Assembly: GCF_021261315.1 (NCBI RefSeq)
Contig: NZ_JAJSAX010000003.1
Span: forward strand, 1-64,000
Direction: 5' to 3'
DNA length: 64,000 bases
DNA from: Epilithonimonas sp. JDS
GTDB taxonomy: Bacteria; Bacteroidota; Bacteroidia; Flavobacteriales; Weeksellaceae
Below are positions 1 to 64,000 of the stretch, piece after piece; position 1 is the first letter of the stretch, and the number at the start of each line of letters is the position of its first letter. The position numbers were made by a program, and so were the translations under genes. The notes beneath the pieces are model-generated. The model saw nothing but the letters and a program-made list of their open reading frames with translations, searched no databases and was not told where the DNA came from.

Positions 1-437
1 GCTTTTCTACCTCTGGAAGTTCAACTGTTGGAGGAAATTTAACTATTAGCAATGTTAGCTATGCGGCAGCACATATAAATACTTCAGATAGACGTCTTAA
101 ATCATCTATAAAAAAGATGGATTATGGTCTTACTTCAGTGTTAGGTCTAGAGCCTGTCCAATATGATGTATCAATCAATCGAGAAATAAAAAATGGTAAA
201 GCTGTAGATTCTAATACAAAACATAGTATTGGTTTTATAGCACAAGATTTATATAAAGTTATTCCAGAGGCAACCTACATACCCAAGAATGAAGAAAATG
301 AAGCATGGGGAATTGATTATGGTCTACTTGTGCCAGTACTTACGAAAGCAATTCAGGAGCAGCAATCACAAATTAATTTGTTGAAAAAAGAGGTTCAAGA
401 ATTAAAGTCATACAATAATAAAATTAGAAACAAATAA
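1..437 (+). CDS. C-terminal part of a peptidase S74 (endosialidase chaperone) protein, 5' end outside the window
   Basis: The reading frame is open from base 3, so the gene begins upstream and only its last 144 codons are visible. An SDRRLKSSIKK motif marks the start of an S74 intramolecular chaperone domain. In known family members this domain trimerises beta-helical or fibre proteins and then cuts itself off. It is followed by an IGFIAQDLYKVIPEA stretch and a C-terminal coiled coil (QQSQINLLKKEVQELK), both typical of the domain. The next gene has the same C-terminal architecture and starts 201 bases downstream, so the two probably belong to one family of surface or secreted fibre-like proteins. 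The GSSTVGGNLTISN lead-in is a low-complexity glycine/serine/threonine stretch as in tail-fibre-like repeats. A phage tail fibre is possible, but no other phage gene is present and the neighbour has a signal peptide. Confidence 0.8.
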   Translation, partial: FSTSGSSTVGGNLTISNVSYAAAHINTSDRRLKSSIKKMDYGLTSVLGLEPVQYDVSINREIKNGKAVDSNTKHSIGFIAQDLYKVIPEATYIPKNEENEAWGIDYGLLVPVLTKAIQEQQSQINLLKKEVQELKSYNNKIRNK

Positions 438-638
438 GCATCTTGAACTGCATAATATTTATCAGATAAAAGTATATCAGTTTGGTGTATAAAATTCTTC
501 ATCTCTTAAATATCTAAACCACTAATTTCTTCCTAATACAAGAGCAAGCTCACTTATAGTAGAGTATTAAATCATATTCTGAATCATTGAGTATGTCTAG
601 TACAAATTTAAAATCTTAAAATATATTTAAATATACAT

Positions 639-2492
639 ATGATAAAAAAAGTTTTAGTAGCTGTAACTATTTTTCTGCTTGGCAATGTGAGTGGACAGGT
701 GCGAATAGTAAATAATGCTATAAATTTATCAACAACAAACAGTCCAGCATTTTTAGATGCCTCGTCAAATACTACTGTTAATTTATCCAATAATATAGGA
801 AAGGGTCTTATATTTCCTAGAGTAGATTTATCAACACTTACTTCATTTCCATCTGTTATTGTTGGTATACCCAATTCTTTTCCAACACGTTTTGATGGGA
901 TGATTGTTTATAATACAGCAAATTCTGGTACGGCTGGGGTTGGTGCTACATTAGGTACATTAACATCAGGATTTTGGTATTATGATAATAAATCTTCAAC
1001 AAATACTGGTGGAATTTGGAAATCCCTTACGTCATCAATATCCTCAGGAGATAATTTAGGTAATCACTCTGCTACTCAAAATATTGGGCTGAATTTGTAC
1101 GAATTGCGTTTGAAAGACGTCAATGACAATGAAAACAGTTTAGTTTATAATACTTTAGTAAATGGTCCTAGACTTATTGGAGGCAAAGGAGGATATCTTG
1201 GAACAGCCAATGGTAATAACGCTTTGCAATGGGATAGTTACGGTAAAGTAACCATCCCTACAAATAATGGCAGGTTACGATTTTCTAGTCCTTCAAATAA
1301 TAGAAACATTACGTTCTATGAAGATGCAGATAATGAACAACAATTCTATGGTTTTGGTATAAATGCGAGTGCATTACGATATCAGATATCAAGTTTATCT
1401 GGAGCGCACATTTTCTACGCTGCTACTTCAGCAACTTCCAGTGATGAACTTTTTAGAATTAACGGATACGGTAATGTAACAAGTAGGGGGTACATACAAT
1501 CAGGTATTGGCTCAATTGGATTCATAAGATTAATTCAAGGCGATACTAATCATACTGGTCATTTGGGTATTTATAAAGTTGACGGTACACGTTTAGGTTA
1601 TATAGGATATAATAATTCTAACTTAACGTATGTAACGGAAAATGGAGCTGATCACGTTTTTTCAGGTGGAGATTTGTATACGGATAATGAGGTATATTCA
1701 GGGATTGGTAAATGGTTTAGAATTCGAGGCGCAAATACTGGAGTTCGATGGGAAGATTACGATAGCGGATTTTATATGAATGAGAATTCTACAATTAAAA
1801 TTTATAATAATAAAGCCTTATTTACAACTGGTAATGGAAGTTTTGGTGATGTGAGGGCAGGTGCACCGGGTATTGGATATGCTAGATTATCACCGGGAGG
1901 TATCTCTAATTCAGGACATTTACAGATTTTAAAATCAAATGGATCAAGAATAGGATATATAGGATATGATAACACCAATATGTACTATGCTGCGGAGGGT
2001 GGAGCTGTGCATTTATTTAATACCACAATTGTAGCTCCTCGTATTCAAGGACCATCTGACCGTCGTTTCAAGAAAAACATAGAACTTATTGATCAACCAA
2101 CGGTAAGACTTCAGCAACTTAATGGTTACACTTATTCATGGAAAGACAAAAAAGAATTCCCGGATCAGACATTAGGACAAGGCAAAGACATCGGTGTAAT
2201 AGCCCAAGAGGTTGAGAAAGTATTACCAGATGCAGTTATCACTAATAAAGAAGGGTACAAATCTGTCAATTATAATGCACTCATTCCATTGCTAATAGAA
2301 GCACTCAAAGAATCAAACGAAAGGATACGTGTTCTGGAAGCCCGGATGGATGTGTCGGCTGCACCACAAGCCGTAAATATTCCAGCAAAATCCTCCGGCA
2401 ATCTCTCAAACAAACAGGCCGTTGTGCCACCTGCTGAAGCAAACAAAATGCACAAAGGCTTGTATGATGGACCTTCACCCGAGAAGAAATAG
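639..2492 (+). CDS. Secreted peptidase S74 (endosialidase chaperone) fibre-like protein
   Basis: This 617-residue protein starts with a Sec signal peptide (MIKKVLVAVTIFLLGNVSG, about residues 1-20), so it is exported. The middle is a repetitive, glycine/asparagine-rich beta region. A unit with GTRLGYIGYNNSN near residue 315 recurs as GSRIGYIGYDNTN near residue 440, each preceded by a GHL(G/Q)I(Y/L)K motif, suggesting internal duplication. The S74 domain begins with SDRRFKKNIELI near residue 476 and includes IGVIAQEVEKVLPDA. A coiled coil (ESNERIRVLEARM) and a proline/lysine-rich tail follow. Family knowledge implies trimerisation and possible self-cleavage; the substrate or surface partner is unknown. 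The base composition is AT-rich, unlike the GC-richer genes just downstream. The only alternative role I see is a phage-like fibre co-opted by the host. Confidence 0.85.
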   Translation: MIKKVLVAVTIFLLGNVSGQVRIVNNAINLSTTNSPAFLDASSNTTVNLSNNIGKGLIFPRVDLSTLTSFPSVIVGIPNSFPTRFDGMIVYNTANSGTAGVGATLGTLTSGFWYYDNKSSTNTGGIWKSLTSSISSGDNLGNHSATQNIGLNLYELRLKDVNDNENSLVYNTLVNGPRLIGGKGGYLGTANGNNALQWDSYGKVTIPTNNGRLRFSSPSNNRNITFYEDADNEQQFYGFGINASALRYQISSLSGAHIFYAATSATSSDELFRINGYGNVTSRGYIQSGIGSIGFIRLIQGDTNHTGHLGIYKVDGTRLGYIGYNNSNLTYVTENGADHVFSGGDLYTDNEVYSGIGKWFRIRGANTGVRWEDYDSGFYMNENSTIKIYNNKALFTTGNGSFGDVRAGAPGIGYARLSPGGISNSGHLQILKSNGSRIGYIGYDNTNMYYAAEGGAVHLFNTTIVAPRIQGPSDRRFKKNIELIDQPTVRLQQLNGYTYSWKDKKEFPDQTLGQGKDIGVIAQEVEKVLPDAVITNKEGYKSVNYNALIPLLIEALKESNERIRVLEARMDVSAAPQAVNIPAKSSGNLSNKQAVVPPAEANKMHKGLYDGPSPEKK

Positions 2493-2667
2493 AACTAATG
2501 ATACACATTTAAACTTTTAACCAATTACTATAATAACTGAGTGGTTGATCAATAGATTCTTTGGCAGTCGATGCAGGAAGTGTTTTTTGAGAAAATAGCA
2601 TAATAAACAGTTTTTAGATACTAGCTACAGAGCAGTTTATACTAAAGAAAATAGTAAGAGAACCAAG

Positions 2668-3369
2668 ATGGCAAAGCAAAATAAAATTACAGCATTAATG
2701 ATTTTCTCTTGTGTGATAGTTTTTGCACAGAGTAATACCGCTGTGGAAAGTGGCAGCATCGGCAAGTGCTTCGTGTGGGACTATCCGTACACCATCTACA
2801 ATAATTCCGGTGCCTCCCAGACTGTTGGAGATGGCATTACGGTGACGGTAGATGAGAATCGGAACATAGGATCTGTCAACCTTAGCGGAACGGGAGCGCT
2901 GGATCTTAGCGGAGCCAACGGCATTACCATGAGCGGATCCGGAACTGAAATCACCTGCCGGTGGGATCTGGAAAGCAGAGGAAGCCATACGCTGGTCAAT
3001 AGCTCCACGCCTTTGGTTTTGGGAACTGTATTTACGACACCTCAGGCCGGCAATTATATGTGGATACGTAAAAATTCAGAGTGGTCTGCAACTGTATCGG
3101 GTGCTTACCTCCTTGGGGAGATCACGGTGAAAAGCGTGAAGGGGCGACAGCTGCAAACCTTTGAGCAGGATCAGCCGGGGCGTTGCGGCACTGCTCCCGG
3201 GGGATCTGGGAGTATTCCGCCGAAGTGGAACAATATCTATTTTGGCAGCATGGCCGCGGGTGATTCTATCTTCTATGTTGCCAATGTGGCAAGCAGCACA
3301 GATCCCGCTTGCAATGACACCACACTGTCATTTACTGCAGGAGGTGCATATATGCTGTATGATAACTGA
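2668..3369 (+). CDS. Secreted four-cysteine protein, paralog 1 of 3, with C1q-like C-terminal half
   Basis: I do not recognise the full-length family. The 233-residue protein has a signal peptide ending near AQS (residue 22). The N-terminal module (about residues 30-105) runs from GSIGKCFVWDYPYT through DGITVTVDENRNIG to ITCRWD and is shared with the next two genes. The C-terminal half differs strongly between copies but keeps the order of F.TP..GNYMW, a GDSIFY strand and a final AYMLYDN. This order resembles the C1q/TNF jelly roll, where FxxPxxGxY, a PGD turn and a closing YLLYP strand recur; this is inference from motif order only. Four cysteines (GKC, TCRW, GRC, AC) are conserved in all three mature proteins and could form two disulfides. 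The gene is much richer in GC than the fibre gene upstream. Confidence 0.75.
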   Translation: MAKQNKITALMIFSCVIVFAQSNTAVESGSIGKCFVWDYPYTIYNNSGASQTVGDGITVTVDENRNIGSVNLSGTGALDLSGANGITMSGSGTEITCRWDLESRGSHTLVNSSTPLVLGTVFTTPQAGNYMWIRKNSEWSATVSGAYLLGEITVKSVKGRQLQTFEQDQPGRCGTAPGGSGSIPPKWNNIYFGSMAAGDSIFYVANVASSTDPACNDTTLSFTAGGAYMLYDN

Positions 3370-3435
3370 CAGGATAAACAGTTGCAAAATATTTAAGGTA
3401 TAAGTAAAAGCATCAGCACTAATTATATATAGAAT

Positions 3436-4173
3436 ATGTTAGAAAAGACCATATTTTTCTGGAGCTTGTTTCTTGGCGGCATCATCCTTTCTGCTGCCCA
3501 GGTAAATACTGCCACAACAAATGGCAGCATCGGCAAGTGTGAAGTTTGGGATTTCCCCTATACGCTTTACAACAATGCTGGCGCCTCCCAGACCGTGAAT
3601 GACGGCATAACGGTAACCGTAGACCAGAACCGCAACATTGGTGCTGTCAACCTCAGCGGTACAGGTGGAATGGATTTTAGTGGAGCTAGTGGCATTACGA
3701 TGAGCGGATCCGGTACTGAAATCAACTGCCGGTGGGACATCCCGGAATTCGGACATCAGGTGGTGGTGAACAACAACGATATCGCGACCCTCAATTCGTC
3801 TGGCAATCCGTTCGTCAGCTATGATTCAGGAACTTTCTTTACCGCGCCCTATCCGGGATCCTACCGCTGGAGAATGGTCAGCGGATGGTCTGCCTATATG
3901 ATTGGTGCTTACCATAGCGGAGGTTTTGGGGTTCGGAAGCAAGGCAGCGATACCTATGATCCTATTTATTTTAAGAACACATACGGAAGCTGTGGACTCG
4001 CAGGAGGAACCTATGTCGTCACCACCTGGACGTATCCCGTCGGCCCGCTGAGCTTAGGGGCAGGACAGGGCCTCTCCTACGCTGCCTCCACCGTGTATGT
4101 AGCAGGATCTTCCTGTAACAATTCGCTATTGGATTTTGTGATAGGAGCCGCTGCAATAGTATATGAAAACTAA
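3436..4173 (+). CDS. Secreted four-cysteine protein, paralog 2 of 3
   Basis: The 245-residue product has a signal peptide ending near AAQ (residue 22), followed by the shared N-terminal module (GSIGKCEVWDFPYTLYNN through NCRWDIPEF). Over about 210 bases this module is almost identical at DNA level to the one in the following paralog (starting at 4323), including silent sites, while the C-terminal halves are clearly different. This mosaic points to recent duplication or gene conversion of the N-terminal part. The C-terminal half carries FFTAPYPGSYRW, WSAYMIGAY and a final AAIVYEN, the same motif order as the other copies. All four cysteines are kept. The gene sits 66 bases after the first paralog in the same direction, so the three may be co-transcribed. 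The function is unknown; export and likely disulfides suggest a surface or secreted binding protein. Confidence 0.75.
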   Translation: MLEKTIFFWSLFLGGIILSAAQVNTATTNGSIGKCEVWDFPYTLYNNAGASQTVNDGITVTVDQNRNIGAVNLSGTGGMDFSGASGITMSGSGTEINCRWDIPEFGHQVVVNNNDIATLNSSGNPFVSYDSGTFFTAPYPGSYRWRMVSGWSAYMIGAYHSGGFGVRKQGSDTYDPIYFKNTYGSCGLAGGTYVVTTWTYPVGPLSLGAGQGLSYAASTVYVAGSSCNNSLLDFVIGAAAIVYEN

Positions 4174-4322
4174 CCGGATACGCCCGACGTTCACGCCTTT
4201 ACGGTTTTTGAACATTGCCGGGTGAAACAGTTACAAAGACCCCGCAGTAGGCGGCACAATCAATACCATAAAAAATATACAAGCTGCCGGCCAACGCAAC
4301 ACCGGTACCAAACTCAAAAAAC

Positions 4323-5033
4323 ATGAAAAAAAATATTCTTTTCTTCTTAATAAGCATCACCCTCTGCGCATACGGCCAGGCCAATACCGCGTTCTACAGC
4401 GGCAGCATCGGCAAGTGTGAAGTTTGGGATTTCCCCTATACGCTTTACAATAATGCCGGCGCCTCCCAGACCGTGAATGACGGCATAACGGTAACCGTAG
4501 ACCAGAACCGCAACATCGGTGCTGTCAACCTCAGCGGTACAGGTGGAATGGATTTTAATGGAGCCAACGGCATTACGATGAGCGGAAGCGGTGGAGAGAT
4601 CAATTGCCGATGGGACATCAACCGCAGCGACAGCCATACAATGACTAACAATGACAACAATCCAGATCCTCTGACCTATTTTCAGAACTGGGGAACATTT
4701 TTTACAGCACCCTATGCAGGGAGCTACGTCTGGATTCGGAGATCGGGATGGTCTGCCAGCGTATCAGGCGGTGTAAAGAATGCCGGCATCCGGGTTATTA
4801 AGAACAACAATAAAAGTACCTCGTACAGTATATTTTTCCAGAATGAAAGTGGTACGTGTGCGGCATCCGGAGCCATAGAGCCTGCGGGGTGGGAAGATTA
4901 CACGGCATTTGCCATGAATCCTGGTGATACATTCCAATACGGCAGCTCCACAAGATTTTCTACAGGATCATCTTGCAGTCCCACCACGCTCAATGCGACG
5001 GTTGGAAATGCGGTACTGCTGTACGACAATTAA
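4323..5033 (+). CDS. Secreted four-cysteine protein, paralog 3 of 3
   Basis: The 236-residue product begins with the signal peptide MKKNILFFLISITLCAYGQ, followed by the shared module GSIGKCEVWDFPYTLYNN. Its C-terminal half shows the clearest C1q-like pattern of the three: FFTAPYAGSYVWIR, then IRVIKNNN, then NPGDTFQY, then AVLLYDN at the very end. In C1q domains the corresponding positions read FxxPxxGxYxF, a KNN turn, xPGDxV and YLLYP. This is a motif-level inference that a structure prediction would settle. Four cysteines are conserved with the other copies. A 149-base gap separates it from paralog 2. The gene is followed by the first hairpin of the repeat-rich gap at 5034-5831, which may serve as its terminator. 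Confidence 0.75.
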   Translation: MKKNILFFLISITLCAYGQANTAFYSGSIGKCEVWDFPYTLYNNAGASQTVNDGITVTVDQNRNIGAVNLSGTGGMDFNGANGITMSGSGGEINCRWDINRSDSHTMTNNDNNPDPLTYFQNWGTFFTAPYAGSYVWIRRSGWSASVSGGVKNAGIRVIKNNNKSTSYSIFFQNESGTCAASGAIEPAGWEDYTAFAMNPGDTFQYGSSTRFSTGSSCSPTTLNATVGNAVLLYDN

Positions 5034-5070
5034 AGAAATAATATAAAACTATATCATCAGTGTTTTTTTT

Positions 5071-5120
5071 AAGTTGCGAAGGCACACGTTCTCACCAGTG
5101 AGGTGTGCCGGGCAACTTTT
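5071..5120 (+). terminator. Strong hairpin with T tail after the paralog cluster (unit 1 of a two-copy family)
   Basis: The arms AAGTTGC/GCAACTT and GGCACAC/GTGTGCC pair with a short internal loop, and the hairpin is followed by TTTT. It lies 37 bases after the stop of the last four-cysteine gene and may end that transcript. A second hairpin with the same outer arm but a changed inner arm lies at 5234. Confidence 0.65.
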
Positions 5121-5233
5121 GATTGTGACACTAGACGTTAAGCATCGAAGATATAGATTGATATTCGGGATAAAATGGAATTTTAAGTTGAGATAGAAGG
5201 AATAATTGATAAGAAGAGACCATTTATGTTTTT

Positions 5234-5284
5234 AGTTGCCTGGACACATGTCCCTTTTTGGAGAAGGTGTGTCCGGCAATTTTT
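5234..5284 (+). terminator. Second hairpin of the same family, inner stem changed on both sides
   Basis: The arms TTGCC/GGCAA and GGACACA/TGTGTCC pair, and TTTTT follows. Compared with the hairpin at 5071, the inner arm changed from GGCACAC to GGACACA and the opposite arm changed to match. No gene lies between the two hairpins, so only one is needed as a terminator. The second may be a repeat element or the end of a short untranslated RNA. Confidence 0.55.
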
Positions 5285-5444
5285 AAAATGATTATGGAAA
5301 TTGATAGCATAATGGCCATACATCAAACAAATGGTTAATCTCTTTTTCTTATCCCTCTTCTACTATTGAAATAAATACAAATGATCAATGTATCTGTGCA
5401 ACAGCTGATTGTTAAAAAATTATAATTGTTAAATGATCTTAATT

Positions 5445-5802
5445 GCACAAATGATGGATCAGACAGTATCATGTTGCAGGGCCCAGTGCCCTGTAATTGA
5501 TACGAAAGTTTATAATAATGGTTAAGTAAAATAGATTCTGAACGCACAAATGATGGATCAATCAGGAAGTATCAATTCAGCAGGGCTTACAGCCCTGCGG
5601 CTGATACTCAAATTTGAAAAAATATGATAAACATAGATTCTGAACGCACAAATGATGAATCACCGGTCTGATCCTGCAGGGCACCTGCTCTGCCGGTAAG
5701 CCGGAAAATTTTAAAGTTAGTTAATAAAGAGAGATTCTGAAAACCACAAATGATGAATCAAAAAGGTAGCAATGCGCAGGGCAAACGCCCTGCCGCGCTA
5801 CC
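5445..5802 (+). repeat. Four tandem units of about 100 bp, each a constant box plus a covarying hairpin
   Basis: A constant box close to GCACAAATGATGRATCA starts at 5445, 5544, 5646 and 5744, a period of 99, 102 and 98 bases. Units 2-4 are preceded by AGATTCTGAA. After each box comes a hairpin (5466-5503, 5568-5608, 5663-5704, 5765-5802). The inner stem GCAGGGC/GCCCTGC is nearly constant, while the outer stem differs but still pairs: GTATCA/TGATAC in units 1 and 2, CCGG/CCGG in unit 3, GGTAGC/GCTACC in unit 4. The remainder of each unit is AT-rich. No protein is encoded. The last hairpin ends 29 bases before the acyltransferase start codon, so the array may form part of its leader. Paired changes in the outer stem show that the folded form matters. 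Confidence 0.8.
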
Positions 5803-5831
5803 GATTAAAGATTAAAACACAAAAACACACA

Positions 5832-6944
5832 ATGACTGCTCAAGAAAAAATATTACCGCTCCTCCAGCGGGTCACCTCGTCCGGCAAGAAGCTGCTCTAC
5901 ATAGACGGCTTACGGTTCTTTGCGGTGATCAGCGTATTTCTTTTTCATTTTATAGATTATTACGATGATCAGCATGTTGGCTTTATCACGAAATACAGGT
6001 TTATCCAGGACTATCTGCAGGGAAGCGTGATGGGTGTGATCCTTTTCTTTTCAATCAGCGGCTTCCTGATTGCGATGCCTTTCTACAGCAGTTATGCCGA
6101 CAGTGGTCAGAAGTTTTCCCTCAGGGATTACTACATCAGAAGGCTGACCAGGCTGGAACCGCCCTACATCATCCACCTGATCCTGCTGTTTGTACTGACG
6201 GTCTTCATACTCAAAACAAAAACTTTCAGCTGGGCGTTCCCGCATCTTCTGGCTTCGATTTTCTACAGCCACGAGATCATCTATGGTGAGATGCCGGTGC
6301 TCAATACCGTTCTGTGGACATTGGAAATTGAGATCCAATTCTACATTATGGCTCCCTTGCTGGCACTTGTTTTCAGGCTCCCCCGTTTTCCGAGGCGTAT
6401 CGCATTACTCACCTTGATAAGCATTTTTATGTTCTGGAAGCCTGTGCTATTTGATTTCCCATCAGTATTGAATTACATACATTACTTCCTTACAGGCTTT
6501 TTGGCGTTGGATGTCTGTATGCAGTTTAGAGACAGGGCCGGCAAATATATTTTATTCGACGTGGCGTGTTTCTCATCACTAGCGTTGCTTTGGTTCAGTG
6601 CCATAGAGTTTGTGACAGGCGCACTGCTCTTTGTACTGCTGGTGTGCAGTCCGCGGACCAAATATTTTATAAAAATACTGGAGCATAAAATTGTTTACAC
6701 GATCGGAGGCATGTGCTACTCCATTTATATGCTCCATCAGAAGGTGATATACATGGTTCATGCAGTCTTTCTGCGTCACACGCTGATCGGCAATAGCTAC
6801 CTGACAGATTTTTTTGTGAGATTGTTCTACACCCTGATATTTACCTTGCTGGTAAGCGCCGTATTCTTCATCTTGGTAGAGCGGCCTACGATGAAAAAGC
6901 TCTGGTGGCGGTACAGATCCTTACGAAAGCTTGTGGCCGCCTGA
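5832..6944 (+). CDS. Membrane acyltransferase 3 family protein (OafA/YrhL type)
   Basis: The protein is an integral membrane acyltransferase of the acyltransferase 3 family, which moves acetyl or other acyl groups onto sugars of exopolysaccharides, lipopolysaccharide or cell wall. The N-terminal motif LLYIDGLRFFAVISVFLFHF contains the conserved R and H of the family. It is followed by ISGFLIAMPFY, an SLRDYYIRRLTRLEPPY loop and about ten hydrophobic segments, ending with FFILVERPTMKKLWW. At 370 residues it is close to the usual length. I chose the ATG at 5832; the frame is open to an ATG at 5772, but that start would lie inside the last hairpin repeat and would encode an atypical basic leader. 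The gene lies downstream of the hairpin array and 47 bases upstream of the OmpH-like gene. The acceptor is unknown; a nearby glycosyltransferase (12813) fits surface-glycan decoration. Confidence 0.85.
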   Translation: MTAQEKILPLLQRVTSSGKKLLYIDGLRFFAVISVFLFHFIDYYDDQHVGFITKYRFIQDYLQGSVMGVILFFSISGFLIAMPFYSSYADSGQKFSLRDYYIRRLTRLEPPYIIHLILLFVLTVFILKTKTFSWAFPHLLASIFYSHEIIYGEMPVLNTVLWTLEIEIQFYIMAPLLALVFRLPRFPRRIALLTLISIFMFWKPVLFDFPSVLNYIHYFLTGFLALDVCMQFRDRAGKYILFDVACFSSLALLWFSAIEFVTGALLFVLLVCSPRTKYFIKILEHKIVYTIGGMCYSIYMLHQKVIYMVHAVFLRHTLIGNSYLTDFFVRLFYTLIFTLLVSAVFFILVERPTMKKLWWRYRSLRKLVAA

Positions 6945-6991
6945 TATTATATTTTTACCTACACCTAAAATATTAAAAATCAAAATATAAA

Positions 6992-7528
6992 ATGAGACAT
7001 CTGAAATCACTTATGACCTCAGCACTGCTTTGCAGCGCACTGCTATGCACCGCTCAGAATATGGGCTACCTCTCCCGCACCAAAATACTGGAGCAGATGA
7101 AGGGCTACACCGGCCAGGCTAAAGCTTTAGACAGTACCAAAATTGCTTACCAGAAAGAGATAGAAGGCACAAAGAGGGCAATTGATGAAAAACTGAGCAG
7201 CCTCAGTGTTGTGTACAAGCCGTTGCCCGGTGAAGACCTTCCTACGCTGAAGCAGCGGATGAACAAGGTGGATCAAGAGAGGCTGAAGCTGCTGGAAGAC
7301 GAAAACAAAATGCTGGAAAACCGCATAGCCGGATACAATAGTATACTGGAGCAGAAGTACAAAACCGATGTTGCCACCTACATAGAAAAACTGAATGCAG
7401 CCATAGAAGCATACGCCAAAAAGAACAGGCTGGATGTGGTGTGGGATACGGATACGCTGGGCAGCGCAGCTGCCTGGCTGAACAAAGCAAAGGACATTAC
7501 TGCGGGTATAACCGACCTCCTGAAGTAA
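6992..7528 (+). CDS. OmpH/Skp-like periplasmic coiled-coil protein
   Basis: This 178-residue protein starts with a signal peptide (MRHLKSLMTSALLCSALLCTAQ). The mature part opens with MGYLSRTKILEQMKGYTGQA, which matches the beginning of OmpH/Skp chaperones (a short strand followed by a helical tentacle). A long charged helical region follows (about residues 40-125) with strong coiled-coil character. The C-terminal strand DVVWDTDTLGSAA corresponds to the closing strand of the Skp body domain, and a short helix ends the protein. Skp-type proteins form trimers that hold unfolded outer-membrane proteins. Here the gene sits in an accessory cluster rather than beside bamA, so it may serve the secreted proteins encoded nearby. 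The family call is sound; the client is inferred. Confidence 0.75.
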   Translation: MRHLKSLMTSALLCSALLCTAQNMGYLSRTKILEQMKGYTGQAKALDSTKIAYQKEIEGTKRAIDEKLSSLSVVYKPLPGEDLPTLKQRMNKVDQERLKLLEDENKMLENRIAGYNSILEQKYKTDVATYIEKLNAAIEAYAKKNRLDVVWDTDTLGSAAAWLNKAKDITAGITDLLK

Positions 7529-7562
7529 TCCGGCACCAGACAATAAGTTAATATCTCAGCAG

Positions 7563-7793
7563 ATGATCTACAAAACAAATAACACAAAGATGTTTCGTGA
7601 GGCATTTTACGAAAGCCTCATCGGAAAGAGCAAACAGGATATTGTGGGCATACTGGATATGCCGCGCTCACCCTATGAGTCCGATGAATGGATCTTCATT
7701 GTCGGAAAGAACTTTTTTGGGATTAACAGACGCCTGTACCTTTTTTTCACAGATGACCAGGTGTATGATTTCTTTTCCTCTACTTGGGCATAA
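7563..7793 (+). CDS. Small BamE/SmpA-like protein without signal peptide
   Basis: This 76-residue protein contains GKSKQDIVGILDMPRS, then WIFIVGKNFFG, then RLYLFFTDDQVYDFF. The pattern of a GxxxxxVxxxLGxP turn followed by W.Y...... and a strand ending with a V..F resembles the small alpha/beta fold of BamE/SmpA (OmlA) proteins. There is no signal peptide or lipobox, so it is probably cytoplasmic, unlike BamE. A clear relative is encoded at 8706. The frame also allows an ATG at 7590, which would remove nine residues before the conserved part; I kept 7563. It lies 34 bases after the OmpH-like gene and 41 bases before the HU-type gene, probably in one transcript. The function is not known. Confidence 0.6.
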   Translation: MIYKTNNTKMFREAFYESLIGKSKQDIVGILDMPRSPYESDEWIFIVGKNFFGINRRLYLFFTDDQVYDFFSSTWA

Positions 7794-7834
7794 CCTGCAA
7801 ATTTATAATTACTGATACCAAAAAAACTAAAAAG

Positions 7835-8569
7835 ATGGCAAACATACTTCACAAAATCAAGGCATACCTCTACGACAACGTCCTTACAAAAGATAACCCC
7901 AATGATTACATCGCACGCACCGTAAGCGAGCGCTCGCTGAATGTGAAAGAAATCTGTGAAGCGGCAGTCAGCCGGGGCGGCGCAGATGTAGCCGCACAGA
8001 CTATGGAACATGCCACAGAACTCTTTCTGAAAGAAATGGCCTACCAGTTGTGCGACGGATACTCCGTGAACACCGGCTATTTCACAGCAAGTACCAATAT
8101 CCGGGGCGTGTTCGGCAGTCCCAGTGAGACATTTGACCCTGCCAAGCACAATATCCTCTTCCAGTTCAACCAGGGAGAAAAGCTAAGGGCGGAGATTGAC
8201 AACATAGAGGTGAATATCCTGGGCGTGGCGGATGCTTCGGCAGTGATACTCCAGGTGAGGGATGTGAGAACAGATTCTGTGAATGACCTGCTGACCCCGG
8301 GCAAAAACCTGAAAATACTTGGCAGCAAAATAAAGGTGTGGGGCGACAGCAGATCAAACGGCGTCTTCCTGGTTGATAATACGACTCAGGATCGGATCCA
8401 GGTGGATGAGAGTGATATGGTGAACAACAATCCATCGGAACTTATCATAGTGATTCCAGAACTGCCTGCCGGCACCTACAAATTGGAAATCGTGACACAG
8501 TACGCCGGAAGCTCCCAGCTGAAAGATCCGAGGATCATCTCCTTTGACAAACTGCTAACCGTGAAATAG
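7835..8569 (+). CDS. HU/IHF-like DNA-binding protein with C-terminal DUF4469 domain
   Basis: The protein (244 residues from the ATG at 7835) has two parts. The N-terminal half, about residues 1-105, matches the Bacteroidetes HU-like DNA-binding fold: KIKAYLYDNVLTKDNPNDY, RTVSERSLNVKEICEAAVSRGGADV, and a beta arm GYSVNTGYFTASTNIRGVF. The C-terminal half, about residues 115-244, is the Ig-like DUF4469 domain, with LLTPGKNLKILGSKIKVWGD and a closing PAGTYKLEIVTQYAGSS. Members of this family are common in Bacteroidetes and are assumed to bind DNA or act as nucleoid proteins; specific targets are not established. The longer frame from 7784 adds 17 residues that do not match the family, so the ATG at 7835 is preferred. 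Short genes for BamE-like proteins flank it on both sides. Confidence 0.8.
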   Translation: MANILHKIKAYLYDNVLTKDNPNDYIARTVSERSLNVKEICEAAVSRGGADVAAQTMEHATELFLKEMAYQLCDGYSVNTGYFTASTNIRGVFGSPSETFDPAKHNILFQFNQGEKLRAEIDNIEVNILGVADASAVILQVRDVRTDSVNDLLTPGKNLKILGSKIKVWGDSRSNGVFLVDNTTQDRIQVDESDMVNNNPSELIIVIPELPAGTYKLEIVTQYAGSSQLKDPRIISFDKLLTVK

Positions 8570-8705
8570 AAGGAATGTGCAGCGCCTAGCATCAGTCGTA
8601 ATAAGTATTTAGGAAGAGCATTGCTTCGCATTAAGCAACGGATACACTTGCCGCTGCGCAATGTTGCAAACAATCTGAAGGCGATTCAAAAATAGAAAAC
8701 AGGCG

Positions 8706-8927
8706 ATGAGACATCAGTATAAAAAACAAAAGTATGAAGAGCTGACCGGGAAATCCCGTGAGGAGGTGAAGAGCGAGCTGGGTGAAGGATTTAACTTTTA
8801 TCATAATGAGATATGGACTTACAACCTGAGAAAGGACTGGCTGGGAAGATGGATATATCTTCACCTACATTTTAAAGATAATAAGGTGGAGAGCTTCCAC
8901 ATTGGCAGAAGAAGTATTAAAAAATAA
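8706..8927 (+). CDS. Second small BamE/SmpA-like protein
   Basis: This 73-residue protein is a relative of the product of 7563-7793. The shared scheme is GKSREEVKSELGEGF, then EIWTYNLRKDWLGRW, then IYLHLHFKDNKVESF; the other copy has GKSKQDIVGIL, WIFIVGKNFFG and LYLFFTDDQVYDFF. The resemblance to the BamE fold is the same, and again there is no signal peptide. The two copies differ enough that the duplication is old. The gene starts 136 bases after the DUF4469 gene and is followed after 38 bases by the HTH gene. What the protein does is not known. The position on both sides of a DNA-binding protein may be meaningful, but I cannot show interaction from sequence. Confidence 0.6.
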   Translation: MRHQYKKQKYEELTGKSREEVKSELGEGFNFYHNEIWTYNLRKDWLGRWIYLHLHFKDNKVESFHIGRRSIKK

Positions 8928-8965
8928 TTGTTTGATAAGTGTCCCACGTCTCAAAAAAAAATACT

Positions 8966-9406
8966 ATGCTGGATTTGAAGTATATACATATTGGATCTCT
9001 CATCGAAATGAGATATAAGGAAATGAAAATCTCTACACAGCGAACCTGTAGATTTTTGAAATGCAAGAAGGTGGATATAGAAGCGATGTTTGTTTCCCAA
9101 AGCCTGGATGCCGAAGTGCTCTTGAGGTGGAGCAAGCTTTTGGAATATGACTTCTTTAGGCTCTACTCCCAGCATCTTATTCTGTATTCACCTAAGGCTG
9201 GACGCAATTTCCAGAGCTACCAGCCGGAGCAGAAAAGCGCTCTTCCACAGTACAGGAAAAATATGTACACCAGAGAAATTATAGATTTTGTACTGGAGCA
9301 GATTGACACAGGAAAAAAGACAAAGGCACAGATAACAGAAGTTTACGGAATACCAAAAACAACACTATACAAATGGATAGCAAAATACTCCCCTCCGCAG
9401 GAATAG
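8966..9406 (+). CDS. Small helix-turn-helix protein (flavobacterial family)
   Basis: The protein (146 residues from the ATG at 8966) begins MLDLKYIHIGSLIEMRYKEM and ends with KAQITEVYGIPKTTLYKWIAKY, a helix-turn-helix of the kind seen in transposase subunits and HTH_28 domains. The N-terminal half (CRFLKCKKVDIEAMF, LRWSKLLEYDFFRLYSQHL) looks like a second helical DNA-binding or dimerisation region. I recall this combination as common in Chryseobacterium, where it is often labelled transposase, but there is no DDE catalytic domain, no inverted repeats and no insertion sequence here. A longer frame from 8939 is open, but MLDLK matches the family start. The 3' end overlaps the next gene by 34 bases. 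A transcription-factor role is plausible; the target is unknown. Confidence 0.7.
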   Translation: MLDLKYIHIGSLIEMRYKEMKISTQRTCRFLKCKKVDIEAMFVSQSLDAEVLLRWSKLLEYDFFRLYSQHLILYSPKAGRNFQSYQPEQKSALPQYRKNMYTREIIDFVLEQIDTGKKTKAQITEVYGIPKTTLYKWIAKYSPPQE

Positions 9407-9609
9407 AATCATTAGCCGGCTTTTGTGATAAGGTGAGAGAACTGCTGGCGTCGAACCAGCTGCCGGAAGAAAAAGCAGTGGAAATAAAAATGCGGCTTTC
9501 GGAGGATCTTCAGGATTACCATTATTACCAGTCACTCATAGATCTTGTACACTCCGTTACAACGACTCCGGGAGAGACCGGCAAAATACAAAATGAATTG
9601 TTTTACTGA
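9373..9609 (+). CDS. Small hypothetical protein overlapping the HTH gene
   Basis: The 78-residue frame starts inside the last 34 bases of the HTH gene, in another frame, and runs to 25 bases before the next gene. It encodes a helical acidic protein (VRELLASNQLPEEKAVEIKMRLSEDL) without signal peptide or membrane segment. I do not recognise it. The coding case rests on its exact fit between two genes of the same direction and on an otherwise unexplained 200-base gap. The true start could also be an internal methionine (MRLSED), which would avoid the overlap but leave a shorter protein. Confidence 0.45.
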   Translation: MDSKILPSAGIESLAGFCDKVRELLASNQLPEEKAVEIKMRLSEDLQDYHYYQSLIDLVHSVTTTPGETGKIQNELFY

Positions 9610-9633
9610 GTTAACATTTAAAAATACGCAGCA

Positions 9634-10101
9634 ATGTCTATAGATAATAAAGCAGCAGCGACCAGATATATTTACTTGATAATATGTGCAGTATTAGTGA
9701 CCTTGTATGGTCTTCTGACCTGCATTCTTTTCCGAATTACTCATTTGGCATTGTACATTTCCATCTTATTACTCTTAGCGCTTCTCACTTATAAGCTTGT
9801 AACGATAAAATATTTCAAGCTGGAGCTTTCAGAGGACTTAATTTCTATAAAGTACAATCACCCACTGATCAAAAGGTACAGGTCTGCGAACCTGGAGTTG
9901 CCCTGGTATAAAATCAGCTTTTGCCAGCTGGAAAAGCATTCGGTATTTAATTATATCCGTATCGGTGTTTATGGCAGATATAAGAATAAAGTGTTTATCT
10001 ACAACTTGGGCATCCTGGCTTCTGAAAGCATAGATCTGATAAACGAAGGCATTTTGAAAGCAAAAGAAAACCAGAACAATCATAAACAAATTTTGAGATG
10101 A
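9634..10101 (+). CDS. Small membrane protein with two transmembrane segments and a PH-like cytoplasmic domain, copy A
   Basis: This 155-residue protein has two adjacent hydrophobic segments (about residues 10-30 and 36-55), followed by a soluble domain built from short strands (FKLELSEDLISIKY, YKISFCQLEKHS, YIRIGVYG, KVFIYNLGILASES). It then has a terminal helix (IDLINEGILKAKE). The layout resembles bacterial PH-like membrane proteins, but that is inference. A paralog is encoded at 13969-14409 with the same order of motifs (YFKMEI, KINFCKLEKS, MFCYEVGILSKKS). The stop codon overlaps the start of the next HTH gene by four bases (ATGA), so the two are translationally coupled. No known function can be assigned. 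Confidence 0.65.
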   Translation: MSIDNKAAATRYIYLIICAVLVTLYGLLTCILFRITHLALYISILLLLALLTYKLVTIKYFKLELSEDLISIKYNHPLIKRYRSANLELPWYKISFCQLEKHSVFNYIRIGVYGRYKNKVFIYNLGILASESIDLINEGILKAKENQNNHKQILR

Positions 10102-10421
10102 GTCATAAAGGTCCTGATTACATACGCATCTACACCGATTTAATCAATACAAAACACCCGGATAAAATAGAGTCTTGCAGATCTTTGCTCTCTAAAAAAT
10201 ACCTCTCTGTATTGGATATTATAAAGCTTAACAGCAAGATCTCCGGAAAAAAAAGTAAGGATTCGGAACTGTTCAATCAGCAGCATAAATCATATAATAA
10301 ATCAGACATTTTTGAAATTCTGGACTATCAGAAAAAATATGGTTTGAACAACAGCCAGCTGGCTATGCATTTCAATCTCAGTCGCAACACTGTTGCGAAA
10401 TGGAAAAAATTATTTATTTAA
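10098..10421 (+). CDS. Small helix-turn-helix protein, coupled to the membrane protein
   Basis: The 107-residue protein ends with LNNSQLAMHFNLSRNTVAKWKKLF, a clear helix-turn-helix with the TVAKWKK recognition helix typical of transposase-like and regulator HTHs. The N-terminal half (DYIRIYTDLINTKHPDKIESC, LSVLDIIKLNSKI) is helical and shared, as I recall, with a family common in Chryseobacterium. It overlaps the preceding membrane-protein gene by four bases and ends six bases before the delta-60 gene start. Like the HTH protein at 8966 it lacks any catalytic domain. A regulator that senses through the coupled membrane protein is possible but unproven. Confidence 0.65.
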   Translation: MSHKGPDYIRIYTDLINTKHPDKIESCRSLLSKKYLSVLDIIKLNSKISGKKSKDSELFNQQHKSYNKSDIFEILDYQKKYGLNNSQLAMHFNLSRNTVAKWKKLFI

Positions 10422-10426
10422 TATTT

Positions 10427-11848
10427 ATGAAGAAAACAATCTTATTCACAAGCATCTCTACAGTGAATATCCTCACGGCACAGATTATTTCTAAAGATCA
10501 AACATTCGGTACTAATGGCAAATTCACCATCACAAATTCAGTAAATTCAGTAAATGATGTTTACGGTTCAGAAATGATTCAGAATCAGGATGGGAATATA
10601 TATTTCACTTCTTTGATGGGAGATAGTACAACAGGATATACAAAAACTGTACTTTCAAAGATAAGCAGCTCTGGCGTTGTAGATACCAGTTTTGGGGTAA
10701 ATGGGAAGGCTGTTGTCGATTCTTATTTAAATCCAAACAGTAATTTACAGAGGCAGCCGGACGGCAAACTCCTGATAATGGGATTCCATCGGGGTACAGG
10801 AGGCGACCTGAAAACGTATGCAGATATTATCCGGTTTCTGCCAGACGGCCAATTGGATCCGACATTCGGAATTGGCGGTACTGCATCATTTGGGAATGTA
10901 TCTTCTGATATTGATAAACGGTACTATGGGCTACTCCAAATGGGTGATAAAATTATTTTTTATGGAGAAGCACTTAGTGACAACAGCTATTTGCAAAAAA
11001 GAATAGTGTACAGATTGAACAGCGACGGTACGATAGACACATCATTCGGAACGGGAGGAACGATCACGACTCAGGGGCGGTTTATCTTTCTGGACAACTT
11101 TTCCAATATTGTGAGTTTTACAAGTGACACTCCTTCTAACGGTACAATCGAAAAATATAACAGAAATGGAGAGCCCATGACGACATTTGGCAACAATGGC
11201 TCTTTAACTTTGACGTTTGATCCAGGACCGATTGCATCAGCTTTTTTGGATAGCAAGAACCACCTGATATACGCCAATATGGATGGAAAGATGGGAAGAA
11301 TAAGTCCAGATGGAAATTTGGATACGTCCTTTGTATTTAATTCTGCGATGCTGCCATTCCCAGTATTGATTTTCAGCATCGTCGAAAAAGATGGATATTA
11401 CTACGTCGGAGGAATGAATCAGACCAATAATGAATATTTTATTTCAAAACTTGAATCAAATGGCAATATGGATTCGGTGTTCGGGTATTATGTAGAAAGT
11501 GATCCTGATTTTCATTCCATTGGCTGTCTCATTATTAATGAAGACAACATTGTAGCAAATGGAAACGGATTTATCACTAAATACATCACCAGCAACGACA
11601 CAAGTTTGTCCGCAGTCAACTCAAAATCAGTAGTCAAGATTGTATTTGAGAATCCCGTAGAAGATTATTTAATCTACAGCACCAATCACGCCTTGAGTTA
11701 TATCGATATTTACTCTGTAGACGGAAAATTAGTCAAAACTTTGATTAACGGTAAAAATCACGTCTCTACCCTACCCAAAGGAATTTATTATATAAAAGCG
11801 ACAACTGAAAATGGCATTACCGTCACAAAAAAACTGATCAAAAAATAA
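10427..11848 (+). CDS. Secreted delta-60 repeat protein with atypical T9SS sorting domain
   Basis: The protein (473 residues from the ATG at 10427) has a signal peptide (MKKTILFTSISTVNILTAQ). It also contains a series of delta-60 repeats, recognised by a D/T.(S/T)FG..G motif: TSFGVNGK, PTFGIGGT, TSFGTGGT, TTFGNNGS, TSFVFNS and SVFGYY. These are spaced by about 50-60 residues and separated by QPDGKLL-type strands, as expected for a beta-propeller-like fold. The C-terminus (VVKIVFENPVEDYLIYS through GIYYIKATTENGITVTKKLIKK) is a type A T9SS sorting domain in which the usual YPNP is replaced by FENP. The cargo is therefore predicted to be secreted or surface-anchored. The start at 10427 gives a proper signal peptide; the frame open to 10400 would add nine residues overlapping the HTH gene. 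The five-hairpin array follows. Confidence 0.85.
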   Translation: MKKTILFTSISTVNILTAQIISKDQTFGTNGKFTITNSVNSVNDVYGSEMIQNQDGNIYFTSLMGDSTTGYTKTVLSKISSSGVVDTSFGVNGKAVVDSYLNPNSNLQRQPDGKLLIMGFHRGTGGDLKTYADIIRFLPDGQLDPTFGIGGTASFGNVSSDIDKRYYGLLQMGDKIIFYGEALSDNSYLQKRIVYRLNSDGTIDTSFGTGGTITTQGRFIFLDNFSNIVSFTSDTPSNGTIEKYNRNGEPMTTFGNNGSLTLTFDPGPIASAFLDSKNHLIYANMDGKMGRISPDGNLDTSFVFNSAMLPFPVLIFSIVEKDGYYYVGGMNQTNNEYFISKLESNGNMDSVFGYYVESDPDFHSIGCLIINEDNIVANGNGFITKYITSNDTSLSAVNSKSVVKIVFENPVEDYLIYSTNHALSYIDIYSVDGKLVKTLINGKNHVSTLPKGIYYIKATTENGITVTKKLIKK

Positions 11849-11896
11849 CAATGTTTTAGTTATTACCCTTATCGAAAGGGGATTATGTAAGATAAA

Positions 11897-12722
11897 ACCA
11901 GATAGTCTGGTTTGACACAGGGATTCATCGTTTTCTTTACTTTCACGTGTTTATATGTACTGAAAACGATCCTGTGTCTATTTATTTAATTGAAAATATG
12001 TACAGATAAATTGACATTACTTCAAAATAATTGGTATCAGCTTATGAGTAAAGATTTAGTAAGATAAACCAGAGATTCTGGTCTGGCACAGGGCATCTAT
12101 CGTTGGCTTTGTTTTTTCATTTGTGTTTTTATTAGCATTGAAAACGGCCCTGTGTCTTTTTAATAACAAAAATTATCGTTCTGCATCTTTATGCAGCATC
12201 AGAAAAAAAGGGGTATACCCGACACAGGGACACATTTCCATGATTAATTAGACTTCATAACACTATCAGTTCCCTGTGTTTTTTTATTAACACCAAAATT
12301 ACAATACTTTATATTAAAGATCATTAACAGGTTTAGAAATTATATGGGTAAAAATATCTTAAGGATGCTTTAAAATAAAACCAGAGAGCCTGGTCTGGCA
12401 TAGGACTAAGTCGTTTCCTTGTTTTTTAATTTGTGTTTTATAGCATTGAAACGACCCTATGTCTATTTTAAATAGACACCCACTTAAAATAGTAAAGATT
12501 GCACAACATAGATTTCGAAATGCTATTTATAGAATAATCTACCGCATAGATAATATTGCAGCAAGCAAAAAGGCACAATTACCCTTTTTTCAAATTTGCA
12601 TTTTTTTAAGCTGAACACAATTTAATCTGAAAGAGAAATAAGGAAATTATAGGTATGGCACAGGGACAAGTGAAATTGATAGCAATTTTTTTCATAATAT
12701 TTTTAGGGTTCTATCCCTGTGC
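11897..12722 (+). repeat. Five-unit array of compound hairpins in a 964-base gene-free gap
   Basis: Units lie at 11897-11978, 12068-12156, 12221-12280, 12380-12463 and 12657-12722. Each has a long hairpin whose foot is GRCACAGGG on the left and CCCTGTGYC on the right. The apical loop is about 25-50 bases, and a T-rich tail follows. In units 1, 2 and 4 the long hairpin is directly preceded by a small perfect hairpin, ACCAGA-3 nt-TCTGGT (ACCAG/CTGGT in unit 4). In unit 4 the foot changed to GGCATAGG with a matching CCTATGTC, a compensatory C-G to T-A change. Units 1 and 4 add an inner stem ATCGTTTTC/GAAAACGAT or GTCGTTTC/GAAACGAC. No reading frame fits. The tails make each unit look like a transcript end, yet there are five in series, so tandem small RNAs or a structured repeat element are more likely than a single terminator. 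Confidence 0.75.
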
Positions 12723-12812
12723 TTTTTTAAAACAATCCCATTTTTATAGGTATAGTTGGTACCGGAGTAATGGTTTAAAGCTGGATTCACTAATCTTTGA
12801 TCACATATTTTT

Positions 12813-13958
12813 ATGAAGAAAAAAATATTGTTTGTTTACTACCAGAATATAAAACAGGGCGGAATTTCAAAAGCTATAGCAAAAATCACTGAAAATTTGG
12901 CTTATAAAGATATTGAGATAACAATATTATTCCTGATGTCTGAGCATGAGGACTTTTTTCAAATCGATAGCCGAGTAAGGAAAATATATCTAGACACGTT
13001 TGATACAACTCAGTACAGATTTGCATCAGCTCTTTATTATAAAAGATATTTTGCAGGTTTAAGTCGTAAGTTAGTAAACTACAGTTACGACTTGGGATCA
13101 TTTCTTATGCTGAAAAAATGGATCAGCGAAAATCACCAGAACTATGATCAAATTATTTCCTGCTGGTATAAATTATCTACATTTCTAACTTTCACCGAAG
13201 CTAAAAAGAAAGTGATTGCCTGGGAGCATATCAACTACAAGACAGGAGGATTATTATATTACCAATGGCTTAGGAAAAGATATTCTAAGCTGAAGGGCAT
13301 CATTTGCCTGACAGATGAAGCTGTCAAATTTTACAAAACGATAAATTCAAATACTGTCAAAATATCCAATATCATCGGTGATGATTATGAGAATGCTGCT
13401 ATAAATTTTTCTGAGAAAGAAAATAACATATTTCTCGCCTGCAGGCTCGAACCTGAAAAAAACATTGACGAGTTTCTTGAGATCGTTAGCATGACAAAAA
13501 TGCCGGAGAATTGGACGGTCAATATAGCAGGAAACGGTGCAGAGTTTCAAAAACTCACGGAAAAAACAGTTGCACTTGGATTAAAAAACGTAAAATTTCT
13601 CGGAAGCATAAATTCTGATATGATGGTGGATCACTTTAAGAAATCTAAGATTTTTTGTATGACCTCTGTGGTGGAAGGACTGCCAACAACTTTAATCGAA
13701 GCTATGTTTTGTGGCAATGTGCTGATCAGTTATGACTGTCCTACTGGTCCAGCCGAGATCATCAATAATCGAAATGGTTATCTTATTCCCCTACACGACA
13801 AATATCTTTTTAAAGAAAAATTACAGTATTTAATTTATAATGGGGAGGGATTAGAATTACTAATGCGATTATCCCTTAATGAATCCATTAATTGGGGAAA
13901 AGCTGACATTATCGAAAAGTGGAAAAAGATGCTTAGTCTGGAATTTGAAAATAGTTAA
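12813..13958 (+). CDS. Glycosyltransferase family 4 (GT-B fold)
   Basis: The 381-residue protein has the two-domain pattern of GT4 enzymes, which use nucleotide sugars to extend glycans. The N-terminal domain starts MKKKILFVYYQNIKQGGISK, where the GGI turn belongs to the acceptor-side Rossmann domain. The C-terminal donor domain shows LACRLEPEKNIDEFLEI, NVKFLGSI and the motif EGLPTTLIEAMFCGN, which supplies the acidic residues that hold the nucleotide sugar. There is no membrane segment, so it acts at the inner face of the membrane. It is an isolated gene, preceded by the hairpin array and followed by the small membrane protein. Donor and acceptor cannot be told from sequence. Together with the acyltransferase at 5832 it suggests surface-polysaccharide modification. 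Confidence 0.85.
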   Translation: MKKKILFVYYQNIKQGGISKAIAKITENLAYKDIEITILFLMSEHEDFFQIDSRVRKIYLDTFDTTQYRFASALYYKRYFAGLSRKLVNYSYDLGSFLMLKKWISENHQNYDQIISCWYKLSTFLTFTEAKKKVIAWEHINYKTGGLLYYQWLRKRYSKLKGIICLTDEAVKFYKTINSNTVKISNIIGDDYENAAINFSEKENNIFLACRLEPEKNIDEFLEIVSMTKMPENWTVNIAGNGAEFQKLTEKTVALGLKNVKFLGSINSDMMVDHFKKSKIFCMTSVVEGLPTTLIEAMFCGNVLISYDCPTGPAEIINNRNGYLIPLHDKYLFKEKLQYLIYNGEGLELLMRLSLNESINWGKADIIEKWKKMLSLEFENS

Positions 13959-13968
13959 AAGTGACAAG

Positions 13969-14409
13969 ATGTGTTTTGACAATAAAATAGCAACCTTAAC
14001 ATCTATTTGGATAATTGTGATAATAGTAGTTAATATTTTATCTATTTCTATCATTTGCATATTATCCAACACTAATATCACTTTATATATTGGCTTGGTT
14101 TTTCTTATGGCAATACTAGCATTTAAATTTTTGACCCTTAGATATTTCAAAATGGAAATAACAGGCGGAAATTTTTGTACGACGTATTATACACCATTTA
14201 AGAACCGAGGTGACATGATAGTTATGGAGCAGCCACTTGATAAAATAAATTTTTGTAAACTTGAAAAAAGCATCATTTCACATTATATCTGCATTGTAAT
14301 ATCCAGAAAAGAAAAAAATGAGATGTTTTGTTATGAGGTAGGCATTTTGTCTAAGAAAAGTATTAGGCAAATCAATGAGGTCTTTTATACTATTAATAGG
14401 AACACTTAG
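13969..14409 (+). CDS. Small membrane protein with PH-like domain, copy B
   Basis: This 146-residue protein (from the ATG at 13969) is a paralog of the product of 9634-10101: two N-terminal membrane segments, then KFLTLRYFKMEI, DKINFCKLEKS, MFCYEVGILSKKS and a terminal helix. The frame is open upstream to 13879, but that would overlap the glycosyltransferase end, and the copy A alignment begins near 13969. It lies 10 bases after the glycosyltransferase stop. Unlike copy A it has no HTH partner behind it. Its function is unknown; possible roles are as an accessory to the glycosyltransferase or as a stray duplicate. Confidence 0.6.
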   Translation: MCFDNKIATLTSIWIIVIIVVNILSISIICILSNTNITLYIGLVFLMAILAFKFLTLRYFKMEITGGNFCTTYYTPFKNRGDMIVMEQPLDKINFCKLEKSIISHYICIVISRKEKNEMFCYEVGILSKKSIRQINEVFYTINRNT

Positions 14410-14485
14410 AATTAATAGATGCAACTTAAATTATTGATTAATTTTATACGATCTGATTTAATAAAATACCAGCAGGAAACTCTAA

Positions 14486-14780
14486 ATGCATTCCTATGGA
14501 TTTGAAGCTTCTGCAAATGATTTTGAAGGCTATCTTATGATGAAAAACGGTACTATCGAAATTCATTTTTTTTGAATTCAAAGATTTGATATCAACTGAA
14601 AATTACGGACAGATCTACATCCGGACTTCTAATATTGAGGCTCTATACAATTATTGTTTAGGTAAGAATATTAAGATCCATCCGGCAGGAAGTCTAAGCG
14701 AAAGATCTTGGGGTCAGAAGGAATTTTCACTTTTTGATCCCGACAACAATTTGATCACATTCGGACGGGCCGCAGTGTGA
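14486..14780 (+). pseudogene. Frameshifted and shortened VOC-family (bleomycin-resistance-like) gene
   Basis: From the ATG at 14486 the frame reads MHSYGFEASANDFEGYLMM and then IEIHFF. It meets a run of eight T near 14566-14573, after which the match continues in the next frame as EFKDLISTENYGQIYIRT, ending with FSLFDPDNNLITFG at 14780. This is the pattern of VOC-fold bleomycin-resistance-type proteins (EIHFFEFK, NYGQIYIRT, WGQKEFSLxDPDxNL). One extra T explains the break. The first 20-30 residues expected for the family are also missing. The decay agrees with the two other broken genes that follow. A sequencing error in the T run is the alternative for this one site. Confidence 0.75.
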
Positions 14781-14978
14781 ATCCATAAGTGACAATATTT
14801 TTACGATGTATAGACTTTATCCGATACCCCAAATTGATTGTCTGGGGATTATGTAACTTGTAACACCATAATACTGTGATTAAAAATGAAGTTTTTATAA
14901 CTGTAATCTGCAACAAACTTTGTAATTCAATTTGTCGGATAATAATTATAATTTGTTGAATATCATTATACTTTCCCA

Positions 14979-15913
14979 CTATTTATTATAAGCTTCCCAT
15001 TCCATATTATTTTTCGCCCATTGTTTGGCAGAGGTTGTCGGAATTCCGTTCTTGCCATTGAAGGTATTCTCCAGCGGCCAGGAAACACCTCTTCCTGCTC
15101 CGAATACAGAACGGTACTTTTTAACAAAATTGGTAGGATCTTTTTTAAGTTCATCTGTAATCTCTTCCATATCAGAAAGCGTAAGCTCATACTTCCGGCC
15201 TGATAATGATTCTGCAATATCAGCCAGATCTCCGTAAGTGATCGTATCACCGGCGATATAGACGATCTCATTTTCAATCTGCGGTTCTGTAAAGAAAATC
15301 TCAGCGGTAAGCCGTCCAATATCATCCGGTGTGGTCAATGTAACTGCCGTATCCCATCCACCTATAGCATTGATTAATCTATTTTCCATATCTAAAATAC
15401 CGAAGAACGGTTCAAAAAGATAACTGGTAAACATACCTGTAGAAATAATAACCCATTTTGTGGCACTTTGTGATCTCAAAAGCTCTCTCACATCAAGCTG
15501 CTCATCAAAAAGATCCTGCGCGCTTCCCTGCCCTATCACTTCAAAGTCCACTCCGAACTGCCAGGGAAAATATCTTTTGACACAGGCATCAATATCGCAT
15601 TGGCCAACTTCAGCTGAAAACCTCCCGCGCCTGTTCCATAACCTGTACACGAAACAATAGCGTCGTAATTTCTGAAAATATCAATAAGCTCAGAAGACGT
15701 AGCTGACAGGTCGCCCGCAAGCAATTCCACACCCAATTCCCGGATCTCTCTAACATTCTTTTTCTTATCTGGATCTTCAGAGTTGATCGTTGCTTCTCTC
15801 AACAGTACGGTTACTGTGATGTTATTATAGTTTTTAGCCTTTTTTGATATATTTCGTATAATAGGCATACCTAACTCACCTGCACCCAAAATTAAAACTG
15901 ATGTATTTTCCAT
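14979..15913 (-). pseudogene. Frameshifted NmrA-type NAD(P)-binding oxidoreductase
   Basis: The N-terminal part reads MENTSVLILGAGELGMPIIR (start 15913), a Rossmann fold with GxGxxG, then VTVLLREATI and VELLAGDLSATSSELIDIF, typical of NmrA/isoflavone-reductase-like proteins. Near 15600 the frame is lost: LKLANAI continues in another frame as DACVKRYFPWQFGVDF and runs to the stop at 14979 through WVIISTGMFTSYLFEP and DDIGRLTAEIFFT. One missing base (a G in a TTGGAT context) would restore a product of about 310 residues, the normal family length. The gene is divergent from the HxlR gene at 16172, the usual layout for a redox-responsive pair, and that regulator is broken as well. Loss of function or a sequencing error are the two readings. 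Confidence 0.8.
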
Positions 15914-16171
15914 ATTAAAATAATTAAAATTTGAATCAATTATCCTAATGAATTCTTCTTGATATGCAAAATTACCACCTTCAAACCCAAAAAACAATAA
16001 GACACCTCATTGTGAGCTACGTACATCGATGTTAGTTTTTTGAGTTTTAGTCACATTAATTTTAAATGAAGGTCAAATTTTATTTTCTAAATGCATCACT
16101 ATTATAAAGTTCCTTTTGACAAAAGTTTTTTCATCAGAAAAATCTATCTTTATTTGCATTAAATATACTTT

Positions 16172-16575
16172 ATGGAAAGACTGATGACGGACGAAGAAAT
16201 CGTAAATGCCTGGGACGACATTTGCAAGGTACTGAACAAAGAACAGGATCAGCTTAAACATGATATACTAAATCATGTCGGCAACAAATGGTCACTCTTT
16301 GTAATCCATGGCTTGGGAATAGATGGTAAAATGCGTTTTACAAACTTGGAGAACCACATCAAGGGTATCAGTCAACGGATGTTGACCAAATGCCTGCGCG
16401 AACTGGAGAGAGACGGGCTCATTTTACGGACCGTCCATCCCGAAGTGCCGCCAAAGGTCGAATACGAATTAACAACTTAGGCCGTGGCTTATTGGTGCAG
16501 GTTACTCCGCTTTGGTTATGGATTGCCCGTAACAGCAATGAGCTGAACCAGGCAAGAGAAAACTATACGAAATAG
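16172..16575 (+). pseudogene. Frameshifted HxlR-family winged-helix regulator
   Basis: The first frame encodes DEEIVNAWDDICKVLNKEQD, then HVGNKWSLFVIHGLG and ISQRMLTKCLRELERDGLI, the HxlR winged helix, and stops after VEYELTT at 16480. The family continuation LGRGLLVQVTPLWLW is found directly behind, one frame off, and ends at 16575. A single missing T in an ACTTTAGGC context explains it. The intact protein would be about 134 residues. It is transcribed away from the broken NmrA gene, which it probably controlled. Without its last part the protein would lack the dimerisation helix but keep the DNA-binding wing, so a truncated but partly active form cannot be ruled out. Confidence 0.8.
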
Positions 16576-16771
16576 GCCAAAGGCCGATGGACATACCTGA
16601 AAATGTTTGTTGAACACCATCTCAGTGCTTAAATGGCTGTTCAACAAAGTACACTTTAACAACTAAACTTCCGAAAGATGATAATAATATAACTTTTTCT
16701 ATAGGAGAAATAATAAAAAATTATGAAAAAATAAATGTCATCGGATTATCTATTATAAGAAATATAATTGG

Positions 16772-17764
16772 CTAATGTTTCACCACAAAACGCTTTTCCG
16801 CACCTCCTTTAAGGATTGTCTCCAATGCATCCGGCAGGTCTTCAATTGAAATGACCTGTACCATTTCTGATAAAAAATCCGGTTTGAAATCATCGGCAAG
16901 ACAACTCCATATTTCCTCTTTAAAGGATAATGGCTGTTCCACAGAATCTATACCAATCAATCTGATCCCTCTCAAAATAAAGGGATAAATGCTCGTAGCC
17001 AGGTCCCCGGATGCCACATTACCGCAACATGTTACTGCACCTCCGTATTTGAGAGATTTGATCATTCCCGACAGTATTTTTCCGCCAACGCAATCGATAC
17101 CTCCGGCGAAATCGGTGGCTGACATTGCCCGTGCATCATATTTTGCGGTAAAATCTTCCCTGGAAATCACTTCTGATGCTCCAAGTGTATTCTTTATATA
17201 ATCATTGTTATTTTTTCCGGAGATTGCGACCACATCATATCCTATCCTTGCAAGGATTGCGGTAGAAATACTGCCTACGCCTCCCGTAGCACCGCTCACC
17301 ACGATTTTCCCCTTATCCGGAGTCAGTCCTGATTTAATAAGATTAAATACGGAAATACCAGCTGTTAAGCCCGCAGTACCGTAACACATTGCTTCAAACG
17401 GCGTTAATCCATGAGGCAATCTGATGACCCACCCGGCAGGAACACTAATATATTGTCCGAAGCCACCCCAGGTATTCATCCCAAGGTCATATCCCGTGAC
17501 AATAACAGAATCTCCCTCCTTGAATAAGCCTGACTTTGAAGAAACCACTTTTCCGGCTGCATCAATTCCCGGTATATGAGGGAATTCTCTCGTTACCCCC
17601 TTGTTTCCGGAAGCAGACAAAGCATCTTTATAATTCACGGATGAATATTCCACTTCTATCAATACCTCATTTTCAACCATTTCGCTGAATGGCACCTCTT
17701 CAACAGCGTTATTGTAAACACCTTCACTTTCTCTCACCATCAAGGCCCTGAATGTTCTGCTCAT
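16772..17764 (-). CDS. YhdH/YhfP-family zinc-independent quinone oxidoreductase
   Basis: The 330-residue protein belongs to the medium-chain dehydrogenase/reductase family, YhdH/YhfP (AcuI-like) branch, which reduces quinones or acrylyl-CoA-type double bonds with NADPH. Visible signs are YSSVNYKDALSASGNKGV, FPHIPGIDAAGKVVSS, the tyrosine motif VTGYDLGMNTWGGFGQYI, and the cofactor loop VVSGATGGVGSISTAILARIGYDVVAISGK. CGNVASGDLATSIYPFILRGI is typical of this branch, and no zinc-binding cysteine set is present. The length is normal. It is divergent from the HxlR gene at 17875, 110 bases away, a common arrangement for regulator and target. The physiological substrate is unknown; detoxification of reactive carbonyls is the usual suggestion. 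Confidence 0.88.
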   Translation of the reverse strand: MSRTFRALMVRESEGVYNNAVEEVPFSEMVENEVLIEVEYSSVNYKDALSASGNKGVTREFPHIPGIDAAGKVVSSKSGLFKEGDSVIVTGYDLGMNTWGGFGQYISVPAGWVIRLPHGLTPFEAMCYGTAGLTAGISVFNLIKSGLTPDKGKIVVSGATGGVGSISTAILARIGYDVVAISGKNNNDYIKNTLGASEVISREDFTAKYDARAMSATDFAGGIDCVGGKILSGMIKSLKYGGAVTCCGNVASGDLATSIYPFILRGIRLIGIDSVEQPLSFKEEIWSCLADDFKPDFLSEMVQVISIEDLPDALETILKGGAEKRFVVKH

Positions 17765-17874
17765 AAGAATAATTTTTAGTAAATTTGATAATTAAATTAT
17801 TAATAAACAATAACTTACAAAAAGGCCATATACTGCATAAAAGTTTAGTTTATTGATTACCAGACGATAAAATT

Positions 17875-18213
17875 ATGCCAGAGATAGAAGAAACTGAAAC
17901 GGTCTGCCCATCGGATGTTTTCCTGCAGGTTATCAAAGGAAAATGTAAAACAACTATTATTGTCCTGATCAAAAAAGAAAGGAACCGCTTTACTGAGATG
18001 AAAAAAACACTTCCCACTATCAGTGAGCGGACAATCGCCAAACAATTGAAAGAACTGGAAAGCGATGGCATCATTACCCGCAAGGTTTTTAATGAAGTTC
18101 CCCTGAGGGTCGAATATTATTTGACAGAATACGGGGAAAGTATTTATCCCATTGTTCGGGAAATGCGTAAATGGGGGTATATGCATCTCCAACACTTACA
18201 TAGCGTTGAATAG
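17875..18213 (+). CDS. HxlR-family winged-helix transcription regulator
   Basis: This 112-residue regulator is intact: CPSDVFLQVIKGKCKTTIIVLI forms the N-terminal helices. FTEMKKTLPTISERTIAKQL with KELESDGIITRKVFNEVPLRVEYYLTEYGES forms the winged helix. A C-terminal helix (YPIVREMRKWGY) serves dimerisation. HxlR proteins respond to electrophiles, often through an N-terminal cysteine; here C11 is well placed. It is divergent from the YhdH-type reductase, whose promoter must lie in the shared 110-base gap, so control of that gene is likely. It is a relative of the broken HxlR at 16172, giving two such modules in a row. Confidence 0.88.
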   Translation: MPEIEETETVCPSDVFLQVIKGKCKTTIIVLIKKERNRFTEMKKTLPTISERTIAKQLKELESDGIITRKVFNEVPLRVEYYLTEYGESIYPIVREMRKWGYMHLQHLHSVE

Positions 18214-18366
18214 ATTAACATTCATAGTGAAATCGAACACAATTTCAACATTTAGAAAGTAGGAAAATTTAACTTACTTTGAGGAAAGTTCTTTCCTATA
18301 AAAAGATTGAGAATACGCTCTATCATTTTTCATTGGGACAGAGAAGACCTGACTAAAACTGAAAAA

Positions 18367-18398
18367 AATGTCACCGACTGGAAACATTCGGTGACATT
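18367..18398 (-). terminator. Terminator hairpin after the M36 protease operon
   Basis: The arms AATGTCACCGA and TCGGTGACATT pair perfectly over 11 bp with a 10-base loop. Read leftward the hairpin is followed by a T run. It lies 24 bases beyond the stop of the protease gene and also faces the end of the HxlR gene, so it may work in both directions. Confidence 0.8.
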
Positions 18399-18422
18399 TT
18401 AATCATATCAAAAATATTTAAT

Positions 18423-21014
18423 CTATCTGTTGATAATCAGTTTGCTGCTGAAAGTAACACCAATGCCATCACCGACTAAGATGTAATTTCCCTTAGGAAG
18501 TGCAGAAGTATGGACAGATTCTTTAGCGCTGACTACTTGTTCATCCACTTTTTTACCAGATATATCAAATATGGAAACTTTTATTTTTCCTGTGATTTGT
18601 ACACCATTCATTTTAATGAATACCTCATTGCTGGCAGGGTTAGGATATATAGAAATTTTCTTATTGACACTTATTTCAGAAGTTCCCAACGAACATTCCG
18701 CAGGAACAGAAAAATCTTCTATCTGGTCTGAGATGGCATTAGGTAAAGCTCCTCTTGTTGCTCCAGCACTAGCGCTTGCTCCCAGCCCACGTTTGGCAAA
18801 TGTATTCCATATCATACATTTGTTCTCACCGTTGTTCAGGTCTGCATCTGCAGCGATGATCGCATCTCTCCCAGTTATGAAACTCGGATAGCAGCCCTGT
18901 ATTTTCATAGCTTCCATTACAAGTTGAACTACCTTACCGCTTCCTGAATTCGGATTATTAGCAATATCATTCGAATAACCGTATTTATCCGCAAATTTCC
19001 AGTGAAGATCCCATAACATGGTTGCCCAGATAAATCCTACACCGTGAACATCAACATAAAGACCTCCTGTGCCATCATCCAGATATTTTCCATTGGTGTC
19101 ACCATACGTATAATCATTGATTGCAAAGTCAGGAGAATATTTGGCCGGCCTTATGCCTGGACCATTTGCACTTTGATTCGACACAAAGCTACCTGTAGAT
19201 CTTGGTAAAGAAGCTGTAGCATTAGCCGCACCTGTTACCATCAGTGCCATAAAGTCTGACCATCCCTCACCCATCTGCTCATTAGCATACGCCGCGTTCA
19301 GACAACTGTAACCATTACCGGTACTTCGTGTAGAGATGCCGTGAGTATATTCATGCGCTATCACACCATTATCAAGACTTCCGTCAACATCAAAGGTATT
19401 GTATTTTAGATTGACGTTAACATTGACATTCTGGTTTATCTTACCTTTAATTATCTGTCCTTCTTCGTTATCAATTAAGATTCCAGGTATTGATACCGTT
19501 GCGTCAGTACCACTCATATTGATTATTGTCTGTCCAGGAGTCTGATTATAGATTATAACGCCTTTCGCACCCTTATCCTGTGCTTTTTTGAATTTGACAT
19601 CAAAGTTACAGGTGCCTCGTTGAATCAGTGCAATTTTCCCTGTCAAATTTGTATTGGTCAGGTTAGTACAAGCATCTTCAGGTGTTGCCACCACAACATC
19701 GCCTGTCAATGGTGAATTCACCGGAAAGGCACCTCCAAAATCAACATTATATCCTGCTGGCGGTTTTCTGTTAATTAGATCTGATGGCGCATTGTAGCTC
19801 AACAAATAACCGTATCTCCACAGGTACATCTGCATCCTCGGAGAAAAGCCGTCGGGTGGTGTCGCAAAGTTGGCATTATTAAGAGATGCGCCATCTCTTG
19901 ACTCCGATAGAACAGGGTCATAATCAGTATAAGGTTCACCTTTATCAAAGTTGCTTGACTGGAAATTACGACCAGCCTCGTCAAATCCAAATCTGTAGAA
20001 GATATCATGCATCTTGTTGGACGCATAGAATAAATTGGTGATTGAAGCATTAGTATAGGCTGTTACCGGCTGGGTCAAATCCAAGGGGAAATCAAAAAGT
20101 TTCTGCGAACCGCCATCGGCACTTGCACCAAATGCATTGGAACCATTTAGATCGGTATAAGCATAGGCATTATTTCCTCTAGTGATATTGTAAACTTCGT
20201 CACCATCATTTTGCCACCCTAATGGCGAGGCATCCAGAAACCACGGATTGGTTTCCAAAGACCGTTGCCCGAAATTAGGCGACTCTACAGGAAATGGATA
20301 TACTCGGTAAGACGCATTGTCCACCAGAGCGGAGCTGTTATTTACGATTTGGAAAACAGCTTCTTTTCCCGACGTATTGTGAATGCTATCCAACTGATGT
20401 TCTGAAGAAAAAGAATGATCGTGAAACTGGCAAGATACCGTAAGGTTTGTTTTGTCAATGACAGTCCCTGTTGCTGCATCAACGATGATATCCCAGTAAT
20501 TATTGGTACCCTTCTCGAAGAAATTAATAGCATAAGCCAATTGCAACTGACCTTTGTTCGTTGGGAAATAAACCAGTTTAGACACTACCGTATTATTTTT
20601 TCGTCCATCAAACGTATAGTCGCTCTTATCGCCATTTAGATTGGCCAATGATAAAATGGTAGAAAAATCCTTAGCAACATTCAATGATGGTTTGCCAGCA
20701 GGAGTACCATCTGTTATCGCTATAAAATTGTCGGACATATATTTCACGGTATTATTGCGCAAAAGGACAGAAGAAATCGCACCATAAATTGGGATGCCTT
20801 TGTAAGTTTGCTGGATGTTGACAACTTTGCCGTCAGAATCTTTTTTAGATTCGGAATGAATGATTTCAAAGGTCTTTCCGAAAGTTGTTTTACCTGAAAC
20901 CAGATATTGTTCTATGATAGCCCTGTCGCTATTCTGAGCGTGCATCACGGTACCTGCAAACAGAGCGACTGCCGCTATCGTAATTTTAAATGTATGTTTG
21001 TGATTTAGTTTCAT
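18423..21014 (-). CDS. Secreted M36 (fungalysin-type) metalloprotease with T9SS sorting domain
   Basis: The product (863 residues from the ATG at 21014) has a signal peptide (AAVALFAGTVMHAQ). An N-terminal propeptide region of FTP type follows (FGKTFEIIHSESK, VNIQQTYKGIPIYGA). A protease-associated (PA) domain is inserted in the middle (CTNLTNTNLTGKIALIQRG, KAQDKGAKGVIIYNQ). The zinc-binding motif HEYTH is at residues 554-558, and the third ligand lies in GEGWSDFMAL further on. The C-terminus is a type A T9SS domain (ISIYPNPASNEVFIK). The enzyme is thus an exported zinc endopeptidase that digests external protein. The frame is open to 21116, but those 34 residues run into the upstream gene and precede the signal peptide. 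It is the last gene of a four-gene operon, 10 bases after the leucine-rich gene. Confidence 0.92.
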   Translation of the reverse strand: MKLNHKHTFKITIAAVALFAGTVMHAQNSDRAIIEQYLVSGKTTFGKTFEIIHSESKKDSDGKVVNIQQTYKGIPIYGAISSVLLRNNTVKYMSDNFIAITDGTPAGKPSLNVAKDFSTILSLANLNGDKSDYTFDGRKNNTVVSKLVYFPTNKGQLQLAYAINFFEKGTNNYWDIIVDAATGTVIDKTNLTVSCQFHDHSFSSEHQLDSIHNTSGKEAVFQIVNNSSALVDNASYRVYPFPVESPNFGQRSLETNPWFLDASPLGWQNDGDEVYNITRGNNAYAYTDLNGSNAFGASADGGSQKLFDFPLDLTQPVTAYTNASITNLFYASNKMHDIFYRFGFDEAGRNFQSSNFDKGEPYTDYDPVLSESRDGASLNNANFATPPDGFSPRMQMYLWRYGYLLSYNAPSDLINRKPPAGYNVDFGGAFPVNSPLTGDVVVATPEDACTNLTNTNLTGKIALIQRGTCNFDVKFKKAQDKGAKGVIIYNQTPGQTIINMSGTDATVSIPGILIDNEEGQIIKGKINQNVNVNVNLKYNTFDVDGSLDNGVIAHEYTHGISTRSTGNGYSCLNAAYANEQMGEGWSDFMALMVTGAANATASLPRSTGSFVSNQSANGPGIRPAKYSPDFAINDYTYGDTNGKYLDDGTGGLYVDVHGVGFIWATMLWDLHWKFADKYGYSNDIANNPNSGSGKVVQLVMEAMKIQGCYPSFITGRDAIIAADADLNNGENKCMIWNTFAKRGLGASASAGATRGALPNAISDQIEDFSVPAECSLGTSEISVNKKISIYPNPASNEVFIKMNGVQITGKIKVSIFDISGKKVDEQVVSAKESVHTSALPKGNYILVGDGIGVTFSSKLIINR

Positions 21015-21024
21015 TAGATAAAAA

Positions 21025-22341
21025 TTATTTTTTAATGATTTTCTGTGACGAGATTTTACCTTTATCATCTGTAAAATTGATGATGTAATTACCGATTGGA
21101 AGGTGGCTGATGTCAATCATCTTGGCATTCTGGTAGCTGGCAACCTTTTGACCAGCAATATTAAATACGGTTGCATCTTTGATTTCGGTTTTCAGGAAAA
21201 GATAGCCTGATGTAGGATTGGGATAAAAAGAAGTTTTTGCTTTGCCCACTATTTCTTCACTAGCCAAGATGTTACTACAGTCTGTTGCGAATACAGCTGT
21301 CGAATCTTTTTGCCAAAGTGGCTGGCTGGAGCTGTATGCTACATCATCTACCTGAATACATTTCAGATTTGGGCTTGTGTGCGCAAAGAAACCGATGGCG
21401 TTTCTGTTGTTACCGTTTTTAATGTTGATGAATCTCATTTTTTGATTTTCAATGGCATTAACATAAATCAGATCTCCGTTTTTAGAAGCATCTACTTCGG
21501 TCAGCTGAGAATAATTGGCATAGAAATATTGCAGCATAGAATGATTGGTAAGATTGATGACAGGTATCAAGGTGCCATCCATTACAAACTGTCTCAAGTA
21601 GAGTTGTTTGCTAATGTCAAGCGACGTGATAGGATTAGCCTGAATCATAAAAGTATCGAGCAGAGGATTGTTGGAAACATCAATCTGCTGAAGTTTATTA
21701 AGTCCTAAGTTAAGATAGGTCAAACGCGTATTTTTCGTCACATCAAGCGTCGATATTTGATTGGAGGCAGCATTAAGTTCGGCGAGTCTAGGGTTTTGTG
21801 TGACGTCAATGCTTGATACTTTGTTGGATGCGAAATACAAGTTGGTCAATCTCGGGCATCCTGTAACATTAAGCGCTTCGATTGCGTTGAACATAAGACT
21901 GATATATGACAATTGAGGATGTAATCCGAAGGTCAATTCTTTCAGGTAAGATGATTTGTTAATGTCGACCGCTAAGAGTTTGGAATTTTGTGACAAATCC
22001 AATTTGACAAGTTGTGAATTGGTAACCAGTACCTGGTTAATCTCTTTGTTTGCAGTTACATCTATTGTTCCCACTTTGGAACCATTAATAGTTAAAGATG
22101 TAAGATTCTTGAAATATTTTACTTCTGGGACATCTTTGATGTTTCCGGTAAATGTGAACCCCCCTTTATACGCCTCAGCTTCGGTCATCTGTATCTCGCC
22201 ATCTTTATTAGTGTCAATACCGGTGTAGAGCAGGATATATTCGAGGAAATTTTCGTCTGCGAAATTGATGTTCTGTGCTTTTGCTGTCGTGAGAGCGCTA
22301 CTTAACAGCATCAGCCCTATTGTTGCTAAAGTTTTTTTCAT
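21025..22341 (-). CDS. Secreted leucine-rich-repeat protein with T9SS sorting domain
   Basis: The 438-residue protein has a signal peptide (LLSSALTTAKAQ), then an EF-hand-like loop DTNKDGEIQMTEAE. It then has leucine-rich repeats of about 21 residues of the type LxxLNxxxNxIxxLDVTxNxxL (for example NTRLTYLNLGLNKLQQIDVS). The C-terminal type A T9SS domain contains TSFYPNPTSGYLFLK. Such proteins are exported and stay at the surface or in the medium, often as adhesins or binding partners. The gene overlaps the upstream ELWxxDGT gene by four bases (ATGA), so translation is coupled. It precedes the M36 protease gene by 10 bases. The ligand is unknown. Confidence 0.85.
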   Translation of the reverse strand: MKKTLATIGLMLLSSALTTAKAQNINFADENFLEYILLYTGIDTNKDGEIQMTEAEAYKGGFTFTGNIKDVPEVKYFKNLTSLTINGSKVGTIDVTANKEINQVLVTNSQLVKLDLSQNSKLLAVDINKSSYLKELTFGLHPQLSYISLMFNAIEALNVTGCPRLTNLYFASNKVSSIDVTQNPRLAELNAASNQISTLDVTKNTRLTYLNLGLNKLQQIDVSNNPLLDTFMIQANPITSLDISKQLYLRQFVMDGTLIPVINLTNHSMLQYFYANYSQLTEVDASKNGDLIYVNAIENQKMRFINIKNGNNRNAIGFFAHTSPNLKCIQVDDVAYSSSQPLWQKDSTAVFATDCSNILASEEIVGKAKTSFYPNPTSGYLFLKTEIKDATVFNIAGQKVASYQNAKMIDISHLPIGNYIINFTDDKGKISSQKIIKK

Positions 22342-23729
22342 TTTACAATTATTTTAGTGGTGTTAACAGCTCCTTCTTTGGTTTTTCCAACCATAATGTA
22401 GCTTCCATTGGGAACTGATAAATATGCTTTGTTATCATTGATTTTAACATTCTGATTTAGTAGACGCCCGTTCAGATCATATAGATCATAGCTGCTATAG
22501 TCTTTTCCGCTGAAGAAGATCTCCCCACTCGTAGGATTAGGATAAACCATTGAATTTTTTTTGCTTAAATCAGAAACAGCCAAAGTAGGCAGTTCGATCT
22601 TGTAAAGCTCTTGCCCATTAGCTACGTTTAGTTTAGCAGATAGATAAAGTGCACCATTATATGATTCCATCTTGCCAAGGACAAAATTGGTATATCCTGG
22701 TCTAAGTTCTAATGTAAGCTTTGTGCCGTCCGCTGTCCCATCGCTTTCCCAAAGCCTTGCTTCGCCGGAACCATCACTTGCCAGGAAATATAGCTTACCG
22801 TTCAGTTCTGTCAAACTGCTGGGGTTAGATGCCGCAGAACCAGGGTTGATATCTTTGACCAGTCTAGTTCCTTCCTCAGTGCCATCCGTTATCCATAATT
22901 CCGTACCATTGGCTCCATTGTTGGCACTAAAAAAAACCTTGTCACCCACTTGCCTCAAATTTCCTGGGAAAGAGTTTGCTGTGCCGGGATTAATATTCTT
23001 GACCTCAACAGTACCTTCTGTTGTTCCGTCGGTTTTCCATAGCTCAAATCCCGATGTGTTAGAACCAGCGGTAAAGAACAAAGTATTTAACTGGTTGCTG
23101 TAATAGAAATTTTGAGGATTGGAAGTTGTATTAGGATTAATGGTTTTAATAAGCGAAACCGCGGTACCATCGTACATATATATCTGGGCATTGTTAACGC
23201 CTGCTAATGGGGATGCGGCCAATATAATTTTGCCATTGACAGCGCCCATCTGACCAGTTATCACAACAGGTGTGTCAATATTGTGTATAGTGTTCTCGGA
23301 AAAATACCATAATTTATTATTCAATCTGTAGAAGATCTTGTCATTAGTCTGCAAAAGATTTGCAGCTGTGGAAAGTCCTGGGCTCACTAGCTGCGCACCT
23401 TCCACACTATCATAAGAATAAAGACCTGTCGTACCGATCATGGTTAGAAAATGCAGCTTATTATTGTAATTCATAAGAGAAATCGGCAAAGAACTTGAAG
23501 TACCAGGGTTTATATCAAAGGCCAGATTTGTACCTTCCGCAGTACCATCTGTGGACCAAAGTTCATTACCGTAAGTAGGACTGCTGGCATTAAAGTAAAG
23601 CTTACTGTTGTATGTAAAAAACTCTGCCGGTGTCGACGGATTTGCGCCGGGGTTAATATCCTTGAGCAATGTAATGCTCTGTGCGCTTAGAGCGTTGGCT
23701 ATAAAAAGAGTAAATACTATTTTTTTCAT
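22338..23729 (-). CDS. Secreted ELWxxDGT-repeat protein with T9SS sorting domain (copy 2)
   Basis: The 463-residue product has a signal peptide and at least four copies of the ELWxxDGTxxGT repeat (ELWSTDGTAEGT, ELWKTDGTTEGT, ELWITDGTEEGT, RLWESDGTADGT). These are separated by NINPG and KLYFLAS-type strands, consistent with a beta-propeller. The C-terminus holds a T9SS domain (SMVYPNPTSGEIFFSG). It is closely related to the product of the gene 18 bases upstream (23748-25205). The family has no defined biochemical role; its members are secreted by T9SS. Its place in one operon with a protease suggests a shared function outside the cell. Confidence 0.85.
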   Translation of the reverse strand: MKKIVFTLFIANALSAQSITLLKDINPGANPSTPAEFFTYNSKLYFNASSPTYGNELWSTDGTAEGTNLAFDINPGTSSSLPISLMNYNNKLHFLTMIGTTGLYSYDSVEGAQLVSPGLSTAANLLQTNDKIFYRLNNKLWYFSENTIHNIDTPVVITGQMGAVNGKIILAASPLAGVNNAQIYMYDGTAVSLIKTINPNTTSNPQNFYYSNQLNTLFFTAGSNTSGFELWKTDGTTEGTVEVKNINPGTANSFPGNLRQVGDKVFFSANNGANGTELWITDGTEEGTRLVKDINPGSAASNPSSLTELNGKLYFLASDGSGEARLWESDGTADGTKLTLELRPGYTNFVLGKMESYNGALYLSAKLNVANGQELYKIELPTLAVSDLSKKNSMVYPNPTSGEIFFSGKDYSSYDLYDLNGRLLNQNVKINDNKAYLSVPNGSYIMVGKTKEGAVNTTKIIVK

Positions 23730-23747
23730 ATTGACTTTAAAATTTTA

Positions 23748-25205
23748 TTATTGAATGATAACTTTATTAGATGCGTGAGTTTTCTTGTCCTTAGAAGTGA
23801 CTTTCAGTATATAGTTTCCTGCTTTTGAATTAAGATCGACCTTGCTGTTTTCAAAATTTCCAGCTTTGATAAGACGACCAGTTGTGTCTAACAATTCAAA
23901 TGTGCCAGAAGTCATATTGCTGATTATAATTGCCCCTTTAGAAGGATTAGGATAGACATTCACTTTGGACGTCGATATATTGTTGATAGCCAAGGTTTCG
24001 TCAGGAAGATTAACCTTATATAACTCTACACCTATTTGATCAGAGGCATTTACTCTTGCAGAAACATACAAGTTATCATTATACATAGCTAATCCGAATG
24101 CTGCTGGAAGGGATGAAAGCAATTTGGTGCCGGATTCCGTGCCGTCAGATTCCCAAAGTTGTCTGACACCGCCGCTGTTATTTAGAAGGAAGTACAATTT
24201 GTTTTTAAAAACTACTAATTTCTCAGGAAATGAACCAGTTGAACCTGGCAAAATATCTTTCAGCATCTTTGTTCCCTGCTCCGTTCCGTCCGTGACCCAA
24301 AGCTCTGCACCGCTTGTAGCACCATCCGATGCAGAAAAATAGATTTTTCCATTGTACTCCGTAAAGTTTGCCACACCAGAACCTGCTGTTGCAGTAGCAG
24401 TATTAATATCCTTAACCTCAATAGTTCCTGTAACAGTTCCGTCTGACATCCATAGCTCTTGTCCATTCCCACCATTCGCCGAGAAGAAAGATTTACCAAG
24501 AGCCGGACTGTAATAGAAATTCTGCGGATAGGCAGTTCCAGAAGGATTAATGGTTTTTAAAAGATCCAGCGTATTGGTGTTCATGCTAAAAAGCTGATAC
24601 CAAGTTGGGTTTGTAGCTGTCTTGTACTGTCCGTTGGCAATGATCTGTTGCCCTACATTTCCCACGAACATCACGTTCACGTTATCATCAACTATAACCG
24701 GCTGTAAACTGTCATCCAGAGTGTAAAGGCGTTGCGTATTAGGCGTCACCGTACTGTTAGTTGCCTTGAAATAAAGCTTATTGTTACTTATAAGGAAATT
24801 GGATGCAAACTTCGCAGTTGTAGAAACTGTTTTAAGACCTTCGTCATTATTGTAAGACATTAGGACACCGGAAGTGTTAGTTCCATTCACAGGAAGTGCC
24901 GCTATAAAATAAAGCCTGCCACCAAAGTTATAGAGATTTGTCGGAGAAGAAGAAGATAGACCAGGAGAAATGTCCGCCACTATTCTGGTTCCAGCTTCTG
25001 TTCCGTCACTTTCCCAAAGTTCAGTTCCTGTGACAGAACCTGTCGGACTGTAAGTAGCACTGAAATACATTTTATTATTGAACACCATAAAGTTAGACGG
25101 CGCAGAATTACTCTGACCGGGATTAATGTCCTTCACAAGTGTGAAAGTCGTCTGAGCAGATAATAGTCCGCCTAAAAGAATTGCTAAAAAGTTGATTTTT
25201 ATCAT
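23748..25205 (-). CDS. Secreted ELWxxDGT-repeat protein with T9SS sorting domain (copy 1, first gene of operon)
   Basis: The 485-residue product starts with MIKINFLAILLGGLLSAQ, a signal peptide, and repeats the ELWxxDGTxxGT motif four times (ELWESDGTEAGT, ELWMSDGTVTGT, ELWVTDGTEQGT, QLWESDGTESGT). It ends with a T9SS domain containing KVNVYPNPSKGAIII. It is a paralog of the following gene, and the whole gene pair seems to be a tandem duplication. It opens the operon that runs leftward to the M36 protease with gaps of 18, -4 and 10 bases. I see no clear TAnnTTTG box in the 238-base gap upstream. Confidence 0.85.
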   Translation of the reverse strand: MIKINFLAILLGGLLSAQTTFTLVKDINPGQSNSAPSNFMVFNNKMYFSATYSPTGSVTGTELWESDGTEAGTRIVADISPGLSSSSPTNLYNFGGRLYFIAALPVNGTNTSGVLMSYNNDEGLKTVSTTAKFASNFLISNNKLYFKATNSTVTPNTQRLYTLDDSLQPVIVDDNVNVMFVGNVGQQIIANGQYKTATNPTWYQLFSMNTNTLDLLKTINPSGTAYPQNFYYSPALGKSFFSANGGNGQELWMSDGTVTGTIEVKDINTATATAGSGVANFTEYNGKIYFSASDGATSGAELWVTDGTEQGTKMLKDILPGSTGSFPEKLVVFKNKLYFLLNNSGGVRQLWESDGTESGTKLLSSLPAAFGLAMYNDNLYVSARVNASDQIGVELYKVNLPDETLAINNISTSKVNVYPNPSKGAIIISNMTSGTFELLDTTGRLIKAGNFENSKVDLNSKAGNYILKVTSKDKKTHASNKVIIQ

Positions 25206-25443
25206 ATCAATAAAATTTTCTTTAAATGAAATTAAGTACAGTAAATGATTAAGAAAAATTATCTCTAAATTAAATTAATTTGTAGATATTTTATCTTATC
25301 ATTGAGGATCCTAAAGTATCAATATAAACTTTAAGAACATACAGAAGCGCTGTCACATTTGCGAAAAATACTCAAATATGATAGCTTAAAATAGAAGGTA
25401 AATAATTTTAAATGAAAGACTTACATTTTAATGATAAACCTTT

Positions 25444-26517
25444 TCAATTCAGACGTAGTTTTTTGGAAAAACGATAGAAAAGCAGGGCTAATGACGATAA
25501 AATAACGACTAAAACAAAGATTGTAACAAAACTCCATATTACGTTATTATTACTTTTTTGGATAAAATTTGCATTATCATTAATTACAAGTCTTTCAATC
25601 ATTTCGTTTTGTGATTCAGAAATTTGCAATAATGAATGGTTATATTTATCAAAATAATAAAGGTAATTTTTAGGTTTTTTTCTCAAATAACTATTCTGAG
25701 CCATCAGTCGATAATAAGCAGAAGTCAGCTCTGGATCATATTGAACAAAGTCTTTGACCTTAATAGTATTTAATAAATGACCAGCTCTATCCAAATCTTT
25801 TCTTTTCAAATAGATATCGACCAAGCCCACAGAGGCAAAATATTTATTATAACCCAATCCATCATTTTTGCTGTCCAGAACTTCGATGTAGAGATTTTCT
25901 GCATCTTTGCTTTTCCCGATTGATTCCAGACAAAATGCCTTCTGTACATCTATTAGAAGCTGATTAGTGACAGTTATATTATCTTTGGGTAACCGGTTAT
26001 AAACAGACAATGCCTTGTCAAAATATTTTATAGCAAATTCACAGTTAAGTTCACTTTTGAAGACAATGCCTTTCACATTATATACATTTCCTTGCAAAAA
26101 AAGAAGATCTTTGGGCACGGATATAGCATTCATTAGATTCTCTGCCGCATCTAAATTCTTCTTGGCATCTGCATTCATATTGATTTGCTGATATTGATTT
26201 CCGAGCATCGATAAAAACCTGATCTGATTGATTTTATCGTTATTTTTCTTGGCCATCTCAATGCCGTAATTGCAATTTTTAATAACTTCGCTTATTTCTC
26301 CTAGTACCATTTGTGCATTGACCAACTTTGAAAGAGCATTGACTTTAGAAGCATAATCCTTTGCTTCATGCAACATTTTGGTCGATATGAGTGCTGATTT
26401 TTCAGGATTGGTGAAAATAAGGTCGGTCGCGTCTTTCACATTCTTATTCTTCTCTGTGTTCTGTCCAAATACAGCGAAAACCAAAAAAATCAATAATATG
26501 TTGAGTACAGCTCTCAT
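25444..26517 (-). CDS. TPR protein with C-terminal membrane segment and no DNA-binding domain
   Basis: The 357-residue protein has an N-terminal signal or anchor (MRAVLNILLIFLVFAVFGQ) and a run of TPR-like helical pairs (for example YNVKGIVFKSELNCEFAIKYFDKALSVYNRL). It also has one membrane segment near residues 327-350 (VIWSFVTIFVLVVILSSLALLFYRF) and only a few residues behind it. This is the layout of the periplasmic sensor half of Bacteroidetes TPR-AraC regulators, but the cytoplasmic HTH is absent. The start overlaps the stop of the full TPR-AraC gene by four bases, so the two are made together and may form a sensor pair. Truncation by an early stop is possible, but no HTH remnant follows. 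Confidence 0.75.
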   Translation of the reverse strand: MRAVLNILLIFLVFAVFGQNTEKNKNVKDATDLIFTNPEKSALISTKMLHEAKDYASKVNALSKLVNAQMVLGEISEVIKNCNYGIEMAKKNNDKINQIRFLSMLGNQYQQINMNADAKKNLDAAENLMNAISVPKDLLFLQGNVYNVKGIVFKSELNCEFAIKYFDKALSVYNRLPKDNITVTNQLLIDVQKAFCLESIGKSKDAENLYIEVLDSKNDGLGYNKYFASVGLVDIYLKRKDLDRAGHLLNTIKVKDFVQYDPELTSAYYRLMAQNSYLRKKPKNYLYYFDKYNHSLLQISESQNEMIERLVINDNANFIQKSNNNVIWSFVTIFVLVVILSSLALLFYRFSKKLRLN

Positions 26518-27968
26518 TCGTTTACTTTTTGGAGAAATTCTGTTGGCGAAACATTCATTCTGTTTTTAAAGATCGTTGTAAAAAGGCTGTGGGAGGAAAA
26601 TCCGCACTCGTCTGCAAGATAGCTAACCTTATATTTTCGGTATTCAGGCTCATTTCTGATTTTAGTAACAATGTAATCGATTCGCAGATCGTTAATGTAA
26701 GTATTGAAATTGGAATTTTTATGTTTGTTAACTACTTCGGATAGATATTTAGGATTGGTGTCGAATTGCTGAGACAAAGTCTTTAGCGATACCGTTTTTT
26801 GGATAAATTTCTGATTTTTTTCAAATTCTTCAAGCTTGTTTAATATTCGCTTTTCTGTTTTATCAGGAATGACAAAATTTTTAACCTCTGCATTTATATT
26901 TACTTCTGTTACGGGTTTTGATCTGAATTTGAGCCAGTAAATTAATAGGATAGCAATGATAAAAATCAAAATAATCAAAAAATAGATATACTGAAATACC
27001 TGTTTCTGAACCTGAAGTTTTTCCTCATTCATCCTATTGAGATGATTTACCATCATTGCTTTTGCTACAGATTTTTTTGATTCAATGGTTTGGATAATGT
27101 TAAAATAGTTAGAATTAGCCTTTTCTAAAGTTTTAAATTGATTTATTCCTGCCGAGGCTTTTGCCAGATTTCTGTAGTAATCTGCCTTAAGCTTTATATT
27201 GGAAATACCTGAGGCTGAACTTTGAAAATTTTTTAAAAAATTATAAGCTGCTTGCGGATTATGCTTTTCCAGTTCTATTTTTGCTAAAAAATTAAAAACC
27301 AATATCTCGTAATACAAATCTGGTTTAGTATTTTTTACTAAAGTCAAGGCATAATTTTTTAAAGAAACTGATTCAGTGCTCTTCTCGTCAAGGAGTTCTG
27401 CCAGCCAGATCGTACTCTGAATCAAAGCTTTGCTATTGCCCGCTTTTTCATAATCGTATGAAGCTGATCTTAACATAGATATACTTTCAGATTGAGAAAA
27501 TCCATCGAAACTGTTTCTGTCAATTGCCAAATCAGGAAAAGTCCTCTGTATTGGAAATGGAGTATCTTTTATATCAAAACTGTTGTTATTTAACTTTCGA
27601 CTGAAACCTAAATCCTGACAAAGTTGTGCATATAAATATTGATAATAAAAGAATATTTTTGATTTTCTGTCATCTGAAGCAATTTCTTTTAATTCAGATA
27701 ATACGCCAGTAGCTTCCTCGTAATCGCCTTTTATAAGCAATGATTTTATGCGGAGAATTTGGGCATCAGCAGGTGAAATTTTGGAATAATATTTCAATAG
27801 CGGTACAAGCTTTTGACTGCTATATTGCATCTTGTCTAAAACCTCTTCTCTTAGAATTGATACATCGTTCTGGGTTTGAGAGGTAAATAATCCAATAGCA
27901 CAGACGCAAAGGAGTATTGCAAATCGCTTTGCAAGTTGATTAATCTTTATTTCCTTTAGTGTTGACAT
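26514..27968 (-). CDS. TPR-transmembrane-AraC family regulator
   Basis: From the ATG at 27968 the protein has 484 residues: an N-terminal hydrophobic stretch (FAILLCVCAIGLFT) and periplasmic TPR-like helices. One membrane segment follows (FQYIYFLIILIFIIAILLIYW, about residues 332-352). A C-terminal AraC-type HTH contains LSQQFDTNPKYLSEVVNKHK and DECGFSSHSLFTTIFKNRMN. Such one-component regulators are common in Flavobacteriia. They are thought to sense something in the periplasm and control nearby genes. The frame is open to an ATG at 28010; both starts are possible, and I favour 27968 because it gives a short N-tail before the hydrophobic stretch. Its neighbours suggest control of the secretion operon at 18423-25205, which is read in the same direction. 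Confidence 0.85.
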   Translation of the reverse strand: MSTLKEIKINQLAKRFAILLCVCAIGLFTSQTQNDVSILREEVLDKMQYSSQKLVPLLKYYSKISPADAQILRIKSLLIKGDYEEATGVLSELKEIASDDRKSKIFFYYQYLYAQLCQDLGFSRKLNNNSFDIKDTPFPIQRTFPDLAIDRNSFDGFSQSESISMLRSASYDYEKAGNSKALIQSTIWLAELLDEKSTESVSLKNYALTLVKNTKPDLYYEILVFNFLAKIELEKHNPQAAYNFLKNFQSSASGISNIKLKADYYRNLAKASAGINQFKTLEKANSNYFNIIQTIESKKSVAKAMMVNHLNRMNEEKLQVQKQVFQYIYFLIILIFIIAILLIYWLKFRSKPVTEVNINAEVKNFVIPDKTEKRILNKLEEFEKNQKFIQKTVSLKTLSQQFDTNPKYLSEVVNKHKNSNFNTYINDLRIDYIVTKIRNEPEYRKYKVSYLADECGFSSHSLFTTIFKNRMNVSPTEFLQKVNE

Positions 27969-28287
27969 TATATGAATTAACAAAAATAGGTAATAAATTT
28001 CTCTTTTCAATATAGTAAGTTTTTTACAATCTCCGATACTTGATAGATGTATAAAAGGCAGCAGAGTAAAAGTGTAGAATCTTAGGAAGTTATTTAAACT
28101 GAGTTTTTATCTTTTGACAGCTTCTCAATTATTTTAACGCAACGAGTAATACAGGAATGATTTAGCAGTTGTGTTCTATCATCGAAATCGTCAAAAAAAC
28201 TTTCAAATAAGTAGCACTATTTCGTTGAAAACTATATAGATAATCAAATTAATCAAAAATATCAAGGTCCAATTATTTAATTTAATT

Positions 28288-29635
28288 TTACTAGAATTCA
28301 GTTGGAAATTGATTAATAACATCTTCACCCCTGTTCCAAACGAAGAAAATTATGAAGTTTATGTTTCTGAACTAAATACGTTTGCGGGAATGCTCACGCA
28401 GCCTAAACTATATTCAGAACTAAATATTCCAATTGTCGAAACACAGAGGTCTATCGACATCAGTGCTTGGAGAGGCAAAAAGATATATATTGGTATAAGA
28501 CATCACAATACAAGTTGTGAAATCCCGACTACATCCTCCTATTCATCCCTTCAGATTGATGATTTAACAGTTTCAAAAGTTTTAGGATGTACCACCGCTA
28601 GTATCCACAGTCTTTATTCATTCCGACATTAGACGGCGTGATAAATACCATAGTAAGTGATGGTGCAACAGGAGAATATTCCTTGGTTCAATTAAAAGCT
28701 GGCGTTACCTATTTCTTCTCAACGTCTAATACAAGCATTTATAATACAATAGCTACAGAATCACAAGATATTTTAACTAGTGGAATTGGTGAATTGACTT
28801 ACGTTTCTCTCGTAGACCAAAAAATTCGTTTTTATTCACATAAAAATACCAGCTGTGCAGGAGATCTATCTGTTTTCTTTGCGAGATATGTAAGAACTCT
28901 GACAGCTTGCGAAGAAAATAAGGTTACAGGTATTTCCAGTCAATATTTCGAACTGGGAGGTGCTACAAACCAGAGATTGGCAGTAGATATAAGTGCATCT
29001 TCCACCGGTAATTTTTCTGTATGGTTTAGAACCTATTATGACAGCGAATGCAACCACATTCAAGATTACTTTCTATAAAAACACAACGTCTAATCTTCCT
29101 GGTAATGTTTTAACAACCAAAACTCCAACTTCTGCTAAAAAAGAACTCGTAGCAGGAAACTTTTACAAATACATCTTGGTTTTCGATGCACCAGTCGTAA
29201 TAGATACGGGAAAAACTTATTGGATGGAAGTCGAGACCAACGCAACAGGATGGCACTCTATCCATACTTCTCATTTCGGAAATTTTGGAGCTGGTAATAA
29301 TGATCAAACTGGTGGGCAATGGGCAAGCTTGCAGGAGGTTGGTGTTGATTTCGCTTACAGCATTCTTTGTTCTGCTTACCTTGGAACCCAATGATAATCA
29401 ACTGGCAACCAAAATAAAATACTATCCTAATCCGGTAATTGACGAACTGCATTTGCAAACTGATAAAAAAATCAAGGATCTCAATGTTTACAATATTGCC
29501 GGTCAGAAAATATATTAATCATCTAAAATCGCAGATAATAAACTGGATAAGAGAAAATACCCCAAAGGAATTTATATTTTAACAATTAAATTTGTACATG
29601 GAAAATATGAAACCATCAAAGTAATTAAAAAATAG
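28288..29635 (+). pseudogene. Decayed T9SS adhesin gene (choice-of-anchor J type)
   Basis: Four or more frames carry pieces of one protein in order. First comes a C-terminal part of a cleaved-adhesin/choice-of-anchor J domain (YEVYVSE, IDISAWRGKKIYIGIRHHN, LQIDDLTVSKVLG; 28309-28632). A beta-rich middle follows (28638-29078), switching frame near 29045 to ATTFKITFYKN and YWMEVETNATGW (to 29394). Next is the T9SS piece IKYYPNPVIDELHLQTD (to 29518), and after a stop the end piece YPKGIYILTIKF (to 29635). No start codon or signal peptide remains, so the N-terminal part is lost. Several frameshifts and an in-frame stop exclude a single sequencing error. It was probably a large secreted adhesin. 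Confidence 0.8.
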
Positions 29636-29659
29636 ATACACAGTATCTTTTCTTAAAAT

Positions 29660-29690
29660 GTCCGGTTTATTCGGGCCTTTTTTTTATTTT
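29660..29690 (+). terminator. Weak terminator behind the decayed adhesin
   Basis: A 5-bp stem GTCCG/CGGGC (one G-T pair) with a 7-base loop is followed by a run of T. It starts 24 bases after the last stop of the decayed gene. Confidence 0.5.
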
Positions 29691-29863
29691 AATCTCAAAA
29701 TTTATAGTTAAACAAAAAAAATGATATCTTCTATATTAATTACCAAATCATTGTTTCCAAGCTGTTATAGCACAGAGCTTACTTACATTACATAGCACAC
29801 CTTCAAAACGTTATCTATACCTGCCATCAAATGGCTCGAATAGAGTGCTGGCATGTTAGAAAC

Positions 29864-29903
29864 ACCGACAGTTGAAGTTTTTCACTTCTTTGTCGGTTTT
29901 TTT
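29864..29903 (+). terminator. Hairpin with T tail
   Basis: The arms ACCGACA and TGTCGGT pair, with an inner TGAAGT/ACTTC stem, and TTTTTTT follows on the plus strand. No intact plus-strand gene precedes it, so it may be a leftover of the decayed region. Confidence 0.6.
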
Positions 29904-30054
29904 ATTTCCTAACTATTGATAATCAAAGCGATGCTTTCAGCAAAACTGTTGATTATTTCGTTTAAAAATACTGACCATCAAAGAATTATTTATTCCAAAA
30001 CATAACTTTTTCCAATTTTAGAACAATTTAAAAACGGGGAGTTAAAACAAAAAA

Positions 30055-30852
30055 TTATGACTTCAAATAATCCTTTATGATTTCCAACACACCAAATTCA
30101 TCATTTGAAAGGGCAGAAAAAGACGCAACCTTTTTCACAGAAGAATGTGCATTCTTCACAGCAAATGAATACTTTGATTTTTGCAACATGGTAATGTCAT
30201 TCATATAATCGCCAAATGACATCGTTTCGGAAGGTAAAATATTCAATTTTTTCTGGAGAATTTCTAACGCTTTGCCTTTGTTGATGTTTCGGTTCATAAT
30301 ATCAACCCAATATTTTCCGGAAATCACGACTTCAAGGTTTTTTTTCTCAAAATTTTTGAGGTAAGGATAAAGATTTTCTTCAGATCCTTCGGGATGATAT
30401 ATTGCAATTTTAAACGTATTATCCTCTAATTCAGTTGTTAGGTCATCTATTTTTTGATTTTCCGTATAATATCTGGTAAAATACTTGACGAATTGTTCAT
30501 CGTCACTTTCATAATAGGCTTTTTTCTTCGCTGACAATACCGTTCTTGCGCCAGGAATTTCACGAATGATTTCGATGATTTCCTTTACAAATGAGTTTTC
30601 TAATTTGTCTGCAAAAAGCTCTTCATTCTTATAAATCACATAACCTCCGTTTTCAGCAATAAAGCCGATTTCGTTTTCTATTTCTTTAAAATACTGAGTA
30701 ATTCCGGGCATCTGTCTGCCACTGGCAGGAATAAAAAGGATATTTCTTTTTTTTAGTTCTTCATAGATTGCAGGAAAATCCGGACTCACTTCATAATTTG
30801 AATTTAGAAAAGTACCATCCATATCTGTGACAATCAGTTTAATATTTGTCAT
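30055..30852 (-). CDS. HAD-superfamily phosphatase, Cof type
   Basis: This 265-residue hydrolase shows motif I VTDMDGTFLNS (nucleophile D and acid D), an LFIPASGR stretch for motif II and a C-terminal SFGDYMNDITML for motif IV. A Cof-type (C2B) cap lies between. Such enzymes remove phosphate from sugar phosphates or nucleotides such as FMN. It is the last gene of the run transaldolase-transketolase-galK-galT, 70 bases after galT, so a sugar phosphate is a reasonable guess. The length and motif set are normal. No signal peptide is present; it acts in the cytoplasm. Confidence 0.88.
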   Translation of the reverse strand: MTNIKLIVTDMDGTFLNSNYEVSPDFPAIYEELKKRNILFIPASGRQMPGITQYFKEIENEIGFIAENGGYVIYKNEELFADKLENSFVKEIIEIIREIPGARTVLSAKKKAYYESDDEQFVKYFTRYYTENQKIDDLTTELEDNTFKIAIYHPEGSEENLYPYLKNFEKKNLEVVISGKYWVDIMNRNINKGKALEILQKKLNILPSETMSFGDYMNDITMLQKSKYSFAVKNAHSSVKKVASFSALSNDEFGVLEIIKDYLKS

Positions 30853-30922
30853 AAAAGTATCTTATAAAAAAGACTAAACGAATCTTTTTGATTTAATTAA
30901 AATTAAAATTTGCTGTTTAATA

Positions 30923-31996
30923 TTATCGGCATTTATAATGTACAACCGAAAGATTTTTCAATATTTCCGCACTTTGTTCTGCCGTAATGTCACGCTGTGC
31001 TTCGGCCAGCATTTCGTAGCCAACCATAAATTTTTTGACTTCTGCATTTCGCAACAAGGGCGGATAAAAATGTATATGAAAATGCCATTCCGGATGTGGT
31101 TTTCCATCAGTTGGCGATTGATGAATTCCCGCTGAATAGGGAAATGAAATCTCAAAAAGATTATCGTATTTTATGGTTAAATCTTTTATTATCGCCGCTA
31201 AAGAAAGTTTTTCAGAGTCAGACAATTCCAAAATATTTTCAGCCTTTTTCTTGCTTATAATCATCGTTTCATAAGGCCATATTGCCCAGAACGGAACCAT
31301 AGCTACAAAATCTTCATTTTCAAGAATGATTCTTTCGTTGATTTCCAACTCTCTTTTCACATAATCTTCCAAAAGAGAAGTTCCATTTTTATCAAAGTAT
31401 TTTTTCAGATTTTCCTGTGTTCTCAAAACTGTAGACGGAATCGAAGATTGTGCCCAGATTTGTCCATGTGGGTGCGGATTGCTGCAACCCATCACACTTC
31501 CTTTGTTTTCAAAAATCTGAACGTGGTTGATGTAATCTTCTGCTCCCAAATCTTCGTACTGCTGCCGCCAGACATCAACTACGTTTTTAATGTCATCAAC
31601 TTCCATTTCCGGTAAAGTAAGGCTGTGATTTTCCGAAAAACAAATGACTCTGTTGATGCCACGTTCCGGTTTTAATGAAAAAAAATCTGACTGTTCATCA
31701 GAAAATTCAACATTATCTTTCATCAAAGAACCAAAGTCGTTCTCAAAAACAAAAACACCTTGGTAATCAGGATTTTTATCACCGTTCACACGTACATTTC
31801 CGGAACATAAGTAACAATTCGGGTCGTGAGCAGGAAGTTTTTGTTCGGCTACTTTTTCGGTTTGTCCCTGCCAGGGTCGGTTGGCTCTTTGTGGAGATAC
31901 CAGAATCCACTCATCCAAAAGCGGATTGTATCTTCTGTGAGGATGTTTTTTCTGATCAAACGACGAATTCATTACTTTTGTATTCATTAATTCCAT
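30923..31996 (-). CDS. galT: Galactose-1-phosphate uridylyltransferase (GalT)
   Basis: GalT swaps UMP between UDP-glucose and galactose 1-phosphate in the Leloir pathway. Visible signs are RRYNPLLDEWILVSPQRANRP at the N-terminus, a zinc cysteine pair in CYLCSGNVR, and the active-site motif NPHPHGQIWAQS with the nucleophilic histidine. A further HPEWHFHIHFYPPLLR stretch holds the second His triad. At 357 residues it has the normal length. The gene overlaps the upstream galK by up to 41 bases; starting at the second or third methionine (31987 or 31972) would reduce the overlap. Coupled with galK, it metabolises galactose released from arabinogalactan side chains or galactosides. Confidence 0.92.
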   Translation of the reverse strand: MELMNTKVMNSSFDQKKHPHRRYNPLLDEWILVSPQRANRPWQGQTEKVAEQKLPAHDPNCYLCSGNVRVNGDKNPDYQGVFVFENDFGSLMKDNVEFSDEQSDFFSLKPERGINRVICFSENHSLTLPEMEVDDIKNVVDVWRQQYEDLGAEDYINHVQIFENKGSVMGCSNPHPHGQIWAQSSIPSTVLRTQENLKKYFDKNGTSLLEDYVKRELEINERIILENEDFVAMVPFWAIWPYETMIISKKKAENILELSDSEKLSLAAIIKDLTIKYDNLFEISFPYSAGIHQSPTDGKPHPEWHFHIHFYPPLLRNAEVKKFMVGYEMLAEAQRDITAEQSAEILKNLSVVHYKCR

Positions 31997-33143
31997 CCGA
32001 TATTTTTACACGGTACACTTTCATTTCGATTTCAAAATCTGCTTTGTATTTTTTGTTGATGTTTTCAATCACTTCATCCACATTTTCATCTTTAATAAGA
32101 TTGATGCTGCATCCTCCGAAACCGCCGCCCATTATTCTTGCGCCCAAAACTCCGTATTCCTTTAAAGTTTCCTCAACCAAAAAATCGAGTTCTTTACAAC
32201 TCACTTCAAACTCTGTTGAAAGTCCTGAATGTGTTTCAATTAGAAGCTGTCCTAAATATTTTACATTGCCTTCTGATAAAGCTTTTGCAGCCTTTTCTAC
32301 TCTTTTTATTTCTTTCAGAAGATACAGACATCTTTTGTAAGACGTCTCTCCTATTTCAGCTCTCACATTATCAAGCATTGAAAAGCTGAAATCTCTGAAT
32401 TTCTCTACTTCCGGGAATTTTTCCCATAAAACTTTTTTACCGTTATCGACATCATTTCTCCTGTCATTATAGCCGGAAGTCATATGCGTGTGTTTTACAC
32501 AACTGTCAAAAAGCACAAGACTATAACCATCCAGATTAGCCTCAAAATATTGGTGCTCCAGAGAATTGCAGTCGAGCATAATTACTTTATTCTCTTTACC
32601 AAAAACGGATGCAAACTGATCCATAATTCCGCATTTTACTCCAACAAAGGTATGTTCGGATTTCTGACCGATAAGCGCCAGTTCTTTTTTGGTTAATTTT
32701 AAATCAAAAATCTGGTTGAGAATATAGGCAAATCCGCATTCTAAAGCTGCCGAAGATGATAACCCGGAACCCATCGGAATCGTACTGCTAAAAGCGATTT
32801 GCAAGCCTCCAGTGTGTTTTCCGCTTTCCTGAATGGCATTGAAAACGCCTAGCAAATAATTGACCCAAGTCTGCTCAACCGGAGTTTGTTTTTGATGAAT
32901 ATTAAAACTGAAAGATTCATTAAAATCTTTCGCAAAAAAAGTACAGGTTTCTGAGTCATCCACCTTTTTCACGGCAAAACAAATATGTTTGTCGATAGCA
33001 GCAGGAAGAACAAAGCCATCACTGTAATCAACGTGTTCGCCGATAATATTAATTCTTCCGGGAGCCAGAAAAAAACTTTCAGGCTTAGACTGAAAGGCAT
33101 ATTGAAACGCCTCTTTGGTACGATTGATTAATTTCTCCTGCAT
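31956..33143 (-). CDS. galK: Galactokinase (GalK)
   Basis: GalK phosphorylates galactose with ATP. The signature PGRINIIGEHVDYSDGFVLP and the GHMP-kinase ATP loop PMGSGLSSSAALECGFA are present, and the C-terminal motif GVLGARIMGGGFGG closes the active site. From the ATG at 33143 the protein has 395 residues, the usual size. The frame stays open to 33218, but that extension is encoded by a dispersed inverted repeat (33211-33262) and is unlike any GalK, so I reject it. The gene overlaps galT at its 3' end and lies 156 bases downstream of the transketolase subunit gene, in the same direction. Confidence 0.92.
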   Translation of the reverse strand: MQEKLINRTKEAFQYAFQSKPESFFLAPGRINIIGEHVDYSDGFVLPAAIDKHICFAVKKVDDSETCTFFAKDFNESFSFNIHQKQTPVEQTWVNYLLGVFNAIQESGKHTGGLQIAFSSTIPMGSGLSSSAALECGFAYILNQIFDLKLTKKELALIGQKSEHTFVGVKCGIMDQFASVFGKENKVIMLDCNSLEHQYFEANLDGYSLVLFDSCVKHTHMTSGYNDRRNDVDNGKKVLWEKFPEVEKFRDFSFSMLDNVRAEIGETSYKRCLYLLKEIKRVEKAAKALSEGNVKYLGQLLIETHSGLSTEFEVSCKELDFLVEETLKEYGVLGARIMGGGFGGCSINLIKDENVDEVIENINKKYKADFEIEMKVYRVKISDGINEYKSNEFVV

Positions 33144-33210
33144 AGATGACTGCAATTTATGATTTTTTGAGTGATTGAGTTTTAAGATTCTGATATTTTC
33201 TTTAATGCAA

Positions 33211-33262
33211 TTTGTCATTATGTAAAAATCTCATCAGCTTAGATTCCTACAGAATGACAAAT
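33211..33262. repeat. Dispersed imperfect inverted repeat
   Basis: The ends TTTGTCATT and AATGACAAA pair, with inner TGTA/TACA and AATCT/AGATT blocks. I recall this as a frequent intergenic repeat of Chryseobacterium-type genomes (TTTGTCATTCC type). A related element lies at 54484-54567. Confidence 0.6.
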
Positions 33263-33299
33263 GGCTATAGATATTAAAATATCTCTCTATCAACCAAAA

Positions 33300-34253
33300 C
33301 TATTTCCTTTTCATAACTTTTTTTACAGCTTCGACAATGGATTCTGCATTAAGTCCATATTTTTCCATCAATTCAGCTGGCGTTCCACTTTCTCCGAAAC
33401 TGTCGTTTACCGCAACATATTCCTGAGGTGCCAAATACTCTGTAATCAAAAGCTGCGCAACGCTGTCACCCAATCCGCCAAGTTTATTATGTTCTTCAGC
33501 TGTTACGATACAACCTGTTTTTTTAATTGATTTTAAAATCGCTTCAGAATCCAGCGGCTTAATCGTATGGATATTAATAATTTCTGCATCAATTCCTTCC
33601 GCTTCCAAGATCTCCCCAGCTTTTATGGCTTCCCAAACCAGATGTCCCGTTGCAACAATCGTCACATCTTTTCCTTCATTCACCATCCAAGCTTTTCCGA
33701 TTTCGAAAGTTTGATTTTCATCCGTAAAAACGGGAATCACTGGTCTTCCGAATCTCAGATAAACAGGACCTTCGTAATCTGCAATCGCAATAGTTGCCGC
33801 CTTGGTCTGGTTGTAATCGCAAGTATTGATGACCGTCATTCCAGGAAGCATTTTCATTAATCCAATATCTTCCAAAATCTGATGTGTTGCGCCATCTTCG
33901 CCCAATGTCAATCCTGCGTGAGAAGCACAAATCTTCACATTTTTATCGGAATAAGCCACCGACTGACGAATCTGATCGTAAACTCTTCCGGTAGAAAAAT
34001 TGGCAAATGTTCCTGTAAACGGAATCTTGCCTTCGATTGCCAAACCTGCTGCAATCCCAATCATATTGGCTTCTGCAATCCCGATCTGGAAGAATCTTTC
34101 AGGTGCTTTTTCAATGAATTTTTCCATCTTCAAAGAACCAATGAGGTCGGCACAAAGTGCTACAACATCTGGGTTTTTATCTGCAAGCTCTGCCAATCCG
34201 GCTCCGAATCCGCTTCTGGTATCTTTACTTTCTGTGTATGTGTATTTTTTCAT
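33300..34253 (-). CDS. Transketolase, C-terminal subunit
   Basis: This 317-residue protein holds the pyrimidine-binding and C-terminal domains of transketolase: FTGTFANFSTGRVYDQIRQS, the catalytic-region CASHAGLTLGEDGATHQ, and a C-terminal VTAEEHNKLGGLGDSVAQ. Together with the N-terminal subunit, encoded 12 bases upstream, it makes a split transketolase that shuttles two-carbon units between sugar phosphates, using thiamine diphosphate. The split form is common in Bacteroidetes beside the fused form. It joins pentose phosphate from arabinose and xylose to central metabolism. The operon has a candidate AraR site in front of its first gene (35795). Confidence 0.9.
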   Translation of the reverse strand: MKKYTYTESKDTRSGFGAGLAELADKNPDVVALCADLIGSLKMEKFIEKAPERFFQIGIAEANMIGIAAGLAIEGKIPFTGTFANFSTGRVYDQIRQSVAYSDKNVKICASHAGLTLGEDGATHQILEDIGLMKMLPGMTVINTCDYNQTKAATIAIADYEGPVYLRFGRPVIPVFTDENQTFEIGKAWMVNEGKDVTIVATGHLVWEAIKAGEILEAEGIDAEIINIHTIKPLDSEAILKSIKKTGCIVTAEEHNKLGGLGDSVAQLLITEYLAPQEYVAVNDSFGESGTPAELMEKYGLNAESIVEAVKKVMKRK

Positions 34254-34265
34254 TAATTCAAAATT

Positions 34266-35114
34266 TTAATAATCTCCCAAAGTTTCTTCTAATTGATCCA
34301 ATGCTTTTGCCAGTTGCTCATCATTCGGCGCTTTCCCGTGCCACGCATGTGTTCCCATCATATAATCTACGCCGTGACCCATTCCGGTTTTGAGCAAAAT
34401 ACAGATTGGCTGTCCTTTTCCGGTTAGAGATTTGGCTTGATCCAAGACATTAAGAATTTCTTCAAGATCATTTCCGTTTTCTACTTCCAGAACTTTCCAG
34501 TCAAAAGCTTCGAATTTTGTTTTAAGGCTTCCCAGTGAAAGAACTTTTGAAGTTGGTCCATCAATTTGTTGTCCGTTGTAATCAATGGTTGCAATGAGAT
34601 TATCAACCTTATTGTGAGATGCATACATTATAGCTTCCCAGTTTTGCCCTTCCTGCAATTCGCCATCGCCGTGAAGACTGAAAATCAGATTCTCATCTTT
34701 ATCCAGTTTTTTACCAACAGCGTGACCGATTGCCACCGACAAACCCTGACCAAGAGAACCCGAAGCTATGCGGATTCCCGGCAGACCTTCGTGAGTGGTT
34801 GGATGGCCTTGTAATCTGGAATTTAGTTTTCTGAAAGTCAATAATTCTGATTTATCAAAATAACCGGCGTGCGCCAAAATGCTGTAGAAAACCGGTGAAA
34901 TATGACCATTGGAAAGATAAAACGCATCTTCACCTTTGGCTTTCATATCGAAGCCTTCTTTTCTTTTCATCACGTCAAAATAAAGCGCAACTAGAAAATC
35001 TGTACAACCTAGCGAACCGCCCGGATGACCAGACTGACAAGCGTGAACCATTCTTACAATATCCCTTCTCACTTGAGAAGCGATGTTTTGGAGTTTTGAA
35101 ATATCGTGAGCCAT
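34266..35114 (-). CDS. Transketolase, N-terminal subunit
   Basis: The 282-residue protein carries the thiamine-diphosphate-binding half: VHACQSGHPGGSLGCTDFLV, NGHISPVFYSILAHAGYF, then the cofactor motif HGDGELQEGQNWEAIMYASH ending near IATIDYNGQQIDGP. The length matches stand-alone N-terminal subunits. The stop codon lies 12 bases before the C-terminal subunit and the start lies 3 bases after the transaldolase-type gene, so the three are one unit. The partner contributes the rest of the active site across the dimer. Confidence 0.9.
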   Translation of the reverse strand: MAHDISKLQNIASQVRRDIVRMVHACQSGHPGGSLGCTDFLVALYFDVMKRKEGFDMKAKGEDAFYLSNGHISPVFYSILAHAGYFDKSELLTFRKLNSRLQGHPTTHEGLPGIRIASGSLGQGLSVAIGHAVGKKLDKDENLIFSLHGDGELQEGQNWEAIMYASHNKVDNLIATIDYNGQQIDGPTSKVLSLGSLKTKFEAFDWKVLEVENGNDLEEILNVLDQAKSLTGKGQPICILLKTGMGHGVDYMMGTHAWHGKAPNDEQLAKALDQLEETLGDY

Positions 35115-35117
35115 TAA

Positions 35118-35771
35118 TTACTGCATTTTTTGTGAATCTTTGATGAACTGCTCCAATCCTGAATCTGTCAAAGGATGTTTCAACAGGGATAGAATCGGCT
35201 GAATCGGACAAGTCACGACATCGGCACCGATTTTTGCACAGTTGATGATGTGCATACTGTGTCTTACAGAAGCTGCCAAAATTTCTGTTTCGTAGCCATA
35301 GTTGTCGAAAATAAGGCGGATCTCTTCGATAAGATTTAAACTGTCTGTTGAAATATCATCTAATCTTCCCAAGAAAGGCGAAACATAGCTTGCTCCGGCT
35401 TTGGCTGCCAAAAGTGCCTGACCTGCTGAGAAAATCAAGGTACAGTTCGTCTTAATTCCTTTATTAGAAAAATATTTTAATGCTTTTACGCCGTCTTTCA
35501 TCATTGGAATTTTCACAACGATATTTGGATGAATTGCTGCAAGAATCTCTCCTTCCGCAATCATTTCTTCGTAAGTTGTGGAAAGAACTTCGGCGGAAAT
35601 ATCGCCGTCTACAATGTCGCAAATATCTTTATAATGCTTAAGAATCGCTTCATTTCCGCTGATACCTTCTTTCGCCATCAATGATGGATTTGTAGTTACG
35701 CCATCCAGAATTCCCAGGTCATTGGCCTCTCTGATCTGGTCTAAGTTGGCAGTGTCAATAAAAAATTTCAT
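35118..35771 (-). CDS. fsa: Small transaldolase / fructose-6-phosphate aldolase-type enzyme
   Basis: The 217-residue protein belongs to the short transaldolase group: [34 protein letters not shown], the lysine strand [15 protein letters not shown] with the Schiff-base lysine, and [26 protein letters not shown]. Members act as transaldolases or as fructose-6-phosphate aldolases; sequence alone does not decide, and the position before transketolase favours transaldolase activity. It opens the operon fsa-tkt-tkt-galK-galT-HAD. A perfect-arm palindrome (35795-35815) starts 24 bases upstream of the ATG and is the best copy of the proposed AraR operator. Confidence 0.88.
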
Positions 35772-35794
35772 AAATATATATTTAAGTTTTAATT

Positions 35795-35815
35795 TAAGTG
35801 TTAAAATTACACTTA
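35795..35815 (-). promoter_or_regulatory. Candidate AraR operator before the transaldolase/transketolase operon
   Basis: The sequence TAAGTGT, seven bases, ACACTTA has perfectly inverted arms. Similar sites occur before araB (57312), the GH3 gene (62161), the GH127/GH146 gene (46169) and araR (46613). The position 24 bases upstream of the start codon fits either a repressor or an activator. The link to AraR is inference from placement. Confidence 0.65.
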
Positions 35816-35907
35816 TATATTTATCCGTACAATTATTTCTCTGACAATTTTAGAGGCTTTTTAATTTAACTATCTTAAATATCAACAGAAAATCGGAAAA
35901 TAATAAT

Positions 35908-37959
35908 TTAATTGTGGTGTCCCATATTGAGTTTGATTTTCTTCAAATCTTCCAATTCGTGAACCGGTTTTTCGATATCGTTAGGAATAGGCATTTTTGA
36001 AAATGTTTGGAAATAAAGCAGACACGCATCTTTCCACCAAACCGCATCTTTTTCCTGAATCTTCAATTTCGATTGTACAAATGTAAATCTGTCTTCATCC
36101 ACGTAGGTTTTTAATTTGTCCCATATTTTCTGATAATCACGGACGTTTTTAACACCTGAATCATATTTATAGGACAATTCTTCCCAAAGCGTTTTTCCGT
36201 CTTTCATTTTATAATTCCAAGGAACGTGATGGAACCAGAGAATCAGATTTTCAGGCGTTGTTTTGATGTTTCCATAAGTTTCATTTAATGGCGGAAAATA
36301 GAGTGAAACGGCATTGCTTCCGGTCTTGGTTCTGTCGAATCCTACGCCGTTTGCATCAGCTTTGTGGTAGTAAACCGGTGACCAGTCAGGTCTTCCGTTT
36401 TTGTAATCGCCCCAAGGTTCCGGACCGTAATGATGTCCTGAGGCAAAAATGTGGTGTAGTCCCAAAGGCATCATATAATCGACAGCCGTTTCCCGGGAAG
36501 AAAGCATCATTTCTGTGACCGGTTTTACGAAATCCTGATTATCGGTAAACGTCATTTTGATCCATTCATCTGCAATCTGTTCCGAAGACAAATCGTGGTT
36601 CCAGGCCAATCTTCCGAATGCGTACCAATTCGCCTGAGCAAAATGATGTCCCGTCCAATTTGTATCTTCTCCAATATTAGCTACAGCAGAAATCGCAGTG
36701 ATTTTATTTTTCATTAATGTTCCGTCTGTGAGTTTTGCAATCGTAGAACCTTTGCCATAAGAATAGGTGTCGCTGTCCAAATTTTCTTTGAATAATGGTG
36801 CCAGGAAAACCACATGATTTGAGAATCCTAAATATTCCTGTGTGATCTGAAACTCTACCATTTCGGGCGTTTTCTTCAAAGCTCCAAATAATGGATTAAA
36901 AGCTTCTCTCGGTTGGAAATCTATTGGTCCGTTTTTAATTTGAATGATCACATTATCACGAAATTTCCCGTCCAGCGGAACAAACTCCAGATAAGCCTGT
37001 TTTGCACGGTCTTCATTGCTTGGACTGTAAACAAATGCGCGCCACATTACAATACCATTGTAAGGTTTCAAAGCATCTGCCATCATATTGGCACCATCTG
37101 CGTGGGTTCTTCCGTAATCCTGCGGTCCAGGTTGACCTTCGGAATTGGCTTTCACTAAAAATCCTCCAAAGTCCGGAATTAATTTATAAATTTCAGACGC
37201 CTTCCCTTTCCACCAGTTTTGTACATTTTTATTCAATGGGTCAGAATTTTCCAATCCATCCAGAACTTTTGGTGACGAGAAATTAACCGACAGATAAACC
37301 TTAATCCCGTAAGGTCTGAAAATATCTGCGAGAATTTTGACCTTTTCCAAGTAATCTCTCCTTAGCATATTTGGAGATGCATTGACGTTGTTAAGAACCA
37401 CAGAATTGATTCCGATTGAGGCGTTGGCTCTTGCATATTCTTTATAACGAGGCGAAATTTTACCCGGCAAATCTTCCCATTTCCACAGCGAATGTCCTGC
37501 GTAACCGCGCTCAATTGTTCCATCCAGATTATCCCAATGGTTTAGGATTCTGACATCGTACGATGGTTTTTCTGTTATATTAAGATTTTCCAGATTTGAT
37601 TTGGTTTCCTGAAGGCGAAGAATGTGATAAACGCCGTACAACAATCCAATTTCTTTACTTGATGAAATGGTTATTTTATCAGATGTGGATTTGATTGTGT
37701 AACCGTCTTTAAGGTTTTTTAAAGCTGTTTCAGTTCTTAATTCTACAGCCTGTCCTTGCCACAAATCAGTCAATTCATTTTTAGCAATGTCGAGTGTGGG
37801 ATTTTTTCCTTTTGAAATGATTTTGTCTGCAGAAATTCCTTTTTTTACATTGGGGAAACGCAGCCATAATTTACTTCCGTCATCTGCGAAAATCATTAAT
37901 GGAAATAATAAGAATAAGATGATATAAACTCGGAAATTTTGCATTTGGAAATATTTCAA
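35908..37959 (-). CDS. Secreted GH67 alpha-glucuronidase
   Basis: GH67 enzymes release 4-O-methyl-glucuronic acid from the ends of xylan oligomers. The diagnostic run IIQIKNGPIDFQPREAFNPL followed by FGALKKTPEMVEFQITQEYLG is present, along with ILNHWDNLDGTIERGYAG and LHHIFASGHHYGPEPW. At 683 residues the length is normal. A signal peptide (FRVYIILFLLFPLMIFA) predicts export to the periplasm or beyond; the second methionine (37944) may be the true start and would tidy the signal peptide. It is the last gene of the run from the GH127/GH146 gene (46165) leftward: esterase, GPH transporter, GH10, GH43, GH67. Confidence 0.92.
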   Translation of the reverse strand: MKYFQMQNFRVYIILFLLFPLMIFADDGSKLWLRFPNVKKGISADKIISKGKNPTLDIAKNELTDLWQGQAVELRTETALKNLKDGYTIKSTSDKITISSSKEIGLLYGVYHILRLQETKSNLENLNITEKPSYDVRILNHWDNLDGTIERGYAGHSLWKWEDLPGKISPRYKEYARANASIGINSVVLNNVNASPNMLRRDYLEKVKILADIFRPYGIKVYLSVNFSSPKVLDGLENSDPLNKNVQNWWKGKASEIYKLIPDFGGFLVKANSEGQPGPQDYGRTHADGANMMADALKPYNGIVMWRAFVYSPSNEDRAKQAYLEFVPLDGKFRDNVIIQIKNGPIDFQPREAFNPLFGALKKTPEMVEFQITQEYLGFSNHVVFLAPLFKENLDSDTYSYGKGSTIAKLTDGTLMKNKITAISAVANIGEDTNWTGHHFAQANWYAFGRLAWNHDLSSEQIADEWIKMTFTDNQDFVKPVTEMMLSSRETAVDYMMPLGLHHIFASGHHYGPEPWGDYKNGRPDWSPVYYHKADANGVGFDRTKTGSNAVSLYFPPLNETYGNIKTTPENLILWFHHVPWNYKMKDGKTLWEELSYKYDSGVKNVRDYQKIWDKLKTYVDEDRFTFVQSKLKIQEKDAVWWKDACLLYFQTFSKMPIPNDIEKPVHELEDLKKIKLNMGHHN

Positions 37960-38037
37960 ATTGTTGTATTCTTACCATCGGTTTTTACAAATGGCTAATT
38001 ATATTGAACCTTTCGGGTTATTTGGAAACATTTAACT

Positions 38038-39003
38038 TTAGTCTAAACCTTCAATTGTTTTGAAAGTTCCGTCATTGTTATATTCCAGTTCTACCACTTT
38101 CATACTTCTGAGCCAGGTTTTACCTTCACTCGGAACAGAATCGTGGAAAAACAGATACCATTTCCCTTTGAATTCTACGATACTGTGATGCGTGGTCCAC
38201 CCTACAACAGGCGTAAGAATCACTCCTTGATATGTGAAAGGTCCGTACGGACTATCCCCGATGGCATAACATAAAAGATGGGAATCTCCTGTGGAATATG
38301 AGAAGTAATATTTGCCGTTGTACTTGTGCATCCATGAAGCTTCGAAGAATCTGTGAGGATTGCCGTGCAATAGCTCGTCTCCATTTTTGTCCAAAATCAA
38401 TAAGTCTTTTGGTTCTTCGGCAAACTCCAGCATATCATTACTCAAAAGCGCAACTTTAGATGGAATTGCAGGATCATCTTCATTTGGAATTACGGCAGAT
38501 TCCAATGCTTTATTATTTCTGTAACGTTGCAATTGTCCCCCCCAGATTCCTCCGAAATACATATAATATTTACCTTCGTCCTCAAAAATACAAGGATCAA
38601 TGCTGTAACTTCCCAACATCGGATGTTTCTCGGGAACGAAAGGCCCGTAAGGTTTATCACTCACCGCAACACCGATTTTGAAAATGTCGTTTTTATCTTT
38701 CAGAGGAAAATACATATAATATTTACCATCTTTGTAAGCCACATCACAATCCCAAAGCTGACGACCAGACCAGGGAATATCTTTGACAGAAAGTACAACG
38801 CCATGATCCGTCACCTCCCCATTTTCAACATCATCAAGAGAAAAAACGTGGTAATCATTCATATCAAAATGGTCGCCATTGTCATTTTCTTCGATGCCAC
38901 TTTCACGATCGTGAGACGGATAGATGTACAATTTACCTTCAAAAACGTGTACTGAAGGGTCTGCCATATAATCTTTTGGGAAAAGATATTTTGCTTTGTT
39001 CAT
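38038..39003 (-). CDS. GH43 glycosidase, cytoplasmic (beta-xylosidase or arabinofuranosidase)
   Basis: The 321-residue protein is a single GH43 five-bladed propeller without signal peptide. The catalytic set can be read: base D15 in YMADPSV, pKa modulator D136 in SIDPCIF, and acid E221 in RFFEASWMHKYNGKYYFSYS. Short GH43 proteins of this type act on xylo- or arabino-oligosaccharides inside the cell, which fits the GPH transporter encoded two genes upstream. Exact linkage and substrate are not decided by sequence. It lies 97 bases after the GH10 gene and 78 before the GH67 gene. Confidence 0.9.
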   Translation of the reverse strand: MNKAKYLFPKDYMADPSVHVFEGKLYIYPSHDRESGIEENDNGDHFDMNDYHVFSLDDVENGEVTDHGVVLSVKDIPWSGRQLWDCDVAYKDGKYYMYFPLKDKNDIFKIGVAVSDKPYGPFVPEKHPMLGSYSIDPCIFEDEGKYYMYFGGIWGGQLQRYRNNKALESAVIPNEDDPAIPSKVALLSNDMLEFAEEPKDLLILDKNGDELLHGNPHRFFEASWMHKYNGKYYFSYSTGDSHLLCYAIGDSPYGPFTYQGVILTPVVGWTTHHSIVEFKGKWYLFFHDSVPSEGKTWLRSMKVVELEYNNDGTFKTIEGLD

Positions 39004-39100
39004 TTTTTTATTTTTGATTTTAGATAATAGAATAGATAATAGAATATTTTTTTAAAACATTAAAGGTTTCTGAAATCTTGAAGGTTTGTCAGGATAGAAA

Positions 39101-40222
39101 TTATTTTCCTTTCGTTAATTGGATAATTTTTTCTATCACAGGTTTCGCCTGATTATTACGGTCAAAAAGTAACGGATAATCGGTTCTGCCTTTTACCGGG
39201 AAATCGTTTTTCCAGGATTGGGCATCGGTAGTTCCCCACAAGGTTACTCTTCTGATTTTATCCTGATGTTTCAAAAATAATCTGAAAAAATCCAGATAAC
39301 GGCTTTCCCACTCTTTTTTTACATTTTCGGGAAGTCCGGTTGTGTAAGGATTCATTTTTGCCTGATATTCCACGGTATCGGACACGTTGGCAGAAGTTCC
39401 CCAGGGAGAAGGAAGTGCGCTTATTTCCATTTCGGTGACATTGATTTTCACCCCGTTTTCTGTGTAGTCAAGAATTGCTTTTTCATATTCTGCAATTGAA
39501 GGTGTGTCGAGACCCACGTGCGTCTGCATTCCTACTCCATCGATGCGGATTCCTCTGGATTTTAAAGTCTGAACCATTTTGCTTACAGTCTTTACCTTTC
39601 CGGGATGCCACTCGTTGTAATCGTTATAGTATAATTCTGCATTCGGATCCGCTTCCTGAGCGTACTGAAATGCTAACGGAATAAATTCTTCTCCAAGAAT
39701 ATCATAAAATTTACTTTTACGGTAAGAACCATCTTCCATAATGGCTTCATTCACCACATCCCAGCCTTTCACACGACCTTTGTATCTCGTAACCACCGTT
39801 GTAATATGATTTTTCATTCTTTGCTTTAAAACTTCCGAAGAAACGTCTTTCCCATTTTGATCTACGAAAAACCATTTGGGCAACTGCGAATGCCAAATCA
39901 ATGTGTGACCGATAATGAACATTTTGTTTTCTTCTCCAAACAACACAAATTTATCAGCGTCATCAAAAAAGAATTTGCCTTCTTCTGGTTGAAGAAACAT
40001 CGATTTCATACAATTTTCTGCCACAATGGAACTGAACTGATTTTTAATAATTTCTACAGACTTTACATCCTTCTCATAAATCTGCGGAAGACTCATTGCT
40101 GTTCCGATGTAGAATTTATTTTTGAATGCATTCTTTAGGGAATCGTTGGAAGTTGCCGTGTTGACTGTCTTGCACGAGGCGGTCAAGGTTAAAATTCCTA
40201 ATAATGCTATAATTTTTTTCAT
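39101..40222 (-). CDS. GH10 endo-1,4-beta-xylanase, predicted lipoprotein
   Basis: The 373-residue enzyme cuts the xylan backbone. A lipobox (LTLTASC, C17) predicts a membrane-anchored lipoprotein. The acid/base is E159 in [13 protein letters not shown] and the nucleophile E264 in INVTEMEI, both in the expected context, and [12 protein letters not shown] and [12 protein letters not shown] complete the family picture. It is a single-domain enzyme without carbohydrate-binding module. It belongs to the operon with esterase, GPH transporter, GH43 and GH67. Products would be short xylo-oligomers, matching the downstream enzymes. Confidence 0.94.
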
Positions 40223-40264
40223 AATTTAATTTTTTTCAATTATTTATAATACACCGAATCTCTC

Positions 40265-40343
40265 GCAGCCCGGCTTGAACGGAGATCTTTTTGTGAAGCG
40301 AAGCGGAACAAAAAAGCGGGAGTGGAAGACGGAAAAGCTGCCC
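40265..40343. repeat. Dispersed compound inverted repeat between GPH transporter and GH10 genes
   Basis: The ends GCAGC/GCTGC and an inner TTTTTGT/ACAAAAA pair frame a GC-rich core (TGAAGCGAAGCGG). I recall this as a frequent intergenic element of Chryseobacterium-type genomes. It sits inside an operon, so it may form an RNA hairpin that adjusts transcript stability. Confidence 0.55.
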
Positions 40344-40360
40344 AAATTTTTATTATAGTA

Positions 40361-41815
40361 CTAATCTTTCGCTTTTCGTCTTTCTTTAAGGTCGTGCTCG
40401 ATTTCGATTTCCTTTTTCTTGTTGATTTCATAGAACATTAGCAGTCCACAAGCCAAAAAGAACGGAATAGATGGAAATACACTGACCAGCATTTTGGCTC
40501 CTGCAGAAACGGTTTCCGGCTGTATTACGTTAAATCCGCCTTCTGAAGAAATATAGCCATACTGACCGATGATATAAGCAACTAGTGAACTTCCAATGCT
40601 TAAACCAACCTTTAGGCCTACCATCATTGCCGAGAAAATAATTGCTGTCGCACGTCTGTTGTTTTTCCATTCTGAATAATCTGCAACATCCGCAATCATT
40701 GCCCAAAGCAAGGGCGTTCCGATTCCGTAGAAGAAACCGTGTAAAATCTGGGATAAGAACATCAATCCAACCGATTTTGGCGGATAAAATATAAATGCCA
40801 ATACAAATAATGTTGAAATAAAAAGTGAAGCGATAAATGCATCTCTTTTGCCATATTTATCTGCAAACTTTTTGGAGAAAGTGATTCCAACAATCATCAT
40901 AATGATTCCGCCTGCATTGAACAATCCGAAACCTGCTGAGCGAGGGTCTTCTCCGAAGAAATTCATCCCAATGGAATTGAAGAAATTGGTAATCGGCGAA
41001 ATAAATTGCTGAAGTGAAGCTTCGTCTACGTAGTTGTTGAAATAGTAAACATACGAACCGCCTTTCATTGCCAATGTTATGAAAATCAATGCCGTAACCG
41101 TTAACATAATAATCCACGGCTTGTTTTTCTTTAAATCCTTCAAATCAGCGCTTAAAGTAGATTCCTGTTCCGGTTTTGGAATCACTCTTTCTTTGGTTGT
41201 GAGAAAAGTGATGAGCAACATTACCGTTCCGATAATTGCAAGCCAGGTCATCACCACCTCGATTCCGGCTGCTTTGTCACCGTGTCCCGCAGACAAAATA
41301 ATCGGCAACATAAATACCTGAACGAAAAACTGTGCAAACATAACGGCAACAAAACGGTAAGATGAAATACTGTTTCTTTCACTCATATCGCCTGTGATAA
41401 CGCCACTTAATGCTGCGTAAGGTAAATTATTGGCAGCATAAAGCAATAATAAAACTGAGTAAGTAACTGCCGCATAAATCATTTTCCCTTTGTAAGAAAA
41501 ATCGGGTGTGCTGAATGCAAAAAGTGCCGCTGCCCCCAACGGAATTGCCGTTAATAAAATCCAAGGACGGAATTTTCCCCATTTTGTGCGGGTCCTATCT
41601 GCCAAAGCACCAATCAAAGGATTGAATACAAAACCAGCCAATAAACCTACCGTAAGGGTAATGATGGATGCATCTTCAGGTTTTAATCCGTAAATATCTG
41701 TGTAAAAATAAGCTAAATACGTCACTAAAGTCTGGAAAACCAGATTGGCGGCTAAATCTCCTAAACTGTAGCCGATTTTCTCAACGACAGATATTTTTTG
41801 AGATGAGTTGTTCAT
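40361..41815 (-). CDS. GPH-family (MelB/YicJ-type) sugar symporter
   Basis: The 484-residue protein has 12 membrane segments and the hallmarks of glycoside-pentoside-hexuronide symporters: VEKIGYSLGDLAANLVFQTL at the start, ALADRTRTKWGKFRPWILL in the first half, and NNRRATAIIFSAMMVGLKVG in the second. These carry xylosides, melibiose or glucuronides with cations through the inner membrane. Lying between GH10/GH43 and esterase genes, it most likely imports xylo-oligosaccharides, xylosides or aldouronic acids. The operon gaps are 33 bases upstream and 138 downstream. Confidence 0.9.
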   Translation of the reverse strand: MNNSSQKISVVEKIGYSLGDLAANLVFQTLVTYLAYFYTDIYGLKPEDASIITLTVGLLAGFVFNPLIGALADRTRTKWGKFRPWILLTAIPLGAAALFAFSTPDFSYKGKMIYAAVTYSVLLLLYAANNLPYAALSGVITGDMSERNSISSYRFVAVMFAQFFVQVFMLPIILSAGHGDKAAGIEVVMTWLAIIGTVMLLITFLTTKERVIPKPEQESTLSADLKDLKKNKPWIIMLTVTALIFITLAMKGGSYVYYFNNYVDEASLQQFISPITNFFNSIGMNFFGEDPRSAGFGLFNAGGIIMMIVGITFSKKFADKYGKRDAFIASLFISTLFVLAFIFYPPKSVGLMFLSQILHGFFYGIGTPLLWAMIADVADYSEWKNNRRATAIIFSAMMVGLKVGLSIGSSLVAYIIGQYGYISSEGGFNVIQPETVSAGAKMLVSVFPSIPFFLACGLLMFYEINKKKEIEIEHDLKERRKAKD

Positions 41816-41848
41816 TATAATAATTGATATTTGATAAATGATTGTTGA

Positions 41849-43762
41849 TTATTCTGTAGTGAAAGGCGATGCGGGAAGTCCTGTTTTATTTTTCAGATTT
41901 CCGTCGGGATTGTCTGCCCAATCGTACCTTACCGAAACGGGATTTGAAACGGTATCATTCCAGACAATTATTTTATTGCCTCCGATTTTTGATTTTGCCC
42001 ATTCGTATTTTCCATCTTTTCCTTTGATAGTGAATCCTTTCAGTTCTGAAACCGGTGCAAAATCATCAGTTCCGGTTTTAAAGGATAGAATGATTTTATT
42101 TCCATCGGTTTTCATTGACTGATAAACAGGTCCGTCTGCAATTATATTTTTCTTGTCAGCAACTTTTAATGCCTGTAAAGCCAATCTGTCTCCGACAGCT
42201 TTTTTGTTCAGAGGATGAATATCGTTCCACTCTCCGATATTGATAATTACGGCAAGTCCGGTGTTCGGAACTTTCAGCGAAACCTGACGTTGTTGTTCTC
42301 TGAGTTCTGCCCAATTGCTTTCAACAGGCTGTGCTTTTGGTTCCATAAAATTAGCCAGCTGTACTATAAAGAAAGGCATATCTTTCTGGTTCCATTTGTT
42401 TCTCCAATCGGTAATCATTGTGGTCAGCAGATCGCCGTATTCTTTTGGTTTTCCAGTGTTGCTTTCGCCTTGATACCAAATAGCGCCTTTGATGTTATAA
42501 TTGATAAGCGGATTAATCATCGAATTATACAATCCGGTTGGTTTCCAACGGATAAAAGTAGTTCCGGGCGCCATTTTTTCCATTTTAGCACCGATTTTAT
42601 ATTTCCATTCGGTTTTTAAATCGATTTTATGTCCGTCGATTTCTAAGTAATAAGGCTTGTCAGCAATGAACTGACCTTTTCCACTTCCATTTGAGATTCT
42701 CACAGCAATCACATTTTTCCCTTCTTTTAAAACACCTGCAGGAATATCATACCAGCGAGGAGGATATTCGTAGGTTACATTTCCTACTTTTGTTCCGTTG
42801 ATGTACGTCACATCGGCATCTTTTATTCTTCCTAAATTTAAAAATGCAGCTTTTCCTGCCTGATTTTTGGTTAAATTAATTTCTTTTCTAAACCAAACCG
42901 AACCTTCGAAAGAACCTTCTTTATCTTCCCAAGAACCTGGAATATTCATTGTTTTCCAGTCAGAGTCGTTTAGATCAAAATTTTCCCAATGTTGGTTTAA
43001 TCCAATATCGCTTTGGTCGAGTTCTGCATACCAAGCTTTGCTCAACGCCTGTTCGCCAGATTCCGTAGATTTTATCAAATCATCGTTCTGCCATTTTTTG
43101 GCTTCGTCCAGATATTCGGGATATTTTTTCAAAGAATTTTCATCCATCCACGCCTGAATCGGAGAACCACCCAAACTTGCGTGGATAATTCCGACAGCAA
43201 CTTTATTTTTCTGACTTAATTCTTTTGCGAAAAAATAGGCAACTCCCGAAAAATTAAGAATCGTTTGAGGATTTGTCGCTTCCCATTTTCCTCCATCAAG
43301 CTCAGTCTGAGGTGATTTAAAATTATATTTTTGAGGTACTGTAAAAAATCTGATGTTTTGGTTGTTCGCATTTTTGATTTCGTCAGCATACAGCGGAGTT
43401 AGTCTGCGCATTGGCAGTTCCATATTCGATTGTCCTGAAGCCAACCAAACATCGCCGATGAGAATATCCTTCAATGTAATTTCATTGATGGTCATCGTGT
43501 AAGGACCTCCGGCTTTCTGCTCGGGAAGTGTAATTTTCCAGTTTCCGGTTGCGTCGGCGGTTGTAGTGTATTTTTTGTTGAGAAAATTAACTTCTACTTT
43601 TTCTCCGACATCGGCTTTTCCCCAGAGATTCAGCTTTTGATTACGTTGCAAAACCATTCCGTCTGAAACCAGTGCTGGAAGCGTGATTTTTGCATCAATA
43701 AGGGAAATACATAATGAGCCTACGAATAAAATTAATATTTTAAAAAAGATTCTGTTTTTCAT
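41849..43762 (-). CDS. Secreted sialate-O-acetylesterase-type esterase (likely acetylxylan esterase)
   Basis: The 637-residue protein has a signal peptide (FFKILILFVGSLCISLIDA), the GDS-like block WLASGQSNMELPM with the catalytic serine, and a C-terminal DIHPLNKKAVG with the Asp-His pair. A beta-sandwich (DWKTMNIPGSWED, GSVWFRKEINL) is inserted in the middle, as in SASA-family esterases. Family members remove acetyl groups from sialic acids or, in plant-polysaccharide loci, from xylan. The genomic setting favours xylan. It lies 27 bases after the GH127/GH146 gene. Confidence 0.87.
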   Translation of the reverse strand: MKNRIFFKILILFVGSLCISLIDAKITLPALVSDGMVLQRNQKLNLWGKADVGEKVEVNFLNKKYTTTADATGNWKITLPEQKAGGPYTMTINEITLKDILIGDVWLASGQSNMELPMRRLTPLYADEIKNANNQNIRFFTVPQKYNFKSPQTELDGGKWEATNPQTILNFSGVAYFFAKELSQKNKVAVGIIHASLGGSPIQAWMDENSLKKYPEYLDEAKKWQNDDLIKSTESGEQALSKAWYAELDQSDIGLNQHWENFDLNDSDWKTMNIPGSWEDKEGSFEGSVWFRKEINLTKNQAGKAAFLNLGRIKDADVTYINGTKVGNVTYEYPPRWYDIPAGVLKEGKNVIAVRISNGSGKGQFIADKPYYLEIDGHKIDLKTEWKYKIGAKMEKMAPGTTFIRWKPTGLYNSMINPLINYNIKGAIWYQGESNTGKPKEYGDLLTTMITDWRNKWNQKDMPFFIVQLANFMEPKAQPVESNWAELREQQRQVSLKVPNTGLAVIINIGEWNDIHPLNKKAVGDRLALQALKVADKKNIIADGPVYQSMKTDGNKIILSFKTGTDDFAPVSELKGFTIKGKDGKYEWAKSKIGGNKIIVWNDTVSNPVSVRYDWADNPDGNLKNKTGLPASPFTTE

Positions 43763-43789
43763 AGCAAATTTGAGTTCTGCAGTTTATTT

Positions 43790-46165
43790 TTAGTTTTTAT
43801 CAGGCATTTGGGTCAGCAATCTTACCTCGATGATTTTCGGTGTAAGCGATTTTTCATTTGTGTTAAATTTCACATTAAGAATTTCTTTAATAGTTTCAGA
43901 TTCAGGAATAGGGATTAATAAGGATTGTGGAGAACCGCCCATTTTTCCGTCGAAATTTTTAGAAATCGCTTTTATTCCGTTGATTTCCGCATTCAATGTC
44001 CGGTTGTTATTCGCATCAAAATAAATAAGATAAAGGTATTTTGCGTTTTTATCTTTGTTTCTCATCTGGTAGCTGAACCAGCCTTTTGCCTCACGGAAAT
44101 GGCGGTCTTCCATATATCCGGTGTTGGAATCTTTGCTGTCGATGAAATGGTCGGATTCCGGCTGCTGTTCGCCAAGTTGGATTTTATCGGTTGTGATATT
44201 ATCGAGTTTTCTGATTTCCTCTTCTTCTTTGGCTTTCTGTTTCTGAATCATTTCGATTTTATCCTGATTCGCCTGTGGAAAATAAATAATGTAACGTTCT
44301 TCCTGAATTTTGTAAAACGGAACCAATTCTAATCCATTACTGAACTTATTCTGAGGATACAAACCTTTCAATCGGAAAGTCAAATCCTCACCATTCTCCT
44401 TCTCCAAATGGCTTAAAACCGAATCTGAACTTCCCAAAATCGTAGGGATTTCATTCAAAGGAATTTGTGGACCGTGTGCAATATGTCCGCCTCTGCTGTC
44501 ATCGGCGAAAAGTCCGTCCTGATTTTCTTTTCCATATTTGGCAGCTAAAACGATAGGTCCATATTTGAAAGCAAAATAATCCGAATGGTCAGGAAGCTGC
44601 TGTGCGGAAAGGTGCATTGGCATTTTGATTTCGATAACATCTCCTTTTTTCCATTTTCTTTTGATGGTAAAATAACCTTCGGCATCAACCGAAACATTGA
44701 TATTTTTACCATTGACTGAAATTGTAATTTCAGAAGCATTTGCCCATTCCGGTGCTCTTAATTTTAAATTTAAATTTGATTTTGGAGCAAGGTCAAAAAC
44801 TAATTTTGTCGATGGATTTTCGGGAAAATTATTTTCCTGTTTCAGAACCAATTTCTTTTCTGACCATTTTAAAGTGGATGGAATAAACAAATTCACATAC
44901 AAATCTTCGTCAGAATATGCATAAATCATTTCACCGTATTTGGCGTGATTTTCCATTACCGAACCTACGCAACACCAAAAGCTGGTTTCCGGCTGAGAAT
45001 AAACCCTGTAATGACCGGGACGCATCGGTGTGAAGTAAACAAAACCTCCTTTTTCAGGATTTTGTGTGGAAAGAATATGATTATACAAAGCTCTTTCGTA
45101 ATAATCTACGTAAGATGATTTTGGATTGGTTGCATACAATTCTTTGGAAAGTTTCAGCATATTATACGTATTGCAGGTTTCGGGACCTTCGATACTTTTA
45201 ATCATTCCGCTGAAATCATTAATGGGATTAAAATGCTCGCTGACGCTGTTTCCTCCGATAATCGCTGATCTTTTTTGCGTGACATTGGTCCAGAAAAAAT
45301 CGGCAGCATTGCTCCATTCTTTGTTATTTTCTAAATCTGCAATTCTTTTGAAACCAATCACTTTCGGAATCTGTGTATTGGCGTGGATTCCTGTGAGTTT
45401 ATCTTCCTGATTCAATAACGGATTCAGAATTACAAGATGTGAAAAACGATGAGCGAGTTTTAGATATTTTGGGTTTTTTGTAATGTCGTAAACGTCGGCA
45501 AAAACTTCATTCAGACCGCCGTGTTCGCTTCGAAGCATATCCTGAATCTGTTCATCGGAAAGTCCGGCAACTTCATCAGCCATCCAATCCGTGAGCTTTA
45601 TCAGCATTTTTTTTGCTTTCTCACTATCTGCATACCAATAGGCATCGCGTAAACCAGAATAAATCTTGTGAATATTATATAAAGGAACCCATCTGTCATT
45701 CAACCCGAAAGTAGCGGCACGAATGTTTCCATCAGCAATTTCTTTCCAGGCTTTTTTACCGTTCGGAACACCAGAAAGGTAGCCGTTTCCTGAAAGATTC
45801 TGGCAACGTTCCAGCTCATCAATCATATAATCCAAACGCTGCTTGACTTTTGAATCGCCTGTGGAAGCATACATCAACGCCAAAGCCGAAATGTAATGAC
45901 CACCGATGTGACCGTCAAGCCCGGTATTTTCCCAATTGGGATAGTTTTCTTTTTTGGGTTTCAGTCCCGCTTCTTTCAAATAAGGTGCAAGAAGCCGATC
46001 TGCATCCATCGAAAGGATATATTTTTCATCTGCCTGCATTGCTTTGCTGAAAACACTTTCGGATAAATGAACCTTGTTGAGCGGAAAGTAGCTAACATTT
46101 TTCTTTACCTGCCCAAAAGCAAGCGAAGTAAAGCTTAAAAATAATATCAGTGATTTTTTGTTCAT
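43790..46165 (-). CDS. Secreted beta-L-arabinofuranosidase, GH127/GH146 clan
   Basis: The 791-residue enzyme has a signal peptide (LILFLSFTSLAFGQ) and the DUF1680-type catalytic region. The metal/nucleophile set can be placed: E329 and C331 in GPETCNTYN, and C398 and C399 in SFWCCVGSVMENH. In GH127 a third nearby cysteine (CxCC) is present, while here the motif is FWCC with an F at that place, which fits GH146-type enzymes better; this is inference. The C-terminal part (about residues 600-791) adds beta domains. The enzyme would free beta-linked arabinofuranose. It is the first gene of an operon running to GH67 and has a candidate AraR operator just before its start codon (46169). Confidence 0.85.
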   Translation of the reverse strand: MNKKSLILFLSFTSLAFGQVKKNVSYFPLNKVHLSESVFSKAMQADEKYILSMDADRLLAPYLKEAGLKPKKENYPNWENTGLDGHIGGHYISALALMYASTGDSKVKQRLDYMIDELERCQNLSGNGYLSGVPNGKKAWKEIADGNIRAATFGLNDRWVPLYNIHKIYSGLRDAYWYADSEKAKKMLIKLTDWMADEVAGLSDEQIQDMLRSEHGGLNEVFADVYDITKNPKYLKLAHRFSHLVILNPLLNQEDKLTGIHANTQIPKVIGFKRIADLENNKEWSNAADFFWTNVTQKRSAIIGGNSVSEHFNPINDFSGMIKSIEGPETCNTYNMLKLSKELYATNPKSSYVDYYERALYNHILSTQNPEKGGFVYFTPMRPGHYRVYSQPETSFWCCVGSVMENHAKYGEMIYAYSDEDLYVNLFIPSTLKWSEKKLVLKQENNFPENPSTKLVFDLAPKSNLNLKLRAPEWANASEITISVNGKNINVSVDAEGYFTIKRKWKKGDVIEIKMPMHLSAQQLPDHSDYFAFKYGPIVLAAKYGKENQDGLFADDSRGGHIAHGPQIPLNEIPTILGSSDSVLSHLEKENGEDLTFRLKGLYPQNKFSNGLELVPFYKIQEERYIIYFPQANQDKIEMIQKQKAKEEEEIRKLDNITTDKIQLGEQQPESDHFIDSKDSNTGYMEDRHFREAKGWFSYQMRNKDKNAKYLYLIYFDANNNRTLNAEINGIKAISKNFDGKMGGSPQSLLIPIPESETIKEILNVKFNTNEKSLTPKIIEVRLLTQMPDKN

Positions 46166-46168
46166 TAA

Positions 46169-46189
46169 TAAATGTTATTTCTACATTTC
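46169..46189 (-). promoter_or_regulatory. Candidate AraR operator before the GH127/GH146 operon
   Basis: The plus strand reads TAAATGT, seven bases, ACATTTC. The site ends three bases from the ATG, so a bound protein would block transcription elongation or initiation there. It differs from the perfect site at 35795 in two arm positions. Confidence 0.5.
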
Positions 46190-46542
46190 TAAAATAAAAG
46201 AAAGTATCTATATGGCAAACAATTTTCATCATTTGGAAATAAATCTTATTGAAAAAGTATTTTGTGGCAATGAAAAAAAGCCTAAAAAAGCTTTATCTTA
46301 TCATAAAAAACAAGAATAGACAAACCATAGAATATCAATTAAATAAATGTAATTTCGTCATTATCAAAATAGATAGAGTGGGTTTATAAAGAACAATAAA
46401 AATTTATATTTACACTTATCGTATTTTAAATAATATGTCGAATAAATTTTTTAACTTAAATTCAAAATAAAATTTTAACACAATTTTAACATTACATTCA
46501 CGTAGGATTCATAGTAATTTTGGCAAATAAATTGGTCAAAAG
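46190..46542. other. Divergent control region between GH127/GH146 operon and araR
   Basis: This AT-rich stretch has no gene. At 46412-46418 there is one half-site ACACTTA with a poor left arm. A box TAATTTTG (TAnnTTTG type) at 46515-46522 reads rightward and could be a promoter for araR with a long leader that includes a 23-codon frame. I see no clear partner at -33. Confidence 0.5.
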
Positions 46543-46614
46543 ATGAAAACAATTCCCCAAAACACTTCCTTAAACCCGCAAATTATTAAAAAAATGGTGA
46601 TGGTGGAAAAATAA
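46543..46614 (+). CDS. Possible 23-codon leader frame upstream of araR
   Basis: The frame ATG at 46543 to TAA at 46614 encodes MKTIPQNTSLNPQIIKKMV and a few more residues. It follows the TAATTTTG box by 20 bases, and its stop codon touches the araR operator. Leader frames of this kind can couple translation to transcription, but a chance frame is equally possible, and the product matches nothing I know. Confidence 0.25.
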   Translation: MKTIPQNTSLNPQIIKKMVMVEK

Positions 46615-46633
46615 AGTGTTTAACATACATTTA
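46613..46633 (+). promoter_or_regulatory. Candidate AraR operator before araR
   Basis: The site AAAGTGT, seven bases, ACATTTA lies 58 bases upstream of the araR ATG and suggests autoregulation. A TAACTTTG box at 46669-46676 lies between the site and the ATG. Confidence 0.55.
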
Positions 46634-46691
46634 TTTATTTTTCATATTAAAATCTACTTTAAAACCTTTAACTTTGTATAAAATCATTTTG

Positions 46692-47378
46692 ATGGAAGAG
46701 AATTATCTTAATTATCCCAAACATCTTGTTGCGGTAGACTGCATTATTTTCGGTTTTGACGGAGAAAATCTGAAAATTCTTCTGGTACAAAGAAATTTCG
46801 AGCCTAAAAAAGGAGAATGGTCACTGATGGGCGGATTTGTTGATGATAAAGAAAGTTCCGACCAAGCCGCAAACCGTGTCCTGAATACATTGACCGGACT
46901 TGAAAACATTTACCTTGAGCAACTGAATACTTACACCGAAATCGACCGTGAACCGACTGCGAGAATTATGTCAATCTCTTATTATGCTTTAATTAATATT
47001 CAGGATAATATTCAAATTAATGAAAAATACAGCGCCAAATGGTTTGATTTGAAAGACCGTCCGGACCTTATCTTCGACCACAATGCGATGGTAAAGGATG
47101 CTGTTTTGAGACTGAGAAGAAGAGCCACTACACGACCAATTGGTTTTGAACTACTGCCTGAAAAATTCACGATGAAAGACCTTCAGAATCTTTACGAAGC
47201 TATTTTTGACGAAAAATACGACAAGCGTAATTTTACCAGTAAAATCAATGCATTGGATGTATTGGTAAATACTAATGAGAAAGATATGAGCTCGTCTAAA
47301 AAAGGGTCTTTTCTTTACACTTTTGATGAGGAAAAATACAATAAGAAAATTGCTGAAGGTTTTATGTTTAGAATTTAA
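46692..47378 (+). CDS. araR: AraR/NrtR-type regulator (Nudix domain plus winged helix)
   Basis: The 228-residue protein (ATG at 46692) joins a Nudix fold (HLVAVDCIIFGFDGENLKILLVQRNFEPKKG, GGFVDDKESSDQAANRVLNTL) to a C-terminal winged helix (FTMKDLQNLYEAIFDEKYDKRNFTSKI). The catalytic Nudix box REUxEE is replaced by NRVLNTL, so it should bind, not hydrolyse, its ligand. Bacteroides thetaiotaomicron AraR, a regulator of arabinose use, has this architecture, and the position among arabinose genes makes arabinose the likely effector. The open frame also reaches a TTG at 46674, but the ATG is preferred. It converges with the DUF294 gene, three bases apart. Five candidate operators in the window fit a local regulon. 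Confidence 0.85.
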   Translation: MEENYLNYPKHLVAVDCIIFGFDGENLKILLVQRNFEPKKGEWSLMGGFVDDKESSDQAANRVLNTLTGLENIYLEQLNTYTEIDREPTARIMSISYYALINIQDNIQINEKYSAKWFDLKDRPDLIFDHNAMVKDAVLRLRRRATTRPIGFELLPEKFTMKDLQNLYEAIFDEKYDKRNFTSKINALDVLVNTNEKDMSSSKKGSFLYTFDEEKYNKKIAEGFMFRI

Positions 47379-47381
47379 TTT

Positions 47382-49295
47382 TTAGAAACTTCCGGTAAAT
47401 TTCACTTTAATACCCAACTGAAAATTAGCAATCGTCTTGAAAATTTCGATTAAAGTTACTTGTTCTATTTTGGTCAGTTTACTAATTTCGACATAATTAT
47501 CGGGATGTTTTTTATCGATATTAATTTGATTTGCCTGATTTTTTAAGCGAAGCGCCATCAAGTAATAATACGATTGATGCATTTCATTATACTGCTGCTG
47601 TGTGAAAATCCCGATTTCCGTCAGTTTTTTCATTCTTTCGCCGGTATTTTCCATTTCCAGATGGTTTTTCAATGCATAAACACGAACCAAATCCACAATT
47701 GGAGACATTGCCGTTTTAATATCGAAAACTTCTGATTTTCCGATGGTCTGGGTTTTTATTCTTTTGAAAAAAGTCAAAGGAGGTTCGTATTGCAATGCAT
47801 TTTTTGCAATATGTGCAAAGAAAATTTGATTGGGCGAAACGAGTTTTTCCTTGATAAAAGTTTTCAGTTTGCGTACAATATTTTCGTCACCATAAATAAA
47901 ACGAAAATCAAAAAAAGTGGAAAATTTCATTGCATTTTCCGGTACAGATTCTTCAATCCATTGGCTGTAATTTCTTTTCCAATGGGAAAGAGAATGCGTC
48001 CATTTGTGATTGCTTGCCATAAAGCCGCCTTTGCAGTATTCGAAACCAATCGTATTGAGGTCATCTGAAACTTTTTGGGCAAAATCCAGAAAATATTCCC
48101 GCACCATTTCCCTGTGTTCATTGGCTTTGTCTTCGTAGATGATTCCGTTATCTTGGTCGGTACTCAGCGTCTGCTCTTTCCTTCCTTCACTTCCGGTGAC
48201 AATGAAGGCAAATTTCGCAGGTGGTTTTCCTATTTCCTTTATAACTTTTTCTATCACTTTTCCGGTAATGGTGTCGGCAATCGTAGTAATGACCTGACTG
48301 GCAATTTCGCCGTGCACTCCCCTTCCTAAAAGCTGATTGATAATATCAGGAACCTGATTCCATTTTTTGCGGAGTTCTTCGGTATTTTCTGCCTGTTTAA
48401 CCGACTGGATAAACACTAGCGGACTTTGCGCCTGCTCGCTCAATAAACGGTTTCTGCTTAGAAAACCGACGTATTCTTCCTTATTTTTTACCAAAAGATA
48501 CCGTGATTTGGTTTTGAACATCATCAGAACCGCTTCAAACAGATAGGCATCGCTGGAAATACTGACAATCGGATTATCCATCACTTCCGAAATAGATATT
48601 CTTGAATCCAGGCAACGTGCGATGACATTATCCCGCAGAGTAATATCTGTCGCATAACCAATAATCTCGTCACTCCACGATTTTTTGATAAAAATACAGC
48701 TCACTTTATTGGCTGCCATCATTTTAGCAACTTCAAAAACAGGTGTATTTTCCTCGCAAGAAACGATGCTTTTATAAGCAATTCCTTCGATTTTTCTGGA
48801 ATACAATTGGTCGGCTGCGAAATAACTTTCCTCGAAAGTGGCGGGTGTTTTTACAAAATGAGAAAACTCCTCATCCAACATTTTTTTACCAAAATCTGAA
48901 GTGAAATAGTGGAAAAAATCTTCGTAGGCATTGCATAATTCATAAAAGTCCTTTTTGGGTAAGGTGTAAACCACGGTTCCTTTTTTGGCTATGGCAGATT
49001 TCAATGCACGAACCCGGTTCAGAACCACCGAAATTCCGCCAAAACAATATGGCGAATGATGCCTAGTCACACATCTTTTGTTTTCAGCAGCATCGAAAAA
49101 GAAAGTTTCATATTCTCCTGAAGAAATAATATCCACACCTGTCATCTCGGTCACTTCCTGACGGTATACCAACGTATCTTTGGAAAACTCAGTTTTGGTA
49201 AGGGTTTCGGAGATTTCGGCAAGAACTGTTTCAGGCAAAAGATGGAAAGGTTCCGTAATTTTTAATAGTGAAATAACTTTTTCCTGCATAATCAT
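47382..49295 (-). CDS. cNMP-binding / CBS / DUF294 nucleotidyltransferase-like signalling protein
   Basis: The 637-residue cytoplasmic protein has, in order: a cyclic-nucleotide-binding-like domain (about residues 15-130), a pair of CBS domains (about 165-285, YKSIVSCEENTPVFEVAKMM and ISEVMDNPIVSISSDAYLF), and a DUF294 nucleotidyltransferase-like domain. The last has GSEGRKEQTLSTDQDNGIIYED, related to GlnD, and a C-terminal helical DUF294_C. It overlaps the exonuclease gene by one base. In many bacteria this protein and a DnaQ-like exonuclease are encoded beside an SSS-type symporter such as ActP. Here the same trio occurs with a sugar symporter. A role in controlling that transporter is plausible but not established. 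Confidence 0.88.
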   Translation of the reverse strand: MIMQEKVISLLKITEPFHLLPETVLAEISETLTKTEFSKDTLVYRQEVTEMTGVDIISSGEYETFFFDAAENKRCVTRHHSPYCFGGISVVLNRVRALKSAIAKKGTVVYTLPKKDFYELCNAYEDFFHYFTSDFGKKMLDEEFSHFVKTPATFEESYFAADQLYSRKIEGIAYKSIVSCEENTPVFEVAKMMAANKVSCIFIKKSWSDEIIGYATDITLRDNVIARCLDSRISISEVMDNPIVSISSDAYLFEAVLMMFKTKSRYLLVKNKEEYVGFLSRNRLLSEQAQSPLVFIQSVKQAENTEELRKKWNQVPDIINQLLGRGVHGEIASQVITTIADTITGKVIEKVIKEIGKPPAKFAFIVTGSEGRKEQTLSTDQDNGIIYEDKANEHREMVREYFLDFAQKVSDDLNTIGFEYCKGGFMASNHKWTHSLSHWKRNYSQWIEESVPENAMKFSTFFDFRFIYGDENIVRKLKTFIKEKLVSPNQIFFAHIAKNALQYEPPLTFFKRIKTQTIGKSEVFDIKTAMSPIVDLVRVYALKNHLEMENTGERMKKLTEIGIFTQQQYNEMHQSYYYLMALRLKNQANQINIDKKHPDNYVEISKLTKIEQVTLIEIFKTIANFQLGIKVKFTGSF

Positions 49296-49939
49296 TATTT
49301 CATTTTATTTGTTAAAAATTTCAATTTACATTCTATTTCTTGGTGGATTTTCTGAAATTCATTTTCCGAAATCTCTCCGGAAGAATTAATTTTAAAAAAA
49401 CATTTTGCCGTCATTTCAGCATCAATCATCGCATCGTGAGAGCGTTCCATTTTTTCATTGAAAAGAAATTCAAAAAGCTGGTTCAAGCGAAGATAAATGA
49501 CGTTTGGATTCAAATTATAGTCTTTGCTTTTGAGCATTGTACAGTAAAAATGACTTTGTTGAAAAGGATTTTCCAGATTAGCTCTATAAAAGTCACAGCT
49601 CAGCGTATCAATATCAAACTCAATAAAATGTCCGATAATCAACGGTTGATATTGCTGAATGTCTTTCGAAAGTTTTTCTAAAATCAATTTCCGGTTTTGT
49701 CCGTTTTTGCTTAAAAATTCTTTGGTAATTCCGTGTATTTTGAATGATTTGGTACTAATTTTCAAATCATCAACATCAATATAACAATTTTGTCTTTTAA
49801 TCTCGATACCGTTTTCATCATAAATAATCCACGAAACCTGAACCGCAGAAGGCCAATTATCGGTGTCAGAGTAAGGTAAATCCCAGCGTTTTGGGATGCC
49901 TGTGGTTTCGGTGTCGATAAAAAGGAGATATTTTTTCAA
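49295..49939 (-). CDS. DnaQ-like 3'-5' exonuclease
   Basis: The 214-residue protein shows the DEDDh exonuclease motifs: FIDTETTGIPKRWD (Exo I), GHFIEFDIDTLSCDFY (Exo II) and RSHDAMIDAEMTAKCF (Exo III). It resembles the proofreading subunit of DNA polymerase III but stands alone, so it may act on RNA or DNA ends in general. The start is 87 bases after the SSS gene, with a terminator hairpin between, and its stop overlaps the DUF294 start by one base. The pairing with DUF294 and SSS is a recurrent gene neighbourhood. Confidence 0.87.
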   Translation of the reverse strand: MKKYLLFIDTETTGIPKRWDLPYSDTDNWPSAVQVSWIIYDENGIEIKRQNCYIDVDDLKISTKSFKIHGITKEFLSKNGQNRKLILEKLSKDIQQYQPLIIGHFIEFDIDTLSCDFYRANLENPFQQSHFYCTMLKSKDYNLNPNVIYLRLNQLFEFLFNEKMERSHDAMIDAEMTAKCFFKINSSGEISENEFQKIHQEIECKLKFLTNKMK

Positions 49940-49980
49940 AACTTTATTTAAAATTATAAAATCATCAGAATATTTAACAA

Positions 49981-50013
49981 AAATAGGATGCCAAATATGA
50001 CATCCTATTTTTA
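49981..50013 (-). terminator. Terminator hairpin after the arabinose operon
   Basis: The arms AAAATAGGATG and CATCCTATTTT pair over 11 bases with a 10-base loop. It lies 13 bases beyond the stop of the SSS gene, read leftward, and separates it from the exonuclease gene. Confidence 0.8.
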
Positions 50014-50026
50014 ATTTATTTTAAAA

Positions 50027-51754
50027 TTACCAGAATCTTACGTAAAGTGCGGTCAATAAAAGAACCGTCACTACAATCATAACTAAAGTTCTGTTATCTA
50101 CTTTGAACATTGTCGCATCAATTGCAAAAGCTTTTGGATTCACTTTCGGACCAGATAAACTTATCATCACCATCACAACAACGGTGATAAAGAATGACCA
50201 ACCCATATTAATCAAAAACGGAATTTCCGTAATCGTTTGAACTACACCGTTTTCTAATTTTTCATAAGTGAAAGCCGTGTATAGCCAAGTCTCTTTCCCG
50301 AAAATATCGACTGCAAAACTGTTGAAGAAAATCGCCAGTAAGAAACCAAGAAGAACGCCTACTAAAGCTGCAGTTCCCGTCGTTCTCTTCCAGAACATTC
50401 CTAGAAGAAACATCGCAAATACACCCGGACTGATAAATCCTGTATATTTCTGAATGAATGTAAATCCACCTTCTCCTCCGATTCCCAAAACATCGGTCCA
50501 CGTAAATGCCAATGCAACGGCCATTGCGATAATAATGGCCCAACGTCCTGTTCTTACCATCTCTATTTCGGTGGCATCTGCTTTCAGGTATTTTTTGTAA
50601 ATATCTAAAGTAAAAATCGTCGAAATACTGTTTACTTTTCCAGCCAAAGATGCTACGATTGCTGCGGTAAGTGCTGCAACTGCAAGTCCTTTCAACCCGG
50701 TTGGTAAAAATCCTAAAATAGCTGAATAAGCACCGTCTTTTACCCCGTTGAAACCAGGCAAATGCCCTTTTGTATATAAAACATAGGCTGCAATTCCCGG
50801 AAGCATTACAATAATCGGCATAAATAACTTCAGAAATCCTGCGAATAAAATTCCGGTTCTTGCCGTTTTCAAATCAGCTCCCAAAGCACGTTGTGTAATA
50901 TATTGGTTACATCCCCAATAATTCAGGTTAACAATCCACTGACCTGCAAAATACATAGCCAATCCTGGCAGAACCACATATTTCTGAACACTCAGATTCT
51001 CCGGCATTGCTAAAGTTGTAGTGGTTGTGGTAGGTTTGTCAAGCATTAACTTGAAATGTTGTGGTGCTTCACTCATCAATGTCTGGAAACCTGCGAAAGC
51101 ATTTCCTACAGCCGCTCCGTTGATTCTTTGGTCAACGATTTGCAAAGCCATATAAACCGTTGCAAAACCTCCGATAATCAAAACTGCTACCTGAATAACG
51201 TCGGTATATCCGATTACTTTCATTCCGCCTAAACCAATAAGCAAAGCCATCAGAAGCAATCCAATCATAATGATATGAAGATTATCTCCACCCAACAAAG
51301 TATCAATTGCCAAAGCTCCCAGATAAAGAATTGAAGTAAGATTTACAATTACGTACAAAAACAGCCAGAAAACAGCCATTATCAGTGAAACCGATTTGTT
51401 GTAACGGGTTTCCAGAAATTGGGGCATCGTATAAATCTTGTTTTTAAGGTAAATTGGAATGAACCAAACCGCGATAATAATCAATGCAATTGCTGCAATC
51501 CATTCGTAAGCTGCAACGGCAATACCCACGAAAAATCCTTCACCACTCATCCCGATGAACTGTTCCGCAGAAATGTTGGAAGCAATCAAACTGGCGCCAA
51601 TCGCCCACCAGGTGAGTGAACCTTCTGCAAGGAAATAATCTTTACTGCCTGTAGCTGCGGACTTTTTTCTGTTGTAAATCCAGATTCCGTAACCGGCTAC
51701 CACCACAAAATAAACAAGAAATATGATGATATCAATAGTCGCTAAGTTTCCCAT
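50027..51754 (-). CDS. SSS-family sodium/sugar symporter
   Basis: The 575-residue inner-membrane protein has about 14 membrane segments and family motifs GASLIASNISAEQFIGMSGEGF, WWAIGASL and GLAVAALTAAIVASLAGKVNSI with the sodium-site residues. It resembles the SGLT-like branch, which carries glucose, galactose, xylose or arabinose with sodium. Lying last in araB-araD-araA-galM, it most likely imports L-arabinose. The gap to galM is three bases. Substrate choice between arabinose, xylose and galactose cannot be read from sequence. Confidence 0.88.
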   Translation of the reverse strand: MGNLATIDIIIFLVYFVVVAGYGIWIYNRKKSAATGSKDYFLAEGSLTWWAIGASLIASNISAEQFIGMSGEGFFVGIAVAAYEWIAAIALIIIAVWFIPIYLKNKIYTMPQFLETRYNKSVSLIMAVFWLFLYVIVNLTSILYLGALAIDTLLGGDNLHIIMIGLLLMALLIGLGGMKVIGYTDVIQVAVLIIGGFATVYMALQIVDQRINGAAVGNAFAGFQTLMSEAPQHFKLMLDKPTTTTTTLAMPENLSVQKYVVLPGLAMYFAGQWIVNLNYWGCNQYITQRALGADLKTARTGILFAGFLKLFMPIIVMLPGIAAYVLYTKGHLPGFNGVKDGAYSAILGFLPTGLKGLAVAALTAAIVASLAGKVNSISTIFTLDIYKKYLKADATEIEMVRTGRWAIIIAMAVALAFTWTDVLGIGGEGGFTFIQKYTGFISPGVFAMFLLGMFWKRTTGTAALVGVLLGFLLAIFFNSFAVDIFGKETWLYTAFTYEKLENGVVQTITEIPFLINMGWSFFITVVVMVMISLSGPKVNPKAFAIDATMFKVDNRTLVMIVVTVLLLTALYVRFW

Positions 51755-51757
51755 AAT

Positions 51758-52915
51758 TTATTTTTTAACTGAGAATTTATAAATCGTTTTAGTCTGATAT
51801 TTTTGTCCCTGCTTCAATTCTGTTGAAGGGAAAGAAGCTTGGTTCGGGGAATCCGGGAAATGTTGGGTCTCTAAGCAAAAACCTGTTCTGAATTCATTTT
51901 TTCCACCGGTTTTGGTATCGAATTTACCGTCAAGAAAGTTTCCGGAGTAGAACTGAACGCCCGGCTCGTCGGTAAGAACTTCCATTACTCTTCCTGATTT
52001 AGGATGATAGACTTTGGCAATGCTTCTCATTCCGCTTCCGCTCAGAATCCAGTTGTGGTCGTAACCTTTTCCTTTTTTCAATTGGTCATCATCTGCGTTG
52101 ATATCTTTTCCAATTGGTTTAGAAATGGTAAAATCAAAAGGACTTCCTTTCACCGATTTCTGTTCACCAATCGGAATCAAAGTTTCGTTTACAGGTAAGA
52201 ATTTATCTGCATTGATTTGCAATTCGTGGTCGGTAATCGTTTTTGTGAAGTTTCCTGAAAGATTGAAGTACGAATGTTGAGTAAGATTAACAACAGTTGC
52301 TTTATCCGTTGTAGCTTCGTAAGCAATCTCCAAGGCATTGTCGTCTGTCAAAGTATATAAAACAGTGGTCGACAGTTTTCCGGGATAGCCTTCTTCGCCG
52401 TCTGCACTTGTGTAAGTCAGCTTCAAAGTTGGAAATTTTGCATCTTTTACAGGTTCAATATTCCAGAATTTGGTATGAAAACCTTCTTTTCCACCGTGAA
52501 GAGTGTTTGGTCCGTCATTTTTATCGATGTCGTAGGTTTTACCTTCCAAAGTGAATTTGGCATTGGCAATTCTGTTTCCGTAACGACCAATCAATGCTCC
52601 GAAATAATAAGGATTTCCATTGAAATAATCTTCAGGTTTTGTAAAGCCTAAAACGACATCTTCATATTTTCCGTTTTTATCGGGAGCCGTGAGTGAAGTG
52701 ATAATGCCGCCAAAATTGATGACTTCCACCTTCATTCCATTCTTATTTGTTAAGGTGTATTTTTTAATGGAATCGCCTTTCGCTGTCACTCCGTAATCTG
52801 AAACCTGTAGATTTTCCATATTCTCTTTTTGAGGCTGATTATTGTTTTCTTTTTTATTACATCCGAAAATACATAAAAGTGCGATGATAATCAGGTTATA
52901 ACTTATTTTTTTCAT
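51758..52915 (-). CDS. galM: Aldose 1-epimerase (mutarotase), predicted lipoprotein
   Basis: The 385-residue protein converts alpha and beta anomers of free sugars. Motifs include FGGIITSLTAPDKNGKYEDVVLGF, GALIGRYGNRIANAKF, TLHGGKEGFHTKFW with the catalytic histidine, and VNLTQHSYFNLSG; a C-terminal GFCLETQHFPDSPNQ holds the glutamate base. A lipobox (LLCIFGC) predicts attachment to a membrane in the periplasm, where it would supply the right anomer to the SSS symporter encoded three bases downstream. It follows araA by 21 bases. Confidence 0.92.
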   Translation of the reverse strand: MKKISYNLIIIALLCIFGCNKKENNNQPQKENMENLQVSDYGVTAKGDSIKKYTLTNKNGMKVEVINFGGIITSLTAPDKNGKYEDVVLGFTKPEDYFNGNPYYFGALIGRYGNRIANAKFTLEGKTYDIDKNDGPNTLHGGKEGFHTKFWNIEPVKDAKFPTLKLTYTSADGEEGYPGKLSTTVLYTLTDDNALEIAYEATTDKATVVNLTQHSYFNLSGNFTKTITDHELQINADKFLPVNETLIPIGEQKSVKGSPFDFTISKPIGKDINADDDQLKKGKGYDHNWILSGSGMRSIAKVYHPKSGRVMEVLTDEPGVQFYSGNFLDGKFDTKTGGKNEFRTGFCLETQHFPDSPNQASFPSTELKQGQKYQTKTIYKFSVKK

Positions 52916-52936
52916 AGTCTGAATGATCTTCCAAGA

Positions 52937-54433
52937 TTAACGGTAATAAATTTCATTCCAGCGAAGGGTATTCTTGAAATCACGGATTTTCGTATCTTCG
53001 TCAATGACCAAAGATTCGATTCCTGCCATTTCTGCAAAATCTTCCAACATTTCTACAGTAACGTTTTCACTGTAACAGGTGTGATGCGCTCCACCTCCCA
53101 AAATCCAAGCTTCTGCAGCAGTGAACAAATCCGGAAGTGGCTTCCAAAGCACTCTCGCAACAGGAAGTTCTGGTAATTCTTTCGTGATTTCCAATGCTTT
53201 TGTTTTGTTTATTAATAATCTGAAATGATTTCCGAAATCCATCAGAGCAGCATTCAGAGAATCGATATTTCCTCTTGAATTGAAAACCAAACGAACCGGG
53301 TCAGCTTTCCCACCAATTCCCAACGGATGTATTTCACAAGATGGTTTGTCAACTGCCAAAACAGGGTCAACTTCCAGCATATGAGAACCTAAAACAGAAG
53401 GGTTTGCAGGATTTAAATGGTATGTATAATCTTCCATAAAGGCATTTCCGCCCTTAAGACCTTGTCCCATTGTTTTCATTGCACGAACGAGTGCAGCGGT
53501 TTTCCAGTCGCCTTCTCCGGCAAAGCCGTACCCTTTTTCCATTAACCTTTGAACGGCAATTCCGGGAAGCTGTTCCAAACCGTGAAGGTCTTCAAAAGTA
53601 TCCGAGAAGCCTTTGAAATCTCCGTCTTTCAAGAATTTTTCTAAACCTAATTCTATTCTTGCAGCTGCTTCGAGAGATTTTCTGTTGCTTCCACCTGCAA
53701 GAAGAGATTCCGCCATCTTGTACGACGCTTCGTACTCTTCAATCAAAGTTTTGATTTCGCCATCGCCAATGGAATTGACAACGCTTACCAAATCCCCGAT
53801 TCCCCAAGTATTTACCGAAAATCCAAATTTAGTTTCTGCTTCTACTTTGTCGCCATCGGTTACAGCTACATATCTCATATTATCTCCAAAACGGGCGAAT
53901 TTCGCACCTTGCCAATCGTCCCAACCTGCTGCAACACGGCTCCAGTCTCCAATTTGTTTTTGAACTCTTTCGTCTGCCCAATGTCCGACAACTACTTTTC
54001 TGTTTTTACGGAGACGACTCACCATAAATCCAAATTCACGGTCACCGTGAGCTGCCTGATTTAGGTTCATAAAATCCATATCCATCGTAGACCACGGAAT
54101 ATCCTGATTGAACTGAGTATGAAGATGCAACATTGGTTTTTGCAAAGCGGTCAATCCGCGAATCCACATTTTTGCAGGAGAAAACGTGTGCATCCAGGTT
54201 ACAATTCCGATACAATCTTTGGCAAAATTGGAGGCTGTAAGGGTTTCGAAAATTTCTTCCGTAGTTTTTACGGTTGGTTTCAGAACAACTTTTACAGGAA
54301 TGGATGAAGAGGCATTGAGTGCTTCCACGATTTTCGCTGAATGTTCGGCAACTTGAGCCAATGTTTCAGGTCCGTATAAATGCTGGCTTCCGGTGATGAA
54401 CCAGATTTCTTTTGTATTGAGAGGTGTTAACAT
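52937..54433 (-). CDS. araA: L-arabinose isomerase
   Basis: AraA converts L-arabinose to L-ribulose using a metal ion. The start [25 protein letters not shown] and the stretch [22 protein letters not shown] are diagnostic, as is the C-terminal [20 protein letters not shown]. At 498 residues the length is normal for the family. It is cytoplasmic and stands between araD (155 bases upstream, with a dispersed repeat) and galM. Expression would depend on the AraR operator at 57312, before araB. Confidence 0.96.
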
Positions 54434-54483
54434 ATTTTTAGTTGATGGTTGTTTTTTGATGGTTGATGGTTTTTACTGTTGCG

Positions 54484-54567
54484 TTGTTATTCCGAGGAAC
54501 GAGGAATCTCTGTCTGTTATATTGAAACGAGATTGTTTACTACACCCTGTTTAGTTCAGAATGACAA
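54484..54567. repeat. Dispersed inverted repeat between araA and araD
   Basis: The ends TTGTTATTC and GAATGACAA pair, and the inner part holds CGAGGAACGAGGAATCTC facing GAGATT. It is of the same type as the element at 33211 and occurs in the leader of araA. Confidence 0.6.
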
Positions 54568-54588
54568 AAATTTTATTTTAAATTTTAA

Positions 54589-55287
54589 TTATTGTCCGTA
54601 ATAGGCGTTTTTGCCGTGTTTTCGTTCGTAATGTTTTTTGATGAGCGAATCTTTCAGTCGTGGTGCATCCGGGTTGATTTGTCTCGTGCGATACGCCATT
54701 TCTGCGATGGTTTCCAAAACTTTGCTGTTGTAAACGGCTTTATCGGCATTTTTCCCCCAAGTGAACGGTCCGTGATTTCCGATAAGAACCATTTCTACTT
54801 CTTCGTAAGACAATTCTTTTTCTTTGAAGCAATTGAGAATCTGAATTCCGGTATTATACTCGTAGTTTCCTTCAATTAAATCATCGTGCATAGGTGGTGC
54901 ACAAGGAATATCCGAAGTCAGATGGTCGGCGTGTGTGGTTCCGAAAATCGGAACAGCCATTTGCGCCTGCGCCCAAGCTACAGAAAAAATGGCGTGCGTA
55001 TGTGAAATTCCACCAATATTTTCCCAGTTTTTGTAGAGGTAAGCGTGGGTTTTTGTGTCCGAAGAAGGTCTTAAATTTCCTTCAACCACATTGGCATCGT
55101 AATCTAAAATCACAATATCTTCAGGTGTTAAGATTTCGTACGGAACACCGCTTGGTTTAATGGCAAAGATTCCTTTTTCACGGTCAACTGCACTTACGTT
55201 TCCAAATGTGTAGACGACCAGCTTCAAGGCATCCAACTGCATATTGGCCTCGTAACATTCTCTCTTGAGTTCTTTATAGATGCTCAT
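54589..55287 (-). CDS. araD: L-ribulose-5-phosphate 4-epimerase
   Basis: The 232-residue enzyme interconverts L-ribulose 5-phosphate and D-xylulose 5-phosphate and belongs to the class II aldolase fold. Zinc ligands appear in GGISHTHAIFSVAWAQAQ and a tyrosine/histidine pair near the C-terminus (RKHGKNAYYGQ). The N-terminal LVVYTFGNVSAVDREKGIFAIKPSGVPY is typical. It is cytoplasmic and lies between araB and araA. A 246-base repeat-rich gap separates it from araB. Confidence 0.95.
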   Translation of the reverse strand: MSIYKELKRECYEANMQLDALKLVVYTFGNVSAVDREKGIFAIKPSGVPYEILTPEDIVILDYDANVVEGNLRPSSDTKTHAYLYKNWENIGGISHTHAIFSVAWAQAQMAVPIFGTTHADHLTSDIPCAPPMHDDLIEGNYEYNTGIQILNCFKEKELSYEEVEMVLIGNHGPFTWGKNADKAVYNSKVLETIAEMAYRTRQINPDAPRLKDSLIKKHYERKHGKNAYYGQ

Positions 55288-55363
55288 TTTTTATTAAATA
55301 ATTTAAAGATTAAGATTCTTAAATTGCGTTGTGTTTTAGCTCTATGCCTGATTTTTATTTTCC

Positions 55364-55405
55364 TTGGCTTTAGCCGAAACTTAAATAGGTTTCGGCTAAA
55401 GCCAA
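55364..55405. repeat. Perfect 17-bp inverted repeat in the araB-araD gap
   Basis: The arms TTGGCTTTAGCCGAAAC and GTTTCGGCTAAAGCCAA pair perfectly around an 8-base loop. It lies inside the ara operon, after araB, and could slow RNA decay from the 3' side. I recall similar elements in other flavobacterial genomes, but the link is not shown here. Confidence 0.75.
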
Positions 55406-55456
55406 TTTGATTGTCATTTAATAAATAGGAAAAGCCCTTTCCTATTAATTTGTGTC

Positions 55457-55490
55457 AGCCTTGTCAAAGTTTTGGAATCTTGACAAGGCT
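55457..55490. repeat. Second hairpin in the araB-araD gap
   Basis: The arms GCCTTGTCAA and TTGACAAGGC pair around a 12-base loop, and on the plus strand CTTTT follows. Close by is an AGCCCGACCTG stretch resembling the edge of the dispersed repeat at 40265. Confidence 0.65.
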
Positions 55491-55533
55491 TTTCAACAGC
55501 TAATTGCACGTAGCCCGACCTGATTTCTATCAA

Positions 55534-57231
55534 CTATAAACTGTAAGCCTTCAACTTCTTTTTAGACTTTATATTATTTTCAGTGAAATCTGCGAGAATC
55601 TGATATTGGTTCATCAGTTCTGCATATTTTTCCACGTGTGCTGCCTGTGGGAAATATTCGGCTTCAAAATCGGAACCCATTTTTTGGCTTGCTTCCTGAA
55701 CATTTGCATAAATACCTGCCGAAACTGCGGCATAAATCGCTGCGCCCAAAGCCGGAGCCTGGTCTGATGCTGCTACGACAATCGGCATATTAAGCACGTT
55801 TGCCAAGGTTTGCATAATGAACGGAGATTTTCTAGCAACACCACCTATTCCGATTACTTTTTCGATTTTCACGCCTTCTTCTTCAAAACGGTCGACAATT
55901 TTTTTAGAACCAAAACAAATGGCGTTGACTAAAGCTTTGAAAATTTGCGGTGCTTTTGTCCCGAGTGAAAGATTGCTGATAGCCGCTTTCAGTTCTTGAT
56001 CGGCATCAGGCGTTCTTCTTCCATTAACCCAATCCAATGCAATAGGAACGGCTTCGGAAAGAGGGATTTTTTCAGCTTCTAAAGTAAGATTTCGAATGAG
56101 ATTGTTTTCTATTTCTTCCTTTAATTGTTGTTTTTGATGTTCATTGATGATATTAGAATTCATCAAAACGTTTTGAGTTGGCCACATCAGAATGTCTTTG
56201 TACCAAGCCAACAAATCTCCGAACGCCGATTGACCAGCCTCAAGACCAATCAATCCCGGGATAACCGAACCATCTACCTGTCCGCAAATTCCTTTGACGG
56301 TTTTGTCTCCGATAATTTCGTTGGGTGCAACCATAATATCGCAGGTGGAAGTTCCCATAATTCTGATGAGTGTGTTCTCCTCCACTTTTGCACCGACTGC
56401 TCCTGAATGGGCGTCGAAAGTTCCTACGGCAATCACAGTGTTGGTTGTCAATCCTAATTTTGCAGCCCATCCTTGGTTTAAATTTCCTGCAACCTCATCG
56501 GAAGTGTAGGTTTTATCATACAATCTGTCTCGAAGTCCGGCTAAAGATGGGTCTAACTGACCGAGAAAGTCTTTAGAAGGAAGTCCGCCCCACGATTCGT
56601 GCCACATTGCTTTGTGACCTGCGGCGCAACGGCTTCTTTTGAAAGTTGATAAATCCTGATGGTCGGAAAGGAGAAACGTAATATAATCGCAATGCTCCAT
56701 CCAACTGTAAGACGCATTTTTCACTTTTTCGTCTTCTCGGTTGATGTGAAGAATTTTTGCCCAAAACCATTCGGAAGAATAGATTCCGCCTTCAAATTTG
56801 GTGTAATCTTCACCGCCCCAATTTCTTGATAAATGATTAATTTCTTCCGCTTCATCAACGGATGTATGGTCTTTCCACAACACCATCATTGCATTTGGAT
56901 TTTGTTCGAAACCAGGCGTTAAAGCCAATGCAATTCCTTCTTTGTTTACCGGAAGCGGCGATGAACCTGTGGTATCAATACAAATGCTGACAATATTTTC
57001 AGGTGCTACTCCACTTTCTTTTACCACATCGGAAACGGTTTTTTCTAAACCCTCGATATGGTCTAAAGGATGTTGACGGAATTGATTTTGCTCCGGCTGA
57101 CAGAACTTTCCATCTTTCCATCTTTGGTAATAACTTACGGATGTTGCGAGCTCTGCTCCATTTTCTGTATCAATCAGAACTGCACGTACGGAATCTGTTC
57201 CATAATCTAATCCGATAACATATTTCTTCAT
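55534..57231 (-). CDS. araB: L-ribulokinase
   Basis: AraB is an FGGY-family kinase that phosphorylates L-ribulose. Motifs include KKYVIGLDYGTDSVRAVLID, the ATP region GTFDAHSGAVGAKVEEN with TLIRIMGTSTCDIM, and the C-terminal GIGGVARKSPFIMQTLANVL. The 565-residue length is typical for ribulokinase and longer than xylulokinase. It opens the operon araB-araD-araA-galM-SSS. The upstream gap holds a candidate AraR operator (57312-57332) and a TATATTTG promoter box 15 bases downstream of it. Confidence 0.95.
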   Translation of the reverse strand: MKKYVIGLDYGTDSVRAVLIDTENGAELATSVSYYQRWKDGKFCQPEQNQFRQHPLDHIEGLEKTVSDVVKESGVAPENIVSICIDTTGSSPLPVNKEGIALALTPGFEQNPNAMMVLWKDHTSVDEAEEINHLSRNWGGEDYTKFEGGIYSSEWFWAKILHINREDEKVKNASYSWMEHCDYITFLLSDHQDLSTFKRSRCAAGHKAMWHESWGGLPSKDFLGQLDPSLAGLRDRLYDKTYTSDEVAGNLNQGWAAKLGLTTNTVIAVGTFDAHSGAVGAKVEENTLIRIMGTSTCDIMVAPNEIIGDKTVKGICGQVDGSVIPGLIGLEAGQSAFGDLLAWYKDILMWPTQNVLMNSNIINEHQKQQLKEEIENNLIRNLTLEAEKIPLSEAVPIALDWVNGRRTPDADQELKAAISNLSLGTKAPQIFKALVNAICFGSKKIVDRFEEEGVKIEKVIGIGGVARKSPFIMQTLANVLNMPIVVAASDQAPALGAAIYAAVSAGIYANVQEASQKMGSDFEAEYFPQAAHVEKYAELMNQYQILADFTENNIKSKKKLKAYSL

Positions 57232-57288
57232 TGTTTATAATGAATTTAGTTTTAATAAATGTTTATTTCTCTTATTGAGAGAATAAAA

Positions 57289-57296
57289 CAAATATA
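57289..57296 (-). promoter_or_regulatory. TATATTTG (-7 type) promoter box of the araB operon
   Basis: The box matches the Bacteroidetes TAnnTTTG consensus and lies 15 bases downstream of the candidate AraR operator, the same distance as before the GH3 gene. The expected -33 position falls inside the operator arm. Confidence 0.6.
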
Positions 57297-57311
57297 AATT
57301 TTTATTTTAAA

Positions 57312-57332
57312 TAAATGTAAATATTACACTTA
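57312..57332 (-). promoter_or_regulatory. Candidate AraR operator before araB
   Basis: The plus strand reads TAAATGT, AAATATT, ACACTTA. A stretch of more than 30 bases around it, including TTTTAAA before the site and ATT after it, is nearly identical to the one before the GH3 gene. Confidence 0.65.
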
Positions 57333-57367
57333 ATTTTATTTTTTCCTGTATTAATGGTATTTTGCGG

Positions 57368-59341
57368 TTATTTTATTTTTAAAACTACAAAAGAATTGGA
57401 TGGAATCTGAACAGAAAATTTCCCTTTTTTAATCACAGAATTCTCTTCAAGAGGTTTAATATTTTCGGTTTGGAAATTATTTTCTGCAGAAAGTTGTGAA
57501 GCTGTCAAGATTATTTTGGTCAGTTTGCTTCCTAATTTTATGTTTTTTGGATTGATTTCAATTGACTTTTCCTGAGAATCTGTATTAACTATTTTGATCA
57601 TTACTTCATTATTTTTACCATCTTTCACTGCGGATGCAAAGAGTTGATTTTGTCCTTTTACAGGATTCCCATTTTCAGAAATCTTAATTAAATCTGTTCC
57701 TTTATTGTTGGAAAATAATTTCTGAACGTAATAATTGGGTGTTGCATACGACTGAAGATTATTAAACCAAATTAAATCCGGTGTCCATTGCCAACCGTCT
57801 GCGTGGGCAAAAAGCGGGGCGTAAGAAGTCATCGTGACAACATCGGCATTTCTTTCAAGCCCAGTCATAAAAGCGGCTTCTGAAAGTGCGGTCTGCCAGT
57901 TATTTTTATTATCTGGTTTTACTACGCCAACCGATTGTGCCGCATATTCCCCGGCGAAAACTTTTGGTCCGGAACGGTCGTAATCATCATATCTTCCGGC
58001 ATTTTTTGTAAACCATTCGGGCGAATTGTAATAATGTTCATCTACAATCTGTGCATTGAGTTTTTTGAGCTCTTTCCAGCCATATTCAAAGAATTCTCCG
58101 TCGGGCGACGGTCCGCTTCCTGAAATGATTTTAATATCCGGATATTTGGTGTGAATGGCTTTTTCAAAAATTTTGTAACGCTCGATGTAATCTTCTCCCC
58201 ATTGCTCGTTTCCGACGCCAATATATTTCATATTGAATGGTTTTGGATGTCCCATTTCAGCACGGATTTTCCCCCATTTTGTATTAGAATCACCATTGGC
58301 AAACTCAATTAAATCCAGAGCATCCTGAACGTAAGGATTTAATTCCTCCAAATGAACCAATTCGCCCGTATTGAACTGGCACGCCATTCCACTGCTCAAA
58401 ATCGGTAACGGCTCTGCTCCCAAATCTTCCGAAAGCTGGAAATATTCATAAAAACCCAATCCGAACGACTGATAATAATCGGGAGTCAGGCGATGCGCAA
58501 ATCCTGAGCTCCATTTGTTGATGAGATATTCTCTGTCAGCGACATTTCCCAGCGTTTTTTTCCATTGATATCTTTCGGCAAGTGTTCTTCCTTCGACTAT
58601 ACAACCTCCGGGAAAACGCAAAAATCCTGGTTGCATGTCGTATAATTTCTGAACCAAATCTTTACGCAAACCGCCTTTTCTTCCCTTCCAAGTATCTTGT
58701 GGGAAGAGGGAAATCATATCCATATTGATGACGCCGTTTCCGGTAAAAGTGATTTGAAGTTTTGCTTTTTCAACTGTTCTTGATGGTGTGAAAACCGCAT
58801 TATATTTTTGCCAGCCCTTTCCTTTGATGAGAATGGGAACTGTCGAGATTATCTTTCCGTTTTCGTCAATTAGACTTGCGTTAACTGCGGAAATATTACC
58901 TGATACTTTTTCTAAATCGAAGCCGAAATCATATCGGGAATTCTGATGAAGCCCGATTCCTCTGAAACCTTCATTCTCCAAAATATAATTTTTGTCATTG
59001 TAAATGGTGATTCTTGCATAGTTTTTATTGGTTTTGGAATTATCCGAATAAATCGTCAGAAAACCGGAATTCAAATTAGGAGAAAGTGTTTTTGTATTTT
59101 GCTGTTTCCAACCCATTAACGGTTCGTCAAATTCAAAACTTCGGTTTTTGATGAGTTCTGCATAAATACCGCCATCTGCTGCAAAATTGATGTCTTCGAA
59201 GAAAATTCCGTACATCGTTGGCTGAATTTTGATGTTGGTAGTACTTCCATCCAAATCAAAAGTAAACTTTGAGGTTTGTGCTGATGAAAATGCAACACAG
59301 GTTGAGAGAAGAAGGGTGAAGATTTTATTTTTAGTTTTCAT
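57368..59341 (-). CDS. Secreted GH51 alpha-L-arabinofuranosidase
   Basis: The 657-residue enzyme removes alpha-linked arabinofuranose from arabinoxylan or arabinan. The acid/base is E379 in VGNEQWGEDY and the nucleophile E465 in FAGEYAAQS. The N-terminal part (IQPTMYGIFFEDINFAADGG, RFPGGCIVEGRTL) is typical, and a carbohydrate-binding beta domain seems inserted before the barrel (YDFGFDLEKVSGNISA). A signal peptide (FTLLLSTCVAFSSAQ) predicts export. It lies 95 bases after the GH3 gene and just before the araB control region. Confidence 0.93.
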   Translation of the reverse strand: MKTKNKIFTLLLSTCVAFSSAQTSKFTFDLDGSTTNIKIQPTMYGIFFEDINFAADGGIYAELIKNRSFEFDEPLMGWKQQNTKTLSPNLNSGFLTIYSDNSKTNKNYARITIYNDKNYILENEGFRGIGLHQNSRYDFGFDLEKVSGNISAVNASLIDENGKIISTVPILIKGKGWQKYNAVFTPSRTVEKAKLQITFTGNGVINMDMISLFPQDTWKGRKGGLRKDLVQKLYDMQPGFLRFPGGCIVEGRTLAERYQWKKTLGNVADREYLINKWSSGFAHRLTPDYYQSFGLGFYEYFQLSEDLGAEPLPILSSGMACQFNTGELVHLEELNPYVQDALDLIEFANGDSNTKWGKIRAEMGHPKPFNMKYIGVGNEQWGEDYIERYKIFEKAIHTKYPDIKIISGSGPSPDGEFFEYGWKELKKLNAQIVDEHYYNSPEWFTKNAGRYDDYDRSGPKVFAGEYAAQSVGVVKPDNKNNWQTALSEAAFMTGLERNADVVTMTSYAPLFAHADGWQWTPDLIWFNNLQSYATPNYYVQKLFSNNKGTDLIKISENGNPVKGQNQLFASAVKDGKNNEVMIKIVNTDSQEKSIEINPKNIKLGSKLTKIILTASQLSAENNFQTENIKPLEENSVIKKGKFSVQIPSNSFVVLKIK

Positions 59342-59370
59342 TGATACTATTTTTTAATTGTTCAAACAGA

Positions 59371-59395
59371 CACTTCGACTACGCTCAGTGTGACA
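59371..59395. repeat. Short dispersed repeat (CACTTCGACTACGCTCAGTG core)
   Basis: This 25-base stretch has CACT/AGTG ends and a TGACA tail. I recall it as a very common intergenic repeat in Flavobacteriia. It sits between GH3 and GH51 genes. Confidence 0.55.
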
Positions 59396-59436
59396 TCTCT
59401 AATACTAAATGTTTAATGGAGCATGTCAGTCTATAA

Positions 59437-62064
59437 TTACTTGACTTTCAGCTGAACACTTTTTAATCCTGCATTATCAGAAGTTCCGCCGTAGAAAATG
59501 GTATAATCTCCGGATTTTGAAACCAAATCATCGGCTTTTTCATCATAAAATTTGAATGACTCCTGAGAAATTGTCAGTTGTATGTTTTTTGTTTCTTTAG
59601 ATTTAATCAAAACTCTTTCAAAAGCTCTTAAAGTCTTCACAGGCGCTAAAACATCATTATTTCTTTTCACATACACCTGCACCACTTCCTCTCCATGACT
59701 TTCAGAAATATTTTTAACAGGAATATTTATCGTAATATTTTCACTAGAACTGATGTTGTATTTGCTCAATTTTGCATCTCCATAATTGAATTTTGAATAA
59801 CTCAAACCGTGACCGAATGGATACAAAGGTTTTTCCGTCATATAGCGGTAAGTTCTTCCCTGCATATCATAATTTTCAAAACCTTGGTGCTTACTCGTTT
59901 TAGAAAGTGCATTATCCAGTTGCTCCAGATTTTTGTAAAAAGTAATCGGCAATCTTCCGGAAGGATTGTAATCTCCCGCCAAAACATCCGCAACAGCAGT
60001 TCCGCTGGATTGTCCGCCATACCAAGCATTCAGCAAAGCGTCATAATTTTTTTCTTCCTGTTCCAGACCAAGCGAACTTCCTGTACATAATACAAAAACG
60101 ACAGGTTTTCCGGTTTTTCTTAATTCCGTTAATAATTCACGCTGAACTTTCGGAAGTTCTATCGAGGTTTTATCGCCACCTTTGAAACCTTCGGCGCTTA
60201 CCAACATTTCTTCGCCTTCCAGACTTGGCGACAATCCGCCAGCAAAAATGATAACGTCAGCATCTTTCACTTTTTCTTTCACCGAAGCGAAATTTACAGG
60301 ATCTTTTTTGTAAACTTCAAACGCAATGCTTACGTATTTTCCTTTCTGGCTGTGACGTAGTTCTATCTGATACTCTTTTCCTTTCTGCATTTTTACAGGA
60401 AATTCCGAAGGATGTCTTGCGTCAGGACCTTTTCTGGTAGCAATTTCTTTTCCGTTAACAAAAAGCGTGTAAATGTCTGATGTTGCGGCAGAAAATATCA
60501 CTTCGCCGGAATAACTGCTCTTAAAAATACCCGAAATTTTTGCTGATGTATTTTCTCTGGCAACTCCTGCAGCGAGTTGTGTTCCGCCAAAACTATTATA
60601 CGTGATTGAAGTATTATTGACGGAAGTATTGACCGGTTGACCTTTGAATTCATTGTTATTAAAGAATTCCACCTCCATCCCTTTTTGTCCATTTTTCTGA
60701 CTGACAAAATTTTGATAGAGTGAAGTTCTTGCCGTAGGATCTGCAACTTCACTTCCCTTTTCATAAATGATTTCAGCATTTGGAAATTTGGCTTTAATTC
60801 CATCTAAAATCGTTACGATTGAAGAAGGTGTTCCGTTGTAATTTCCCAACTGCATAATTCTGTCATCAGCATTGGGACCTACAACGGCAATTTTTTTAAT
60901 ATTTTTATTTAAAGGCAGGATGTTTTTTTCATTTTTCATCAGTACAATAGATTTCTGAGCCATTTTCAAAGCCTGTTTCTTATGTTCATCCGAATCTACC
61001 ACCGAATACGGAATTTGATTCCAATGCACGGAAGATTTGGGATCAAGCATACCTAATTCAAACCAGCCTTTCAGGATTCTGCGCATTGAAATATCGAGGT
61101 CTTTTTCGGTGATTAATCCGCTTGCCAGAGATTTATTGAGGTTATTATAAGTATCTCCACATTCCAAATCTGTGGAATGTTTTAGAGCATCTGCTGCTGC
61201 ACTTTTTTCGTCGGGATGCGTTCCGTGGTATTTTTCCTGATAGAAATCTGCCAAAGCCCAACAGTCTGAAACGACCATTCCGTCATACTTCCATTTACCT
61301 CGGAGAATTTCATTAAGCAAAGTATTATTGGCACAACAAGGTTGTCCGTCGAAAGCGTTGTAAGCGCACATCACTTCTCTTACATTTCCTTCCAAAACCA
61401 GTGCTTTGAAAGCCGGAAGATAGGTCTCATACAGATCTCTTTTGGAAATTTCGGCATTGTAGGAATGTCGGTTCCATTCCGGGCCGCTGTGAACGGCGAA
61501 ATGTTTGGCGCAAGCGTGGGTTTTAAAATATTTAGGATCATTTCCCTGCAAACCTTTTACCGCAGCAACACCCAAAACAGAAGTAAGATAAGGATCTTCT
61601 CCGTAAGTTTCCTGACCTCTTCCCCATCTTGGATCCCGGAAAATATTGATATTCGGAGTCCAGAATGTAAGACCTTCGTAACGTCCGGTTTTACTGGCTT
61701 CATCGAAAGATTTGTTATATTTTGCACGGGCTTCATCAGAAATCATTTCAAAGGTTTTGAGATGTTCCGGAACGTCCCAGGTCGCTGCCAAACCAATGGC
61801 TTGTGGAAAAACAGTCGCTGTTCCAGCTCTGGCGACGCCGTGAAGTGCCTCGTTCCACCATCCGTAAGCGGGAATTTCGAGTCTTGGAACTGCTTTGGAA
61901 TTATCAATCATCATTCCGATTTTTTCATCAACAGTTAATAATCCGAGAAGATTCTCGATTCTCTGTTCGACAGGAAGTTTTGGATTTTGAAAGGAATGTT
62001 TGAAATTCTGTGCGGATGAAAATGCACAAATGTAGATGAATAAGGAAAGTATAATCTTTTTCAT
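59437..62064 (-). CDS. Secreted GH3 beta-xylosidase/glucosidase with inserted PA14 domain
   Basis: The 875-residue enzyme has a signal peptide (FIYICAFSSAQ), the GH3 barrel with nucleophile D267 in YDGMVVSDCWALADF, and the second alpha/beta domain (IAVVGPNADDRIMQLGNYNG). A PA14-type beta domain is inserted (MEVEFFNNNEFKGQPV, SSYSGEVIFSAATSDIYTLFVNG), and a C-terminal fibronectin-like domain follows (LYPFGHGLSYSKFNYGD). PA14 insertions of this kind often bind or shape the sugar site. With the other genes nearby, a beta-xylosidase acting on xylo-oligomers is most likely, but glucosidase activity cannot be excluded. Upstream lie an AraR-like site and a TATATTTG box. Confidence 0.9.
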   Translation of the reverse strand: MKKIILSLFIYICAFSSAQNFKHSFQNPKLPVEQRIENLLGLLTVDEKIGMMIDNSKAVPRLEIPAYGWWNEALHGVARAGTATVFPQAIGLAATWDVPEHLKTFEMISDEARAKYNKSFDEASKTGRYEGLTFWTPNINIFRDPRWGRGQETYGEDPYLTSVLGVAAVKGLQGNDPKYFKTHACAKHFAVHSGPEWNRHSYNAEISKRDLYETYLPAFKALVLEGNVREVMCAYNAFDGQPCCANNTLLNEILRGKWKYDGMVVSDCWALADFYQEKYHGTHPDEKSAAADALKHSTDLECGDTYNNLNKSLASGLITEKDLDISMRRILKGWFELGMLDPKSSVHWNQIPYSVVDSDEHKKQALKMAQKSIVLMKNEKNILPLNKNIKKIAVVGPNADDRIMQLGNYNGTPSSIVTILDGIKAKFPNAEIIYEKGSEVADPTARTSLYQNFVSQKNGQKGMEVEFFNNNEFKGQPVNTSVNNTSITYNSFGGTQLAAGVARENTSAKISGIFKSSYSGEVIFSAATSDIYTLFVNGKEIATRKGPDARHPSEFPVKMQKGKEYQIELRHSQKGKYVSIAFEVYKKDPVNFASVKEKVKDADVIIFAGGLSPSLEGEEMLVSAEGFKGGDKTSIELPKVQRELLTELRKTGKPVVFVLCTGSSLGLEQEEKNYDALLNAWYGGQSSGTAVADVLAGDYNPSGRLPITFYKNLEQLDNALSKTSKHQGFENYDMQGRTYRYMTEKPLYPFGHGLSYSKFNYGDAKLSKYNISSSENITINIPVKNISESHGEEVVQVYVKRNNDVLAPVKTLRAFERVLIKSKETKNIQLTISQESFKFYDEKADDLVSKSGDYTIFYGGTSDNAGLKSVQLKVK

Positions 62065-62137
62065 TAGGAAATATTTAAAAATGCTTTCGGAAGATGAATT
62101 TTATTTCAAACTGAAGAAATACCAATTCTACTAAAAA

Positions 62138-62145
62138 CAAATATA
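62138..62145 (-). promoter_or_regulatory. TATATTTG promoter box of the GH3 gene
   Basis: The box matches TAnnTTTG and lies 15 bases downstream of the candidate operator at 62161, the same geometry as before araB. Confidence 0.6.
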
Positions 62146-62160
62146 ACATTCTATTTTAAA

Positions 62161-62181
62161 TAAATGTATATATTACACTTA
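62161..62181 (-). promoter_or_regulatory. Candidate AraR operator before the GH3 gene
   Basis: The plus strand reads TAAATGT, ATATATT, ACACTTA, nearly the same as the araB site in arms, spacer and flanks. Confidence 0.65.
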
Positions 62182-62201
62182 ATTATAAATTATTAAACAA
62201 A

Positions 62202-62227
62202 AAGTCACCAGAATGAACCGGTGACTT
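62202..62227 (-). terminator. Terminator hairpin of the right-edge gene
   Basis: The arms AAGTCACC and GGTGACTT pair around a 10-base loop, and T-rich sequence follows in the leftward direction. It lies 34 bases beyond the stop of the right-edge gene. Confidence 0.8.
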
Positions 62228-62260
62228 CCTAAAAAATAATTTGAAAAAATATGAATGAGG

Positions 62261-64000
62261 TTATTGTTTTATGAATTTACTCTTGATGTTTTTCCCTGAT
62301 TCGGATATCTCGATAAAATATAATCCGGAAGGAAGTTTAGACACATCTATTCTGTTTTTGCCGATGTTAAGTTTTGTTTTATATGAAACTATACTTCCTT
62401 TTGCATCTATGATAGAATAAACCGCATCAGATGATCTCCAGTCAACGAAAATTTCGTTTTTGGCTGGGTTTGGATAGATCTGTACTTTAGAAGTGGACGT
62501 ATTTTCTGAAGCTAGCGTCTCAAATTCTAACATTAACATCGAAGCTGAATAAATGTTTTCTTCAGAAATGTATGCACTGAAAGAAGAAACATTTTCACTT
62601 CCGCTTGCAATTTTGTAGAATCCTGTCGTTCCACTTACCGTTTTGAGCACATATCCTCCTGTGTAAGCTTTTATCGTGCTGTAATCTGCATTGAACTGAT
62701 TTGAAACTATCGCTTTTGGCGTAGAAACAGATCCGGATCCTGTGAAAGTAAAGGTTCCATTTCCATTGATTAATACCGGTGTATTAGCAGGAATTTTTCC
62801 ATTCGGAACAGTTGTACACAACACTTTTGATGATGAAGGCAGCATATTGTAAGCTTGTACACCCATTGGAATATTAGCTTCAAACGGAAGAACGATAACT
62901 GCATATCCATTGATTGTTTTTGTATAAGAAGCATTGGTTGCCGTAAAACTGATAGGCGCATTAAAATCACCGCCCTGATCCGACAATTCCAATGAGGCAC
63001 AAACCGTTCCTGAAACAACATTTGAGTTGGCAGCTTTAGAGTTTGTAAGGAAGCCAGAACCAGCACTGACATAGAAAAGACTATTAGCATTTGCCATTTT
63101 GCTTTTCCAATTTGCAGATGTATTGATATTCGTTACGTTGTTAAAATCCAATGAGGTGTAGTATGTATTTTCATAAACATCCATCAGGTTGCTGTCGCCG
63201 TCGGAATAAACGCCGGCAAATTTCATTGCTTTTTCATTCGAAATACCAAAATAAACATCCCCGAAATTAAATGTAAGAATCGAACTGAAATTACCATTTC
63301 TGAGTCCTATAATTCCCTTGCATCCAGTTGTAAGAACAGCTCTGGAAATATCAAAAACCAAATCAAAATTGGAAGATCCTGATGATGGCAGGTTTACAGT
63401 TCCATAATTATAAGATTTCACAGCTCCTGCCTTATCAACATAATAAAGTGTGGTATTGGAAGACGTTGCCAAATTGCTTGTTGTATAACTGTTTACGTGG
63501 AAAACCAACTTGTTGTAGCGATCATCCAGACTTATGTATCCGTTAGAATCTGTCATATTGGAACTGATCAATGGTGTAGAATTATACAAAGTCGCTGTTT
63601 TACCACTCAATTGATAGGCTGTTCCGAAAGCAGAATTTGTGACTGTCTGCGTTTCTATTTTACTGTAATTCACATCCTGTCCTGTCATATTGGAAACTTC
63701 TCTGATATTACTTTTATCAAAAACAAAAGTGATAACGCTTGATGGATTCACCTGGATTGTTGGGCGAAATGTCTCAGTAAAATTCAGGTTAGAAGAACTC
63801 ATATTGGTTGTTTCGTTGGTCAGAATCTTCTGAACGGATGTCGTGTAAAATGGTAAATCCACTTTCAGAGTATAAGTGTTGGCAGATGAATTGAAAACCA
63901 TCAGCGTCACTTTGTCACCCGAATCATTGATATAAGCTGAACCTTGCATCGATCCCTGATCGCTCCATATTGCATCCAGTCTTTTGGAACCTGTGGTATA
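62261..64000 (-). CDS. C-terminal part of a T9SS-secreted glycan-active protein (possible GH30-type), 5' end outside
   Basis: The frame stays open to the window edge, so the N-terminal part is missing; 579 codons are visible, reading YTTGSKRLDAIWSDQGSMQ before the first methionine in the window. That stretch and AYINDSGDKVTLMVFNSSA look like the beta-sandwich end of a glycosidase, such as GH30 xylanases or glucosidases; this is a guess. Then follow several beta-rich regions (KLVFHVNSYTTSNLATSSN, FNLVFDISR-type strands). A T9SS domain (VQIYPNPAKNEIFVDW through SGLYFIEISESG) ends the protein. It is thus secreted. It ends before the GH3 control region and is probably part of the same xylan/arabinan set. 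Confidence 0.7.
   Translation of the reverse strand, partial: YTTGSKRLDAIWSDQGSMQGSAYINDSGDKVTLMVFNSSANTYTLKVDLPFYTTSVQKILTNETTNMSSSNLNFTETFRPTIQVNPSSVITFVFDKSNIREVSNMTGQDVNYSKIETQTVTNSAFGTAYQLSGKTATLYNSTPLISSNMTDSNGYISLDDRYNKLVFHVNSYTTSNLATSSNTTLYYVDKAGAVKSYNYGTVNLPSSGSSNFDLVFDISRAVLTTGCKGIIGLRNGNFSSILTFNFGDVYFGISNEKAMKFAGVYSDGDSNLMDVYENTYYTSLDFNNVTNINTSANWKSKMANANSLFYVSAGSGFLTNSKAANSNVVSGTVCASLELSDQGGDFNAPISFTATNASYTKTINGYAVIVLPFEANIPMGVQAYNMLPSSSKVLCTTVPNGKIPANTPVLINGNGTFTFTGSGSVSTPKAIVSNQFNADYSTIKAYTGGYVLKTVSGTTGFYKIASGSENVSSFSAYISEENIYSASMLMLEFETLASENTSTSKVQIYPNPAKNEIFVDWRSSDAVYSIIDAKGSIVSYKTKLNIGKNRIDVSKLPSGLYFIEISESGKNIKSKFIKQ

What the first reader, a model, noticed from the sequence alone, without database searches (positions are those of the whole stretch)
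35795..62181. Five copies of a TAARTGT-N7-ACAYTTA palindrome define a candidate AraR regulon
Sites at 35795, 46169, 46613, 57312 and 62161 all lie in intergenic control regions: before fsa-tkt-tkt (and perhaps galK-galT), the GH127/GH146-to-GH67 operon, araR itself, araB-D-A-galM-SSS, and GH3. I noticed no comparable site inside coding sequence, though I could not scan exhaustively. The pattern predicts that one Nudix-type regulator controls polymer breakdown, uptake, arabinose conversion and the non-oxidative pentose phosphate steps.
Basis: partly seen in the sequence, partly recalled or inferred. Interest (0 to 1): 0.75.

Follow-up and report, generated by a model that had tools for sequence, protein, structure and literature searches.

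The report
Arabinose-responsive repressor and its operators
Five near-identical DNA palindromes in this flavobacterial genome are very probably the docking sites of one arabinose-sensing repressor that switches plant-fibre breakdown, arabinose uptake and sugar-phosphate recycling genes on together; the repressor is a relative of a known gut-Bacteroides protein, with an apparently wider set of target genes.

Summary
Three sites match TAARTGT-N7-ACAYTTA exactly and are the only exact copies in the 4.17-Mb genome. The other two differ in one outer base. All five carry the core AARTGT-N7-ACAYTT (shuffle expectation 0.06) and are intergenic. Genome-wide the core occurs 8 times: these five, one upstream of a xylR-like paralogue, and two others; the reversed control gives 2. 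The regulator is 48% identical to Bacteroides thetaiotaomicron AraR, whose operators, structure and arabinose response are published (PMC4666351), and keeps the arabinose-contacting residues. Among 148 family genomes, exact sites occur in 26 of 26 with the araR orthologue and 13 of 122 without. Sites keep their place before the same genes in relatives, including fsa-tkt or galK; a different tkt-fsa pair sits behind such a site in Flavobacterium/Lutibacter. The AraR-regulon reading is well supported by comparison; nothing was bound or measured. New details: operators overlap Bacteroidota core promoter elements in gene-specific ways; the flavobacterial branch differs at two DNA-contact residues and uses ATGT half-sites; a conserved site links AraR to xylR. 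An extension of a known system: moderate interest.

The parts
46692..47378 (+). araR: NrtR-family regulator, Nudix-like domain plus winged helix, 228 aa. The ATG at 46692 is the likely start; the TTG at 46674 lies inside the -7 box.
   Evidence: Pfam NUDIX, NrtR_WHD, AraR_C; best solved structure BtAraR 5bs6, E 1.1e-64; residues; -7 box TAACTTTG at 46669-46676
35795..35815 (-). operator of fsa-tktN-tktC(-galK-galT): TAAGTGTAATTTTAACACTTA on the - strand, both halves GTGT; the spacer holds a -7-like TAATTTTA (35802-35809) with TTG 20 bp upstream (35830-35832)
46169..46189 (-). operator of the GH127/146 operon: GAAATGTAGAAATAACATTTA on the - strand, both halves ATGT, ending 3 bp before the ATG; abuts a -7-like TATTTTA (46190-46196; TATTTTAG with the operator's first base, an imperfect match to TAnnTTTG) with TTTG (46216-46219) 19 bp upstream
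46613..46633 (+). operator upstream of araR: AAAGTGTTTAACATACATTTA, 58 bp before the ATG and 35 bp before the -7 box
57312..57332 (-). operator of araB-araD-araA-galM-SSS: TAAGTGTAATATTTACATTTA on the - strand, GTGT half upstream, ATGT half proximal; covers the -33 region of the -7 box TATATTTG (57289-57296)
62161..62181 (-). operator of GH3-GH51: TAAGTGTAATATATACATTTA on the - strand, same geometry; -7 box TATATTTG at 62138-62145
35118..35771 (-). fsa/talC-type transaldolase or fructose-6-phosphate aldolase
   Evidence: TIGR00875 287.4 bits against cut-off 245.95; PF00923
34266..35114 (-). transketolase N-terminal half (tktN)
   Evidence: PF00456; NCBIfam transketolase models, below the cut-offs set for full-length proteins
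33300..34253 (-). transketolase C-terminal half (tktC)
   Evidence: PF02779 and PF02780
30923..33218 (-). galK (31956-33218) and galT (30923-31996), probably the distal part of the fsa-tkt operon
   Evidence: a site sits directly before galK in 6 relatives
35908..46165 (-). GH127/146 - acetylesterase-like - GPH symporter - GH10 - GH43 - GH67 operon
50027..57231 (-). araB (55534-57231), araD (54589-55287), araA (52937-54433), galM (51758-52915), SSS transporter (50027-51754)
57368..62064 (-). GH3 (59437-62064) and GH51-type arabinofuranosidase (57368-59341)
   Evidence: family number GH51 recalled from the ASD1/Alpha-L-AF_C domains

Best explanation
The five palindromes are operators of the adjacent araR product, an NrtR-family L-arabinose-responsive repressor. 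An AraR dimer binds the two (A/G)TGT half-sites, whose centres lie 11 bp, about one helical turn, apart. Without arabinose it covers the -33 region (araB, GH3), the -7 box (fsa/galK) or the start region (GH127/146) of sigma-A promoters and blocks RNA polymerase. L-arabinose bound in the degenerate Nudix pocket rotates the winged helices and frees the DNA, so that hemicellulose-degrading enzymes, uptake, araBDA and an inducible transaldolase/transketolase set (with galK-galT) are expressed together. Shown here: site sequences, positions, conservation, co-occurrence with araR, residue conservation, spacing to promoter-like boxes. Inferred: binding, arabinose as effector, repression as the sign of control, operon extents, and that the boxes are the promoters in use.
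For: Exact sites occur only here in the genome; core 8 against control 2. Across 148 family genomes: 26 of 26 araR+ have exact sites (72 sites, control 4) versus 13 of 122 araR- (16 sites, control 12) (Fisher 1.3e-19, not corrected for relatedness). Site order and neighbours are largely conserved in relatives at 73-97% AraR identity. In 60 araR loci from outside the family (56-65% AraR identity), 51 have core sites: 90 sites, control 0, 2 of 90 inside ORFs. The published BtAraR operators share the architecture, were gel-shifted, and were released by 0.01-0.5 mM L-arabinose (PMC4666351). R34, R86, H131 (arabinose) and K179, R180, N181 (DNA) are kept in 81 of 81 flavobacterial-type AraRs examined. 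A TAhhTTTG -7 box lies 14-15 bp after the operator in 24 of 24 araB and 18 of 18 GH3 promoters that have a site.
Against: No binding or expression data exist for this genome. K184 and R205, called absolutely conserved DNA contacts in the paper, are S and K here. The araR operator lies 25-37 bp upstream of its -7 box (26 of 27), not an obvious repressing position. fsa has no site within 320 bp in 4 of 17 cases (G123, G139, and G010, G096 where it lies inside another operon). galK has no site directly before it in G020, G112, G098 and G043. 9 of 60 outside-family araR loci have no core site in the stretch held. With a looser pattern, AAGTGT-N7-ACAYTT, 94 of 148 family genomes match, so at that looseness presence alone is not diagnostic. 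Related genomes are not independent.
Confidence: 0.9

Rival explanations
1. The palindromes are operators of another regulator, for example the XylR-like paralogue or a Crp-like protein, and sit near araR only because the sugar genes are clustered.
For: A site of the same type lies 188-312 bp upstream of the xylR-like gene in most araR+ relatives examined. XylR is of the same NrtR family and also passes the Pfam AraR_C cut-off.
Against: Of 30 xylR upstream regions, the strict core is present in 20 of 25 from genomes with araR and in 0 of 5 from genomes without it. 29 of 30 xylR upstream regions carry two or more TTATCAT elements (4 of the 5 araR- ones), which look like XylR's own sites. The published AraR operator architecture matches. 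The Crp-type motif in B. theta is TATGTTnTAnAACATA, unlike these.
Confidence: 0.04
2. Real AraR operators, but AraR acts as an activator, or dually, at some of them, notably at its own gene, where the operator lies upstream of the -33 region.
For: The araR operator lies 25-37 bp upstream of the -7 box in 26 of 27 cases; the xylR-linked site lies 188-312 bp upstream of the start codon.
Against: Operators at araB, GH3, fsa and GH127/146 cover core promoter positions, where a bound protein normally represses; BtAraR is released from DNA by arabinose (PMC4666351).
Confidence: 0.12
3. The motif is a by-product of AT-rich intergenic DNA.
For: The window is 34-45% G+C in 4-kb steps. At 2 mismatches there are 117 matches in the genome and 160 for the reversed control, so the loose motif is meaningless.
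Against: At zero mismatches the core gives 5 against 0.06 expected in the window and 90 against 0 for the control in outside-family araR loci; positions are conserved between genomes whose surrounding sequence has diverged.
Confidence: 0.01

Closest known systems
BtAraR (BT0354) and the AraR regulon of Bacteroides/Prevotella (NrtR family; PMC4666351, PMC3878776)
   Same: Regulator family, 48% identity, arabinose-contacting residues R34, R86, H131, intercalating R180, GTGT-N7-ACAC operator architecture, control of araBDA, mutarotase, transporter and extracellular arabinan/xylan enzymes.
   Different: DNA contacts K184 and R205 are S/N and K in nearly all of the flavobacterial branch; half-sites are (A/G)TGT, often one of each, whereas the B. 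theta sites in the published oligos and the one site found near araR in each of four BtAraR relatives are GTGT/GTGT. The regulon appears to include fsa-tkt, galK-galT and xylR, which the passages I read do not list ('transketolase' occurs 0 times in the main text of either paper).
XylR (BT0791-type) NrtR-family regulator
   Same: Same domain architecture; a paralogue lies about 41 kb beyond the window (C19:104571-105293), next to an FGGY-kinase gene.
   Different: Xyl-type relatives are 35-36% identical to the window AraR; its promoters carry TTATCAT repeats. I named it by neighbourhood and did not compare it with BT0791.
AraR of Clostridium/Bacillus (unrelated regulator of the same name)
   Same: In C. 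acetobutylicum, AraR is reported to bind upstream of araK-araE2-araA2-tal-tkt1-epi, so arabinose control of transaldolase and transketolase has a precedent (PMC3507653, passages).
   Different: A different protein (recalled: GntR-type DNA-binding domain fused to a LacI-type sensor), with different operators (recalled).
NrtR (ADP-ribose-responsive NAD repressors)
   Same: Nudix-like plus winged-helix architecture.
   Different: Binds ADP-ribose; the NCBIfam NtrR equivalog hit of 126.6 bits is far below its cut-off of 400.

Membership tests
Bacteroidota AraR (NrtR family) | Nudix-like domain plus NrtR/AraR winged helix | tested here: met
   NUDIX 47.1, NrtR_WHD 80.7, AraR_C 44.6 bits, all over their cut-offs. 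Not discriminating: the XylR-like paralogue also passes AraR_C (38.4 against 23.8).
Bacteroidota AraR (NrtR family) | Closer to AraR than to other NrtR-family groups | tested here: met
   48% to BtAraR, against 35-36% to the XylR-like relatives; no tree was built
Bacteroidota AraR (NrtR family) | Arabinose H-bonding residues R34, R86, H131 | tested here: met
   Present in the window protein and in 81 of 81 flavobacterial-type sequences
Bacteroidota AraR (NrtR family) | DNA contacts K179, R180, N181 | tested here: met
   81 of 81
Bacteroidota AraR (NrtR family) | DNA contacts K184, K204, R205, reported as absolutely conserved in AraR orthologues | tested here: not met
   Window: S, K, K. Over 81 sequences K184 is S or N in 78, R205 is K in 80, K204 is K or R in 76. 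I therefore file it as a variant branch, not as a copy of BtAraR.
Bacteroidota AraR (NrtR family) | 21-bp semipalindromic operators with GTGT half-sites before arabinose genes | tested here: met
   Five sites, same spacing; base 1 of the half-site is A or G here
Bacteroidota AraR (NrtR family) | Clustering of araR with arabinose genes | tested here: met
   Window gene order and relatives
Bacteroidota AraR (NrtR family) | Binding to the operators, relieved by L-arabinose | not testable with these tools
   Needs gel shift or footprinting
ADP-ribose-responsive NrtR | NAD-gene regulator equivalog score | tested here: not met
   NF050029 126.6 bits against cut-off 400

The most novel reading that the evidence does not exclude
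In flavobacteria the AraR DNA-reading surface has changed (R183 to T/I, K184 to S/N, R205 to K) so that the first base of each half-site may be A as well as G, and this freedom is used to let one stretch of DNA serve as both operator and core promoter element. The half-site facing the gene is ATGT where it falls on the -33 region (araB 24 of 24, GH3 18 of 18); the spacer reads TAhhTTT(A/G) where the -7 box lies inside the operator (fsa and galK 15 of 15); the outer base is usually G where the operator abuts the -7 box (GH127/146, 21 of 26). Each promoter thus has a hard-wired and different competition between repressor and sigma factor, giving an order of induction along the degradation pathway, and a further site couples arabinose to xylR.
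Probability: 0.35. Interest if true: 0.55.

Novelty: new variant of a known kind. Interest (0 to 1): 0.42.

Why it matters
It extends a regulator characterised in gut Bacteroides to environmental flavobacteria, adds the non-oxidative pentose phosphate steps, galactose genes and xylR to its predicted reach, and gives a compact, testable case of operator and promoter sequence being shared, in a phylum with an unusual sigma factor. It would also help annotate the regulation of polysaccharide utilisation in Chryseobacterium, Epilithonimonas, Flavobacterium and relatives. It does not overturn anything known.

Tried and rejected
Loose motif scanning: at 2 mismatches the genome has 117 matches and the reversed control 160, so nothing is claimed from 2-mismatch matches found by scanning alone. 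The window's 2-mismatch sites at 18178, 20987 and 25409 were set aside for this reason. (Two-mismatch matches are counted only at a conserved place before a named gene.)

The nine one-mismatch sites elsewhere in the genome: C2:16695, C19:375995, C23:87970, C23:126059 and C24:89690 lie inside ORFs; C1:1285631 overlaps the end of one ORF and abuts another; C12:356216 is upstream of an ATPase-like gene (by eye) and has a broken GTGT core; C19:160508 is upstream of an AraC-like gene (by eye). I regard these eight as background. C19:105605, upstream of the xylR-like gene, was kept. The core match at C1:944089 was not examined further.

The sigma-70 promoter scan is of the wrong promoter type for this phylum (60 found, 49.8 expected in shuffles). 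The terminator scan (25 found, 13.2 expected) did not settle where the fsa-tkt operon ends.

Literature: searches for a flavobacterial AraR regulon (AraR, arabinose, Flavobacteri; NrtR, arabinose, Chryseobacterium; XylR, AraR, NrtR, Bacteroidetes) and for transketolase in the Bacteroides regulon (BT0347, arabinose) listed no paper whose title or abstract start describes either. The library lacks most subscription journals, so this is weak evidence of absence. From memory, B. theta may carry a transketolase gene (BT0347) near its arabinose operon; I could not verify this, so the novelty of the pentose-phosphate link is uncertain.

Not run: structure prediction (a 48% identical crystal structure with DNA exists), a genome-wide weight-matrix scan, and a tree of AraR and XylR.
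Full report
Observation. The 21-bp pattern TAARTGT-N7-ACAYTTA is found exactly at 35795, 57312 and 62161, and with one outer-base mismatch at 46169 and 46613. The 19-bp core AARTGT-N7-ACAYTT is exact at all five; the shuffle expectation for the window is 0.06, and 0 of 100 shuffles reach five. All five lie outside ORFs. In the whole 4.17-Mb genome the 21-bp pattern has only these three exact places (the reversed control has 0 in G000). The core has eight: these five, one upstream of a xylR-like paralogue (C19:105606), C1:944089 and C1:1285632, against two for the control. So six of eight fit a sugar regulon and two equal the control count. At two mismatches the motif is noise (117 against control 160).

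The regulator. The gene beside two of the sites encodes a 228-aa protein with Pfam NUDIX, NrtR_WHD and AraR_C domains, all over cut-off. AraR_C does not separate AraR from the XylR-like paralogue, which also passes it. The best solved relative is BtAraR (5bs6 and three further entries, E 1.1e-64), 48% identical, against 35-36% for XylR-like relatives. PMC4666351 (abstract, sections 7, 11, 12, 14 and 15, and some passages seen) reports that BtAraR binds 21-bp semipalindromic sites, that L-arabinose releases it (impaired at 0.01 mM, abolished at 0.5 mM), and gives structures with arabinose and with DNA. The EMSA oligos hold, among others, AAAGTGTTACTTTTACACCCA and AAAGTGTAAAAAAGACACTTA. The window operators have the same layout. 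Arabinose-bonding R34, R86 and H131 and DNA-contacting K179, R180 and N181 are kept in 81 of 81 flavobacterial-type AraRs (the window, 20 Weeksellaceae loci and 60 others, which kept the best 80 of 588). K184 is S or N in 78 of 81 and R205 is K in 80 of 81. The paper calls these contacts absolutely conserved, so the flavobacterial proteins form a distinct branch.

Co-occurrence. One search covered 148 genomes of the family; 26 have an AraR at 73% identity or more, and the next best hit is 44%. One search covered 148 family genomes with the same handles for exact sites: 26 of 26 araR+ genomes have 1 to 6 (72 sites; reversed control 4), and 13 of 122 araR- genomes have 1 or 2 (16 sites; control 12). 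Fisher p is 1.3e-19, uncorrected for relatedness. Three of the 13 (G018, G042, G059) are one genus with two exact sites each, so a more distant regulator of this type may exist there. With a looser 19-bp pattern with one fixed GTGT half, 94 of 148 genomes match, so the contrast depends on the strict pattern.

Position. In stretches of up to 40 kb round araR in 25 relatives (shorter where contigs end), the sites stay with the genes. Counting the window, a site with at most 2 mismatches lies within 320 bp of the start in 24 of 27 araB, 18 of 21 GH3, 26 of 26 GH127/146, 27 of 27 araR and 13 of 17 fsa genes located. Some of the misses have a site farther off: G147 before araB, G060 and G142 before GH3. 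Where gene order changes, sites follow: in G111 and G054, where GH51 is separated from GH3, GH51 has its own exact site. In six genomes (G060, G142, G091, G116, G124, G145) a site with 0 or 1 mismatch precedes galK with no fsa or tkt ORF detected between; in G020, G112, G098 and G043 galK shows no such site, and in G123 and G139 fsa has none. E. hispanica (G119) has a second araR cluster (73% identical AraR) whose fsa-tkt also has an exact site.

Outside the family. In the 60 loci outside Weeksellaceae (Flavobacterium, Maribacter, Zunongwangia and others; AraR 56-65% identical), 51 have core sites: 90 sites against 0 control, 2 of 90 inside ORFs although ORFs cover 91%. In L242, L246, L259, L260 and L261 a site precedes a tkt-fsa pair next to araR whose tkt is only 32-33% identical to the window tktN. 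This is the best evidence that the pentose-phosphate link is not an accident of one gene order. The window genome has second fsa (81%), tktN (67%) and tktC (76%) genes elsewhere, so I read the AraR-linked set as inducible extra capacity for pentose flux. The fsa protein is of the TIGR00875 fsa/talC type. The genome has only two PF00923 matches, these two 81%-identical proteins, so they probably supply transaldolase (inference).

Promoter geometry. PMC9723704 and PMC6847099 (passages) give the Bacteroidota sigma-A elements -33 TTTG (weak in F. johnsoniae) and -7 TAnnTTTG (-12 to -5), refined to TAHHTTTG, and a median 5' UTR of 24 bp in F. psychrophilum. A TAhhTTTG box lies 14-15 bp after the operator in 24 of 24 araB and 18 of 18 GH3 promoters with a site; the background is 82 in 43,820 positions of all upstream regions, these boxes included. 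This puts the operator at about -48 to -28. In those 42 promoters the upstream half is always GTGT and the proximal half always ATGT. In fsa and galK promoters with a site (13 and 2), TAhhTTT(A/G) starts at position 7 of the operator in 15 of 15, with TTG 20 or 21 bp upstream in 12 of 15, so the -7 box would be inside the operator. In GH127/146, 22 of 25 promoters with a core site have TATTTT(T)A abutting the operator and the operator 2-3 bp from the ATG; 18 of these have TTTG 18 or 19 bp upstream. Only 10 of 26 there fit TAhhTTT(A/G) strictly, so this -7 assignment is weaker. In araR the -7 box is 25-37 bp downstream of the operator in 26 of 27. Thus gene-specific operator variants coincide with the promoter element they overlap. 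That one caused the other is inference. The TTG start listed for araR at 46674 falls inside this -7 box (46669-46676), so ATG 46692 is the likelier start.

Specificity. Four BtAraR relatives with R183, K184 and R205 (55-81% identical) each have one GTGT-N7-ACAC site in about 16-17 kb (control 0) and no core site with an ATGT half; ATGT halves with other flanks were not sought. Of 11 relatives from another family with R at 184 and K at 205, 3 have AARTGT core sites, 5 have GTGT-N7-ACAC sites, and 4 have neither. In the 60 outside-family flavobacterial-type loci, 62 of 90 sites are one GTGT plus one ATGT half; in the Weeksellaceae stretches 78 of 116. This fits a relaxed base-1 reading in the flavobacterial branch, but numbers are small on the Bacteroides side.

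xylR. The xylR-like gene sits beside an FGGY-kinase gene. Of 30 xylR upstream regions fetched (33 genomes matched), a site with at most 2 mismatches lies 188-312 bp upstream in 24 of 25 araR+ genomes (G078 lacks it) and in 0 of 5 araR- genomes. With the strict core the counts are 20 of 25 and 0 of 5, p = 0.0018. I infer that AraR touches xylose control in these bacteria; the distance leaves the mechanism open.

Verdict. The additions are the pentose-phosphate, galactose and xylR links, the altered DNA contacts, and the interlocking of operators with promoter boxes.

Noticed in passing
G000:C19:105605-105625 (L009; L136): AraR-type site 311 bp upstream of a second NrtR-family gene (xylR-like, next to an FGGY-kinase gene); conserved in most araR+ relatives examined, absent in the five xylR+ araR- ones.
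   Followed up: yes
L144-L173, within 330 bp upstream of xylR: Two to five TTATCAT elements in 29 of 30 xylR promoters (none in L171), including palindromes such as ATGATAAGCTTATCAT; probably XylR's own operators.
   Followed up: partly
window 46669-46676 and 46674: The ORF lister's TTG start of araR lies within a -7 box TAACTTTG; ATG 46692 is the likelier start.
   Followed up: yes
G119 (Epilithonimonas hispanica) C3:74000-93999 (L085): A second araR cluster with its own GH127/146, araBDA, GH51 and fsa-tkt genes and three exact sites; two AraR proteins (89% and 73% identical to the window's) coexist in one genome.
   Followed up: partly
window 47382-49939: A DUF294/CBS/cNMP-binding protein and a DnaQ-like exonuclease gene lie between araR and the SSS gene; several relatives have other genes or none there.
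   Followed up: no
G018:C76:96853-97515 and C76:99808-99828 (L138): A genome without a close AraR has an NrtR-family gene (41% identical) about 2.3 kb from an exact AraR-type site.
   Followed up: no
window 25409-25429: Two-mismatch site between genes, upstream of a T9SS-tail protein gene; at background level.
   Followed up: no
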